This document shows, piece by piece, positions 1 through 64,000 of a stretch of 64,000 bases of DNA (position 1 is its first letter; each line of letters begins with the position of its first letter). Position numbers and translations under genes: made by a program. The notes under the pieces were generated by a model. The model did not search any database. It saw only the letters and a list, made by a program, of their open reading frames with translations, and was not told where the DNA came from. Origin of the DNA: Scenedesmus sp. ARA3 (taxonomy: Eukaryota > Chlorophyta > Chlorophyceae > Sphaeropleales > Scenedesmaceae); the NCBI GenBank assembly GCA_004335835.1, contig RWJK01001349.1, positions 1 to 64,000 on the forward strand, written 5' to 3'.

Positions 1-54
<54 letters not shown>
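1..54. repeat. CTG triplet tract
   Basis: About eighteen CTG units sit at the left edge of the window, reading as CAG/AGC on the sense strand of the RuvX-like gene. They could encode Ser repeats or lie in an intron; the downstream end is not visible. Confidence 0.9.
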
Positions 55-56
<2 letters not shown>

Positions 57-1299
57 CCTGCAGCTGCTCCACTGGCTCCACAAGCCCGTTGTAGTACCTC
101 GACAGGATCAGCGCTGCTGCAAATGCATCCCGCCCAATCGCATGCTGCTGTTTCTGCAGCTCATGCCGCTGCTGCTTCGACATCTGCTGCCGCGGCTGCC
201 CTGTGCTTGCTGCCGCTTGCTCTGCCTCTATCTCCATCTGCGTTCTAACATCATATGCAGCAGCACCAGCCATCACTGCACGCGCCTGCTGAGAGCTCTT
301 CACCTCATTCACAAGCAGCACTGGCAGCTCCAGTGGCGCCGCCAGGTCAGCTAGGGTTTGCGCAAACCGCCGGATGAAGTCATTAATCCAGCGGCCATCC
401 CCAGGCGCTGCTGCTGCTGCTGACGTGCCCTTTGCAGCAGCAGCTGCTGCTGCAGCAGGTCTGCTGCTGGTAGCTCTGGTGGCTGCTGCTGCTGCAGCAG
501 CTGATGCTGCTGGGGTGTCTGGCTGTTCAGTGAAGACTGGCAGCCCTATGACAAAGCCATCGCAGCCCTCCTGCAAGCCCACATGCAGTACAACGGCTGC
601 TGTACGCGCAAGCGGCAGTACATTGTTGGCGATGGCTGCACTTTCGCTTGTGCTGCGACCGGAAGGCCCTTGCTGCCGCCGCTGCTGCTGCTGGACAGGA
701 CTGCTGCTGCTGTTGTTGCTATCATTGCTGCTGGTGTCCTGCTGCCGGTGCAGCGTGAGCAGCGGGACGTTGTGGCTGCTGCGCCTCACTGCTAAGCCTA
801 CACGATGCACACCAACGTCAACACCCATGGCTTGAAATAGCAGCTGGGGCTGTTGTTGCTGACTGTTGTTGTTGTCTGCTGCATTTCCTGGGGCGTCATC
901 CTCGCTACTGAACGATCCATATGTAACTTTCTTCAGGAGCCGCTGCCGCCGCTGCTGTGCTGTTGCTGAGCTGGTCAGTGTACTGCTGGAAGGCCTCAGC
1001 CCAGCTGCTACTGCTGCTGCTGGGGGTTGCTGTTTAGCTGGGGTTTTTAGAACAGGCTTTACCCATTCAGGACGGGCCCATTTTAAGCGAGGGTCTTCCT
1101 GTTGCTGCTGCTTTATTTTTGGCTGCCCTGGCTGGGACAGCTGCTGCTGATGCTCGTGCTGATGCTCCTGCTGCTGTTGTTGACTAACATCACCAGTCGA
1201 CCTTGCCGTTACTGAAGGAGGCTGTTGACGACTAGTGCTCTTGCTGTGGTGCCTGGGTGTGCTTGTCAGGCCTTGGCATGGGCAGCCAGGTAGGTACAT
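1..1299 (-). CDS. RuvX/YqgF-family Holliday-junction resolvase-like protein (3' end outside window)
   Basis: Reading the minus strand from the ATG at 1299 gives one open frame to the window edge. Residues 1-157 are a Gln/Ser/Pro-rich extension. The RNase H-like fold then begins with MGVDVG (Asp about residue 161), RVGLAV, GFVIGLP, a segment ending LPVLLVNE, and IGRDAFAAALIL. These match the strand order and the acidic residues (GxDxG, the Glu after the LPV strand, the late Asp) of the YqgF/RuvX family, which acts on branched DNA or in rRNA processing. Two low-complexity Ser/Gln and Ala linkers are inserted between core strands, making the protein far longer than bacterial RuvX (about 140 residues). 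The frame enters a CTG tract at 1-54 (Ser repeats in sense) and the stop is not seen. Family assignment is fairly secure; cellular role and organelle are not known. It lies divergently to ASL. Confidence 0.72.
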
Positions 1300-1708
1300 G
1301 GTCAGTTAATCATCCACCCGCCCAGCAGCCAGAAAAAAAAGGTTTTTGTTGTAAATACTGTTCTCCTTGAGTGTTTCAAAGATGATTGTATCACTGCTAG
1401 CTGCAGCAGAGTTCACAGCTCAACGTCACTCACAACCAAAGCAACCCTGGTAACCCGAGACAGCAACACTCCCAGAAGCAACCGTTATACATGCAAATAG
1501 TTTGCTGTCGCTCAGATCACTCAACTGCGACTGGGTCGAGTTTTGGGGCTTACAAGCCACGTGCTGACTTGCTTTGGCTGTAACGAGGTTCTTACGGCCT
1601 TGCCAGCAACCTCTGCTGTGTAAAACGTCATTCAGAGGAAAAAGCTTGTTCCTGCCGCAGAAGTGGCTGTTGTGTGCTTGGCCATCCCGTCCTGCACCTG
1701 CATATCGA
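1300..1708. promoter_or_regulatory. Shared upstream region of the divergent RuvX-like and ASL genes
   Basis: This 409-base stretch separates two diverging start codons and shows no convincing exon. It is less rich in CAG/CTG than the flanking exons and has short A/T runs around 1333-1350. A bidirectional promoter is inferred from the layout only; no specific motif is claimed. Confidence 0.45.
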
Positions 1709-4700
1709 ATGGCTACCGGCTTTTCCCTGCAGCGGGGTGCTGCAAACATCGGAGTAGCACGAGCATCGTGCTCTCGTCAGCCACACGTGCGTAGCGCACT
1801 GCTGCTGCCAAGACAAGTGCTGCTGCCAGACACACTGCTAGGCGCACACTCTCACTTTCTGCGTCCATCACCGCTGTTGCAGTGCCCAAAGGTTAACACC
1901 AACAACAGCAAAACTGTGCGGCTGTCGCCCATGGTGAGTGGCCTGCCTGGTTCTGTTCAAGGCCTGAAACACTGCACCCATCAGCATGGCACAGTGGGGT
2001 TGTGCTGTCAACTTATCAGCTGATCTGGGTCTGCAGCTGCTCATTGAGGCAGCAGCAACTGCGTACAGCGGAGGAAAACTCCTGGATTAACTTCAGGGTG
2101 CAGTCTCGGGGAGCTTGGAGTCAAGCCAGCAGTGCAGAATGCAAACCCTAGCTAGCAGCTGCAGGTGCCCAGCGACGGCCACATGCCAATGTCGCATCCC
2201 TTGGGCCCCTTCAATGATTGCAATTGCTTTCATCATACATGTTATAGCTATGGAAGGTATTGGCAGGCTGTTTCAGACCACAAGTAGTCAGCAGCTGCAT
2301 GCGCAGCTTACCGTGTGATCCTGCATGCACACTGCCCCACACAGCAGCAGCTGGCCGTGGGGTTTTGAACAGCATACATCATCACCAAAGCACTTGCAAC
2401 ATCCACACACAATTCTCCAGTGACCCTGCAACCCCCTGAGCACGCTGCTGCTGCTGCTGCTGCTGCAGGCTGCCGCCGCCACAGAAAAAAGTGCCCCCGC
2501 TGAGGAGGCCACGCCCAAGCTGTGGGGCGGCCGATTCACCGGCAAGGTTGACCCGCTGATGGAGAAGTTCAACGCAAGCCTGCCCCTGGACAAGCGCATG
2601 TGGGCAGAGGACATCCGGGTGCGTTGTATGTGTAGTGTGGCCTGTGTGTGGTGTTTGGCAGCAGCAGCAGCAGCAGCAGCAGCAGGCGGCGCAGGTGTTG
2701 ATAGAGGAATTGCAGATGACAGGCAAGCGTGCGAGCCAAGTGGGCTGTAAACAGCATATCTGACTAGCTTAAGGCCAACACAAGGTAGGCAGGTGTGGCA
2801 AGGTTGACCCGTTCATGGAGAAGTTCAACGCCAGCCTGCCCCTGGACAAGCGCATGTGGGCCAAGGACATCCGGGTGCGTAGCTGCAGCAAGATAAGCTG
2901 AATGTTTCAGCAGCTGCTGGCCTGGCAGCAGCAGCAGCAGCCTCTGGCTTGTTTGTGGGTGCAGGGCAGCAGCAACGTGTGCGCAGAGGTCATCCGGGGG
3001 CTTTGATCAGCATATGTAGCTGCATGTTTGGGCGGCCGCTTCACGGCAAGGTTGACCGGCTGATGGAGAAGTTCAACGCGAGCCTGCCCCTGGACAAGCG
3101 CATGTGGGCAGAGGACATCCGAGTGCGTGGGCTGCAGCACACCACAGAGCATGTGCATGTCTGAGCAGTTGCTTGATGTGCGGCAGCAGCAGCAGCAGGT
3201 GTGTGCTTGAGGCATGCGGGAGGAGGATGCTATGGCGTATCACTTTCTCAACGTTGCCTGTGCCTCATCATGTTACCCATCAAGCCGTAGCATCAACGTC
3301 ATTGGCCCCGCGCCCCAATGGAGCGCCAACAAGAAGGAGCACTACATCATCATGTTTGCTTGCCTGCGTGTTTGTGTTGATGCCTGCAGGGCAGCCAGGC
3401 GTATGCCAAGGCTCTGGTGAAGGCAGGCATCCTCACCCAGGAGGAGGCGGAGACCATCGTGGGCGGGCTGGATAAGGTGCGGAGTGTGTTGGAATTCCTG
3501 TGTTGGCCTGCCCTGCATTTTTGCATAACTGACAGCAGCACTACATGCTGACTGCGTGTCCAGCGTCACCTGTGATGGCTTTAATGACTGAATGAAATAC
3601 AACCCACATGCGTGCATGTTGTATCGCGGCAAGACTGGTTTCTATCACAACTTCAGAATACAGGGACCAAGCAGCAGCATGGCAACTGTCATATGTCACA
3701 CCCCTTCGCCACTGTTATGTCTGTCAAAATGGGCGTGCTTGGCGGCTCATGTTGGCGGTATGCTGCAACATTTGCACCCTGTGGATGTAGGCACGTATAG
3801 CCAAGGCGGGCAATTAGGACATCCTCGCGGCAGGCAAAAAAAACATATCATTGTGCTGCTGTGCTGCCGCGCAGGTTGCGTCTGAGTGGGCGTCCGGCAC
3901 GTTTGTGGTCAAAACGGGCGACGAGGACATCCACATGGAAAACAACTTGCACTATTACTGCTAAGCATGCTGTTTTCACTATATATCCTGCCTTGCTGGC
4001 GCGCAGGTTGCGTCCGAGTGGGCGTCCGGCACGTTTGTGGTCAAGGCGGGTGATGAGGACATCCACACCAAGAAAAACTTCACTACTGCAGCAACTTTAC
4101 TACTGCATCAACATGATGACTCATTGATTGAATTCACTGCCTTCTTGCCGCACAGGTTGCGTCCGAGTGGGCCTCCGGCACGTTTGTGGTCAAGGCGGGT
4201 GACGAGGACATCCACACCGCCAATGAGCGGCGGCTGACTGAGCTGGTGGGGGCGGTGGGCGGCAAGCTGCACACGGGGCGCAGCAGGAACGACCAGGTGC
4301 GCGTTGTTTTGTGTTGTTTGTAGCAGCAGTGCGCTTGGGTCTGCATCGTGGCAGTTTCAGACAATGCGCATGTCTTGCCAGCAACGCTGGATACAACAGC
4401 TGTCTTGTTGGGCTGTGTTTGTTATGTGAGCTGGTTTGGGCAATGTGTGGCAAGCTGCACATGGAACCGACTGCAGAAGAAGACCCCGTTGTGTGAAGTA
4501 GCAGGGCGCTTTGCTCTGCACTGAAGCCGATATGGGGCTGGGCAGCTGTTGCCTGATCCTGCTGTGCCTGCTCTGTTGCTGCTGCAGGTCGCCACAGACA
4601 CGCGGCTGTGGCTGTTTGCTGCGTTGACTGAGGTGCGGGGCAGCCTGCAGGAGCTCATCAGCGTGGCCACAAACAGGGCAGAGGCGGAGGCGGACGTGCT

Positions 4701-7700
4701 CATGCCAGGTGAGATGGTGTGACTGCTGGCTGCCGCTGTGCCTGTATGTGTTATGACGGTGTGGTAAGGCAGCCTGCAGGAGCTAATCAGCGTGGCCACA
4801 ACCAGGGCAGAGGCTGAGGCGGACGTGCGTATGCCAGGTGGGTCGGGATTTAGGTGGGGTGGCAGGGTTGCTGGCTGCTGCGGCGCTGCTTGATGTGGAA
4901 GGCTGGTTGCAGCTGCAGAGTAACAGCAGCAGTGTGCTTCATGCGGTTAACCACAAGTTTGCACACATATTGGGCGGCGGCGGACATGCTCATGCCAGGT
5001 GTGCGGGGTGGCTGGTCACGTGCTGCGGCGCTTATTGTTAATGAAGGGCCAGCGCAGTATCATCAGTGATGGTGTGCAAAGATACGCACTGCTCTAGGTT
5101 GCAGCATCCCGCAGGCCCAGCACTGCGGTCACCACCACAACACTGCGCTGCCACTGTGCTGAACACCCCAACGACTCGGCCACAGTACAGACCTCCAACC
5201 TCTGCATGTGTCCTGTCACCAATACATGCCTGTCCTGCAGGCTTCACGCACCTGCAGCAGGCGCAGACGGTGCGCTGGGGCCACTGGCTGATGAGCCACG
5301 CCTCAGCCTGGCAGCGCGGCGACATGCGGCAGGCCCAACATCGTGCTCGCCACCCCACCCTAACACACAATAAGCACAATTCGCAGGCCACTGTCTGGCC
5401 TTTCAAATGCCCCTCAGCTGACCTTTTCGTGTGTCTACTGCTGCTTGTTTCAACCGCCGTTGTGCAGGCTTCACGCACCTGCAGCAGGCGCAGACGGTGC
5501 GCTGGGGCCACTGGCTCATGAGCCACGCTTCAGCCTGGCAGCGCGACGACATGCGGCTGCGCGACCTGCTGCCGCGCGTGGCCACGCTGCCGCTGGGCAG
5601 TGGCGCGCTTGCAGGAAATCCTTTTCTGGTGGACCGGCAGTTCATTGCGCGGGAGCTGGGCATGGTGGGAGGCGTGTGCCCCAACAGCATGGACGCTGTC
5701 AGCGACCGTGAGTCCAACCGTTTGACTGATTGCTTTGTTGATTGTTGCGTGAACGAGCATACAGCTCTGCGAGGCGGGTGTAGCAGCAGCACGAGTAGTG
5801 CTTGGATGTGAATGCGCTGTGGGTTCTCCGCAGCGCCAGCATGGGCGGTGGTGCGCTTGCAGGAAACCCTTTTTTGGTGGACCGGCAGTTCATTCACAGG
5901 TGCTGGGCATGGTGGGCGGGGTGTGCCCCAACAGCATGGACGCCGTCAGCGACCGTGAGTTTGTTGGGTGGTTTTATCTGCTGAGATCAGCATTTGGTTG
6001 CTTGTGGCATCAGTTAGTGCCAGCAGTGCTCGGGTGTGTGTACAGCAGCAGCTTTGTGGAACATTGCTGTTGTGACCATCTAGCTAGCCTGCTGTGCATG
6101 CTGCTGGCCTCCTGAGTAGCAATGCTTCCTGTCTCCTTGCAAGATGCTGCGCGCGCCTTGTGGCCTTTGTCACTTCAGCACAAGTTGTGTGCAACGCAAC
6201 ACAGCCAACTTGCTGATCATGCCTTGCGCTACCATCCTCTGCTCATTCTTCTCGCCCCCATCTTCTGTTCATTTTCCTGCAGGCGACTTTGTGGCGGAGA
6301 GCCTCTTCTTTGCTGCGCTGCAATAACCAGTTATCAGTTCACACCTCCTTGCCCTTGACACTCCTGCAAGCGTCCTCTGCTTGATGCTGCCGCAGAAACA
6401 ACCTTGAAGACGCAAGTCGCCTGCCACATCTGGGGTCCTTGTTGTCACAGTGTTCGTAATTCAGTGCACCGTTGTTGCGGTGCAAGCAAGGTGATGTCTT
6501 TTTCAGGCCTCCTGCGAACAATTCCTGCTACATGCTGTGCCGTCCTGCAGGCGACTTTGTGGCGGAGAGCCTCTTCTTTGCTGCACTGCACCTGGTGCAC
6601 CTGTCTCGCTGGGCTGAGGACTTGATCATCTACAGCAGTGGACTCTTCGGCTTCGTGCAGTGCAGCGATGCATATGCAACAGGCAGCAGCCTCATGCCAC
6701 AGAAGAAGAACCCGGACGCGCTGGAGCTCATTAGGTGGGGTTTGTCATAACATGTTATTTAGGGAGTTTGAATTGCGGGGTGTTGGGCCTGACAGCTGGC
6801 ATAGGCTGCATGCAGCAGTGGCTGCTGATGCAGCGCGTCTCTGCTACAGCTGCTGGGTGCACCTGCTGTGCTTTTGTGCTGCTGATCTCAAACCTTATTG
6901 GGGTGACTGGAGCAACACATGTTGACGATTGCTGCTAAACAAGGTTGCTTTCTTGACTGTGTTGTTTTTGCGGCTTGCTCTCCTGCAGGGGCAAGGCGGG
7001 CAAGCTGCAGGGCAACTTGGCTGGCGTGATGGCTGTGCTGAAGGGCACGCCCACCACCTACAACAAGGACTTCCAGGAGGCATGGGAGCTCATGTTTGAC
7101 AGCGTGGACGCGGCGCACGACTGCATCCGCATCGCCACTGGGGTGCTGTCGACGCTGAGCATCAACCCGGACAGGATGATGAAGGTGCGCTTGATTCGAT
7201 TTTATAGATGGTGTTATAACATATGTGGCCAAACAAAGCTTGCCAGGTGGCGTGCTGTCCATGCTGAGCATCAGCCTTGACAGGATGATGAAGGTGGGTG
7301 GGGCGCTGTGTCCTGCGGATGTCTGTACAGCATACAGTTGTGAACTTCTGTAGAGACTTTCTGTGTTGTGAAACTCACACCCGCTGTCTGCTCTGCAAGA
7401 CCTGTTGGCGGCATGATAGACACAGCAAATGCTTACACCCTGCTGGTGTGCTGCCTGTTCCCATCCCTCTCCATGGCAGGGCCTGTCTGCAGACATGCTG
7501 GCCACCGACCTTGCCGAGTACCTGGTGCGCAAGGGTGTGTGCTTCAGGAAATCGAACTCCTCACATCTTGCAACACTTCTCATGTCCGCAGGGCCTGTCG
7601 GCTGACATGCTGGCCACTGATCTTGCTGAGTACCTGGTGCGCAAGGGCGTGCCCTTCCGGGAGACGCACCACGTCAGCGGCGCTGCCGTCAAGATGGCGG

Positions 7701-8226
7701 AGGACACTGGCGTGCCGCTGAGCAGCCTCAGCGTGGCGCAGCTGCAGAGCATCCACCCGCTGTTTGAAGATGACGTCGTGAAGGTGCGTGTGTGGGGTAT
7801 CAGGCAGTGCTGCTAGTAGTGGCGTACGTGAATCATAGACGCCGGATACTTGGTGTTCTTCAGGTTCTCTTGTGGTTTGTTTGGCGGCTTTGGCCTAGGA
7901 GACGGCCTAGGGCTTTGGCTGTTTCATAGGCAGGGCAACATGCAGATTGGACAGTTGCAGGTGCCGCTGAGCAGCCTCAGCGTGGCACAGCTGCAGAGCA
8001 TCCACCCGCTGTTTGGTGACGACGTGGTCAAGGTGCGTCGTTATGTGTGCGCGCAATTGTTTTGTTGTATGTGCATGGGAAAGCGCCTGCTTTTGGCTCT
8101 GTTTGCTATGCTGTGTTTAGCCTCGACCCGCTTTTCAACGACGATGTGGTCAAGGTGCGTGGGTGGATTGTCAGCAGTGCCAATAAAGGTTACGTTTGGG
8201 ATGCTGACGTTTCCGTTGTTGCATGG

Positions 8227-8258
<32 letters not shown>

Positions 8259-8322
8259 AGGTGTGGAATTCAGTGCCCCTACTGACGCACGTGACCCGTT
8301 GCTGACGTATCCTGGTGCATTG

Positions 8323-8420
<98 letters not shown>

Positions 8421-8548
8421 AGGTGTGGGACTTCAGTGCCTCTGCTGACGCGCGTGACACTGAGGGCGGCGCCAGCAAGCGCTCGCTGCTGGAGCAGGTG
8501 GCCAAGATGCGCGCCTACCTGGCAGCAGAGCAGGTGGCGCAGCAGTGA
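1709..8548 (+). CDS. ASL: Argininosuccinate lyase, plastid-type, 10 exons
   Basis: Argininosuccinate lyase splits argininosuccinate into arginine and fumarate, the last step of arginine synthesis. Exons: 1709-1933, 2469-2618, 3390-3476, 4156-4296, 4588-4708, 5468-5707, 6551-6734, 6989-7184, 7592-7783, 8423-8548; all phases agree and give 553 residues ending in TGA. Exon 1 encodes a basic, Ser-rich leader of about 75 residues that looks like a plastid transit peptide. The mature part starts KLWGGRF and carries [15 protein letters not shown] (catalytic His region), [12 protein letters not shown], and the superfamily signature [12 protein letters not shown] near residue 366. The enzyme looks intact and of normal length. 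Introns 2-9 and the 3' flank hold partial copies of neighbouring exon edges. Intron 1 and the last intron end in CTG tracts that run straight into the acceptor CAG. The start was chosen because exon 1 joins exon 2 in frame at ATG|GTGAGT. Confidence 0.95.
2796..3124 (+). repeat. Two echoes of the end of ASL exon 2
   Basis: Intron 2 contains two further copies (about 2796-2878 and 3030-3124) of the last 80-95 bases of exon 2, each followed by a donor-like GTGCGT. They translate to near-identical residues ([10 protein letters not shown]...) but neither is needed for the protein. Confidence 0.9.
3265..3350 (+). repeat. Dispersed repeat, copy 1
   Basis: The segment begins CATCATGTTACCCATCAAGC and ends near the CACTACATCATCATG stretch. 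A closely matching copy lies in reverse orientation around 22000-22168, and weaker ones at 14318-14376 (+) and 46679-46735 (-). Here it sits in ASL intron 2. It may be a fragment of a mobile element; no coding domain is visible. Confidence 0.65.
3863..4076 (+). repeat. Two echoes of the start of ASL exon 4
   Basis: About 3863-3946 and 3994-4076 each repeat an acceptor (GCGCAG) followed by about 70 bases of exon 4 ([13 protein letters not shown]...). The true exon starts at 4156. The copies lose similarity just after the HT/HM codons, without a donor. Confidence 0.9.
4768..5010 (+). repeat. Echoes of the end of ASL exon 5
   Basis: About 4768-4838 repeats [11 protein letters not shown] through the donor. 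A shorter decayed copy at 4972-5010 keeps only the last codons (DMLMPG) and the donor GTGTGC. Confidence 0.85.
5229..5333 (+). repeat. Echo of the start of ASL exon 6
   Basis: An acceptor and about 90 bases of exon 6 ([16 protein letters not shown]...) are duplicated upstream of the true exon start at 5468. The copy ends within the codons that follow ASAWQRGDM. Confidence 0.9.
5833..5956 (+). repeat. Echo of the end of ASL exon 6
   Basis: About 120 bases of the exon 6 end ([14 protein letters not shown]..., [11 protein letters not shown]) and its GTGAGT donor are repeated. The copy has a small deletion that breaks the frame, so it is not a usable exon. Confidence 0.9.
6271..6325 (+). repeat. 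Echo of the start of ASL exon 7
   Basis: The acceptor CCTGCAG and the first 43 bases of exon 7 ([13 protein letters not shown]) are copied about 270 bases upstream of the real exon. The copy then runs into a TAA. Confidence 0.9.
7231..7540 (+). repeat. Echo of ASL exon 8 end followed by echo of exon 9 start
   Basis: In this one intron 7231-7292 copies the end of exon 8 ([15 protein letters not shown] with a GTGGGT donor), while 7480-7540 copies the start of exon 9 ([19 protein letters not shown]). The order shows the general rule: exon-end copies follow the exon and exon-start copies precede it. Confidence 0.9.
7957..8294 (+). repeat. Echoes of ASL exon 9 end and exon 10 start
   Basis: 7957-8037 and the shorter 8126-8160 repeat the end of exon 9 ([23 protein letters not shown] plus GTGCGT). 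8225-8294 repeats a CTG tract, the acceptor CAG and the first codons of exon 10. Confidence 0.9.
8327..8420. repeat. CTG tract forming the 3' end of the last ASL intron
   Basis: About 31 uninterrupted CTG units run directly into the acceptor CAG at 8420-8422. The tract occupies the place of a normal polypyrimidine tract. It is one of the longest triplet runs in the window. Confidence 0.9.
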
Positions 8549-8591
8549 TGCAACCCAATGCATGTGCATGCCAGCAAATCGGCTGGCGCAG

Positions 8592-8768
8592 CATTGATGC
8601 AACCCTGCTGCTGGAGCAGGTAGCGGAGGTGCGCGCCTACGTGGCGGCAGAGCAGGTGGCGCAGCAGTGATGCAGGCAACGTAATCCATGTGCATGCAAG
8701 CGCGCTTGATCATCAAGCACCATGATGGTGCATGCCTACCTGGCAGCAGAGCAGGCGGCGCAGCAGTG
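8592..8768 (+). repeat. Two echoes of the ASL C-terminus and stop in the 3' flank
   Basis: After the true stop (8546-8548), 8592-8671 and 8720-8768 repeat the codons for [18 protein letters not shown] and (V)HAYLAAEQAAQQ, each followed by TGA. They lie outside the coding sequence. Confidence 0.9.
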
Positions 8769-10251
8769 ATGTTCAGGTGCTTCTGGCTGCGCTTAGCTAG
8801 AGCAGCTGGCGCAGCAGTGGTGAACAGACAGGAGCAGAACCCTTGCTGGGCATGCCAGGGTACAGAATTATGCGTGCTGAATCATCTGGCTGCAGCATGT
8901 ACTGTTCAGGAGCATCTCTGTGCTGTGATGCTGTGATGGCGCTGGTGCTGCTGTGAGGTCACGTTTGTCACAAAAGTTGTGTGGGAACAGGAGCTGAATG
9001 TGCACACGCATCATGGGCAACTTGCCTTGAAGGAAGTCAGCCGCTGCTTGTGCACCTATGACATGATTTGGTGCAGCAGCAAAGGCAAGTTTTTTGCTTC
9101 AGGGTGCTGCTAATAGGTTTTGCTTGTGGATTATGTTGCAATCGCCATCTGCACATCAGATAGGCTGTGATTCATCCGTGTCTGGCTGTGGCAAGCTCCG
9201 CCAGCGGCAGCAGGCCTTTTGTTTTGCAGGATGCTCTGCATGGACAATGCTGTCTGTATGAGCGTTGCAGGGCCCAGCTGCTTGATATGGTGTTGACCTA
9301 TCAAACGTCTGGTCTGTAGCACTGCTGCATGACGCAGCGGCACAATGTGGCGCTTGCACGGTGCAGACGACGACAGGGATCTTCTTGTGTCACTAATGTA
9401 ACTTGCTTTTTCGAAGCTGTTGTACACAGGTATTTGATTTATATCCTGCAGCTCGAAACACCGTTAATTGCATGCCCTACAGGTGCAGGTATGGTGCTGC
9501 AGTAGCTGGTGTGCCATGCTGCTCTTGGTCCAATGTTTTGGCAGGTGTGTTGATACGCCGGAACACGCAACTATTTCCATGAATCAACAGCATCCGAGTC
9601 TTTCGCAGGTGTACTCAAGAATAGTGCACCCAATCAACCGAGTCAACAATGCGCCCCTTTGAAGTGAATCTAGGCGTCGCATAAGCTAGATTGTCGCTGA
9701 ACATGACGATCACACGGAACTACAATTACATCACATTGAAAGACGCTCGATCGCCTCTCGTGCTGGGAGTGACAAGCAAAGGGACTGTCACGCTGCGTGT
9801 CGTGTCAGTGCGAAGCTGAGGAGCCCAACATTTGGTTCAGGCTCGCCGGAAACATAGACTTGGTTAAAGCGAAGAATTTTAGATCCCGGCATGATTTTAC
9901 ATTCAACTATCCATCACAAACAGGTGAGACGTGCAGTCGCACAGCTGTGCAAGCACACATTTACTGCCTGCTTACGGTGAGGTTGTTTAAAATCCTATCA
10001 GCGTTGATTTTCGCCTGTTTTTGGCTGCTGTACAAGCAGCCACAGGGCTTTCCTCTGCGTCGAGGTCCCGCAAGCGTTACCGGGCACTCCGAAACTTGCA
10101 TGCTCCCAAAATACTCGATCCCATGCCCCACACCCATTACAAGTGTGTTCCGTGTTTGCAGAGTCTTCATTGCTTACCGTGATCGCCGTCTGACCACAGC
10201 CCAGTTGGCAATCGATCGAACTACCTACAGCTGTCAGCAGCTAGGAGCAGC
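8769..10251. other. Intergenic region without a recognised gene
   Basis: This 1.5 kb region holds the ASL 3' flank and the upstream region of the next gene. A 152-codon open frame at 9797-10255 on the plus strand has a composition unlike the neighbouring genes and no recognised domain, so it is not called. A TGTAA (algal-type polyadenylation signal) occurs near 9408, too far from the stop to assign. Confidence 0.5.
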
Positions 10252-11289
10252 ATGATCCTGTCCCCGCCTGTTTCTGGAGGCATGTTATGGTATGGCCTGG
10301 TCCAGCCTCGCCTTGCTGCCAAGCCCGTGCCTGTGCAGCCGGCTGCTGCACCAGCGCCCAGGAAGCTGCTGTCAGAAATCTGTGTGAGTTGCCAGCTGCT
10401 GGGCCCCTCTTGCAACAATCATCAGCAGCTCTCACTCAAACTAGAATGTTGTTCACCAAACTTGCATCCTGCGTTCGGCTGCTGTTGCATTGAGCAAGTT
10501 GCCCATGGCGGTTGATCTAGTTCAACCGCCAAGTGTGTGAGTCACTGGCAGATGACCTGGCAGCCCAGCAACAGCTGCCCAAGCTTCCCATGATACCACT
10601 CAAGTCACCCAGCAAGCCTCATTGAATTGGCATCATGTCATACATTAACACGTTGCTACCTGCCACTTGTTCCTGCAAGTGCACCCGACTAGCAGCACAT
10701 TCCTGCCCAACACTTCCACGCAGCAATTGCCCACCAATTGGCTCAATCCCTGCTGCTGCTGCCTGCAGGTGAGCTACCCTTACTGCAAGCTCGAAAACTG
10801 CGAGCCCATCGGCCCCACTGCAGTGCAGGCCAGCTTCCCAGTGGAGCAGGCAGTGCGTGGTGACAAGGGCCACAGCCACTGCAGCACCAGCGAGCTGGCT
10901 CGACACATGGCCAACGCAGGTGCGTGCATGCTTGTGCAACTGCATCATCATCAGCAAAAAAAAGATGATTCAGCAGCAGCCACTGCAGCACCAGCAAGCT
11001 GGCACGCCACACGGCCAACGCCAGTGCAGCACATCTGGCACCTGTGCTCTGTGCAGCATGATCATCAATTCATGAAGGTATCTTAATTACAGCAGCCGCA
11101 GCACCAGCGAGCTGGCACGCCACATGGCCAACACAGCTGCGTTTTGAAAAAGCAAGTCTGGGCTAACTGCAGCAGCCGCACACTACAGGCGTCAACTGCA
11201 CAGCATGTTTGTAAGACAGGCGTGCCAGCAAGGTAGCACTGCTACCTTTCATGGGGCTTGTGACAAGCAACTACCACAACACCTTTTCA

Positions 11290-11326
<37 letters not shown>

Positions 11327-11417
11327 TGGCTCCACTGCAGGCTCCGCCGCATGCGCACTGGCCAACCCCAAGCCCGGCCGCTACTTCTATCAACAGCACT
11401 TCCTGCCTCCTCACCCG

Positions 11418-11454
<37 letters not shown>

Positions 11455-12294
11455 GCCGCAACTGCAGGCTCCGCCGCATGTGCACTGGCCAACCCAAAGC
11501 CGGGCCGCTACTTCTACCAGCCAGTGGCAGGCACCTTCACCAGCCAGCTGCTAGCCACCTACTCCATTGCAGCCATTGCAGCCGGCGGCAGCGCATCACC
11601 CGGTGCTCTGCTCAGCCAGCCAGCCAATACAGTCAGCGCACATGTTGCAAGCTTCAAGCGAGGTTTGGCAGTTGCTGACTCTGTTGCACACGGCTGCCAC
11701 CTGCGCGCCGAATATGTTGTGAAGCCCTTCTGGTATGTGGCAGCACACATCTGCCCTGTCTCGAGCAGCCTGAGCAGTGTTGCTAGCTGGAGCTTCAACA
11801 GCCTCAGCAGCAGCGGCGGCAGCTACAGCAGCAGCTTTGATACCATGGATGAGGCAACTGCAGGCTGCTACCAGGCCACACCCGCTACAAAGCTGCTGCA
11901 TGCAAGCAGCGGCAGCAGCGGCGCGGCTGCCGCGCTGTGGCAGGGAGCGAGGTTCCCCGGGCACTATGACTTGGGGGAGCATTATGCAGCACCTGGGGTG
12001 ATGGCAGTTGCCTCGGAGCTCACTGCTCTGGTGCATGGCGGCGACTTTTACATGCTGCATTGTGACTTCAGGGTGCGGCGGCTGGTGCCAGCGCATGTGC
12101 CGTGTGTGGTATCAGTGCAGCGGCTGGCGTGTGGCAGGCAGCAGCAGCAGCAGCAGCATGCTGGCAGCAGCTGCGCGCTGCTGCCGGCGTGGGTGCGGGA
12201 GATGCCTGGGGCGATTACATACAGAGCTACATTGAGGGAGAAGGGCAGGGTGGCGCGCAAGCCTGCAGTGGAGCTGCTGTACACCGTAGTGTGA
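10252..12294 (+). CDS. Hypothetical Cys-containing protein, at least 3 exons
   Basis: A likely model joins 10252-10383 (MILSPPVSGG..., donor GTGAGT), 10769-10919 (SYPYCKLENCEPIG..., ending phase 1) and 11468-12294 (GSAACALANPKPGRYFYQ... to TGA). The phases of the second and third exons agree, and each has an echo, which supports their being real exons. The first exon is less sure, and a small exon could be missing near 10513-10615. The model gives about 369 residues. Cysteines cluster in the second exon (C..LENC, HSHC) and the third part is rich in Ser, Ala and aromatic residues with no clear membrane segment. No family was recognised. It could be a divergent lineage-specific protein. Confidence 0.5.
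10968..11138 (+). repeat. Echoes of the middle exon end of the hypothetical gene
   Basis: 10968-11030 and 11090-11138 repeat about 45-60 bases of the end of the exon at 10769-10919 (CSTSELARHMANA). The donor is decayed in both. Confidence 0.85.
11283..11402 (+). repeat. CTG tract plus echo of the last exon start
   Basis: A CTG run (about 11292-11325), an acceptor CTGCAG and about 55 bases (GSAACALANPKPGRYFYQ) duplicate the start of the exon at 11468. A second CTG run precedes the true exon. Confidence 0.9.
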
Positions 12295-12345
12295 GGGCTG
12301 CAATGAGTTTGCAGTTGGCTGCTGTACACCGTGGAGTGAGGCCGG
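12295..12345 (+). repeat. Echo of the C-terminal codons in the 3' flank
   Basis: Directly after the stop the codons for LLYTVV/stop recur as LLYTVE/stop (about 12318-12341), the same behaviour as in ASL, FtsJ and MCM10. Confidence 0.7.
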
Positions 12346-15182
12346 CTGCTGCACATAGTAGGGGTGTGTTTGCAGTCGGCTGCTACTGTGTGCAGCTGTT
12401 TTTATGTATGCATGGTGTATCAGGAGTTTGCTGGCAACTGGTGTGGTGCTGCTGCCGCAAGTGCCTATAGCGTGCTTGTGGCAGCAGCAGGCGGCATGTT
12501 AAGCTGGCATGGTGGCAGCTGGACGTCTGTGCTGCTGCGGGCACTGCGGGGATTGGAAGTTGTTGAGCACAGTTGAGCTTCAGCTGGTGTCGGCCTTAGC
12601 AGAGGGTGCGTTGCGCCTGCTACATCACTACCGTAGTAACACATGATGATGAGACATAATTATGGCAGGTTGAAGACGATTGGGCAGGTGGGATGCATAC
12701 ATCTGGGCTTTGGAGGCAGGGCTGCAACTGCATAGTCGTCAGGCTTTCTACGGCACCGGATTGTTGTTGGTGTGATTGGTGTCGAACCGTCCTGTGTGCG
12801 GCACAGTTATGTTTTTTGCATCACCCTCTGCTGCTCAACTGCATTGTTGAGGTTTTGGGCAGGTTTTGGACCATGGCTTTAGGGTGCATGCCCAGCATAA
12901 TCAGGGGCGGCTGTGTAGTATTTGGCACAAAGTTGTTCACAACAGTTGTTTATCAGGAGTACAATGTGGGTGAGGTCACATTGGCAGCTCTCCTGCAAGC
13001 AGTGGCTTGCTTGCGTATGCGTGGCTGCTTATGCGCGGCTGCTCCTGCGGCTTGTGCACTCTGCTGGCGCAAGCTTTCATGCGTCGCGGCGGTAGCTTGC
13101 TGTTGGTTCCACACCTCAATGACCACAGCTGCAGGGCACGATGCATGATGTGGCTGTCTGCCTGTACTGCATGCTGGTTCGCAATTATCTAGCATGCTGA
13201 CATGTTTTTGGTGTCTTCAAAGCATGCGCTGCACTGCCTGCACGTGCTGATAGCGGCGGTTGCAGGCGGCAGTTTTGCCAATATACAGTACTAAAATTGA
13301 GTGCTGTGGCTGTACGGATGGGCTGTGTGTACAACGGTGCAAACGGGAGCCGGATGGGATGGAGTTCGAGGCATTGTAGCGGGGTATGCGAAGCTGCAGC
13401 AAGCTGTTGCGTGACGGCTGTTTGCATATCAGGAGCATGTGGGTATCAGGTTGGCTAATGTGTGTGGTGCACTGACAGTGCGAGTAGTCTGGACAGCTTG
13501 GCTTTGAGGGTGGGGCTGCGTGCAGCATATGAGCTGCACAGATATCTCTCCAGATGCGCACTGAACAAAAAGCGGGCAGCAGTAGCGCAGAGGGATGGTC
13601 CTCCGTGCAGCTGCACACCAGCTGCTGCTGCTGCTGCTACAAGCACGACAGGTTGGCGAGGACATGCAGTGCTGCACTACGTGGTGCCTGCCCTATACCT
13701 AAGACGTGCAGTCAGTCAGCAGCACAGGCAAATGATGCGTCGCTGTGTGACAACATACATTTTCAAGTGTTTTCTGGCGCAGCATTGCATGCTTCACACT
13801 TCGTGGTGTGGCGCTTGCCAGCCTCAATCTTGTGCAGTCAGGACATATACAGATACAGATGCAGATGGTTCAGCAGCCAGACTGCTGTTATCAGTTTGCA
13901 GTCAGCCATACAGACAATAGACAGCACACACTCTTTGTGTCCCTTGTTTTGACATAGGTGTCTGCGCCATTGCGGCACTGCTGCTTGGTGCAATCACGCA
14001 GCCACCTAGCACGCTGCTGTTACATCATTTTCTGCTTCAGCACCCGCCAGGCGTTGAGCAGCTGCAGTGATTCAAGCTTATCTAAGCTGCATTGACGTGC
14101 GGCAATCATTATTTGTGTTCTTAGTGGAAGCGCAGCATCATGGGGGCTGAATTGCCTGTTTAAGCAGCAGCCACCCAGTTTTCTAGGTTGCGTGCGTCTG
14201 TGCAGCTGTTGTCCATCACAGTGGGACGACCAACACAGCCCCACTCTTAAGTCACAGTGTGTTCAGCACCTGTGACACAGCATCAGCATGCAGAGGTTGC
14301 TCAACGTTCCTCAGCATCATCATCATCATGTTACCATTTAAGCCATAGCAACGTCGCCATCGGCCCTACCGGCAGAAACCCCGCGCAATGCGTGCACCCT
14401 GCAAGCACTGTCGCCGCCATCACTGCATGTTCGATGTCTCTCTGGGATTGTGGGTACACGCAGTGCTACGTCTTTCACATGCATGCACAACGAGAAATTG
14501 TCCTTGTAACTATCCTTGAAGCCAACTCTGTCGTGCACGTTCAAGTCTGGGTCTACTAGACACAGAGCTCATGCGCCCGCTGTGTGACATGTGCTGCGGG
14601 TCTGGTGGCTGTAACATTCTGTCTGGTGACATTCTGTCTTCCTCGGCCGCCAGGACACCCCAGTCTATGTGGTGTGCGTGGAGACAATGCATAGGGCCCC
14701 TTTGCTTTCCTGCTCGCATCATTTGAATCAATGTCAGCCCGAACAGAACCCTAGCATGTATTGAAGTCGGCGTCGTTGAGCAGACTTCCTCATACCATGC
14801 CAGCATCTTGAGCAGCTCACGAACTGTCAATATTTCCCGGCTTTACGCACGTAGTCCATCTCTGGCCCAGTGCACTGTAATGAGCTGAATGTTCCGGGTG
14901 CTGTCGGGTGTTTCTTGCCCAGGCAAACGGACACAATTGGCGGCCGGTACCGCGGCGCTGAAACACAAGTAAGTGAAATAAGTAGCGCTACATTTTGAAT
15001 AGCTGGCACATCACCGTAGGACATGCGAGCTGCTACTGGCAGCTAGTCTGCTGCTGCTGCTGCTACCAGTATTTCCAGTGCTGCTGCTTGATGCCTCCTC
15101 TTTCCTCAACTAAACTAAATGGCTGATATAGAAAGCTTTAATTGCCCTGCAGGCTCAAAAGCTTTGCACTGCTGTCCGACTT
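12346..15182. other. Intergenic region, 2.8 kb, no supported gene
   Basis: Only short open frames with no recognisable domain are present on either strand. Frames on the minus strand at 14510-14830 and 14827-15024 abut each other and might be a decayed gene or element, but nothing in them was recognised. A weak copy of the dispersed repeat lies at 14318-14376. Confidence 0.5.
14318..14376 (+). repeat. Dispersed repeat, copy 2 (diverged)
   Basis: It shares the CATCATGTTACC...AAGCCATAGCA...CATCGGCCC pattern with the copy at 3265, with small indels. Confidence 0.55.
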
Positions 15183-17744
15183 ATGGCCGCGCCCAGCATC
15201 ACAGCTGCTGCAAAAACAGCTGTGGCAGAGGCAGTGGAGGCAGCAAGGATTGCGGCTCCTTCTACTGTAACGCAGCTGGATGCGGGCAGCCTGAAACCCA
15301 AGGGTACAAGCAGGAACCAGCGCAACTGGACAGCTTAGGCGAAAACTGGGGTTGGCGTTTTCAGCAAGGCGTTCAAAACTGCCGCTGAAGCAGCTTGCGC
15401 TGCTGATCTCTCGCGGCTTGCCCTGCACAGCCCAATTGTGACCTCACAGCAGCTGAACTTCCCACCTGAATTGTACCAGCAGCAGCAGGTTGCGGCATGG
15501 GCAGCGCTGATGCAGCAGAAGCAGCCTGGCTTGCACCTGCCGGCATGGGACGCAGCGACAGCAGCAGAGTTGGCAGCCAGGGCGGCAGCAGAACGAGCCG
15601 CAGTGCGCACCGCTGCAGATGCAGCGGCATCTGTTCGGCTAGCATCACCAGCAGCAGCAGCACAGCTGGAGTCTGGCCACACCGGGGCTTACTTTGTAGA
15701 GAGGGCAGCTGCAGGAGGCGTGGGCGAATGGAGGTGGAAGCTGGTGCATGCAGGCAAGACGCTGTCTTGGCTCTTCAGCAGCCGCCTTGACGCATGCTGC
15801 GCTGCTGACCTGGCACGCCTTGCACTGTATGGTGCTCTAGTGGGCAGCCTCAACCTCCCTGCAGCCACTTACACGCAGCAGCAGCTGACAGTTTGGCAGA
15901 ACCTGCTGCAGGCATGGCGAGTGGGCAAGGTGGCAGGTGATGGGTCAGCTGCAGCAGCTGCACGTGCAGTAGAGCATACCGCAGACGCAGCAATAGCAGC
16001 TGCAGCAGAGGCGGCGGCTGCCGCTGCTCCGGCAGAAGCAGCGCTGTTCAACGGCCAGCAGCAGCCGCCCCGGGGCAGTCTGGTTGGCAGGGTGAAATCT
16101 GGGTGGTGGATGGCTCTTCAGGGCAGCATCATGCAAGGTAGGAAGTATGTGAAATATGCACAGGACGGGGTGCAGGCGGCTTGTGCAGCTGACCTGGCAC
16201 GCCTAGCCATATGGGGCTTCACTGCAGAGGCAGCAGCAGCACTCAACTTCCCTGCGAGCATCTACACGCAGCAGCAGGTGGCAGACATGGCGGCGCTGCT
16301 GCAGCTGAAGCGGCCTGTGCTGGAGTTGGCAGCATGTCAGGGGGACAGCAGCAGCAGCAGCAGCGCAGTGGCAACCGCAGTGCCTGCTGCCGCCTTATCA
16401 AGGAGTGCAGATCGTGTGAACCGCCGGGCTGGGCTGCGAACAGCAGCAGACAGAGCTGTGGCAGAGGCAGCAGCAGCAGCTGCAGCAGCAGCCACGGAAG
16501 CAGCAGCATACTTCAGCGACAATGTTGAGGGGCCTCCTTATGGCAGGAATGTGGAGTGCGTTGCTGGCAGATACAGGTTGTCATTGACCCATGCAGGCGA
16601 CAGAGCCCTTGCCAGGGGTTACAGCAGCCGCCTGCATGCTGCATGTGCTGCTGACCTGGCACAGCTGGCCCTAGGCGGCACTGCTGGCAACCTGCCAGAC
16701 AACAGCTACACAGCGCAGCAGGTGGCAGACATGCGGCAGCTGCTGCAGTTTGAGCGGCCGGGGTGGTTTGAGCCGGCAGCAGCACGCAACAGCACACCAT
16801 CAGGAGCAAATCCAAGGCTTCAGGCTATGGAGGCTGCAGCAAGGGATCTGGTGGCAGCTGCTGCAGCTGCAGCAGCTGAGGCAGCACCAGAGCAAGCAGC
16901 TGCATACCGTGCTGCGAGCCAGCAGCAGCAGCAGCAGCGACCTGCCTGCTGCTTGCAGGGCAAATCACGCTGGTTAGCACGCGTCAAGGTCGCGGACAGT
17001 AGCAGTGTGTTCCAGATGACGTTTGAAGATGCTGTTGCTGCTGCATGTGCTGCCGATCTGGCTCGCTTAGCAATGCGGATGCGCCATGGTAGGCACTCAC
17101 TGCGGTTCAACTTCCCGCGGCAAATCTACAGCAGGCAGCAAGTGGTAGCAGTCGGGGCGCTGCTGGCTGCACGCCACCCTGGGGTGCAGCTAGCTGAGGT
17201 GGTGCAGCAGCAGCAGCAGCAGCAGAACCGTGGACCCAGACAAGGGGTTGTGGCTGCTGCGGCGATGCTGCTGCTGTCCTCAGGTGCAGTGCAGCCGCGC
17301 TGTAATATGCAGCAGGACAGCAACACACAATGGCCAGCAGCCGCTTCAGCAGCAGCAGCAGCAGCCAGCACCTCATCAGCCGGATATGATATGCAGCAGG
17401 ACAACACAACACTGAGGTCAGCAGCCGCTTCATCATCATCAGCAGCAGTTGCCGGCACCTCATCAGCTGGGCGGCCACCATCACCTTTACTGTGCAGCAG
17501 GCCAGAAGGGATGCAGCGGGGAAGCTGGCAGGGCCTGCATAGAGGAGGGCAGCAGCAGCAGCAGCAGCAGGCAGGGCCACTGCTGAAGCAGAGGGCAGCT
17601 GGTGATGTGGCTTGCTGCAGGAGCAGCAGCGCCAGCAGCAGCAGCAGCAGGGTGGTAGCTGTGAGAGCAGCAAGGCTCGCGGCAGCACGAGCAGCAGCAC
17701 CAGCAGCACGAGCACCAGCCACAGCAGCCGGGCGCGTGTTGTGA
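15183..17744 (+). CDS. Protein with five AP2-like repeats; in-frame TAG in the first repeat
   Basis: The frame runs from an ATG at 15183 to TGA at 17742-17744, broken only by a TAG at 15336-15338; the first ATG after it is at 15438. Five units of about 50-60 residues share a W/Y strand, a G/S.F/Y..S turn, the helix (A)ACAADLARLAL and a closing LNFP...Y.QQQV..M..LLQ. Approximate unit positions are 15300-15500, 15710-15915, 16090-16310, 16550-16750 and 16960-17170. This strand-strand-helix-NFP pattern resembles AP2/ERF DNA-binding domains, with Cys where plant AP2 has Tyr in the helix. Long Ala/Gln/Ser linkers separate the units and the last 200 residues are low complexity. A DNA-binding role is inference from the fold. 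Without read-through the product starts at 15438 and lacks unit 1. No intron of usual size explains the TAG. Confidence 0.6.
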
Positions 17745-18333
17745 AGGCAGCAAGGTTGGCGGACGCCGCCGCCGCCGCAGCAGCAGCAGCTGGAGCAGCA
17801 GGCTCAGAGCAACTTCACACAGCGGACTGGTCAGGATGGACCTGATGGTACATACCAAGCCGGAAGTTGTGGTCCTGTTTGAAATTAAATGCGTTCTGTT
17901 ACTCTGCAAAAATGCTCGGGGTGCTCCTGTGAACAACCCGCCCAGTTGGCAGAGCTTCCATAGGAACACTGCCTGACATGCATGTGACATGACAGAAGCT
18001 GTCAACTGGGGTTTGAACCACAGATGCATTGATAAGCCACGCCTGCGGGATAAGCAGCAACAAGTACGCAAACTGCACTCGTTCGCTTGTAATCAAGTTC
18101 GACTCCGAAAACGTCCAGCCACACCAGCACCAAGTACGGGCCACGACTGCTGCTGCTTCACCCCTCGTTGTTGGCTAGTCGGCAGCCGAGTCTATATATA
18201 TATCTGAAACAGCAGAAAAATCTAGCTATACTATCGTGGCACTAGTCGGGTTGGGAGGCACAACATCAGCAGCAGCACCAGCAGCGGCAGCAGCAGGCAG
18301 CAGTAGGCTGCTGCTGCTGAGCAGCACTGGTGG
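17745..18333. other. Intergenic region between the AP2-like gene and FtsJ
   Basis: Just past the stop a shifted frame (to 17845) resembles the preceding Arg/Ala segment (RVVKAARLADAAA), suggesting the C-terminus was once longer or was duplicated. The rest shows no gene. Confidence 0.5.
18193..18203 (+). promoter_or_regulatory. TATA-like run upstream of FtsJ
   Basis: A short alternating TA run lies about 130 bases upstream of the FtsJ ATG. It could be a TATA element or only a dinucleotide repeat. Confidence 0.25.
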
Positions 18334-18480
18334 ATGTTGTCTCGGCCAGTCGTCGCTGCTTGGACCAAGCAAACGCTCACGGACCATTTCTTCAAGGAAG
18401 CAAAGGTAGGAGGCTTCATGTTGCCAAGTCCCGCAGCGTATGGGCCAGGTCAGGAGTGAGCTAGCACAGGGTGCGGTGGT

Positions 18481-18511
<31 letters not shown>

Positions 18512-21500
18512 GTCCACTGTGCTGACCTTGCGAGGCACATTTGTCAATGCTTGTGGCAGCTATGCAATTCAGGGGCAGTGTGACAGCTGGTGATGAAAAT
18601 GCATGGCTTACGAGCTGAGGCATGCAGCCAACAACTGCACCATGGCGAGCCCTACTGTTCACATGCATTGCGTGCGGTTCAACGTCAAGACAAGGAATCA
18701 AATTACTGCTACGCTGCTACCGTAACCACCACCACCGCTGCTGCTGTTGCTGCTTGTCAACCCTGCAGAAGCAAGGCTATGTGTCGCGTGCAGCTTTCAA
18801 GCTGATAGAGATACAGAAGAAGCACAAGGTCATAAAGCCAGGTGTGGGCGCAGTCAGGGTCAGCGCTGCACCACTGCCACCACTGCAGCAGCAGCAGCAG
18901 CAGCAGAAGCAGCAGCAGCAGTAACAACAAGCAGGGTGCAACTTAATGACCACGGGCGACCTGGGGACAGCTGCAGCATTGGCAGCTGCTGTCGTTAAAG
19001 CAACAGGAGCCGCACAGCAGCCAGCCTGGTCAAAGTTGCCAGTCCACACCGTAACCTCATTGTGTGACTGCCTCAGCAGCTGTTGGACACATGCACGCGT
19101 GCGGGACAACCCAATGACAGCCTCTGCTGCAGCGCAGGACATCCAGCAGCAGCAGCACCACCTTGCATCCCTGCATGCACAGTGCTGCTGCTGCCGCGGC
19201 CGACTGGCTGCACTTCGCTTGCGCCCCCGGATGCAACCAGTGCTGGCTGCCAGACTAGCCAGGGGCAGCCGGTGTGTGAGGCTATATCAATGCTGATTGA
19301 GTTGTCTGCCGACCCTGCTGCTGCTGCTGCTGCTGCTGCTGCAGGCGGCAAGGTACTAGACTTGGGCTGCGTGCCGGGCGCATGGCTGCAGGTGGCCTGC
19401 CAGCAGCTGGGGCCGCGGGACAGGGGCGGGCTGGTGCTGGGCGTGGACATACAGGTGGGCTGAGCCGCCAAGATTTGACCAGGTTTCACCAGGTTTGACC
19501 TTGTATAATGGACATTTATTCACATGTGTGGACAGCTTCAGCTGGTCTTTGGTGTGGTTGACGCAGTTTGGCCTGGTTGTATGCTGCTGCAGGAGGCATG
19601 TTATTGCCATGTACGTTATGGTTTTTGGCACCTTGTTACAGCGCTGACATTTGTGTTTGCTGTGCTCTTGTGTGCCTGCAGGAAGTGTCCATTCCACCCA
19701 AGTTTTGTGACGACAGGGTGTCAGTGCTGCAGGCAGATGGCCACCCGTAAGCATGGACATGCACCCAACCCACAACAAACATAATGTGTTGCTGTGCACT
19801 TGCAGGAGGTGTCCATCCCACCCAAGTTTTGTGACGACAGGGTGTCAGTGCTGCAGGCAGATGCGCGACTGCTCACGCCAGAAGTGCTGCAGGCATACAC
19901 CACAGACGTGAGTGGTGGAGGCGTGGGGAAATGCCTCTGCTGGTTGAGGGGCGGGGTCGTGTCTTGATGCCAGATGTGCCTGTGCAACAGCGTGTGTTCC
20001 AAGTTTTGCACAGCTCTGATGGTTGCAGGACGAACTCGTTCTGCAAGAGGATTGTGTTGTGCTGGCCCTTGTCATATAACACATGTTGTAACACATGTTA
20101 CAAACTGCTGAACCCTGCAGGGTTTTGACACCGTGCTGTCAGACATGCTGCGCTTCACATCCGGGGTGAATGATGTGGAGCTGTTGCTGGAGCTTGCTCT
20201 GCACAAGCACTGCATTGCAATGGCACATGTTATAACACATGTTACAAACTGCTGACCCCTGCAGGGTTTTGACACCGTGCTGTCAGACATGCTGCACTTC
20301 ACCTCTGGGGTGAATGATGTGGAGCTGTCGTTGGAGCTGGCAGGGACGGCCATGAACGTGGCGACAGGGCACTACTACGATCTGTACGGGGAAGCTTTTG
20401 AGCAGCAGGTGGGTCTGTTTGGGGCCGGTTTGTGTTGCTGCAAACTGGTTTGTGGTGCTTGTGCATTGCCTGGAGCTTGCAGGGACTGCTATGAATGTGG
20501 CAACAGGGCACTACTATGACCTTTACGGGGAAGCTTTTGAGCAGCAGGTGGGTGTTTTAAAGCAAATCGTGCAGTGCCTATATCTGGCAGGGACTGCTAT
20601 GAACGTGGCGACAGGGCACTACTACGACCTGTATGGGGAAGCGTTTGCGCAGCAGGTGGGTGTGTTTTTGGAGGCGTTTTGTGTTGCTGCAAACTGGTTT
20701 TTGGTGATTGTGCATTGCCCGGAGCTGGCAGGGACTGCCATGAATGTCGCAACAGGGCACTACTATGACCTGTATGGGGAAGCCTTTGAGCAGCAGGTGG
20801 GTCTGTTTGGAGCCGGTTTGTGTTGCTGCAGACTGGATTTTGGTGCTTGTGCATTGCCTGGGGCTTGCTGGAACGGCCATGAATGTGGCAACAAGGCAGT
20901 ACTACGATCTGTACGGGGAAGCTTTTGAGCAGCAGGTGGGTGTGTTTGGAACCGGTTTGCGTTGCTGCAAACTGGTTTTTGGTGATTGTGCATTGCTTGG
21001 GGCTGGCAGGCACTGCCATGAACGTGGCAACAGGCACTACTATGACCTGTACGGGGAAGCCTTTGAGCAGCAGGTGAGTCTGTTTGCAGCCGGTTTGTGT
21101 TGCTGCAAACTGGTATTTGGTGCGTGTGCATTGCCTTGAGCTTGCAGGCACTGCCATGAACGTGGCAACAGGCACTACTATGACCTGTACGGGGAAGCCT
21201 TTGAGCAGCAGGTGAGTCTGTTTGCAGCCGGTTTGTGTTGCTGCAAACTGGTATTTGGTGCGTGTGCATTGCCTTGAGCTTGCAGGGACTGCCATGAATG
21301 TGGCAACAGGGCACTACTACGACCTGTACAGGGAAGCTTTTGAGCAGCAGGTGCGTGTGTTTGGAGCCGGTTTGTGTTGCTGCAAACTGGTGTTACGCGC
21401 TTGTGCATTGCTTGGGGCTGGCAGGGACTGCCATGAATGTGGCAACAGGGCACTACTACGACCTATATGGGGAAGCTTTTGAGCAGCAGGTGGGTGTTTT

Positions 21501-22179
21501 GGAGCAAATTGTGCGTTGCCTATATCTGTCACGCACCACCATGTTTTTGGCCACGGGGCACTACTACGATCTGTATGGGGAAGGCTTCAAGCAGCAGGTT
21601 GGTGTGTTTGGAGCCTGTCTGTGTTGCTGAGAACTGTTTCGAGCAGTTGGTGCACTGTTCATAACCTGGCAGGAATTGCCATGACTGTGGCCGCAGGGCA
21701 TCATTACGATCTGTACGCAGAAGCGTTGAGCAGCAGGTCGGTGTACTTATGCCCTGTGTGTGTTGTCCTGATCTGTTTGGAGGAGCTTGTGCACCAGCAG
21801 AGCCGATGGTAGACGCAACAGGGCTGTGCTGCAGAATGATGAGCGCTGCCTTGCTGGCAGTCGAGTGGTGGTCTGTTTAGAGGGGTACTGGACCGGCAAG
21901 CGCAAGCGCCGCACGGCAATGCGCTGACACAGTCCTACGCTCTGGGGTTTGGGGTTCTGTTAGGTTACTGGTGTATAGGTTCATTGCTGATTTTCTTTGA
22001 AAAGGCTTGGGGTGTGCGTAATGCTTGCAAACATGATGGTGTAGTCCCTTCTGTTGCCGNNNNNNNNNNNNNNNNNNNNNNNNNNNNNNNNNNNNNNNNN
22101 NNNNNNNNNCATTGGGGCGCGGGGCCGATGGCGTTGATGCTATGGCTTGATGGGTAACATGATGATGACAGTCCTACGC

Positions 22180-22217
<38 letters not shown>

Positions 22218-22694
22218 ATCACATTTGCAGCTGGGCTTCAAGCACAGCGGCTTCCTTCGGCCGGGCGGCAACCTAGTCATGAAGGTCTACGAGGTATGCA
22301 GGGGTGCAGCGGGCGGCCAGGCTGGCCAAACACTTGGCCTTGCTTCTTGCTTTGCTGAGCTCCAGCATGGCGCATTGAGTGCAGTGAAAAGAGGTGCAGG
22401 GGAGGATGCTCAGTCATACGGCGCTGCTTGCAGCATGAGTACAGTGCAGATCACCCATCTGGTTCTTCTTGTTCTGTTGCTGCTGCTGCTGCTCAGGCTC
22501 AGGGCTCAGGCACGTCGGAATTCACCAAGCTCATGCAGCTGTACTTCACCAAGGCGGTGCGTCACTTACACTTAGTGTCACTGTTGCTGCTGCTGCTGCT
22601 GCTGCTGCCGCTGCCGCCGCAGGGCTCAGGCACGCAGGAGTTCACCAAGCTGATATAGCAGTACTTCACAAAAGTGGTGCGTCACATATTGCCA

Positions 22695-22728
<34 letters not shown>

Positions 22729-22871
22729 AGGGCTCAGGCACGCAGGAGTTCACCAAGCTGATGCAGCAGTACTTCACCAAGGTGGTGCGGCTGCGCGTGG
22801 AGGCCAGCCGCTCCATGAGCAGGGAGTTCTACGCAATTGGCCTGGGCCGCAAGGCAGCAAAGAAGAAGTGA
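18334..22871 (+). CDS. RrmJ/FtsJ-type rRNA (uridine-2'-O-)methyltransferase, 7 exons
   Basis: This SAM-dependent enzyme methylates a 2'-hydroxyl in large-subunit rRNA. The length (234 residues), close to bacterial RlmE, suggests an organelle or RlmE-like enzyme. Exons: 18334-18405, 18769-18841, 19345-19454, 19806-19907, 20265-20408, 22231-22293, 22731-22871; phases agree and the stop is TGA. Visible parts are DHFFKEAKKQGYVSRAAFKL, SAM motif I VLDLGCVPGAW, FDTVLSDM, LRPGGNLVMKVYE and SREFYAIGLGRK. The catalytic tetrad K-D-K-E of RrmJ corresponds to K35, D127, K185 and E220, all present. Exon 1 was found by frame agreement; a longer leader upstream cannot be excluded. The long intron between exons 5 and 6 holds an eleven-junction tandem array, an assembly gap and a dispersed repeat. 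Confidence 0.9.
19678..19750 (+). repeat. Echo of the start of FtsJ exon 4
   Basis: The acceptor and about 65 bases (EVSIPPKFCDDRVSVLQAD) precede the true exon at 19806 by about 125 bases. Confidence 0.9.
20088..20205 (+). repeat. Echo of the start of FtsJ exon 5
   Basis: The copy includes about 30 bases of upstream intron (ACACATGTTACAAACTGCTG), the acceptor and about 75 exonic bases (GFDTVLSDMLRFTSGVNDVEL). The duplication therefore spans the exon boundary and does not copy exon alone. Confidence 0.92.
20409..21740 (+). repeat. Tandem array of FtsJ exon 5 ends with donors
   Basis: After the true junction at 20408 the exon end (NVATGHYYDLYGEAFEQQ) and a GT donor recur with junctions at 20547, 20655, 20796, 20935, 21073, 21211, 21350, 21489, 21597 and 21736. 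Spacing is 138-141 bases except for two 108-base units, which share a distinct shorter spacer. The last two copies have worn donors (GTTGGT, GTCGGT). Each unit also contains an AG before GGACTGCCATGA, but splicing in from it reaches a stop within four codons. The copies are thus not frame-keeping cassette exons. Confidence 0.95.
22000..22168 (-). repeat. Dispersed repeat, copy 3, interrupted by an assembly gap
   Basis: On the minus strand both flanks of the gap match consecutive parts of the ASL-intron copy (3265-3350): the CATCATGTTACCC...GCGCCCCAATG part on one side and the CAACAGAAGG...CATCATGTTTGC part on the other. The gap therefore sits inside the element. Confidence 0.65.
22060..22109. 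other. Assembly gap (50 N)
   Basis: Fifty N characters, a placeholder length, inside FtsJ intron 5 and inside the dispersed repeat. Confidence 0.99.
22488..22680 (+). repeat. Two echoes of the start of FtsJ exon 7
   Basis: 22491-22556 and 22623-22676 copy GSGT.EFTKLM..YFTK, the second with a TAG in frame. Both end at GTGGTGCGT or GCGGTGCGT, where the true exon reads GTGGTGCGG. The block edge therefore coincides with a sequence one base away from the common donor GTGCGT. Confidence 0.9.
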
Positions 22872-24414
22872 TGTTGGCTGCGGCAGCCTAAGCCGTACTA
22901 GAGGTAGCATAGCGCGTGCTGGCAGTGACATCTGCTTGACTTGGAACAGTTGGTCTAGGAAGCATGCAGCGACAGAGTGGCCAGCCACTCATGAGCAGCA
23001 GGGAGTTCTACGCGATTGGCTTGGGCCGCAAGCCAGCGGAAAAAAAAGTAGCTTTCTTGCTTTGCCGATGGCGCCCCATGAGCCTTAGTTGCATGATGCT
23101 TGCCTTCATGCTGGGGATGCCAGCCGCCTCTGGGTGCTGATGGGTGCTATCTTTTGGCAGCGCAAGCAGAAGTGGGTTGTGGTGGTTGGGACAGCCGCAT
23201 GCCTTATGACTGTTGAATTAAAGCTGCCTGTAGTCATCACTGAGTTGCCACTCACTGATGTGCGGCAGCTCAAGGAGTAGTCACTTACCTGTTGGCTGGT
23301 TTTATGGTGCAGCGTGCTGTCACTGGCAGCCACAGTGACGCTGCGCGTGCCAAAGGCACGTAGAGGCCATGTGCATTTGGACAGGCCACTGTGTTTTGAC
23401 ACGGCATGCGGAGGCTATGTGCATTTGGAGGCCCCTGTCCTGAAAACGGCCCATGGCTTGTTTCTTGTCAAAGCGGTGTGCGGTGTGGTAAAGCGATCTT
23501 GTGCGTTTCTAGCTGCAAGGCGCCCTAGGTGAGGCGCCCTCTCCTGTTAGCTGCAGTCTGGCGGTGGCGCAGCGTGTGCTGCTTGCGGGCGCTCTGACTT
23601 GCGCGCTCTTGTGCACCGCTGTGTTCTGTTGCATTCTGGTTCTCCAACAGCGGTTCGCAGGAGAGAGTATTTGTGCAGTTCAGTTCATGAAGCTGTACTG
23701 TGTTCAAGTGCAGCTCAGGCCTACATGTAACTGCCTACCTGTTGCAAGCCTTGCAGGCGGCGTCCAGCACAACCCTGCTTTTCCAACTTCATCTGGCACT
23801 TGCAGCGATGCGGTGGCTTCTTGTTTTGAGGGGACAATCCAACCCGGTTGCTTCCCTCTTGTCAGCTAGTAGTTGCATCAAAACACAGCCTTTTCAAATG
23901 CGGCTGGCGCTTGCAGCAAGTATCGGGAGGGTGAACTAAACATAGCTAGTATGCAACGTGCTCAATCATACTGTGAAGGCAGTGGCAGCTGCAGTCAGCC
24001 CAGCAGGCGCCAGACTTGCAGGCACGCTACCAGCTACTAGCTGACATGTGGCTATGTCACTGCTGGCTGCAAATTACGTAATTGTATACAGTCATGCTTT
24101 CACACACTACAGCAAGCTGGCACATGCTGCTCAGCAGCTGGTGCAGCCGCTGCAGCTGCAAACACGCAATTAACTTGCGCCCCCTAGGGCCCTGGGACCT
24201 TTCAACCAACTAGCACTACTGCCATAGCTGCCAGCAGGCAAGCTGGAAGCGTACAATGGCAACGCCACCCAAAGCAAAATTCACGAGCTAGAGACATCCA
24301 ACACCTCGAAGCTGCACAGATCCTACAGCTGCTGCGGACAGCTGACGTCACACCCTTTGCCAGCTGCGCTCTTCATCCATCAAGTTGAATGTAGACAGGA
24401 AGTATGCAGCAGCC
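22872..24414. other. FtsJ 3' flank and convergent intergenic region
   Basis: 22991-23050 repeats the C-terminal codons MSRE/SREFYAIGLGRKPA in decayed form. The rest has no supported gene; a 63-codon frame at 23089-23280 has no recognised features. The region ends at the stop of the opposing MYND gene. Confidence 0.6.
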
Positions 24415-27400
24415 TCAGTCCTGCGCCTGTGCCTGCGCCTGCTGCTTCCTGATCAACTTGCAGGCCTCCTTGTGCTGCTCCCAGTGAGCCTCCAGGCACG
24501 CCTGCGGGACAGCATACAAAATCGGCAGCAGCACGGCAGGCAGAGACATGTTGCGGCGTTGGTGTGCCCTGTCCCGGCAATGCCAAGTTGCATGTGCCTC
24601 CATGCACCTGCGATGCGCGTGCGCTGGCCGTCCTGCTGTTCCTTGTGGAGGCTCTTTGCCAACATTGGGGGTGTCTACAAACACACCGCGCCAATGACCC
24701 ACATGTTGCTATCCTCTCTCAAAAAGATTATGAGCTCTCAAAGAAGGCCAGTCCACAGCCGCATGTGCAGGGCTGCACAAGGGGCATGCCGCCACGTTAT
24801 CACCAGCACCCACCTTGCTGCAGTAGCAGGCACACTTGCACTTCGAGCACTGCCTGCCGCCCACCCGCCGCAGCTCACCGCCGCGCGCCTTGCTGCCCGC
24901 TGTGCCCAGGTTGCTGCAGCCGGGGTTGTTGCAGCACCAGCGCAGCGCTGGCTGCTTCCAACCACTCCTGCAGCTTCTGGCTAGCCAGCAGCTGCTGCAG
25001 GGCCTGGCACACCTCAATCATCATCTCCTGCAGCTGCTGCCGCTGCTGCTGTATGTCACCCTGCAGCTGCTGCAGCAGCTGCAGCGTAGCTGCCGGATCT
25101 ACACTGACGCTGCCATGAACAGCCTGATTGAAGCGCCACGTCACCCTCACAGCACCACAAACCTCTGGGAGCTGCCACTCAGCCTGAGTGGTGGCACCAC
25201 TGCTGCTGGCTGCTGCTGCTGCCTGCTGCTGCGGCTGTGTCACTGGTGCAGCACTGCCCTGCATGCTGCTACAGCTGCTGATCCTGCAGCTCTCAGGATT
25301 CAGCACAGCCCACACTGATGGCAACAGCCCCTGCTGCAGCTGCTCCCGGCACTTCTGCAGCAGCCGCAGCGGCACGATTGTTGGCTGCTCCTGCTGCTGC
25401 TGCCTGCCGCTGCCACTAGCGCCTTGGCTGGCGCCTGGCAGAGCGCACCACTGGTCAAATGCACAGGACAAGATCTGCAACCCATCACAAGCCTGCCCCA
25501 AGGACTTGGTTGCAAGCTCTACCAGCCGCTTGAGTTGCTGCCAGGTTGCAGGCGCCGCCGCGCCGCCCACCTGATCTGGTGCTGGGGCAGCAGACGGCAT
25601 GCTGCTGCTGCTGCTGCTGCTGGCCTGCAATTCTGCAGCAGTCTGCTGCATCCAAACCGTGCTCAGCTGCACGCAGCGCAGCACCAGCACAGCCCAAGGC
25701 AGCAGCAGCACATCGCATGCATTGGCACCACCATGGGTTGTGCCCTGCTGCACCTGCACACCGCCATCCGGGCAAACAGCTGTGCTGCCGGTGTGGCTTT
25801 GAAGGATGGCAGCAGCAGCCTGTTGGATCTGCTCTAGTACTGCTGCTGGCGACTGCTGCCCTGCTGCTGCAGGCGCATAGAGGCTGCAGCAACGCGTCTG
25901 CTCGCGCAGCAGTTTCACAACGCTGATGCACATGCTGAACAGCGCCTGCAGCCCTGCGGCATCTGCTGCTGCTGCTGATGTGTCCTCTGCCGTCGCCACT
26001 GCTGCTGCTGCCTCTGCTTCTGCTTGCGCTGCTGCTGCCGCCGCTCCCGCTGCTGCTGCTGCCGTATCCTCTGCTGCCGCTGCTGCAAGCTCCTGCCCAG
26101 GCTCCTCAGCTGGCATTGCAGCACGCAGCAGCGGCCCCAGATCCTCCACAACCCCGTCTGCTGAAACCCACAGCATGCTGGTTACAGCACCCCAAACTGC
26201 TGTCTGCTGTTTGCTGCCTGCTTGTATCAGTGACAATGATCCACTTGCTTGCTGCAGCAGCTGCACCTGCATCATGTGCTCCAGCAGCACTGCTGTTGGC
26301 CGGGCCACTTCGTGCCAGGCGGCTTGCATTGCTGCTGTGCTGCTGTCGCCATTACCAATGATGGTGAGGGTGTTCATCATGGTCTGCAGCAGCCTGTCTG
26401 CAGCAAATTTATGCCTGCTGCTGCGGCGCTGCTGCTGCTGCTGCAGGTGCTCTTCGACCGTCATCATCACTTTGCGCACCTGCAGGTACATTACATTACA
26501 GTACATTACATATTGTGAAGAGGGTGTGTGAAGGACGGCGCTGCTAGCAGCACGGCATTTGCAGCGCAGTCACTGCCAGGGCAGGCTCAGCTCAATATGG
26601 CTGTTGAGTGTAAATTACCCTGCAGAGGTGCAGGTGCAAAGAATGTAGAGTCTGCTTGCCACACCTCGGCTAAAGACGGCAAACAATATGGAGAGCAACA
26701 CACACCATTGCGCATGTCTGCTCGTTCTGTGTGCTGCTGGTGGGTCTGGCCCACTCTACAGATTCACGCAGCAACCAATAGGAACCTCAATGAGATCATT
26801 CAACCGCACGGCCTGCCAACGAAACTGAAAACAAATCAGCGCTGGGTACATTGCTTGGCCGTATCATCAAATCACTTGGCAGCTGCAGGCTCACCTGCCG
26901 CACCAGCTTGACCATGTTTGAGCTTTGCGTTTCAACCAGATTCAGCGTGCTGCCACCTTCAACATCTTGCCCTGCAGGAGTTGCTGCTGCAGCTGAGCTG
27001 CTGCTGCTGCTGCTGCTGCTCTGTTGCTGCAAGAAAGGCGACTCAAGAAGCAGTACCGCAAACCCAGCGCAATGCATTGCCGCGGCGCCAACAGCTGCTG
27101 CAACATCAGGCGCCGCCTCAAACACGTTGCAGGCTGCTTCCAGCAGCATCAGGGACGCATGCTGGGACAGGTTTGACAGCCACGGTAGCTGCTGAGGATC
27201 CAGGCCAGTCACACTGCCAGCGGCTGTGCCTGCCTCTACCCGCTGCTGCTGCTGCTGCAGCTGCTGCCACTCCTCCCCTTCAGCCTCGAGTTGATCGTGC
27301 AGCTGATTGGTAGCACGCACAATGCTGTGATGGAAGCTTTCTGCCAAGTCTATGATGAGGTCGCCTGCATAGTCAGCGCTGCTGCTAAGGCTAGCCTGAG

Positions 27401-28161
27401 CTGCTGCTGCAGCAGAAGGGTGCTGCTGCTGCCTTCAGATCTGACAGCCCCAGCTCCTGCAGCATTGCCAGAAGGTACCTGTGCTTTGAAAAATCCAGGT
27501 TACGCTGCTGCTGCCGCCGCTGTCTGCTGCTGCTGCTGCTGCTGCTGCTCGCTAGCTGCTCAAGGTGGTAGGTCATCTTGAGGAACACTGCCAGCAGCAG
27601 CAGCTGCAGCTGCGGCAGCAGTGCGCTGTGGACCAGCTGCTCCTCTGCTGCTGCAGCAGGCGGGCTCAGCGCCTGCTCGTGATCTGCTGCCTGTGCAACA
27701 GCCAATGCGGCTTACAACAAGGGCGCCACAGGCTGCTGAACAAGCTGCGGTTCCCTCCTACAGCAGCCGCAGCAACAGCTGTAGCAGCGGCAGTGTCAGC
27801 TGCACTGCTGGCAGTACAGTTGTGCTGAGCTGTGCTGAAGCCATTATGGGCCCTGGCCAGCAGTTGCACACTGCCTGGAACAGCTGTAGCAGCCTGAATG
27901 CCAGGCTCAGCAGTGGCGAGGGTATCTGCTGGTTGTAAAGGGCTGGCAGGCCGCTGCCGTCTGCCAGTGCTGCTGCTACTGCTGTTTCTGCAGCTCCAAT
28001 CTGCAGTGCTGTCTGCTGCAGGGCTGCTGCTAGGGGTGGCAGCAGTCCAGCTGAGATGCATGACATTGCCAGCTGCAGCTGCTCTGCTGGTATGTCTGTG
28101 TATTGGATGAGCGCGGTAGCTGCTGCCAGCATGACCTCTGTGCAGGATGCTAGCGCGTCAA

Positions 28162-28202
<41 letters not shown>

Positions 28203-28675
28203 TGCTGCTGCTGCTTGGTGGTCATGGTGAGCAGTGCTGCCACCTGCAGGAAAGAGGGCGCAGCGCAGGACCAGCACAAAGTTTGCGAGCCTCACAGTGG
28301 AAAGATTGGTCTAAATGTTAGTGTCTTCAAAGCCCGTGCTGTGCTGTATTGCGATATGCAGGCATGTGTTGACGAGGCATGGTCAATGGTAGCACCATAG
28401 AAGCGCCCAATGCAGGATGCACTCACCACTTTGAACAGCAGCTGTGGCACCTCCTCACTGAGAGCGGCAGCTACCATTCCAGAGGTACGGCTTAAAAGCT
28501 CCATCAAACCAGCAGCCTGTGCTTCCAAAGGCCTAAGCAACTTGTCTTCGAGGCCAGGTTGTATGGGAGCTGCGTCTTCAGCAGCAGCAGCTGCTGCTGC
28601 TGCTGCCAGAGGTGCCAGGTTCCTGGCCACTGATCGCCAAACGGCTGCGACTGCATCTGTAGGGTCTAGGTTCAT
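24415..28675 (-). CDS. Large MYND zinc-finger protein, about 6 exons, with an apparent frameshift
   Basis: Minus-strand exons, 5' to 3': 28675-28427, 28243 to about 27806 (donor at 27806 or 27818), 27690-27479, 27384-26895, 26479-24814, 24501-24415. The start is MNLDPTDAVAAVWRSVARNL and most of the roughly 1,045 residues are Leu/Ala/Gln-rich helices. The C-terminus is a MYND finger: WCCNNPGC, CSKCKCACYCSK, then after the last intron AC..HW..HK..C and a Gln/Ala tail ending in TGA. MYND fingers bind proteins, and chlorophytes have many such proteins with long helical N-termini. In exon 5 the helical frame (..EWLEAASAAL) and the finger frame (..LRWCCNNPGC) differ by one base, with the switch near 24931-24955. 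A sequencing error or a recent indel is the simplest reason. Internal exon borders are less certain than the ends. Confidence 0.75.
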
Positions 28676-30125
28676 GCTTATTGCTTGACCGTGTGTTTGC
28701 TACGGTCCCGCTGGTTCGCTGCGAGCCTGTTGCTCGAAGCTACTACCTGGGTACTTCACAGCACGACACAGCACGGAGCACGGTGACCAGCAATGGGCAG
28801 TCTTCGGGCAGCACACAGAAGAAGACTATGATAAACAAAACAACTGTATATTCGTAATAATCAGCCATAATGTTGCGCTTATAGCAGAACATTGTTCTTC
28901 GCCCTCGCACAACCCCGGGTTTGAAAGCAGCAGCAGTGCTGTGTTGCAGCAACAACCACCGTCAAACGATCATTATTATGTAGCTGGTTTTGTACTGTGA
29001 GTCATGCTGGACTTGGTTGTCCCTTGCTGCTTAGCAGGCCTGGCACGTCTGGGCTGCTTCTGACAGCCAGTGGCAGGCAGACCTCGACAGGTTCTGTTGT
29101 GTCTGGCTGTTTGGACATTTGCACAGCACACTTAGCGCGATATGGTTGCAGCAGCGCACAGCACAGGTCAGCACGTGTGGCAAGGGTTTTCCAGTGCTGA
29201 TGTGTAAAGAAGAACAGCTTCAGCCATGCTGTCCTGCTTCCATGTAGGTGTTACTCTCAGCCTGCTCTGTGCAGACGGACACAGCTTGTGCATCAATTGA
29301 CAGGGCCCGGACTCGACTGCAGCAAGCTCACCACGCACGTGCCTGCCCAGGATATCCCTTACAGCATCCCATGTAAAATGACGAATTCTAGACACAGCCA
29401 GGATGCCGAAGCACGCTGGTCATGCACAGCTGCGCACCTTCAAGCAATGCTGAGCCAGAAGACCCCCGCCAAAGCATCCCATGTGCTGCAGGTCCGACAC
29501 AACAATCTGCAAGCAGTTACTGCTGTCAGTTCCGCTTGCATCCGTCCAAAAAAACACGGCATCAACGCCTATGCAAAGCACTGCCTCAAACCAAACAAAC
29601 AAAGCACAGCACTGCAGTAACTAAATTGGCCTGTCTCGGCGAACTACAGGTCCTCAAAACGCAACCAGCTTCTGACATCCTGTCCTGCAAGCAACCAGCA
29701 TGATGCACTTGTTGTGTTGCATCCCCCACAAAGTGCTGCATGCCGCCCTTCGATTCGCCTGCTGTCGGGATCAACATGTGCAGCCACAAGGACCAATGCC
29801 TTGACTGCCTCGCACCCCGCACCAACAAGCCCTGCATGCACACTGCCCGACTAACTGATGCATCGTGCACTGCAACAAGCAACTCAAAATCCAGCTGTAC
29901 CTGCTCAGCAATGGCACAAGTGTACAGCCAACTCACTCACTCACGCAGCCCCCTCACGGCTGCTATGCTCCTTCCAAAAACCCAGCATGTGCTGTCAGAG
30001 CCCTGCCCGCAGCAGCATATCTTTGATTCAGCACCAACCAGCACACTGCAATCTGCCCAATTGTCGACTTCTCAGTAACATGACAGTTGACTCCATCTGA
30101 CTGTGTATGCAAATGGCCCTGCTGC
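28676..30125. other. Intergenic: MYND upstream region and Tic62-like 3' flank
   Basis: 28780-28980 is relatively A/T-rich and lies just upstream of the MYND start. Open frames in 29168-30100 on both strands overlap and show no domain. No gene is supported. Confidence 0.5.
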
Positions 30126-31132
30126 TTACTTCTGGCCCTGGCCCCAGCCGCCAAACAGCTTGCCAACACTGGCAAAGATATTTTCTTGTTCCACAACCTG
30201 CACATCACCCTCAGCAGCAGCAGCAGCAGCAGGCTCCTCAGTAGCAGCAGGCGGGCTGTCGCCACTGCCGCCGCTGCTGCCGCCTGCCTGCTTCGCCTTC
30301 CAGTTTGCAATCCACTGCCGGGCCTCCGCAACGTTGGCAGGCACATCGCCGTTGCTGCTGCTGCTGCTGCTGCTGCTGGGCTTCACTGCTGGCGGTGCGG
30401 GTGCTGCTGCTGTTGCTGCTGCCGGTGCTGCTGCTGCTGCTGCTGCTGGCTTGCTGCTGCTGCTGCCGCCTGCCTGCTGTGTCTTCTTCCAGTTTGCAAT
30501 CCATGCGCGGGCCTCAGCCACATTAGAAGGGACCTGTTTTAGCAGCAGCAGATCAGCGCAGCAGGTGCGACGTGTTGTTAAGAGATATGACGGGTATGTA
30601 CATGTCTCTGCAACAACATGCATCATCTGTAATATCTGAGCGCACAAGCATATAAAGACGTGCACGACAACCAATGGCACCTGCAGCTGCCTGGCAATAT
30701 TACAGTTGCAGTCCCCAGCAGCATCGCCCATTGCAATGCCACACGCACTGGCCATGCTAGTCCACCCACCTCGCCAGCTGGCGTTGCTGCTGCCTTGGCG
30801 GGCTCTGCTGCCTTAGCAGGTGCAGCAGCTGCTGCTGCTGCCTTTGCCTCTGCTGCGTTTGCCTCTGCAGCTGCCTTGTCCTCTGCTGCCTTCTTTGCCT
30901 CTGCAGCTGCCTTCTTGTCTGCTGCCTTCTTTGCTTCTGCTGCCTTGGCCTCCTGCTCCTTCTGCTGCTGTGCTGCTGCTGCTGCTGCAGCCTCCTCCTT
31001 AGCCTTAGCCTCCTTGGCCTGCTGCTCTGCTGCTGCCTTGGCTGCTGCCTCAGCCTTGGCATTTTCGGCAGCCACCTTGTCAGCTGCAGCCTTGGCAGCA
31101 GCCTCCGCCTGAGCCTGCACGGCGACAAGGTA

Positions 31133-31172
<40 letters not shown>

Positions 31173-33997
31173 AGTGAGCGCGTGAAAGAGCAGTGAAGAC
31201 AGCCTGTGGGGCATGCACTGATGACATACTTTCGGCGAGGCACTGGGCAGCAGGCAAGGGCGGTGAGCAGCTGAGAGCGAAAACAGTGGCCCAACCAGCA
31301 GCAGCAGCAGCAGCAGCAGCAGCTCACCTTGGCCTTTGCACGCTGCTCCTCCTCTGCCTTGGCCTTAGCCTCAGCAGCCTTGCGTGCTGCCTCCTCCTTC
31401 TCTGCCTTAATGGCAGCAAGAGCAGCAGCCTCCGCAGCAGCAGCCTCGGCAGCAGCAGCAGCAGCGCGCTCCTTGGCGGCCTTCTCCTCCTCTGCTGCTG
31501 CGGCAGCGTCCCTCTGCTTCTTGGCGGCTGCCTCGGCAGCAGCAGACTGCAACAGCAGCAGCAGCAGCAGCAGCAACAGGACGTTCCTCCTTTGATGCAC
31601 AGGTACTGCAGGGTGTATTGTCTCGACACACCATTTCACAAGTTACAACTGAAATACAACAGGCACAACACCAGCAGCCAAGATCTGCATATTGACGTTA
31701 TTCCCGGCAAACGTAACGTAACAAAGTAACAAGTGCCGCCGCACCTGCTCCGCCTGCAGCTTGGCCTTTGCCTCCTCCACAGCAGCCCGCCTCTTCGCCT
31801 CGGCAGCAGCAGCAGCCTGAGCATCAGCGGCAGGCGGCGCGGGCACTGCACGCGTCGCTGCTGCTGCTGCTGCTGCGGGAGCGGGCTTGGCAGCAGCAGG
31901 GGCCTCTCCAGCCTCTGGCCTGTCAGGCACTTGGATCTTGGTGCCCTCACCAACCTGTGACGCAATGGCAGAAAGGAAGAAGTGATTGAAGGAGCACAGT
32001 CAGGTGTTGTGGTTGTGTGATGGCCACTGCTGATCTTGGTGTCCTCACCAACCTGGGGCGGCAAATGGCAGAGGAAACAAGGGGCTGGAAAACCATATCG
32101 AGGAAGAAGCAGAGAAATGCCTTGCGGTCATGTGGTGGCGATTTGTGGAAGGGAAGGACAGCAGTGGCAGGCAACTGGATTGTGTGTATGAATGATGGCG
32201 CTTAGTACATGCAATGCTTCGATATGTCCTCCCCCGGAACTTTGAGCCATCTGGCCGGCAGCTGAGCTCGATACGGGACAGCACGCACCACAGACAAACC
32301 GCATGCACGACCACGGCCCCTGCACTCTAGCGCATTCTCCACACACGCATGCAAGCTCGCTGCTTGCTGCCTGCTGGCGAGACCCACCTGCAGGGTAGCG
32401 CCGCCGCCAAACAGACCCGCGAAGGGCGACGCAGCACGCTTAGGCGCTTCCTCCTCCTTCTTTGCTGCTGCTGCTGCTGGCACAGCCTTTGGCGCCTCTG
32501 CGGGCTTGGGCTGCTCCTTGGCTGCTGCTGGCGCTGCTGCCTTGGGCCCGCCAAACAGGCCTGCAAAGGGAGAGGCGGGGCGGGCCTGCTCCACCTCCTC
32601 CTCCTCCTCCACCTCTTCTTCTTCCTCAACCACCTGTGATGGCGTAAGTGCAAGCAAGCGAAGCGGCAAAGGTTATGGCATGTTGTTGGACTGGGAAGAG
32701 CTGAGCAGGCAGTGGTGGCACAACAACAGCGAAGCTAAGATGGCCATGCACAGCTGAAGCTGATTCCGTCAAGCAGCATGACAGTGGTTGTGGAGTGCTC
32801 ACTCCACTTGGCCAAGTCAAGCTGGACATGGCTGCTTGCATTGGTCTTCAAGCGGTGTGAGTGCAGCTGCAAGCTCACCTGCTCCTGCTTGCGGCCGCCA
32901 AAGAATGCCGCGAAGGGCGATGCGGGGCGGGCTGCCTCCACCACAACCTCCTCTGCAGCAGCAGCAGCAGCAATGGTGGCAGCGACAGCAGTGGCGGCAG
33001 TAGCAGCAGCAGCAATGGTGGCAGCCAAAGCAGTGGCGGCAGTAGCATGGTGAGAACCAGCCCGTTCTGTGCCAGCAGCATAACCCTGCACGGCTCTCTC
33101 AACAGAGTGATGCATACACCCATCATCTCTGCACAGCCCAAGCATCATATGAAACAGGTCGTAAGATCCTCTGGAAACACGTTGCTCAATACCCTGCAGA
33201 CATCCGATACCCAATGCACAGCAGCAGCAGCAGCAGCAGCAGCTCACCCTCCTCCTCTTCCTCCTCCTCCACCTGTACTGGTGCTGCCTTGGCCCCACCA
33301 AACAGGCCTGCAAAGGGAGAGGCGGGGCGTGCTGCCACCACAACCTCCTCCTCTTCCTCCTCCTGCTGCTGCTGAGCTGGCTTGGCGCCAAACAGAGCGA
33401 AGGGAGTGGCAGCCTGCAGCAAGCGCAAGCATGTCATGCAATGCAAACACAGCAACACTCAGGCATGTGTGAGAAATGGCTGCGATTGTGGCGCAATCAT
33501 AATGATGCATCTGCAGCTGCAACTGCCACAAGCACGCCAAGCTCGCTGCTGCAGGTTCAGATGGCTCGACACTGCTCCAGCCCTCCACACGAGGTAGGCA
33601 GAGCGCGAAAACGCATTAGCTGCCATTCTCAAACTGCACAGCCCTGCCCACCATCACACGACATGGCCAAGCAGAACAGAAGGCTGTTGCAACTGGTGTG
33701 TCAAACCCACCCGTGCGGGTGCTGGCGCCTCCTTTGGCGGGTTGAGTGCCGCCTGTGCCACTGCCTGCAGCTCCTTAGGTGACAGCAGCTTCCCTGCAGC
33801 GCCAGCCTTCTTGGCAGCCTCCAGCACGGCACGCGCGGCAGCCTCCTGGCGCGCCTGCGGCAGGCATTACACACATAAATACGTTTGATACATTGTGGAT
33901 AGCAAGATTTGATTGCGAGCGCCGCCTAATGCTACTACTGCTACAGGTGGGCTAGGCAATGGCATGCTGCCGCCATTGCTGCTGTCACTGGTGGTAC

Positions 33998-34029
<32 letters not shown>

Positions 34030-35758
34030 ACAGATGGTTGAGTACAGACAGCAGCAGCTCTAACAAGCCGCCCTGCTGGCACATAGCAGCCGCCACTCAC
34101 CGCCTTCTCTGCTGCCGCCTCAGCCGCCGCCAGCTCACTGCTCGCCGACTTGCCCTCCCGCAGCACGCCTGACACCTCGCCACGCACCTCCTTCTCAGCA
34201 GCCTGCACAGCAGCAAAATGACAATAAATCGACGACACAAGTGGGTTATGCTATCGATTTGCCCGCAGCACGCCAGACACCTCGCCACGCACCTCCTTCT
34301 CAGCAGCCTGCACAGCAGCAAAGCCACGATTGGGCAATGGCAGAGTAACGCGACTCAAGAGCCGCCAAGCCATCTGGTGATTACATGCATCCATCACCAG
34401 GCAGAGCGCAGTCTCAGCACACTGCAACAGACCTGGCTTGGTGCCCAACTGTGCTGTGCTGTTGCTTGATTGCTTTGCTGATGAACACATAAGAAAGAAA
34501 ACAGTGCAGCACACACCTTGGCCTCCTTGAGTGCCTCTGCCAGCTGTGCCACCTTGTCTGCGCTAATGGCCACGGCCTCCTGCGCCTCACGCAGCTGCGC
34601 CTGAGCAGCATTCAGCTCGGCACGCGCCTCAGCCTCCACCTCGGCCAGCTGCTCCTGCTCCTCCTGCACGGCGAGGTTTGTTCACAACCATGGTGTCAGT
34701 AGCTGGTCACTTCCACTGCAAAATGTCAAGCAAACTTTGATTACTTGGGGATGGGCAGCGAGCCGCAGCGAGGAACCCTTTTCTTCTGCAAAACATCTTC
34801 AGGAGGATTCAAGTGCTGCTCATCTGATGTCGAATGCTGCTGCTGCTGCCCACCTTGGTGATCTCAGTGGGCATGCCCTCCAGCAGCTGCGCCAGGGAGG
34901 CAGCTGACTCAACAACACCAAACAGCCGTGCATTTCAATCAAACTCAGCACCTAAAGCATGCTGCTGCTGCTGCCGCCCACCTTGGTGATCTCTGTGGGC
35001 ATACCCTCCAGCAGCTCCGCCAGAGAGGCAGCTTAGTAACACCCAACTTCTATGCTGACCAAGTCCAGCACCCTACACATGCATGCTGCTGCTGCTGCTG
35101 CTGCTGCCCACCTTGGTGATCTCAGTGGGCATGCCCTCCAACAGCTGCGCCAGAGAGGCAGCAGGCGCAGTCGTCTCCGCCACCAGCTCCAGGCACTTGT
35201 TGGTGGCCAGCTCAGGGTTGACCAGCGCAGCAGTCACCAGCTCAGCTACCTGCAGCCGGCTGACCTGTGGGGTGCAGAGGAAGGTGATGTGCATGGTAGT
35301 TGTTAGCTTTGTGTCATGATGCTTTGAGCAGATCTTGGAACTGACCAGTGCGGCAGTCACCAGCTCAACAACCTGCAGCCGGCTGACCTGCAGGGTTGCA
35401 ACACAGGCGGGGCAGTCGTACAGACAGCAGCAGTAGAGAGCTGTGCGCTAGCAAGTGCTGTGCTGACGAGTGCTGCAGTCACCGGCTCGGCGACCTGCAG
35501 CAGGCTGACCTGCAGAGGGCAGGAGTGGAAGGCATCACAGCAGCTCCTGTATGTTCGTACAATATACACGGCAAGAATATGGCAAGAATATCACCAAAGT
35601 ACAGCACCAGTACACAGCATCGCACCTGGCCGCCGAAGGTGGAGTCGCGGGCCTTGATGGTGAGGTTGTGCGTCTTCTTGTAGTCGTCTGTGGGCCGCTC
35701 CATGCCGCCGGGGCGCACGATGCAGTAGCTCATGCCGCTGCGTTCCAGCGCCTCCTCT

Positions 35759-35793
<35 letters not shown>

Positions 35794-38487
35794 GCACAAG
35801 GCAAGTCATTGAGAAAAAAACATACAAAACAATATTCATGCATGCTTCTGCGCCATTGTGAATCCGCAGTAACAGAGCTGCGGCAGGGCATGGAGAAAAG
35901 CCAAGGAATCCGAAATGCAGCCACCTGGCTTATGCAACCTCAGCTCACGCGCACACCGCTCCTTCAGCAAAGCCGCAGCTGCTGCACACCGCAACCTCAC
36001 GCGCTACAGCCATCCAGGCGCGGCATACTGCGGCAAAACCCCTCCTCAGCTGCGCGGCGCTTCTGTGTGAGCACGCCTCAGAGCAGCCGCAGCTGCTGCA
36101 ACCACAGTGCCAGGACAACGACAGCAGCCATCGACAAGGTCTGGTTTTAACACCCCTCCTCACCTGCGCGGCGCTTCTGTGTGAGCACGCCCCAGAACAG
36201 GTTGAGCACGCCCGCAGGCCAGCCCAGCTTGCCGGTACCCAGGCTGGTCACCAGCACAAACTGCTCCACGCCGGCAGCAGCAGCAGCCTCCACCAGCGCG
36301 ATGCTGCCATCACCATCGATGCGGCGGGGGGCGGAGCTATCCAGCGTGGCTGACTCGGGCGCACCCACGGTGCACACCACCTGTTGCGATGCAGTGCAGT
36401 GACGCGAGCATGTCAGCATCTTTGTACTTCTGAACATGTACACATGATCCCCGCCTGGCCGACTCGGGTGCGCTCACGGTGCACCACTGGGTGATGTTGT
36501 TGCAGCACAGTGCAAGTGTGCAGGAATGTCAGCATCGTTGTCGTTTGAGTCGTGCAGTGCGAGTGCCCGATTTACCCCCCGGCTGCTGCTGCCAATAAGA
36601 TACTGCGGCTGCTAGATGCCCCAAAGGGACCCAGCAGCTCACCCTGCTGGCGCTGCCGATGGCTGCCGCCATGCCCTCCGGCTCCTCCAGGGCGAACTCC
36701 ACCCACTGCAGCCGCTGCAGCTGCTCCGGGGCCAGCAGCCCACTCACCCCATCTGCCCTGCTGTCGTTGCCGCAGCTCGCCCATGGCATGCACTGGTTGG
36801 CTACCCTGCTAGTTCCTTCATGCAGGCAGCCGGCATTCTTTCAATCAACTATTTGGCCCCATACTACCACAACAAGCTGCGCAACAACCGCGTTCACAAA
36901 CTCACCCTGCTGGCGCTGCCAATGGCTGCCGCCATGCCCTCCGGCTCCTCCAGGTCAAAGTTCACCCACTGCAGCCGCTGCAGCTGCTCAGGGGCCAGCA
37001 GCCCAAACTGCACCGCGATCTCCGTGTTGGACTTGGCAGCGTCCACGTCGCGCGCGCCAGCACGCACCTTGAAGCCCGCATCCAGCAGCTCCCTGCAGGA
37101 ACATGGCCATGGCAGTTACGTTACTTTGATGAATTTTATTTTAGGTTCCATGCAGATGCAGTCCCGTACAAAAAGATGTGTGTCGCTGCGCCTGATGAAG
37201 ATCTGCTGCTGTGGTATTGCAGCGTGCTAAGCACATGTTTGTGCCACCTGTGACTGCCAAGGGCTGCCATTTGCGGCGATTTTTTGCTGACTTGCCATGC
37301 AAAAGCATGTCAAGAGAGCATGTCGGCAGATGCTGATGGTGCAGTGTGCTGCAACGCTCCAACCAATATGCTTGCACGTTCTGCACGCAGCTGTTGCTGC
37401 AACCATGGCACACGCAGCTGCTGCCCCTCGTGTCCCTGAAGCGAGCAAACGTGCAGCGCTGCGCCGCAGTAGCTGCATATGAAGTCCAAACCGTCACAGC
37501 TCTGCTGCACCTGGCCATGCAGCTTGCAGGATATAAGTCAATGTCTTGCTGCTGCACTGCCGGCAGTGTCCTGTACAGCTGGTTCAACCGCCTCAGCATG
37601 TTCGCTGCTGCTGCCTTTTCTTCTGCGGCTGCTTGTCTGTGAGCCCAAGCAGCTGCTTACAATAGCTGCTGCTGCTGCCTCCCACTATGGGTATGATTGC
37701 TGCTGCTGCTGCTGCTGCCTCCCACCTGAGCACACGGGCACCCAGGCGGCCAGTGGCACCAGCAAGGAACACCTGTAGGCACACGCAGCAACAGCACAGC
37801 GTTGCTGAGCACCGTCTCGCAGCACTAGCAGCCTTGCAGAGCTAGCCCGTGCATCATGTGCATTGATCTGACAATGCACTGCGCTGCGCGCTTGCAGGTG
37901 CACAGCAGGGGGCTTGTACTGCTGCTGCACTACCTGCTGTACTGCCTCAACACTGCTGCTCAGCAGCAGCTCCTTGCAGCAACTGCTTCGCAAGATACGG
38001 CTTGGAAATGCTGTCTCCCCCAGCAGCTGCTGTGGCTGTAGCATTGTGTTACTCACAGTCCGGGGATCTTTGGGTCCCTTCTTGGGTGCTGTTGCCTTGG
38101 TTGACAGCGTGCCAATTGAGCGGGTGATGGTGCCCAGCAGGCCACCCAGGCCTCCCTCTGAGCTGCCACCACCTCCTAGCGTGAAAGTTCCTGCAAGAGA
38201 CGCTAGCTCAGTGCCTGCTTGCTGTCAGTGACTAGCAGGTGTGTGCACAGTGCTGCCTGCTCACCCGACTTGCCAGCCTCAGAACGAATGGCGACGCGCC
38301 TGCGGCTGCATTGACCCGGCCTGTACACAAACGTACACAGTGCATCAGCAAGGTAGCTCGCTGCAATGCGCACTAGTGGGCACCTTAGGTGCTGATGCGA
38401 GTGTGCAAGGCACCTGAAGGGCTGAACTACGCTCTGGCGTAGCCCAGGCGCAGCTGGCGCCTTGACTGGATTGACGGTAAGCTTCAT
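30126..38487 (-). CDS. TIC62: Tic62-like NAD(P)-binding plastid protein with a novel long tail, 18 exons
   Basis: Exons (5' to 3'): 38487-38414, 38320-38265, 38190-38057, 37772-37726, 37092-36906, 36380-36164, 35756-35626, 35264-35112, 34663-34517, 34202-34101, 33854-33711, 33413-33248, 32952-32879, 32633-32388, 31954-31745, 31546-31328, 31114-30770, 30533-30126. All phases agree: 1,019 residues, TAA stop. A transit peptide (RRRVAIRSEA) precedes an atypical SDR domain (about 89-333) with VFLAGATGRLG, VCTVGAPES, RPGGMERPTDDYKKTHNLT and VAETTAP, diagnostic of Tic62. In plants Tic62 works at the inner envelope and thylakoid and tethers ferredoxin-NADP reductase through Pro/Ser repeats. Those repeats are not seen here. 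Instead there are coiled-coil-like Ala/Glu/Lys segments, four RPASPFAGLFGG-type motifs (465-626), a second Ala/Glu/Lys rod (627-884) and two NVAEARxWIANWK motifs in the last exon. Confidence 0.92.
32033..32057 (-). repeat. Echo of the start of Tic62-like exon 15
   Basis: A short copy of the acceptor and first codons (VGEDTKI) of the exon ending at 31954 lies about 100 bases upstream in sense. Confidence 0.75.
34255..34322 (-). repeat. Echo of the start of Tic62-like exon 10
   Basis: It copies AAEKEVRGEVSGVLR and the upstream GCTGCTGTGCAG acceptor, then departs from the exon. Confidence 0.9.
34849..35038 (-). repeat. Two echoes of the end of Tic62-like exon 8
   Basis: 34852-34910 and 34978-35035 repeat the codons for SLAQLLEGMPTEITK and a GTGGGC donor, followed each time by a CAG tract in sense, as after the true exon. 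Confidence 0.9.
35341..35515 (-). repeat. Two echoes of the start of Tic62-like exon 8
   Basis: Copies of VSRLQV.ELVTAALV with acceptors lie at about 35344-35392 and 35462-35512, upstream of the true exon start at 35264. Confidence 0.9.
36040..36098 (-). repeat. Echo of the end of Tic62-like exon 6
   Basis: It repeats the last codons (TQKRRA) and the following donor region (GCTGAGGAGG in place of GTGAGGAGG), so the donor is mutated. Confidence 0.85.
36448..36492 (-). repeat. Echo of the start of Tic62-like exon 6
   Basis: A short decayed copy of the CTVSAPESA region upstream of the exon start at 36380. Confidence 0.7.
36636..36755 (-). repeat. Echo of the end of Tic62-like exon 5
   Basis: About 110 bases (GLLAPEQLQRLQWVEFALEE, then PEGMAAAIGSASR) and a GTGAGCT donor are repeated with high identity. 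Confidence 0.92.
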
Positions 38488-40137
38488 TGTGTAATCGAAG
38501 CAGTCGTGGCAGCGATAGGACTGCTGGTGTCAGGCACTGTGCATGCTCCACAACCCAAGACAGGTGGGCGCGGAAAAGGGGAATCCAGCTAGCACAGCCA
38601 GCAGCAATCGAAGCAAAAGGCGCGAATGTGGCGTGAGAGTTGTTGCTTACGCACTCGACAGCAGCAGATCTGGACGATGAACAACATCTAACAACTAGTG
38701 CCCACGCTCATGCCATGCCTAAGCAATTCCATTTGTTTTCTTCATGCCTGAACGGATCTTTGTGAGCTCGCTGATGCCAATGAGGGAGCCCCTTGCACAT
38801 ATTACTGCCCACCCGCCCACACTGCTGATGAACTGACTGGGCAGCACGACAAGCACTTGGACAAGGATCAATTCACACTGTATAGAAAGCACTTTTTACA
38901 AACGTGATATATGATATTGGTATGTGCATGTTGTGAGGGCCTGGCACCTGGCCCAAGGACCCTGCCATTGCCATTGGCAAGCTAAGTTGACAACCAACCA
39001 AACACAGGCTGCTGGTAAACTATCAGACACCACAAGGTCCAAACTCACTATCATATGCTATAACCAACATGAAGGGCTAGGTATGGCAGCAGCCTCTGCA
39101 TCACAGCAGGGCCACTGCCAGCATGTTGCGGCACTGCACCCAGCAGCTGTGGCTGCAAGCACCCATTTGGAATGTATGTCACAGGTCAACATCTGCAGCG
39201 TATGCAGGAATACACACTATGTGCAGCTAACTAGCATCAGATGTGCGCAGTACCCTGTCACTAGTCACTTGTGCCATCTTTGAGTCAAAAGCAGAGCGTG
39301 GCGTCTGACAGCAAAAGCATCAGTCAGAACAGCACCCAGACTAGCGAGGAAAGTCAAGACACCAGCCATGACAGAACAGCACCCAGACCAGCAAGGAAAG
39401 TCAAGGCACCAGCAATGACAGGAGAAGTTGCCTTGCGGCAACAGGACGCATTGCAGCTGCAGCCATGTACAACCAGCAACATTTGGGGCACGAGCACAAG
39501 TTGACAGTCAGACTTCAACCACAGCAGTCACCCAACGCAGCCCAAGCACAGCACTGGCACCTCGCAACAACTGTACGGCCTGCAGAACTTGTCACCAGTA
39601 TCCAAATTGATCACAATGCTGATCACTATCGGCAAGTGTCAACCCTCCAATCGCCTTGCTGTCGCCGTCCCCACTGCTTCAGCACGTGCGCGCCTGCACT
39701 GGGGCCATGCTGCTACCACAACTGCAACAATCAATGCATCCAACCTATCTGCTGCGTGTCTGACACCACCGCACGCAGCATGGCTTCCACCCGAGCACGC
39801 GTGTTGCACTTTTCGTGCTACTGCTGCAGGTGCTGCGCCACTGCATCTGCTGGTGTCCAGATGCAGGTCTGGCCATGCTGCTCTGCAAGCTCAGGCTGCA
39901 GCTGCAGTGCCATGCAGCAAGTCTTAAAGCAGCAGCAACGAAGCTGAAGCATCCACCACTGCTGCCGTGCACCTTGCATTCACAACCTGACATCCCGCAA
40001 GTGTTCGTGACATCGGGCTGACGCCGCACAGGTGCAAACCTGCTGGACACTGTTGCGAGGATGCTGCATCTACGTAGTACCACTGACTTCACTCACGTCA
40101 GCTGTGCCCTTGACACATCAGCGTTGCTGCCAGACCC
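38488..40137. other. Intergenic: Tic62-like upstream region and HAUS2-like 3' flank
   Basis: No gene is supported. 39326-39418 contains a two-copy direct repeat with a unit of about 47 bases. Overlapping open frames at 39465-39947 (+) and 39745-40092 (-) have no recognised domain. Confidence 0.5.
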
Positions 40138-40692
40138 CTAGCTGCTGCAGCTCGTGACCATTGCACTGCTGAACTCCTCCATGGACGTCAGGCAGCTGCT
40201 GAGCTCCTTCGCAGCATCCAGGATACTCTTCAGCTGGTCCTCCCAGGCTGAGGGCTTGTCATCCAATGCAGCAGCCCATTGCAGGGCTGTCATGCCCTCG
40301 TGCAGCTGCGGGGCGCTGCCTGCACTGTGCTGCAGCAGTGCTGTGAAGTCGCCCTGGTAGTCTGGCGACACTGGCACGCTTGGCCGCATCTTTGCCGACC
40401 TCAGGCGGTCTGCCAGACTGTTCTTGGTCTTGCAGATGGTGTCTAGCGTGTCTGAAGCACGGGACATGTTGCTTGCAAGTGCTTGCAGTGCCTGCTTGTC
40501 TGTGATGAAGCGAGACTGCTGGTATGCAGTCAAGGTGCTCAGGCGCAGCTGCAGCTCCGTTACAGCCTGCTGCTGCTTCACGAGTTCCTCTGCATCATTC
40601 AATGTCTGAAGAGTGTCGTGACAGTCGTTGCGAGGCATGGAGAAGCCCAGACTGCTAGCATGCTGCAGCAGGTCTTCATATGCTGAGCCCAT
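40138..40692 (-). CDS. Augmin (HAUS) complex subunit 2-like protein, single exon
   Basis: The 184-residue frame starts MGSAYEDLLQHASSLGFS, is helical (NDAEELVKQQQAVTELQLRL, NMSRASDTLDTICKTKNSLADRL), and ends with SPDYQGDFTALLQ...MTALQWAAALDDKPSAWEDQLKSIL. That C-terminal pattern (Y...F..LL, a ..L.W......P..W.. segment, then a helix) matches plant AUG2 and animal HAUS2. Augmin recruits gamma-tubulin to existing microtubules in the spindle. The frame is open upstream to 40821, but the ATG at 40692 best matches the family N-terminus. The stop is TAG. It is the only confidently placed gene here without introns or echoes. Similarity was judged by eye, so confidence is moderate. Confidence 0.65.
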   Translation of the reverse strand: MGSAYEDLLQHASSLGFSMPRNDCHDTLQTLNDAEELVKQQQAVTELQLRLSTLTAYQQSRFITDKQALQALASNMSRASDTLDTICKTKNSLADRLRSAKMRPSVPVSPDYQGDFTALLQHSAGSAPQLHEGMTALQWAAALDDKPSAWEDQLKSILDAAKELSSCLTSMEEFSSAMVTSCSS

Positions 40693-43544
40693 TTGTCGCC
40701 ACACAAATGCTGCTACAAAAAGTGTTGCGTAAGGTGCCTTCTGAGATGCTTGAAACTTGCTGCGGCCTAGCGGTGAGAAGACAGCAAAGACAGCAACGTG
40801 AACGGATTCGGTGGTGTGCAAGTTTGCTTGGGCGACTGTTGTGTAAACTAACTGTTTGTCAGCTGTTTATGTCAAACTTCAAATGAAATGATGGCGTGCA
40901 TTGTCTTTACAACGGCCAGCCTCAAATGCATTTTACTTGACCGTTTTTGAACACTGTCATGCGGCGTTTGACGGAGGCAAAGCCCTTCGCCTGCAACGAT
41001 TGCACAGAAACCATGTACAGCTTATGTAGAACGTGTAGCAGCGATGTCTTTGCCGTCAAACAGTGCAAACATAGATTGGTGTCGGGATCTCCTCCCCTGC
41101 AGCACTTCACACTGTGACAGGAGCATTTGCCTGGCATCACCAACGGACACAGTGGCAACGGAGTTGAATTTCTAGCATGTGATAGACATGCAAAGGCCAG
41201 CTCTTGCATGTTAGCAGCAGCGTAGCAAGGCCTTACTGGAGCCATGCAGCTCAACAGGCGTCGCTGCTGCAGTGCCGCTGCCGGTAGAACATACAGCCAC
41301 GCACACGTGACATTCCACCAGCACCTGCCTTCAGACATACAGCCATTGTGTCAAGAAATCTTGTGAGCTGCATGATTCTAATGAAGTCCATGTGCAGGGT
41401 TGGCAACAGCTGCAGCAAGCAATGTCACCCCAGATGCAGCACACAGAAAGCCAACTTAGCACATTGTTTGGAAGAAAGCCATCAACACCACTGCTCACCA
41501 GCAAGTCTTGGAGCTGCTGAGGTTGGTATCTAGTCAACAGAAGGAATCATATGCACTAGTAAAATGGAATCACACCATCATTGTAGTGTGTTAGTGCTGG
41601 AGGCTGTAATTGGAGGCTGCAGGCAAGCCTGTGGCATGCTTGATACAGCTGCCGGCCGAAATTAGGCATCAACAGAGGCACTTGCCCAGCAGTGCTTGTA
41701 TCAATCACCTGTGTAGCATTTGGCCTGCTGCCCGCCTCATGAGCAGGCAGCTGTGCTGCTTACAGCAGCTGGGAGAGCAGTGCTGCAGCTACAACCCATG
41801 CTGCTGGCAGCAGGAGATGCAGTGGCACTTGATCTGGCAGCAGCATGCCTGGTGTACGCCAGCAGCAGCAGCAGCCCTCCAGCTAGCTCCAGCACTGGTG
41901 GCTTGTGTCAATGTGGACACGAGTACCAGCTGTCATCACCCTCTGCTGGCCTCACTGCACCACTGGCTGCTGTCATCGACCGAAGGTTCACAGCTGGTTC
42001 TGCACAGCAGACATGCCGGCGCCAGCGGCTGTTGGTGGCAAGCCAATGGCCGTGAAGGTGTGCAACCTGGGCTGCGGGGCAAGGCCATTGGCAGCTGCCA
42101 GTGGAGATGGTGGCACCCATCCGAGACGAATAGGCCACCTCTTGGTGGTGACGGCGTGACTCTAGACTACTGGTCCTAGTAGGATGCTGGAAGCCAGGCA
42201 GTGCACCAAGCAGCGACAAAAGAGCAGCTGTTGCCCAGAACTGTCGCATCAGCTGTCAGTGCAGCTGTGGCAACTCCACGGCTGGCAGCAGCTGCTGCCG
42301 CTGGACAGCCGCAACTGCTGCTGGCATCTGCTCCATGCTTGACGCCAGGCCATTAGAAGACACCATTGTCAGCAGGAGGACTGCTCGGCCCAACTTTTCC
42401 CTACAGGTGTTGCTGCCTCGGCTTCGGCAGGGAGCTCAAAGCCTGCCGCCCGTCAGTGGCCGCTGGCCAATCCTTGGCCAGGTAGGCTGGCTGCAGCCTG
42501 CAGCCTGCAGCCACTGACAACTGAGTCTGTGCCTACACGTGAGAACTGTACTCACCTGTGTGCACAGACTCAGTTGTCAGTGGCTGCAGGCTGCTTGAAG
42601 GCGCGCAGCTGTGCATGACCAGCGTACTTCGGTATCCTGGCTTTGTCTAGAATCCGTCATTTCACTGAGCCTGTCATTGGCTCGGAAACGGGCTGTGTTC
42701 CCGTCGTGTAACACACAAATCGTGAGTCACTTGGTTGGCGGCCAGTTGCCGCTGGCTACGCTCAGAGGGCTGCTGCCTGGCAGGCACCATGTGGTGCACT
42801 ATGTGATGCAGTGCAGCCAAGCCGGCACAGTCAGGCCGCCTGCAGCTGCTGGTTGCAGTTGCAATGAACATCATGTTCAGCCATGAGTGGTGGCCCCCAG
42901 GTGTGCATGCATTATGCCGCATTCGGCAGCTAGTGTTGCCACCGAGATGGGCCAATCTTGCTACCTGGTTGCCTGTCACTCTGAGAGACCCGGCTGGCGA
43001 TGGCCACGTAGCGATTGGCTCAAGCGATCAGTTCCAAACACTGTTTGGTGGCACCGGACACAAGGTGCAGCCTGTTCTGCCTGCTATGGTGTTGTGGCAG
43101 AGCACACAGCTTAGAAGACATGCAGATGCATATGGCAGTTGATCACACAGCCTCGACGGTGTGTCAGATCCTTATGCCCGCTGCTGTTGGCGGATGTTCA
43201 TAATCTCTGTGGTCGGTGACTGGTGGCCCAACAGTGAGTTTGACAGCACCTTGATTCGTAAAGATTTGTGTTTGCAATTGTAAGCCAATGTAGAGTTCCA
43301 TCGTGCCCCTTTTTTGGCAGAGCGCATGCGGACGTATTTGTCAGACAAGAGGGTTTGTATGCAGAACCCGCAATGGCAGAAAAGGGAGCACAGAGCCGTG
43401 GATCCTTAGCTCTCAGCAGTGTAAGGCATCAATCAACCCATCAGCTTTGTTGTCGTTGACATTAAGCTCTTAAAGCTTGTCGCCAAACATATTCCAGAAG
43501 CCGATTAGCTGCAAATCCCTCTCGTTTGCTCTGTCGGGGGTAAA
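40693..43544. other. Intergenic region, 2.9 kb
   Basis: Open frames at 40922-41338 (-), 41331-41537 (-), 41610-42179 (+) and 41720-42055 (+) show no recognisable domain and none is called. The region contains the strong hairpin at 42500-42594. Confidence 0.5.
42500..42594. repeat. Inverted repeat / hairpin, 44-base arms
   Basis: 42500-42543 and 42551-42594 are reverse complements with three mismatches, separated by a 7-base loop. The outer ends contain CAGCCTGCAG. This could be a short inverted-repeat element, a structured RNA precursor or a replication-slippage product. Confidence 0.9.
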
Positions 43545-44030
43545 ATGGATATCAATATCGCAAATGATCAGCAGCACACTCAGCTTGAGCGAGCCTGGAG
43601 TGTAGTTCACGAGTGCGGAGCCAAGTGCAGTGTCAGGCACCTTTTTGGCAACACTTTTGAGTGCTGCAGCAGCGGACAGCTTCACATATGCGATGCCAAC
43701 TGCAGCAAAAGAGTATACAGGGACCGCTACAGCGAGGTCTGCCTCGTCAGTAGACGCGTGTTCGAGGTGCAGCAGCAGGCACAGCAGGAGCCCAGGTGAG
43801 ACACTATGATTTACCTCAAGAGGCTCAAGTGTCTGTTCAACGGATTTAGCGCCTCGCCAAGCCGGTGGCTGGGTTTCATTGTTATGTCCCGCCTTCACGC
43901 AGTTGTGTGATCCCCTTGCAGGAAACGCGGCAGCTGTGGAGCACAGGACCTGCAAAATGGAAAGCGGACCTGCACGCCCGTGATGCAGCCCTTTGGCGCA
44001 GGGCAGTGCTGCATGGAGATGGAGGCCTGA
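43545..44030 (+). CDS. Small Cys/His-rich protein, 2 exons
   Basis: Exons 43545-43795 and 43922-44030 join in phase to give 119 residues ending in TGA. The core reads CGAKCSV..., FECCSSGQLHICDANC, then EVCLVSRRVFE. The spacing C..S..HxCxxxC......C.(V)SRRVF suggests a metal-binding fold, but no family is named with confidence. After the splice the tail is KRGSC...GKRTC. A second possible exon with a TAG end lies at 44232-44343 (ALVALVLLPKLVLV...), so the 3' end may be different. Confidence 0.5.
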
Positions 44031-46336
44031 GGGACGTCAAGCACCAGCAGCAGCACTGTCAGCAGCAGCTGGCCCCAGTATGCTGGCCTGTGCGGCTGAG
44101 CGTCAGGTTAGCTGTGCTGATCAGACGTTAGCACAGCAGCTTGGCAGCCGCGTGCTACACCTTGCTATCAGCAGCGCCTGACTTTTGGGCTGGGCCTCGC
44201 TCAACGTTCGTTTGCTTGCATCGTTTGTGCAGGCCGTGGCGCGAGCGTTGGTTGCCTTAGTGCTGCTGCCTAAGCTTGTCTTGGTTGCCCAATTTCTCCT
44301 GGCAATGTCTGCGAATGTTGACATTCGGCAGCTGTACCCATAGATGATGCTGTCGCCCAGCAGCAGACTTGACTTCTGTGAGCTTCAGCTCCAGAATAGG
44401 CTGTATGCCTCAACCAGCAGCACTTGATGACGCAGATTTCTGCACAAGATTACTTGGCCATTTTATCTACAACTACGTATGTAGTGGGTGGTTGCCGTAC
44501 GTGCTGCACTGGTGTCCAGGCCAGCAGCCGCACCCAATGGATACACTTTTGGACTGTTATGTTTCTTACCTGGTCACAAGCAGTGGGCGCATGTGCGCAT
44601 GTTCCGGATGCGCGGCTCGCTGCGTCCTTGATGGTTGATGCATACCTACAAGCAAAATGCTTTTCCTTGCACCTCCCTGTGGTGCTGCAATGACCAGCTT
44701 TACTTCCATGATATTTACAAACCCGTCCTTTTGTCAGTGTTGTTACAATGTGTCCGGCCACTACGTGATACATGCCTGCTAGGGTCGAATGCCATGCTGC
44801 GGTGTGTGCTGTGCTTGGCTCTGCTGGGCATGTTTTGGCTCACCTACTAGAGCAGCCTCTCAGTGACCCAGCTGCAGCTGCTTGCGTCCTGCTGGCATTG
44901 TGGAAGTCTCAGTGGATCGGCATTGATGGGTAGGCAGATGAGTCTGGCGTGGTTGAGTGTGGCACCAGCTCAGCGAGTGGCATCTTTTTCTGCATGGCGA
45001 GCCCTGTTGCGTTAGTGCTGTTTGCGAGCCAGCTTTGTAATGCTGCTCAGAGGGCGGGTCCAAAGTAGTGGGCTGCTGTGTCTGAAAGATGGCATGCGCG
45101 CCTGCTGTGTTGTTTGGAAACAGTTTGGACTATACAAGTGTTACGTGTGCACAGCACACCGTGGCCAGCATGCTTGGATTATGGCTGCAGCTGCGTTTTC
45201 CGTGTGCCGCCTTCTTTCAAGGCACTAATTTTATCTCAGACCTGCACACAGTTTTTGTTTTTGTTTTTTGCAATCAATCGCCTGCTGCACCTTGGCAGCT
45301 CCCTTGCAGGAGTGTCCTGCAAGCTGTTAAAGCAGCAAGCCTGTTGTGGCTGCTGCTTAGGCTATGCCCGAATTGTTGCACCGCGCAGCAGTGTGCTCTG
45401 CCGGGCTGTAGCGGCAAGTGCAGTGCCTGGTGGTGGCTAGTGTGGTGTTTTGGCAGCCCACTAGCACCACGTTTTAGAGCTGTGCTTTGCTGCAGCATGC
45501 TGCAATGGGTTGTGGTTGGGCTTGTGGTGGTCGTATGGACATGGATCTGCTGTGGACGGCCCTTATCTTGCTGCAAAGCATGTGACCAACCTAGGCCAAA
45601 CAGCTTTTTGAATTTTGCAAATCCATCACTGGTATGTACCTTGCACACAACCTGTCATCTGCATGTTGACCGTGGTAATGACTTGAAGCTTGGTTATGAC
45701 GCGCATGTTACATATGTAACAAACAAATGAGATGTTTGCCGCTGTGCCTGGCTCTGCGTTGGCTGGCTCTGCGTCATCAGACAAGTGAAGACCACTTGAG
45801 TCTATAGATCCAGCCAAACAGAGTCTGCATGTGCAGTCGAATGGTGGCACCAATCGACTGTGCAGTGCCACTACAGTGTGCATGCCATGTCAACATACAT
45901 CTGCTGCCCAAGACGTTCGCGCTGCGCACACTGGAACCATCTCAGAGCCACTGCCACCCACCACACTAGACAGCAAAACGATAATTGCACTGCGATGTGG
46001 CCGCACTATGCGTGCGGAGGTCGACGTCGACTGCTAGCAAGGCTGGACTCTGCTGGAGCTGCTGCTGCTGTGATGGCCCATGGCGACCAGCACAGTCATA
46101 CTTGGCACATCTAACGGCATGCATTAGGCTAGCACTGCTGACCCAGTGACGCAAAAGATGGACACGCCCCTGCGAATCCGACATGCACATGCTGGCGCAG
46201 CAAGCCACACTGGGTGTGCTGCACTGCCACTGCCATGATGACCTTGCTGCAGCCCAAGTGACAGCCTGACAAGTGGCAGGTGACCTTTCCGCATGACCTT
46301 GCCTCTGTTGTGTTCGTCCAGCTGGTGACAGGGTCC
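44031..46336. other. Intergenic region, 2.3 kb
   Basis: No gene is supported. A 213-codon hydrophobic, Cys/Trp-rich frame at 45089-45730 (+) has no recognised family and resembles a chance frame. Confidence 0.45.
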
Positions 46337-47668
46337 TCAGAGGTGCTGCTTGGCTCTGCTGCTGCAGCGCACCAGCTCCGTAGGCATCGCCAGCACATCT
46401 ACATCTCTGTCGTGGTGGCTGGTAGGCACCTGCTGCACCAACTGCTGGCTGAACGCCAGCGCGACTGCAGGACAAGTACACGGCGGCGCAGCAACAGGAG
46501 AAGCAGCGAGAGTGCAGCCTGAAAGCAACAAAACCACATTCAAAGCGCTGACTCCATGGCAGGGGCGGCTCAGCAAGAAACAGCTGCGTCGACTGCAGCA
46601 GACATTCCACCATGTGTGCCGACAGCTGCAGCTGCGCTCCCATCTTTTTCCTCTCTCCAGCTCCAGTGTGGCATGCGTCTGGTCGATGATAGCGTCAATG
46701 CTATGGCTTGTTTGGTGACTGTCAATCACGATCATGATTGATGATGCGCTGCAGCCCCGCAGGCTGGCCCCACAGCCGCCACGCCTCACCAAGCCAGGGC
46801 GGCTGCAGTAGCATGTTCGTTATCTGCATGCACAGGGGCAGACCCCAGCTGAAGTCGGGGCTGCTGCAGAACAGCAAGCTGCACTCTGAAACACTGAGCC
46901 CTCCTGGGCTGTAAGGCCTCACCTAGCCATGGCGGCTGCCACCCGTGCTGCTGTGCGCGCGCATCTAGGTCATGCACCATCTTGTCATAGTAACTGCAGC
47001 AGCAGGACCAATGTGTGCATAAGCAACAGTGCTTGGTCCAAGAGACAGGATTTCGAAGTGCAGCAGGCAGCAAGCAAAAGCTGCATTGACGCACCAGGTG
47101 ACTGCAGCGGCTGTGCAGCACAACAACAACAAGCGAACTTAAGCCTAACGAGCGCGAACTGCAAGTCAGACCATGGATGCATCGTTATGGATGCCGATGC
47201 TGATGGATAGTGCAGCCGACCGCAGAAAAAAGAATTGAGACCAGGCAGGCTGGCGGAGCATGCAGCAGCCGCTGCTGACTCACCCGCCGCCGCGCCCCAG
47301 CCGCCCTCCCTCCCTGTCAAAGCCTAAGCCAGGCATCAGCAGCAGGTCCAGCCCGCCAGCCACCTGCAACGCTGCAGGCACGCACATGCAGCAGCAGCAG
47401 CAGCAGCAGGCAACGGCCGACAGCAATGAGCATAGTGTGGCTCAGGCATCAGCAGCAGGTCCAGCCCGCCAGCCACCTGCAGCGCTGCAAGTGCACAAAC
47501 ATACGCGCATATCAACAGACAGACAGCAACAGGCAACCACAGAAGCACCTCAGCTCAGCCGGCATGTCCATTTTGAAAACGTCAACATGCGCGGAGCAAC
47601 TGCCAGCTGGCAGACTTCATGACACTGCTGTCCCTGCAGTGGCTTTGCCATGGTCATGCTGCTGCTGG

Positions 47669-47724
<56 letters not shown>

Positions 47725-49523
47725 CGGCTGCCTGCTGCTGCTATTGCGCCGATGCAGCTTGCTGCTCACCGTTCTGCCTGTCACTGCCGTCCCGCTGCTG
47801 CTTGCTGGGCTCCAGGATGCCAAAGGGCGGCGCTGGCTGCAGGTCCTCTAGTGTGTCTGCAGGAAAGGCAGCGGCAGACAGACATGGGATGTGAACAGGG
47901 TGATTTACCATAGTCACTGCAGTTTCTGCGGCAGCAGAATATGCGTATGCGTTTTCACCCGTCCAGCTGGACAGCAGCAAACAGTGCCACGGCAGACTTG
48001 TTGACGCCCTTAAATGCATGCAGGCACTGCAACACTGCAGGCCTACAGACCAACAGAACTCAGCTTGCGACACCTTGCCTATAAGCCAGCTTGCAACATA
48101 GCTGAAGCCCGGACGTCTGCTAGCTTGCCTGCATTACTCACCTATGTGCAGCAGGGCCATGTTTGACTGGCTGTCCTCAACCAGCGGCACAAAGCACTGC
48201 TTGCCTGCAGCACAGCAAGCCCAGAGCAGTGGCACGAAACAGCAGTGGCAGATAGGAGCAGCAGTTTGAAAGCAGCAACAAAAGACACTGCTGGAGTCAA
48301 CCAGCGGCACAACGCACTGCTTGCCTGCAGCACAGCAAGCCCACGGCAGTGGCACGAAACAGCTGTGGAAAAGCAGCAACACAACACACTGCTTGGCCCA
48401 CCCAGCGGCACAAAGCAGTGCTTGACTGAAGCACAGCCGGGCCAGAGCAGGTCGTTTCGAGGGTTGGCAAGAAACACATCGAGGGATTGCCAATTCAGCA
48501 CTCAGCACCCCAGACTATGCTTGCTGCTCTTTCTGCTGCTCTTAACAGGCACATGCCTGCATGTTGGAGTGGACAATCTAGATGCTTTCGCACAGCATCA
48601 ATGTGTCTTGCATCACACACCTTGCTGTAGCGCTGCCTGCAGCATGGCCTGTCCAGCAGCGCAAAACAAACAAGCATGCTGCATTCGCACTGCAGCGCAA
48701 CCACCTCCTGCTGGTGCCATTGCACGGCGACACACAGATTGTGGCCTGCTGATGATGCTGCACCTGGCGTGTCAGGCACTGTGTCTCACATCACTCACCT
48801 TGCTGTAGCGCTGCTTGCAGCAGGGCCATGGTGTCCACCTCTCTCAGGCGCTCGCAAGTTATGTACAGACCCACGCTGCGTGCCTGCTGGAAGAATGGAG
48901 AGGCGATCACCTGCTGAGCTATCTGGCTACCTGCGGCATTGTGAGAGCAGGTGCAAAAGGCGTGAAGCAGGCGTATACCTGAAGCATTGCAGTGACGTGC
49001 TTGCCTGGAGATCCGGTTTGAATATCTTGTGCAGCATGCTGGTGTCTTGTCACACAGTGCAATGTTTACCACACACACGCCAGCCTGGAGCGCAGTTTAG
49101 CGGTGCAAACTACGCTGTGCGTTGAATCTCATCAGCTGATCTGAAAGGCCTATGAATGCGCCGCTGCCGCTGCCGCCGCTGCTGCTGCTGCTGCTGCTGC
49201 TGCCAAGCACCTGTACAGGTGTTACTGCTTGCTGCCTCACTTTGTTCCCGCATGTCATCAGGTGACATGGCCTTGAGCTGCTTCTTTATCTGGGTACGCA
49301 TCGTCTTCTTTGCTTCCAGGACTAAACTGTGCTCAGCTGCCATGGTTGTGACTGGGGCTTGCATGGTGCAGCACTGTAAGTGGCTTCCTGGACGCACACA
49401 GGACCGCTGAAGGAGGAATTGTTTCATGCAGTTCACCAAGAACGTATTTGTGGTTGAACGCCGTTGCAAGAGGGAGCACATCACCGTTGAAGCTCTGCAC
49501 ACCCTCAGCACGTTGCTTTGCAC
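46337..49523 (-). CDS. 5-formyltetrahydrofolate cyclo-ligase, 7 exons
   Basis: The enzyme uses ATP to convert 5-formyl-THF to 5,10-methenyl-THF, returning it to the folate pool. Exons (5' to 3'): 49523-49211, 48930-48799, 48204-48142, 47856-47770, 47371-47284, 46993-46923, 46464-46337; every junction is in phase, giving 293 residues and TGA. Landmarks are [97 protein letters not shown] (ATP and folate site) and VALAFSQQLV...DVDVLAMP. The 60 residues before MAAEHSL are basic and Ser/Cys-rich, consistent with a mitochondrial leader as in plants; starting at the internal ATG (49342) would give a cytosolic form. It is divergent from MCM10 with 300 bases between starts. Confidence 0.93.
46679..46735 (-). 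repeat. Dispersed repeat, copy 4 (weak)
   Basis: On the minus strand it retains CACCAAACAAGCCATAGCAT and a following TGACGCTATC, comparable with the core of the copies at 3265 and 22168, but decayed. It lies in the last 5-FCL intron. Confidence 0.4.
46778..46812 (-). repeat. Echo of the end of 5-FCL exon 6
   Basis: The codons QPPWL and the GTGAGGC donor region recur about 130 bases downstream in sense of the true junction at 46923. Confidence 0.85.
47443..47492 (-). repeat. Echo of the start of 5-FCL exon 5
   Basis: The acceptor TTGCAG and codons ALQVAGGLDLLLMPE are copied upstream of the true exon start at 47371. Confidence 0.9.
47671..47722. repeat. CTG tract in a 5-FCL intron
   Basis: About 17 CTG units on the plus strand, i.e. 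CAG on the transcribed sense strand, shortly after the donor at 47770. Confidence 0.9.
48293..48440 (-). repeat. Two echoes of the start of 5-FCL exon 3
   Basis: Copies of GKQCVVPLVD and acceptor plus upstream intron lie at about 48296-48362 and 48400-48440. The first keeps about 40 bases of matching intron. Confidence 0.9.
48610..48650 (-). repeat. Echo of the end of 5-FCL exon 2
   Basis: The last codons of exon 2 (LQAALQQ) are repeated in worn form with a GTGTGTGATG donor-like end. Confidence 0.65.
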
Positions 49524-49823
49524 GCTGCGTAGTTCCTGAGCAACAGTCTGCAGAAACTAACGATAACAGCATGAAAACGATAAGACGGCCATCAGTTGTT
49601 GTTCGCACTTGTGCTGGTGATACCTTGTCAGGCGATTAGTCACCTGTCCTCTTTCAAACACGTTTCAAGTGGCCATAGAATTCCAACTCGCTGGCACCGC
49701 CAGATGCTGAAGTCTCTTACCAACATGGTTTACGTGGTGTTCTTTTTATAAACGGCTGCAGGCTGAACTGCGCACTGCACAGCTGCATCTTGCAGAGCAA
49801 CACTCCCACTCGCAGCAATCATC
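49524..49823. promoter_or_regulatory. Shared upstream region of divergent 5-FCL and MCM10
   Basis: 300 bases between the two start codons. The stretch is less triplet-rich and contains an A/T-rich patch near 49738-49752 (GTTCTTTTTATAAACGG) that could serve as a TATA-like element toward MCM10. A bidirectional promoter is inferred. Confidence 0.45.
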
Positions 49824-50569
49824 ATGGTGCTTGTTGACGACCTTGATGGACTTCTTGAACTAGCAGATGCTATGTGTGACGATCACGGCGATGCCAGTGC
49901 TGCTGCAGCACATCAACAAGCAGCCCCAGCCGCAGCCCCAAAGCACAACACTGCTGCTGCACAGCAAGAAGAAGATGAGGATTTGCTGCTCTGCTTGGCA
50001 GACAGCTTTGCTGAAGCAGACCAAACAGGTTCTGCTGCTGGTGGTGCTGCTGGTGAGGTTCACTACGCTGAAGTGGTGTTGTCATGACAAGCCTGGCCAT
50101 GCAAAACACAGCTGGGAGCCCCAGGCAGCAGTGCTCAAGCAGCAGTTGTCCAGCTGGCAATACATGCATGCACGAGACAGATACTGCTGCTCATGATGTT
50201 GCCTGCACCACGTGGCATCTGTGGTTCCCTGGCTATGTGTCAGCGCACACCCAACCTTGCACAACGTCTGTGTGTGCCTGCAGGGCGCGCCACGGCCCCA
50301 CCACCCAGCAGCAGGCTGGCAGCAGCACGACGCACAGCCACGCAGCAACCCAGCAGCACACACCAAGCAGCAGCAGCAGCAGCAGCAGCAGCCAGCAATG
50401 TCAGCATGCAAAGAGCCAGCAGGCCTGCTGCTGCTGTCACCATGGTGTCCACAAAGGCATTCTCTAGTGCAAGCAGCAGAGCAGGCACTGGCACTGGCGC
50501 CAGCAGAATCACTGGCAGCCTACCGTTTGGCAATGCTGCTGGCATTGGCGGTAGCGGCGTTGGCAGCGT

Positions 50570-50629
<60 letters not shown>

Positions 50630-50679
50630 NNNNNNNNNNNNNNNNNNNNNNNNNNNNNNNNNNNNNNNNNNNNNNNNNN

Positions 50680-50737
<58 letters not shown>

Positions 50738-50901
50738 GGAAGCTGGCGAAGCAGCCGGAGTGCCAGCACTTTGTGGAGAAGCTGACTGGGCTCAAGGTGG
50801 GGCCAGCAGCTGCACATGTGACAGCAGCAGCAGCAGCAGTAGCATAGTATCTGAGCCCATGGCTTTGGCCAATCCAGGTTCAAACGTGCGAAGAGGCATG
50901 T

Positions 50902-50954
<53 letters not shown>

Positions 50955-53913
50955 AGTGACTGGGTCATCAGGAGACCAAGGCTGGATGCTGACATGCTGC
51001 GACCTCTCTTTGTGGTGCTTTTGGATTAACCAGTTGAGCTTTGCTTTGACATGCCTGTGAGCAGATGCTGTGCTTGCTGCTGTAGTGTTGCAGAGGCTGC
51101 TGTCATAAGCAAAGGTGGCTCAAGGATGCTGCTGCTGCTGCTGCTGCCTGTAGATCAAGCTGCCGCGTGTGTCTGGCATCGTGCTGCGTGAGCGCTACAA
51201 GCAGATGAGCTACGTGCCCGTCAGCAAGGCCAGGTGCGGCGCTGACTGAGCACAGCAGCAGCGGTGTGGCAGTACCAGTATGCTGACACAGTGTTTGCAG
51301 TCACATGCTGAGCCGCCAAGCCATGTTGTGTAGCAGCATGCTATTCAGCAAGGCCAGGTGCGGCGCTGGCTGAGCACGGCAGCAGCGGTGTGGCAGTAAT
51401 CATCGCCACAAGCACAGTCACATGCTGGTCCGTTCAGCCAGTCTGTATGGAGGCATGCATGGTTGTGCACTGTATGGAGGCATGCATGGTTGTGCACTGT
51501 ATGGAGGCATGCATGGTTGTGCACTGTATGGAGGCATGCATGGTTGTGCACTGTATGGAGGCATGCATGGTTGTGCACTGTATGGAGGCATGCATGGTTG
51601 TGCACTGTATGGAGGCATGCATGGTTGTGCACTGTGTTTGTGAAGCGCTGGAACTCGGAAGGAATGCTCCTTGGCTGCTTACTAGCTGCTGCTCCTGCTT
51701 GGCTGCTTGCAAGGACTGCCTATTAGTTCTGCAGGGGTGGACAAAGCCGCCTGATGGTATTATTGACTCCTGACGGAGCTGCTCTGACCAAGAATCTGAC
51801 ACTGCTGCTGCTCTCCTCCGCCTGCAGGGAATATGTTGCTCCTGCTAAACCTTTCTGTGTAGTGGTTATCAAGCCCCTGACACATTCAACGCTTGATGCT
51901 GCCGTCCTGCCTGCAGGGACTATGTTGCCCCTGCTAATGCTGCCTGGGTGGTGGTGGCCGTGCTGGTGCAAAAAAACATCGGCAGCTCCAGCGCAGGCGC
52001 GCCCTACAGCAGGTGGCGGCTGTCTGATTTGTCTGGCAGCGACACCTGGGTGGCGCTGTTTGGGGATGCACACAAGGAGCACTACGCAGAGGTGCGGCAC
52101 ATGAGGCTGTGTTTATTTTTCAGGAGTTTTCATAATGTACCAACTTGTTGAAGTGAGGCCATCAGAGTGCTTGGCTTGCGCTGTTTGGGGATGCACACAA
52201 GGAGCACTACGCAGAGGTGCGGTGGCACTTTGCTAGGAACAACACCGTACCATGTTCAATAAACCGCTGTAGTGACATGCAATTTTGATATGAGCCATGG
52301 TCCTATGTTGGCTCTCACCAACCAGCTCCCTTACAAACTTGAGTTTCACGTGTGTTGCTGCTGCCTGCAGGCGGAGGGCTCAGTGCTGGCCTTCTACAGC
52401 CCGCGCTTTGCAGCCAAGGGCCCCGGCGGCAGCAGCAGCAGCAGCAGCAGCAGCGGCGGCGGCGGCCTGGCAGTGTCACAGGCGTCCCAGGTGGAGCGGC
52501 TGGCCAGCTCAGCAGGCTGGGGCTTCTGCAGGGGCAGCACAAAAGCCGGTGGGTGGCTGCCATTGAAGCAAAAAACTCTTTGAGATTTGAATGCACGCTC
52601 CCATAGTACATGAAGGTGGATGCAATCTGCTACTATGGATGTGATGAATGTGTATGCAAGTCAAGGCACTGATTTGAAGGATGATTACTCCCCTCTGTGT
52701 TGTGTGACATTGACGTCTGCAGGTTCCAGGTGCACCAATGCCGTGGACACTACTGTCAGCCAATTCTGCCAGTACCACGCGCTGCAGCAGGCCAAAACAC
52801 TACGGAAAGCACCCACCTTGGCCGGCAGAGGCGGCGGCGGCAGCAGCAGCAGCAGCGGGTCGCTGCTAGGGCCGCGCAGCCAGGCAGCAGCAGCAGCCAT
52901 GCAGTCTGGCGGAGCTGGGCAGCATACTGCAGGTAGGAGCAGCAGCAGCTGATGCTGACTACTGGCTATGTGTGCACTGCTTGTGCAGCTGCTGGAGGGC
53001 GGCTTGTGCTGCTGTGTATGTCAAGCTTTGGCATCTGCTGGGGATGATGGCAGCATCCATCTGCTGGTGTCGTGTGAGCCGACAGCTGCTGCATCTTCAC
53101 CGGCCGGCCACGCTGACTGAGAGCTACAACTGCGCTTGTGTCTGCATGCTGCTGCTCTGTGTGTATGCTGTGCACATCAATTGTTCTCACCTATTGGTGT
53201 TATGGGAGCATCCATCTGCTGCAGATGTAAGATGCATCTGCCCCGGCCGGCCACGCTGACTGACGGTTGCGACTGCGCCTTATATGTGCGTGCTGTTGTT
53301 GCCCTGCAGCAGCCAACAGCGGCAAGGTGTATGATGCCCGCAGCAACACCTGGAGCACAACAAGCAGCATCACCCAGCAGCAGCAGCAAGGCAGCAGCAG
53401 CAGCAAACCTGGCAGTGCATCGCTTCCAGTGCAGCCACCAGCAGCAGGTGCAGCCATCAGCAGCAGCATGCCAAGCAGCGGCAGTGGCAGGCGGCTGTCG
53501 CTGGACTTGGACGTGAATGCTGCTGCTGCGTGCCGGCAAGTGGCTGCCAACTGTGCTGCTGAGGCGAGGCGGCGCAAGCAGGCAGAGCAGGCGGAGTTGC
53601 GGGTGAGGGCGATGTGTGTATTGGTTAGATAGACCTTCAGAGGCTCTCCGAAATGGAAAACAGGGTGAAGGGGGTCGAAAGAAGGCGCGCACATTGTCGT
53701 AGAGTAACAGTGTTATGCCTGGCAATCATGTCGTGAAAGAGTGCGCTCTTGGAACTCCAGATGCTGTGCCTTACAACACACATGCTTGGAGATTAAGTTA
53801 TGGCCTGGCCATTCTGACGAGTAACAAACCTGCCCTTGCTGTGTGCTGCCGCGCACCTGCCAGGAAGCCTTGCGGCGCAAGCTGCTGAAGCAGCAGGCAG
53901 CCGGCAAGCCCAG

Positions 53914-53950
<37 letters not shown>

Positions 53951-54370
53951 ACATCGCAACCCAGCAGCCAAACACCAGCAGCAGCAGCAGCTACAGCGAC
54001 AGCTGGCACGTTTGCGGGTGCTTTGGGTGGTGCTGCTCAGGCTTCCAGGCCTGCTGGTGCCAGGCCAGGCAGTGGCAGCAGCAGCAGTGGTAGTGGCTTC
54101 AGGCTCAGTGCAGTGGTGGCAGCAGTGGAGGTAGACACGCAGAAGCAGATAGAGGAGCAGCAGCAGCTGTGGCTGCAGCCGGCACCCAAGCAGCAGCAGC
54201 AGCAGCAGCAGCAGCACCAGCAGCGCAAACTGTCTGGTTCTGTGGCAGCAGCAGCAGCAGCAGGAGGTCTGCATGATGCAGAGCTGGATGCATTGTTTGA
54301 GGATGATGATGATGCAGATGAGGGCTCGGGCCTGTGCATAGAACCCAACAGCAGTAGCACGCCAAAACAT

Positions 54371-54406
<36 letters not shown>

Positions 54407-54840
54407 CGTACCGGCAGTATACAAGCAGCAGGCGCCGCCCCAGCGCGCAGCACAGCGCCACGTGCCGCTGCCAGCAGCAGCGGGCCAGGAGGCAGCAGCG
54501 CCAAGCAGCGGCTACGGTCGGACCTTGGCTTGGGGCCTAAGCCCATGAAGCATAGCGGCAGCAGCAGCAGCAAACAAGTTGCTTCTGGTGGCAGAGCGAG
54601 TGGCGCTCGGCTGGCAGCAGGGGGTGCTGCAGTGGGGGCCAAAGCTGCTGCTGGTGGTGCTGCTGCTGGCTTCAGGGCGACGTTTGGCAAGGTGCTGCAG
54701 CGCACTGACATCAACAAGCCTGATGCCAGGTGGGTGGCTGTTTTGGACCCTGCGAGTGCTGTTTTTGGAGACACTCAGCAGATGTTGCTGTTATGGGAAC
54801 TTGCCACACCTCACAGGGGTATGTGGCATGCATCGAGCTG

Positions 54841-54872
<32 letters not shown>

Positions 54873-54986
54873 GTGTGGTGCTGTGTTGTTATGCAGGCTG
54901 CTGTCAAGTGCTGCTGACGCTGCGCATGACCGTCTGTTGGGCAAGCTGCTGGAGCAGTACCAGCCATGTCGCATGCACCACTTCAT

Positions 54987-55020
<34 letters not shown>

Positions 55021-56972
55021 GCTGTTATAATGCAGGCTGCTGTCAAGCGCTGCTGACGCTGCGCACGACCGTCTGCTGGGCAAGCTGCTGGATCAGTACC
55101 AGCAGAAGGACGATCTGGCGCAGCAGCTGGAGGGCATCACCAAGCTCACGGTGAGGCGCAAAACATCGCATTAATTATCATTGATGATGCTGTCATGTCT
55201 GTTGTAAGGCAATTAGCGCTGTGGTACTGACCTGGCGCAGCAGCTGGAGGGCACCACCAAGCTCACGGTGAGTGGCAAGGTACTCTATTTTTGTGTTCCT
55301 AACATAGATACAATACATTGTGCACGTGCCGGACTGCGGCATAAATAGCACTAACCTGGCTCGGCAGCTGCGAGGCGTTATGGTGTGCGACTGTCGTACC
55401 AATGTGTTGCCTGGGTGAGGGGCAGCTGGCTGCGGCTGGCTCCAGGTGGTGCCTGGTGCACCTGGCAACATGAATGTTGATGAGGACAGCTGTAGCATTG
55501 TCAGCATGGAATGCGGCTCCCTCTGTGCATGCTCACACTTTGTTTGTGTTTCTTTGTGAGGGCTGGGCCGTCAGTGGAGTGGCTTACGGAAGTCAGTACT
55601 AGTAGTCCAGCTGCCTGCACATGAACCATCTCCATTTGAACATAGGTACGCGTCTATCTGGTTGCAGGTCACCTCCAGAATGCCGCACTTGCAACGCCCT
55701 CGCCGAGAAGCGCCGCTCCTACTGCCTGTGTCAAACCGGAAACATCCGGCACCATGTATACACATATGCTTGCAGGTCACCGCCTTTGAGTGCCGCACCT
55801 GCAGCGCGCTCACTGAGAAGCGCCGCGCCAGCTGCCTGTGTCAAACTGAAAACAGCCGGCACCATGTTGTGTACACGCATATGCGTGCAAGTCACCGCCT
55901 TTGAGTGCCGCACCTGCAACGCGCCAGCTGCCTGTGCCAAACCACTAACACTACACCATCATCATATGTACGGCCGGCAGGTCACTGCCTTGACGTGCCG
56001 CACCTGCAGCACTCTACCCAGCGCCGTCGCAGTAACTGCCTCCCCACCCACTGACAGCAGCACTGACAGCATCATCGCATGTACATGCCTGCCTGCAGGT
56101 CACTGCCTTTGAGTGCCGCACCTGCAACGCGCTGACCGAGAAGCGCCGCGCCAGCTGCCTGTGTCAAACTCAAGACATCCGGCGCCATGTTGTGTACACA
56201 CATATGCTTGCAGGTCACCGCCTTGGAGTGCCGCACCTGCAACGCGCCAGCTGCCTGTGCCAAACCACTAACACTACACCATCATCATATGTACGGCCGG
56301 CAGGTCACTGCCTTGACGTGCCGCACCTGCAGCACTCTACCCAGCGCCGTCGCAGTAACTGCCTCCCCACCCACTGACAGCAGCACTGACAGCATCATCG
56401 CATGTACATGCCTGCCTGCAGGTCACTGCCTTTGAGTGCCGCACCTGCAACGCGCTGACCGAGAAGCGCCGCGCCAGCTGCCTGTGTCAAACTCAAGACA
56501 TCCGGCGCCATGTTGTGTACACACATATGCTTGCAGGTCACCGCCTTGGAGTGCCGCACCTGCAACGCGCTCAGCGAGAAGCGCCGCGCCAGCTGCAACT
56601 GCCTTCACCATCTTGATATGTACACACACCTGCCTGCAGGTCACCGCCTTTGAGTGCCGCACTTGCAACGCGCTCACCGAGAAGCGCCGCGCCAGCTGCA
56701 GCGCCCACGACGTGGCAGCAGTACGCGTCTCCAAGCGCTGGTGGATCTGCGAAGCCTGCGGCTGGCGGCTGAGCACACTGCGTGAGGTGATGCCCAGCAA
56801 GCGCTGCCCCAAGTGCAGGGACCCCGGGGTGCTGTTTAGGCAGACGAGTGCGTATGCAGGGTCTAAGCCGCTGCTGGTGAACCCTGAGGCTGCGGTAAAC
56901 CCCATGGCGAGCAGGGATGGCATGCTGGCACGTGGCATGGAGCACGCCTTCTGCCTGCAGAACTCGATTTGA
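49824..56972 (+). CDS. MCM10: MCM10 DNA replication factor, 10 exons
   Basis: MCM10 helps activate the CMG helicase at origins. Exons: 49824-50052, 50284-50796 (contains a gap), 51154-51233, 51917-52091, 52371-52548, 52723-52932, 53310-53602, 53864-54729, 55036-55150, 56640-56972; phases agree outside the gap, and the stop is TGA. Acidic MVLVDDLDGLLELAD is followed by a poly-Gln stretch, then FVEKLTGLKIKLPRVS and the OB-fold (WVVVAVLVQKN, YSRWRLSDLSGSDTWVALFGDAHKEHY). The internal zinc finger is GFC-x9-C-x11-C-x2-H, split across exons 5 and 6, with the family spacing. After a long Gln/Ala/Ser linker comes the C-terminal zinc domain: ECRTC, C.AH, WWICEACGWR, KRCPKC, and ..LLARGMEHAFCLQN-like end. 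The two halves of the poly-Gln exon are in different frames, so the gap length is not a true 50. Confidence 0.93.
50571..50736. repeat. CAG tract encoding poly-Gln in MCM10, with assembly gap
   Basis: At least 19 CAG units on each side of the gap. The right half reads Gln in the MCM10 frame and so does the left, which requires the missing length to differ from 50 modulo 3. Confidence 0.9.
50630..50679. other. Assembly gap (50 N)
   Basis: Placeholder gap inside the CAG tract of MCM10 exon 2, as expected where reads cannot span a long triplet run. Confidence 0.99.
51340..51402 (+). repeat. Echo of the end of MCM10 exon 3
   Basis: The codons for SKAR and the GTGCGG donor are repeated together with about 40 bases of following intron (GCGCTGGCTGAGCACGGCAG). 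The copy therefore extends well past the splice site. Confidence 0.92.
51444..51635. repeat. 27-base minisatellite, seven copies
   Basis: A unit containing GGAGGCATGCATGGTTGTGC is repeated seven times almost without change in MCM10 intron 3. Because 27 is a multiple of three, several frames on both strands stay open through it. Those frames are by-products and not genes. Confidence 0.95.
51820..51868 (+). repeat. Echo of the start of MCM10 exon 4
   Basis: The acceptor CCTGCAG and codons EYVAPAK precede the true exon (DYVAPANAAW) by about 90 bases. Confidence 0.9.
52168..52222 (+). repeat. Echo of the end of MCM10 exon 4
   Basis: ALFGDAHKEHYAE and the GTGCGG donor are repeated after the true junction at 52091. 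Confidence 0.92.
54889..55035 (+). repeat. Echo of the start of MCM10 exon 9
   Basis: About 75 bases (LLSSAADAAHDRLLGKLLEQYQ) with an acceptor are copied at 54894-54968, followed by a CTG tract like the one preceding the copy. Confidence 0.92.
55215..55400 (+). repeat. Echoes of the end of MCM10 exon 9
   Basis: 55228-55275 repeats LAQQLEGTTKLT with a GTGAGT donor; about 55352-55390 is a much-worn second copy. Confidence 0.85.
55650..56600 (+). repeat. Array of echoes of the start of the MCM10 zinc-domain exon
   Basis: About nine copies of the acceptor plus VTAFECRTCNALTEKRRASC precede the true exon at 56640, near 55667, 55777, 55889, 55979, 56098, 56214, 56302, 56421 and 56537. Some carry an internal deletion joining TCNA to the SC-CL part. 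The stretch 55912-56235 is repeated almost perfectly at 56235-56558, a 323-base direct duplication holding several echoes, so the array also grew as a block. Confidence 0.93.
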
Positions 56973-57087
56973 GCTCGGCTTCAGACAGGCTGCAGATGGT
57001 GCGCTGCTGTGTTTGGAAGGGCGTATATAGTGCGTGGCGGCGGCAGCTTTTGTGATTGCTTGATTATTACCAGGGCTCTCAGGAACT

Positions 57088-57214
57088 GCAGAAGCGCGTA
57101 GTGTTTAAGCCGCTGCTGGTGAACCCTGAGGCGGCAGTGAACCCCATGGCGAGCAGGGATAGCATGCTGGCACGTGGCATGGAGCACGCCTTCTGCCTGC
57201 AGAACTCGATTTGA
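57088..57214 (+). repeat. Echo of the MCM10 C-terminus and stop in the 3' flank
   Basis: About 115 bases repeat KPLLVNPEAAVNPMASRD, the following HAFCLQNSI and the TGA, 242 bases downstream of the true stop, with only a few changes. Confidence 0.95.
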
Positions 57215-58791
57215 ACTCGATCAGATGTTAACGACACGCTGTGCAGCTGTGTCATGGTGTGCGTTTACTGTACAGTGTGTAAGGATGTGTGCAACATCAT
57301 GCCGTGCAGCAGTGCTGGTGTGCTCCTGGTTGGAAGGGGGTGTCAGTGGCTTGGAAGAAATGGTCTTCTGGTGCCGCACACAGGTTACGTCTGTAAATAA
57401 CGCCTTAGCAAATGGGTTGTGGTAGCCGAAACTGGACGTATACGGGGATTGCAGCAGGTTCACAACTTGGTACTGCCTGGGTGGCCAGCTGCTGTAAGAC
57501 AGAGGAGTCGCGCCACAGAGACGAATTTGCAGTGCATCATGACACACTGACACTGTGCCTATGTCCCAGGGTGGGTTGGTGGCACTGCAACGTGATGGTC
57601 CCCATGGGCGTCAATTGACACCCTGCTAATGAACGTGATGGTCCCCATGGGCGTAACTTGACACCCTGCTAACGAACGCCACCAGGCACGCGCAGTTCCA
57701 GCGCCTGAAGTCGCAACACACTCGCCCTGGTTCGGAAACCAAAGTGACAACACATGCCAGCCTGTGGGCTAAAGCCGCATGAAGCTTCACTGCTGCAGTG
57801 CACACTGATTGTAACACTGATCCACCGTGACTGTGCGTGCCACAGCACCTGCTTGCAGCACTAACTCAGCACTGGGTGCAGCGGCAATGCCAACTAGCAC
57901 ATCACGCTGCAAAACTGCATACGATACACATCCTGTGACACGCACCAGCCACATGCATGTGCTGGGTTGCCTGCACCAGTAGTGCTTGCGGGCATCTTGC
58001 AAACATTGCGGCTGCCAGAATCAACTGCTGCCATGCCTGTTTCGGTGGTTTGCAAGCAGCTGGTGCGCTGTAGCTGCATCTGCAGCCACACCTCAACACA
58101 TAATATGCTGACTCATCACTGTATCACAACGTCATCTGCATGCAAAGCAACCCGCTGGCGCACACTCAACTGGACAACATGGCACAGACCTCAAGACTGC
58201 CAGTCTGCGGCAGACCGCCTGCACAAAGCACACGGCTCTGCCAGCTGGAATGCATCACTGTAAAAACCTCGGACAGGTGTCAAGCTCGCTAAAACCCCTT
58301 TGCACGGCTTATCTTGCAAACACCCTGGCTGTTGCACAAAGAGGATGCAGCACTGGCAACTGGCAGCATCATGTACAGTTGTGCAGAAATGCACAACATG
58401 TGACATGCAGCCAACAGCCTGCATTGCTTGCGACATGCAGCGAACAGCAACATGCGTACAAAACACTGCAAGCGGAGCGTTCCCAGCTGTGCAAGCAAGC
58501 TGACAGCAAGAGGTTGAGTTTACCTCCCAAACAATGTTTGCTGCAGCAGCTGCCGCTGCAATCGCCAGCATGTACAAACACCTAATGAGTAGCTCAGCTA
58601 CCCTACGCCATATACCTTCTCTCGACACTGCTGCTGCTATTGCTGCCAATAGAACAGCGCAAACCCCACCGGAACCTGTACAGCTGCGGCTGGATCTCCT
58701 CACGACCCAGCTCAATTATTGTCAATATCCAGCCGATCCTCTTCACAAGCCCAGATCCTCCTAACAATCCAGCTAGATCTCGTTCCACAAC
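57215..58791. other. Convergent intergenic region between MCM10 and DRG1
   Basis: No gene is supported. TGTAA signals at about 57276 and 57389 could serve MCM10 polyadenylation. 57589-57674 is a two-copy direct repeat of about 43 bases. Around 58735-58790 a worn copy of the DRG1 stop region (AGATCCTCCTAAC) may be another terminal echo. Confidence 0.5.
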
Positions 58792-59604
58792 CTAGATCTT
58801 CTTCACGATCTGCACGATGTCCTCGTCCTGCAGGCCGTGGTCCTTGCCCACCTTCTGCGGCCGGTGCTTCACGCTGCTGCCCCACACGTGCGCGTACTTG
58901 AGCTGCTTCAGCATCGTCTTGTGGATCTTGTTGCAGAAGCCCTCGATGCTTGCGTTGGCGCGGTGCAGCACCACCGGCTCGTTGAAGTCCGGCAGCTTGC
59001 CCTTGGGCTTGGTGTACACGCGCACCTGGTGGGATCAAAAGCAGGTTTTGGTGGGAAAGGTAGTGCGTGCAGGCAGGTGGGTTGGTTGCAGCGTAAAAGA
59101 GAGTAACAAAGCCGGCAGCTTGCCCTTGGGCTTGGTGTACACGCGCACCTGTTGGGTTGAGTGTGCAGGGAGATCTGTAACTGTTAGCAACGGCGTGAGT
59201 GAGAAATGCATGGTGCAGCACCATGGGCTCGTTGAAGTCTGGCAGCTTGCCCTTCGGCTTGGTGTACACGCGCACCTGGTTGGTGCATGTCATGTGAGGT
59301 GTGGGTGGCAGTGAGGCAAGCAGGGGAGTCAATTACAGGGACAAACATGTACAAACCGTGGTACTGCATCACTGCTGCGCACAACAGTCCTGGCGTGTGA
59401 TGCACATGGGCACGCAAGTGATGGGTTTTATGCAAACCAGGTGTTTCTTTAGCTGGTTGACAGCTCTGACCGGTGCGAGTGTCACAGAACGCCTGCTTCA
59501 GGGGATGTAACACTGTAACACTGTCATGTGACTCACCAGGTCCAGGTACTCCCAGCACATCTCCACCAGGCCGTCCAGGTTCCACTCGTGGTAGGCGCAC
59601 ACCT

Positions 59605-59652
<48 letters not shown>

Positions 59653-61810
59653 GCAGCAGCAGCAGCACAGAGAGAAGCTATAGGCCAGGCCACATGACAT
59701 ATGCAGTGCGATTCCCGACCTACCCCATACCAGCAGCAAGTGTTACGCAACCACCACCAATCCGAGCGAGTCCACGGCAACGATACGCCGCTGAAGTCAC
59801 ATGCACGCATCACCGCCCTGATGATTAGTGAGTTTCCAAACAAGCAGCTAGCACCCCCACACCACAGCTTCAGCATGCAGTAGTGCGGCAGCTTGTGCAT
59901 CACCTCTAGATCCTCCAACATTGTACTGCATTGTTCTGCCTGGTGTTTCAATACAAAACAATGTTGATCTGGGTGCATGCTCACCGGGCAGTAGTGTAGC
60001 AGCTTGTCCATCACCTCCAGCTCCTCCAACATTACTGCACACTAGCTCAAGTCCATATATAATGATATGATACGTCTGATCTCACCGGGCAGTAGTGTGG
60101 CAGCTTGTCCATCACCTCCAGCTCCTCCAGCGTGATCTGATTTGTCGTGTTCCCTTCCTGAGCAACACTGGTGAAAGGAACAACAGCACCTGATGATGCC
60201 GCTACTAACAGTCACAACAATAGCAACAAGCAGGTTCCCAGTAGTTGTAACATCGCTCACCGGGCAGTAGTGTGGCAGCTTGTCCATGACCTCCAGCTCC
60301 TCCAGCGTGATCTGGTCGATCTTGTTCACCACATAAATAGCCGGCACGTACACGCGGCTGCCCTCAATCACGTCCACCAGGTCATCAACATCGTAGTCCT
60401 CGCCCAGGTGGATGTCCGCGTTGTGCACCCTGCGGCACAACGTGTTGCGTTTTGTGAAGTGAGTTTTAGAACACCCTTTGGTAAAACCATCCCCGTCCAA
60501 GTGATTTAGGTTGTAGTCCTCTCCCAGGTGGATGTCCGCGCTGTGCACCCTGCAGGGAATGAATCACGGATTGTAAGACATGTCAGAAACAGGATAGGAG
60601 CATGCTTATCTATGAAAGCATCACGCCTGCGTGTTTCACGTCGTAGTCATTGCCCAGGTGGATGTCCGCGTTGTGCACCAGCGAGATTCTGAACCCTGAA
60701 CATTTTACCCCCCTAAACCCTTTGCGACCCTAAACCGCTGCAACTGGAAATACCCACTTGTACTCCGCGCATACCGCTTTCACCGGGTCCAGGTCCAGTC
60801 TGCCGCTGCCCTGCATGCCCCAGCAGTGAGATACCTGAACCTTAAGATCTCAGAACCCCAGAAACCCCAAGACCCTAAACCGCTGCGAATCCCAACGCTC
60901 ACTTGTACCCTGCACACACCGTCTTGACCCCTTCCAGGTCCAGCTTGCCGCTGCCCTGTACGCCTCTACTGGCAGGGTCCACAACCACAAACCCTGAATT
61001 TATAATCAAAGCGCCTCACTGAACTCACTTGTACTCCGCGCACACGGCCTTCACCGCGTCCAGGTCCAGTTTGCCGCTGCCCTGCACCGCGCTTGTGAAT
61101 GCGATGCCTCCCTTGTCCTTGCGCTTGAAGGTGATGTTGGGCGGCTTCTTGTTCAGCCGGATGCCAAAGCCCTCCAGCTCGTGCTCGATCAGCTGCAACA
61201 TTGGAGGAGATGAGATCGGTGGCAGGTTGGAAACGATCCACAGCAGATCAGATCAAATCACATACGATCAAACACAGCTACAACACAGCAAAATGCATAA
61301 CAGGTCAGCCGGATGCCACAGCCCTCCAGCTCGCGCTGGATCAGCTGCAGATCAGATTTTTGTAGAGGCACATGAGATCAGATCGCAGATCAATTGCAGC
61401 CGCACCGCAGCACAGTCCGGGCAGCGCACTGCCCCCGCGCCGCTGTTTCTGTGTGTGAGTGGCTTGAGGCAGTCCAGCACAATCGGGTGAGTGCTGTCCA
61501 CGCATCCACAAAGCCACCGTCCATGAACACCAAAACACGAAAACACCAACCTTCTTGTGCGTCAGCGGCTTGAGGCAGTCCAGCACGATCAGGATAAGTG
61601 CATCCCATGCATGTAGATACCCCCACCCCCCAACACACACACCCCGACTCAAACTGACGCACCTTCTTGTGTGTGAGTGGCTTGAGGCAGTCCAGCACGA
61701 TCAGGATGAGGTTGCAGGTGCGCGCCGTAGAAATGACCTGCCGGCCACGGCCCTTGCCGTCCTTTGCTCCCTCAATGATACCGGGCAGGTCCAGCATCTG
61801 GATCTTGGCA

Positions 61811-61847
<37 letters not shown>

Positions 61848-62138
61848 CGTTGAGCGCTTGCAGCCGTAGAAGACGATGACTTTGGTTGGCAGAGCAAATC
61901 AGCATTTTACGCTGGCTGAAAGCTGAGTGCTATGACGGAACATCAAGCGAGCGCAGTTGCTGCTGGCCGCCGAACAACTAAATGCACACGGTTGACACTG
62001 CCGCAGCCGTGCCAGCTGCTGTAGGCTCATGCAATCCACCAGTCAGCAGCAGCAGTAACGGGCGAGGCCTCACCTCTGTAGCGCACGATGCCTGGCACAC
62101 ACGTCAGCGTGGTGAACTCATATGAGGCAGCCTGCAGG

Positions 62139-62187
<49 letters not shown>

Positions 62188-63498
62188 TCAATCACAAGAG
62201 CACTGGTAGCAATAACGGCAAGTGCCTTGTCGCACCAAGTGGCAATGCAGCTGCATGGCTTGAAGAATACATACTGCGCACGCACACGTTGTCAGAAGCA
62301 CCCATCAACACATCAACTGCAGACGCCTCACTTTCTGATGTCACAAGCGAGCATGACACAGCGTGACATGAAGCACGCAACGCTGCTGCTGCTGCTAGCT
62401 GCTGCAGTGCAGCTCTGGGCCGTGACCCTGCCTGATGCCGCAGCTCAACATTGAACGATGTGACATAGTACACACATTGCTGTGACTGTGCTGCTGCAGC
62501 GCACCTCTGGGCCATGTTACTGCCTGATGCCACAGCTCATCATGACCCGATGTAACAAGTCACATGTAACATGTAGCATGGAGCACACGGGCTGCTGCTG
62601 TGATGCTGCAGCGCACCTCTGAGAATGTGCCAGTCAGCTTGGTCAGCAGCGTGGACTTGCCAACGGAAGGAAAGCCTGCAGCCAAGCAGCAGCAGCAGCG
62701 GCAGCAGCTTTAAGGTCACACGTTGAAAGCTGCTGTGCACTGGTCAGATGCCGTGTCGTTCATGCGGCATGTACCGCAGTGCACATGTTGAGGTTGTGCC
62801 CGCGTACATGCGGCTGCGGCTGCAGTGCACAACGTCTGCACTATGCACATGCAGTGAGTGCAGCGCGGCAGGCAGGCAGACCACCTTAGTGTTGCTGCTC
62901 CATACGTAGCTGCTGCAAGCAAACATGCATAGCTCTCACCACGGCGGCTGCTGCTGTTGCTGCTGGCAGCATGCCTGCCAGGTGGCTAGCCGGGCCGCAT
63001 AGCTGCCGCTGTTGATGCCCCTGTTGCTGCCGTCGTTGCTGCTGCTGCTGGCCCCATGGCCGCCAAACAGCTGCCGCTGTCGCCGCCGCTGTTACTGCCA
63101 CTGTTGCTATAAAACTTGCTGCCGCTGCTGCTGCCACTGCTGCTGCCACTGTTGCTGCCACTCACCCACAAAGCCCACGCGCGCATCTCCAACCTTGTTG
63201 ACATCGAAACCTGCAGCAACAACAGCGGCAGCAGTGCTTGGCTCAGCGCCAGATGTGTTGCTGACGTTTCTGCAACCGCTGCTGCTGCTGATGTTGCTGC
63301 TTTCCTGCCTGCACCAGCACACGCCGGCCTTGCTGCTGATTGGCACTGCTGTTGCCCCTCCTGCATGCGGCCAACGCAGGCTGCAAGCTACGCTCACATC
63401 TATCCAACTGCAGCAGAATACCTGCTGCCAGCAAGCAAAGCAAGCCACGCTACTCCCAGCCATGCTGCCTGATAATTCCGGCAACAGCTAATCGCAGG

Positions 63499-63537
<39 letters not shown>

Positions 63538-63611
63538 GCACCGTCGCCACCGCCGCCGCCTCCTCCCTTGCTGGGCTCCAGCAGCTCCCTGCGCAGCTTG
63601 GCCAGCTTGGC
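58792..63611 (-). CDS. DRG1: DRG1-type developmentally regulated GTPase (5' end outside window)
   Basis: DRG GTPases of the OBG family associate with ribosomes and act in translation. Exons in sense order: 63611-63542, 63210-63166, 62675-62617, 62131-62074, 61811-61663, 61192-61029, 60429-60261, 59602-59537, 59025-58792; all in phase, stop TAG. The first visible exon reads [22 protein letters not shown], so about 30 upstream residues lie beyond the window or in an unseen exon. Landmarks: [19 protein letters not shown] (G1), [11 protein letters not shown] (G2), [20 protein letters not shown] (G3), NKID (G4), and a C-terminal TGS domain from [17 protein letters not shown] to [20 protein letters not shown]. 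The TGS sequence favours DRG1 over DRG2. Nearly every intron carries echoes. Confidence 0.93.
59106..59285 (-). repeat. Two echoes of the start of the last DRG1 exon
   Basis: 59110-59155 ([12 protein letters not shown]) and 59205-59283 ([23 protein letters not shown]) precede the true exon start at 59025, each with a CAG acceptor. Confidence 0.92.
59606..59668. repeat. CAG tract at a DRG1 acceptor
   Basis: In the DRG1 sense direction this is a CTG tract running into the acceptor of the exon ending at 59602. Confidence 0.9.
59880..60135 (-). repeat. Three echoes of the end of DRG1 exon 7 (in visible order)
   Basis: About 60084-60135, 59986-60031 and 59880-59925 copy [15 protein letters not shown] with a GTGAGA/GTGAGC donor; the farthest has lost the donor and changed several codons ([13 protein letters not shown]). 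Similarity falls with distance from the exon. Confidence 0.92.
60500..60685 (-). repeat. Two echoes of the start of the same DRG1 exon
   Basis: 60508-60555 ([13 protein letters not shown]) and 60636-60682 ([13 protein letters not shown]) lie upstream in sense of the true exon start at 60429. This exon has start echoes on one side and end echoes on the other. Confidence 0.92.
60748..60970 (-). repeat. Two echoes of the end of DRG1 exon 6
   Basis: 60752-60815 and 60900-60965 copy the codons around [14 protein letters not shown]. Both are joined to similar intron containing CCCTAAACCGCTGC, so the unit includes more than 60 bases of intron. One has the donor GTGAGC, the other GTGGGT. Confidence 0.88.
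61302..61352 (-). repeat. Echo of the start of DRG1 exon 6
   Basis: [13 protein letters not shown] with a CTGCAG acceptor is copied upstream of the exon start at 61192. Confidence 0.88.
61434..61605 (-). repeat. Two echoes of the end of DRG1 exon 5
   Basis: 61440-61490 and 61550-61602 copy [18 protein letters not shown] codons. The near copy keeps a GTTGGT donor, the far one is more changed. Confidence 0.88.
62142..62186. repeat. CAG tract in a DRG1 intron
   Basis: Fifteen CAG units on the plus strand (CTG in sense), about ten bases before the acceptor of the exon ending at 62131. Confidence 0.9.
62395..62525 (-). repeat. Two short echoes around the end of DRG1 exon 3
   Basis: 62408-62425 and 62497-62515 retain the CAGAG/GTGCGCTGC junction and surrounding bases of the donor at 62617. 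They are small, so weaker evidence than the others. Confidence 0.55.
63501..63536. repeat. CTG tract next to a DRG1 donor
   Basis: In sense this reads as a donor GTGCGG followed directly by CAG repeats. Taken as exon it would add an Ala run, but the DRG1 family sequence continues only if the donor before it is used. Confidence 0.85.
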
Positions 63612-64000
63612 CTGTGATGTTGACATGGCAGAATGATAAAATGACACCATTCAGGAAATGCACGAGCAGCATCAACAGCAGCAGAAGCGTCTCATGCAGC
63701 CGGGTTTGTGCGTGTCCAATGTGTAGTGCTGAACGCGCAGGAAATCAGCACTGCTGCAGGCAGTCATTGCCGACGCCAATGCAACCGCGAGCTATGGTGA
63801 CATGTCTGCATGCGATGGGGCTGGGCTGCTGCCGCTGCTCCCTTCCCCAGTGCTGGTAGCACAGCTGCTGCGTTGCATGGCATGCGCAGTGCAGGCGACT
63901 GTCTGCAGGCAAGCACATGGCAACCTGGCTGCTCAACAGGCTGCTACTGGAACATAACAGCCCTAGAGCCCACATGCGTAACAGCCCTAGAGCCTACATG
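63612..64000. other. DRG1 5' intron, no exon seen
   Basis: The family N-terminal segment expected before [10 protein letters not shown] is not visible, so the first exon is probably beyond the window. A short direct repeat (AACAGCCCTAGAGCC) occurs twice in the last 50 bases. Confidence 0.5.

Follow-up and report, generated by a model that had tools for sequence, protein, structure and literature searches.

Introns in the stretch of DNA analysed here contain partial copies of the edges of their own neighbouring exons, which are referred to below as echoes. The window is the whole stretch of 64,000 nt from Scenedesmus sp. ARA3 (assembly GCA_004335835.1, contig RWJK01001349.1, positions 1-64,000, forward strand). 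This locus raises the question of how such echoes arise, and why most of them resemble the exon up to a point near the end of the coding sequence and little further.

Occurrence and geometry of the echoes

Fourteen genes in and outside the window were modelled by spliced alignment, which gave 170 exon edges. ASL (aligned to human ASL) and DRG1 were each modelled with 9 exons and 5-FCL with 7. The FtsJ model was partial and weak, and the end of its exon was placed from the repeat and the open frame, with support in part from homology. The name MCM10 is the assignment of the first-pass annotation. The cut-off for echoes was a score of at least 46 for edge counts and 40 for the analyses of identity, flanks and arrays. 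Two doubtful exons of one eIF4A model were excluded before edges were counted, and the doubtful N-terminal exons of LHC1, LHC3, LHC5 and LHC7 were also excluded. The features in the window are as follows.

2517-2618, + strand: ASL exon with donor-side echoes 2797-2880 and 3030-3128 (spliced alignment to human ASL; repeat pairs 94-95%)
3856-4218, +: ASL exon 3, starting at 4156, preceded by acceptor echoes at distances of 149 and 281 bases (a self-BLAST alignment spans the filler at 78%)
4602-4840, +: ASL exon 4, ending at 4708, with a donor echo downstream at 4732-4840 (spliced alignment; self-BLAST)
5236-5330, +: acceptor echo of ASL exon 5 start (5468) (97% over 95 bases)
5842-5960, +: donor echo of ASL exon 5 end (5707) (repeat pairs)
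6275-6322, +: acceptor echo of ASL exon 6 start (6551) (repeat pairs)
7248-7296, +: donor echo of ASL exon 7 end (7184) (repeat pairs)
7476-7548, +: acceptor echo of ASL exon 8 start (7592) (repeat pairs)
7949-8038, +: donor echo of ASL exon 8 end (7783) (repeat pairs)
8485-8771, +: end of the ASL coding sequence (last stop-codon base 8548), copied twice downstream at distances of 122 and 221 bases (self-BLAST)
20265-21500, +: FtsJ-like exon end (putative first intron base 20409), then 8 donor-side echoes in units of about 139 bases (repeat and open frame)
46397-49322, -: 5-FCL (MTHFS-like) gene, 7 exons, of which exon 2 has donor echoes and exons 3 and 5 have acceptor echoes (spliced alignment)
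55656-56700, +: acceptor-side array of 9 copies ahead of the MCM10 exon whose first base is 56640 (self-repeats)
56858-57219, +: end of a coding sequence (last stop-codon base 56972), copied downstream at 57100-57219 (identity 94% across 120 bases)
58798-59283, -: DRG1 exon 9 (58798-59025) and acceptor echoes 59112-59156 and 59212-59283 (spliced alignment; repeat pairs)
59877-60679, -: DRG1 exon 7 (60261-60429); donor echoes at 60081-60152, 59979-60028 and 59877-59917; acceptor echoes at 60513-60553 and 60638-60679 (spliced alignment; repeat pairs)
60726-61349, -: DRG1 exon 6 (61029-61192) with donor echoes 126 and 271 bases off (one is 60752-60815) and acceptor echo 61305-61349 (spliced alignment; repeat pairs)
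61450-61811, -: DRG1 exon 5 (61663-61811) and donor echoes 61556-61598 and 61450-61491 (spliced alignment; repeat pairs)

A direct copy in the flanking intron was identified at 46 of the 170 edges, and the reverse-complement control matched 0 of 170. In the genes modelled, the echoes reported in the first-pass annotation are genuine, and they also occur outside the window. In six genes, the introns of other genes matched none of 110 edges and intron-side probes matched in 2 of 106 cases. Within the window, echoes were present at 9/16 edges in ASL, 6/16 in DRG1 and 3/12 in 5-FCL. Outside it they were present at 15/34 edges in VCP, 2/16 and 5/18 in two eIF4A-like genes, 5/10 in LHC7 and 1/12 in LHC6, and at none of the 36 edges of LHC1-5 and beta-tubulin. 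Thus, the proposal that echoes flank both sides of most exons was too broad. Echo rate increased with exon length (4 of 61 edges below 100 bp, 11 of 32 at 100-129 bp and 31 of 77 at 130 bp or more). Among the six first-modelled genes, and at the cut-off of 40, introns of at least 400 bases had echoes at 32 of 58 edges and shorter introns at 10 of 54.

At E<=1e-3, the repeat-masked window contained 88 repeat pairs in direct and 2 in inverted orientation. Of the direct pairs, 72 lay within 500 bases, and both inverted pairs were more than 5 kb apart. A 200-kb part of contig C1274 (with 9,959 N bases) had 110 pairs in direct orientation within 1 kb and a single inverted pair, more than 20 kb apart. 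Annotation-free motif counts at repeat ends gave 23 of 67 spaced pairs in the window against 8 and 5 in interior zones, and 10 of 87 on C1274 against 10 and 1, with no clear signal there. By eye, many exon-like edges were seen among the matches listed for C1274. Scans of the window for Rfam families and tRNAs gave no hits.

The rule that copies of exon starts lie upstream and copies of exon ends downstream was borne out, since wrong-side matches were limited to 5 of 142. These five involve exons of 63-121 bp, in which an 80-base probe reaches into the sequence copied from the other edge. Such a rule is expected because a straddling duplication leaves the mRNA intact only with the outer splice site in use. 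Nearest copies were mostly 103-150 bases off, with a second group near 206-290. Of 48 nearest echoes, 40 were within 200 bases (median 121), and the filler between these 40 and the exon had a median of 71.5 bases. The standard deviation of spacing was 22.3, compared with 29.8 expected if reach and filler were independent (p=0.0006); therefore, unit length appears to be the quantity that is set. The local, direct-orientation duplication suggested earlier, with periods of about 90-140 bases, agrees with the units of about 105-140 bases visible in several arrays. Whole-unit arrays were found in FtsJ, in MCM10 and at the VCP exon 16 donor (at 119 bases), a single edge with five echoes. Intron-only repeats were scarce, with a pair free of echo overlap in 3 of 85 introns compared with the 46 echo-bearing edges. 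Nearer copies had been described as better preserved, but mean identity was 0.905 at less than 160 bases (n=30) and 0.923 at 200 bases or more (n=25; p=0.34).

Retroposition had been dismissed in the first-pass annotation, and the results with single-edge probes agree. Intact splice dinucleotides were present in 31 of the 35 donor echoes and in 25 of the 28 acceptor echoes, which run on into GT or AG and not into the next exon. UTR likeness, sought as a sign of retroposed or cDNA copies, was missing in two of three copies behind stop codons. For this last reason, copying bounded by the spliceosome or the mRNA is also doubted as the whole answer.

The end of the likeness

The boundary profile utilized exon-only probes, and the intron side was read without selection. 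In 61 echoes from six genes, exon-side identity was about 0.90 overall and about 0.8-1.0 per 5-base bin. On the intron side of donors it was 0.76 at bases 1-5 and 0.39 at bases 6-10. Pairs with many masked bases were excluded, which left 55 of the 61 real-echo pairs for the flank-likeness test. Four of the 55, coming from two edges, had clearly similar intron flanks (z>3). Thus, the claim that copies often include intron beyond the junction is correct for the MCM10 and FtsJ arrays and incorrect for most echoes, which stop near the junction. A weak residual likeness was present. Some self-BLAST alignments spanned the filler at 68-78% (3856-4069, 59877-60028, 60726-60961 and 61450-61598). At distances of at least 20 bases from the junction, flanks in register had a mean percentile of 0.56-0.65 relative to other windows of the same intron, which was significant at most but not all settings. 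These flank tests were run without the fresh edges (VCP D16, A13 and A16; FCL A3), and those with 80-base windows were discarded because the windows run into the next echo.

Echo and exon diverge by about 9%, and intron halves should therefore be about 80-85% alike under simple decay. On average the intron side was instead near random, so duplication followed by decay, as first proposed, fails for most echoes. Both halves were alike in FtsJ u2-u7 and in parts of the MCM10 array. In the FtsJ array, flank and coding part are equally alike in six echoes: u2-u7 differ at 6-8 of 74-75 coding (B) sites and 6-10 of 67-69 intron (f) sites, and thus no refresh of the coding part is visible. The remaining echoes, u1 and u8, have another flank type (30 and 28 differences at 55 sites), yet their coding parts are no more diverged than those of the others (8 and 7 of 75). 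VCP exon 16 resembles FtsJ, with intron flanks still alike. The MCM10 array contains several intron-flank types and a higher-order 323-base repeat. Among its eight listed pairs with related flanks, five were 2-10% diverged in the coding part compared with 13-21% in the intron part, and three had identical flanks, with 0, 0 and 2 differences at 43 coding sites. Sister echoes of one exon were usually less alike mutually than each was to the exon, with the exceptions of the DRG1 exon 7 and VCP exon 5 donors.

The third-position rate ratio of exon side to echo side was 0.91 (95% 0.48-1.48), and thus the echoes look unconstrained now. Echo-specific changes by codon position were 24/21/42 (p=0.012) when unfitted, a third-position bias that vanished once the mutation spectrum was fitted (without the echoes of LHC6 and LHC7). 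Of 11 gaps in the echoes of the six genes, 7 were not multiples of three. Differences between exon and echo were 142 synonymous and 144 nonsynonymous, which is more synonymous than random (0.26 expected). Echo donors keep GTG.G, yet agree with the real donor at +4 and +6 only about 0.6 of the time.

Copies of coding ends were also identified behind stop codons, three in 2 of 14 genes, and therefore the pattern extends beyond splice junctions. LHC5, which is without downstream DNA, was excluded from this test. The probe terminated at the stop, and the end of the likeness was judged from the bases further on and from unanchored self-BLAST. The likeness ends 5 bases past the stop in 57100-57219 and 2 bases past it in the farther ASL copy, and the nearer ASL copy continues with gaps for 27 bases. 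The first two point to the coding boundary and not to splicing.

Several simple sources were rejected. Blocks of purely exonic duplication were one; far ends look abrupt by eye. A dispersed element as the source of filler was another, as the two ASL fillers searched in the genome (5331-5462 and 6323-6542) each matched only themselves. A higher intrinsic mutation rate in the intron than in the echo was rejected because of the equal divergence in FtsJ u2-u7 and because the introns of LHC2 and LHC3 are alignable and 11% diverged; this ordinary divergence indicates that introns are not hypervariable there.

Origin and maintenance of the echoes

The favored explanation, to which a probability of roughly 0.45 is assigned, is that most echoes go back to old straddling duplications. 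Local recombination would re-template their coding part from the constrained exon, and the noncoding part would be left to diverge. Tandem duplication within genes would yield units of about 105-140 bases. A unit straddling a coding edge would survive if splicing uses the outer site, or translation the first stop codon, so that the mRNA stays the same, and the copy would stay in the adjacent intron or downstream DNA. These duplication steps are established by the geometry, direction, spacing and whole-unit arrays. The noncoding half would then diverge in both copies, mostly beyond recognition. Meanwhile, the coding half of the echo may be repeatedly rewritten by recombination between direct repeats, through gene conversion, out-of-register exchange or replication template switching. 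Purifying selection would make this effectively one-way, as exon-to-echo transfer is presumably harmless and echo-to-exon transfer would be removed. The expected outcome is echoes about 91% like the exon that end near the coding boundary, beside strongly diverged filler. Old duplicates would also account for the weak in-register likeness of flanks and the filler-bridging alignments. Further points in favor are the step in identity at the boundary, the whole-unit duplications including the LHC2 block, the usually closer likeness of sister echoes to the exon, the third-position rate ratio, the five MCM10 pairs with less diverged coding parts, FtsJ u1 and u8, and the two copies that end just past the stop. 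Several observations weigh against re-templating. Symmetric conversion over the whole unit should keep intron halves alike, and the model needs an assumed homology threshold. Plain conversion also does not predict the echo donors that retain GTG.G, which resemble separate functional donors. In addition, echoes at short exons are rarer than expected from reach alone, the nearer ASL copy is alike 27 bases into noncoding DNA, and FtsJ u2-u7 and VCP exon 16 show no visible refresh.

The other explanations were each considered to be less probable. It is unlikely, though worth serious attention, that a coding edge (26-115 bases and a few beyond) was inserted in a single step into nearby noncoding DNA, always in direct orientation, with filler that was never homologous. 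The youngest echoes (96-100% alike) mostly have unalignable filler, the two fillers searched are unique, and the splice dinucleotides are mostly still intact, as would be expected of recent copies. However, this does not predict flanks weakly alike in register, alignments that bridge filler or tight unit spacing. The whole-unit arrays are ordinary tandem duplications at similar periods, and there is no known reason for copying to halt near a stop codon or splice site. Purifying selection on the echoes themselves, for example if they serve as decoy splice sites, compete with the real ones or form regulated alternative ends of exons, is improbable. It fits a likeness that spans the exon edge and splice-site motif, the GTG.G kept where +4 and +6 differ and the unfitted codon bias. 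However, copies behind stop codons have no splicing role, clear coding constraint is absent after fitting and from the gaps, and the coding and intron parts of FtsJ u2-u7 diverge equally. Such selection alone would also not keep the synonymous bases of exon and echo alike.

Junction-straddling duplication with neutral decay alone, as first proposed, is quite improbable as a general account. FtsJ u2-u7, VCP exon 16 and FCL exon 3 fit it, with intron flanks still alike, but most echoes contradict it at the boundary, and the ordinary divergence of LHC2 and LHC3 introns and the scarcity of intron-only repeats also oppose it. Duplication between diverged haplotypes, in which the echo would be the exon edge of the other haplotype with its diverged flank, would yield functional echo donors, a conserved exon part with its excess of synonymous differences and an unlike flank in one step. 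It is very improbable, as nearly all duplications would have to be inter-allelic, two filler searches detected no second haplotype and the high-identity VCP exons matched a single locus. Lastly, the assembly contains N gaps (22060-22109 and 50630-50679, one within a CAG run), but an artefact is scarcely credible. The copies carry private substitutions relative to each other, all six first-modelled genes, on four contigs, carry echoes, the reverse-complement control was empty and copy ends track coding boundaries.

Relation to known systems and intron growth

Concerted evolution by gene conversion between gene copies leaves coding parts alike and introns diverged. Re-templating would differ in that its proposed partners are an exon and a fragment of that exon within the adjoining intron. 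Work by Gao and Lynch (2009) and Hellsten (2011) is among the references of a review of the AGGT model. In that model of intron gain by tandem genomic duplication (Rogers; reviewed in PMC3443670), as far as the review outlines it, the duplicated exonic segment itself becomes the intron. The two systems share an internal tandem duplication with a splice-site choice that leaves the mRNA unchanged. However, the copies here are inside existing introns, about 115 or 250 bases from the edge, and filler separates them from the exon. A further related system is a single recent case in which a new intron was created; here, instead, many edges in many genes are involved, existing introns grow and the intron half is mostly without likeness. 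The summary of the Drosophila cases (PMC2891723) describes novel introns from duplicated coding sequence with proto-splice sites. They share regional tandem duplication with one copy intronised, but concern new intron positions and not repeated copies at existing edges. Introners (PMC9860276) also add intron DNA in many genes, but are copies of dispersed elements, whereas the two fillers searched here are unique. Titles and the beginnings of abstracts, with subscription journals thinly covered, contained no account of such edge echoes.

Intron growth becomes testable at base resolution in this system, with about 120 bases added per echo. In the six first-modelled genes, echo units would represent about 29% of intron DNA if counted as 119 bases each, and echo bodies alone represent 12.7%. 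Tentatively, and at somewhat less than even odds, exons may continually rewrite their own fragments in introns and behind stops, a cycle that would have built a large part of the intron DNA of this alga. Simple local duplication and decay leave the stop of likeness near the coding end unexplained, and some process is called for by which unconstrained copies are kept similar to their constrained source. Given that most echo splice sites are intact, a second question is how the spliceosome avoids tandem decoys.

The LHC paralogs offer a further comparison. All 66 fourfold sites of LHC2 and LHC3 are identical though their introns differ, which could reflect conversion between LHC paralogs or codon bias. 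Fourfold sites differ by 15% in LHC1/LHC3 and 12.5% in LHC4/LHC5, and the introns of these pairs are no more alike than a control pair. In addition, an LHC2 intron contains two tandem copies of a block of about 105 bases that is present once in LHC3. Divergence between the two LHC2 copies is 13%, equal to that of the paralogs, so the block may have been lost in LHC3 as well as gained in LHC2.

Gene models and echoes at exon edges

Exon models were built with a purpose-written spliced aligner, using reference proteins as queries, and the assembly searched comprised 87.27 Mb in 1567 contigs, of which C986 contains the window. DRG1 (every intron GT-AG) and ASL were modelled with 9 exons each, VCP with 18 and 5-FCL with 7, while 9 and 10 exons were retained for the two eIF4A-like genes and only a partial model was obtained for FtsJ. 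With the later addition of seven LHC genes and beta-tubulin, the set came to 14 genes. The host of the window is a green alga, judged by the identity of its predicted DRG1 to database proteins (94% to two transcriptome proteins in eukprot, 84-86% to several Chlamydomonas proteins). The window has a GC content of 57% and the six modelled genes have a mean intron of 450 bases, near the 462 bases tabulated for Tetradesmus obliquus, which has a GC content of 57% (table in PMC5966456). A relationship between the two algae is conjectural.

Partial copies of exon edges (echoes) lie in the introns flanking their own exon, upstream for acceptors and downstream for donors. These echoes are real. At a score of at least 46, an own-intron copy was found at 40 of 112 edges in six genes and at 46 of 170 edges in 14 genes. 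The reverse-complement control identified none in either set (0/112 and 0/170), and exon-edge probes from the six genes found none in the introns of other genes (0/110). The wrong-side control gave 4/100 in six genes and 5/142 in 14 genes, those five in exons of 63-121 bases, and probing with the intron side of the junction gave 2/106 in six genes. The echoes described in the first-pass annotation are upheld in substance and extended, although several of its details were not confirmed.

Donor and acceptor edges are similar in echo frequency (21/56 and 19/56, six genes). By exon size, echoes occur at 4/61 edges below 100 bases, 11/32 at 100-129 bases and 31/77 at 130 bases or more. LHC1-5 and beta-tubulin (L034-L038), which we take to be highly expressed, have no echo at any of 36 edges; LHC7 has echoes at five of ten.

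Echoes reach 26-114 bases into the exon (61 echoes, six genes, threshold 40), and 54 of all 70 start exactly at the junction. In most cases the nearest echo is at a distance of 103-150 bases, and a further cluster lies at 206-268. The spacing variance is below that expected from independent reach and filler, the DNA between echo and exon (p=0.0006), so the unit length is fixed and not the filler length. The eIF4A-like genes L033 and L032 have a common intron position (DVQQ|VSLV) with a donor echo at each, 162 and 163 bases away, a match that is probably chance.

The step in identity at the exon boundary

The key result is a step in identity at the exon boundary. Exon-side identity is about 0.90 over the full length of the echo. 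Beyond the junction it falls: at donors to 0.76 over intron bases 1-5, which hold the common GT consensus, and to 0.39 over bases 6-10, and at acceptors to 0.85, 0.57 and 0.43 in consecutive 5-base bins of the intron. The fillers of the youngest echoes are mostly unalignable, a few having 6-20 alignable bases beside the splice site, and two fillers searched against the whole genome each matched only themselves. The first-pass annotation had proposed that a tandem block across the boundary was duplicated and then decayed. This was not confirmed, because under neutral decay an echo divergence of about 9% would predict intron halves more than 80% alike. Intron hypervariability was not seen in the sole measurable pair, the LHC2 and LHC3 intron, which is 11% diverged and alignable end to end except for one additional unit.

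Probing the coding ends of 14 genes identified copies of the last codons in downstream DNA, two in ASL and one in MCM10, at distances of 122, 221 and 242 bases. In unanchored self-BLAST, likeness ends 5 bases beyond the stop in the MCM10 copy and 2 bases beyond it in the farther ASL copy, and gapped likeness extends 27 bases beyond it in the nearer ASL copy. This small sample of three copies from two genes, one of them not sharp, indicates that the boundary of likeness may be coding rather than splicing. Spliceosome- or mRNA-based copying would not halt at a stop codon.

Source and maintenance of the echoes

Despite the step, duplication is the likely source of the echoes. At several edges whole units are arrayed with their intron parts alike, among them FtsJ (9 units of about 139 bases), MCM10 (10 junctions with several flank types) and the VCP exon 16 donor (period 119). 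A block of about 105 bases is present twice in the LHC2 intron and once in that of LHC3, and because the LHC2 copies differ by 13%, either a gain in LHC2 or a loss in LHC3 could account for this. In ASL and DRG1, several self-BLAST alignments span filler at 68-78%. The intron flanks of old echoes show weak in-register likeness, above position-matched and same-intron controls at most settings though not all. Overall, this appears to be a case of internal tandem duplication, which is of a known kind, plus coding-bounded retention. No description of the latter was found in the portions of the literature searched, including parts of PMC4974935, PMC3443670, PMC5966456, PMC12899622, PMC8780407 and PMC2891723.

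Echoes of one exon are usually closer to the exon than to one another, with exceptions, and this star-like likeness suggests that each was copied or refreshed separately from the exon. Echo-exon differences number 75, 60 and 151 at the three codon positions. It is unlikely that the echoes are kept by constraint acting on them, since third-position rates are similar on both sides (exon to echo ratio 0.91, 0.48-1.48, mutation spectrum fitted), and the echoes appear unconstrained at present. Thus, either recent copying or re-templating of the coding part only is required. Under re-templating, the coding part of old tandem duplicates would be recopied from the exon by local recombination and the noncoding part would not. 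Re-templating is favored over recent copying on two grounds, the unit length and the likeness that the flanks retain. Also counting for it, the coding part is less diverged than the intron part in five of eight listed MCM10 pairs, and FtsJ units u1 and u8 have unlike flanks with a coding part as close as that of other units. However, coding and intron parts are equally diverged in FtsJ u2-u7, symmetric conversion would be expected to keep the intron half too, and echo donors resemble separate functional donors in sequence, all of which count against re-templating.

LHC paralogs and other features of the window

The tandem paralogs LHC2 and LHC3 (L034/L035, positions 10500-23500 of C1476, another contig of the assembly) are identical at 66/66 fourfold sites and 119/119 residues, with the adjoining intron 11% different. 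For LHC1/LHC3 and LHC4/LHC5, introns are no closer than the control and fourfold divergence is 12-15%. The LHC pattern may reflect homogenisation limited to exons, or else a strong codon bias.

The window (1-64000) contains (CAG)n/(CTG)n runs by the dozen, many in open frames as poly-Q or poly-A. There are two N gaps of 50 bases each, at 22060-22109 and 50630-50679, the second within a CAG run. Two further features were noted:
51443-51635, minisatellite with a 27-base period, 7.1 copies and 100% matches
15339-17744, uninterrupted 801-codon frame with weak internal AACAADLARLAL-like repeats and poly-Q/poly-A runs
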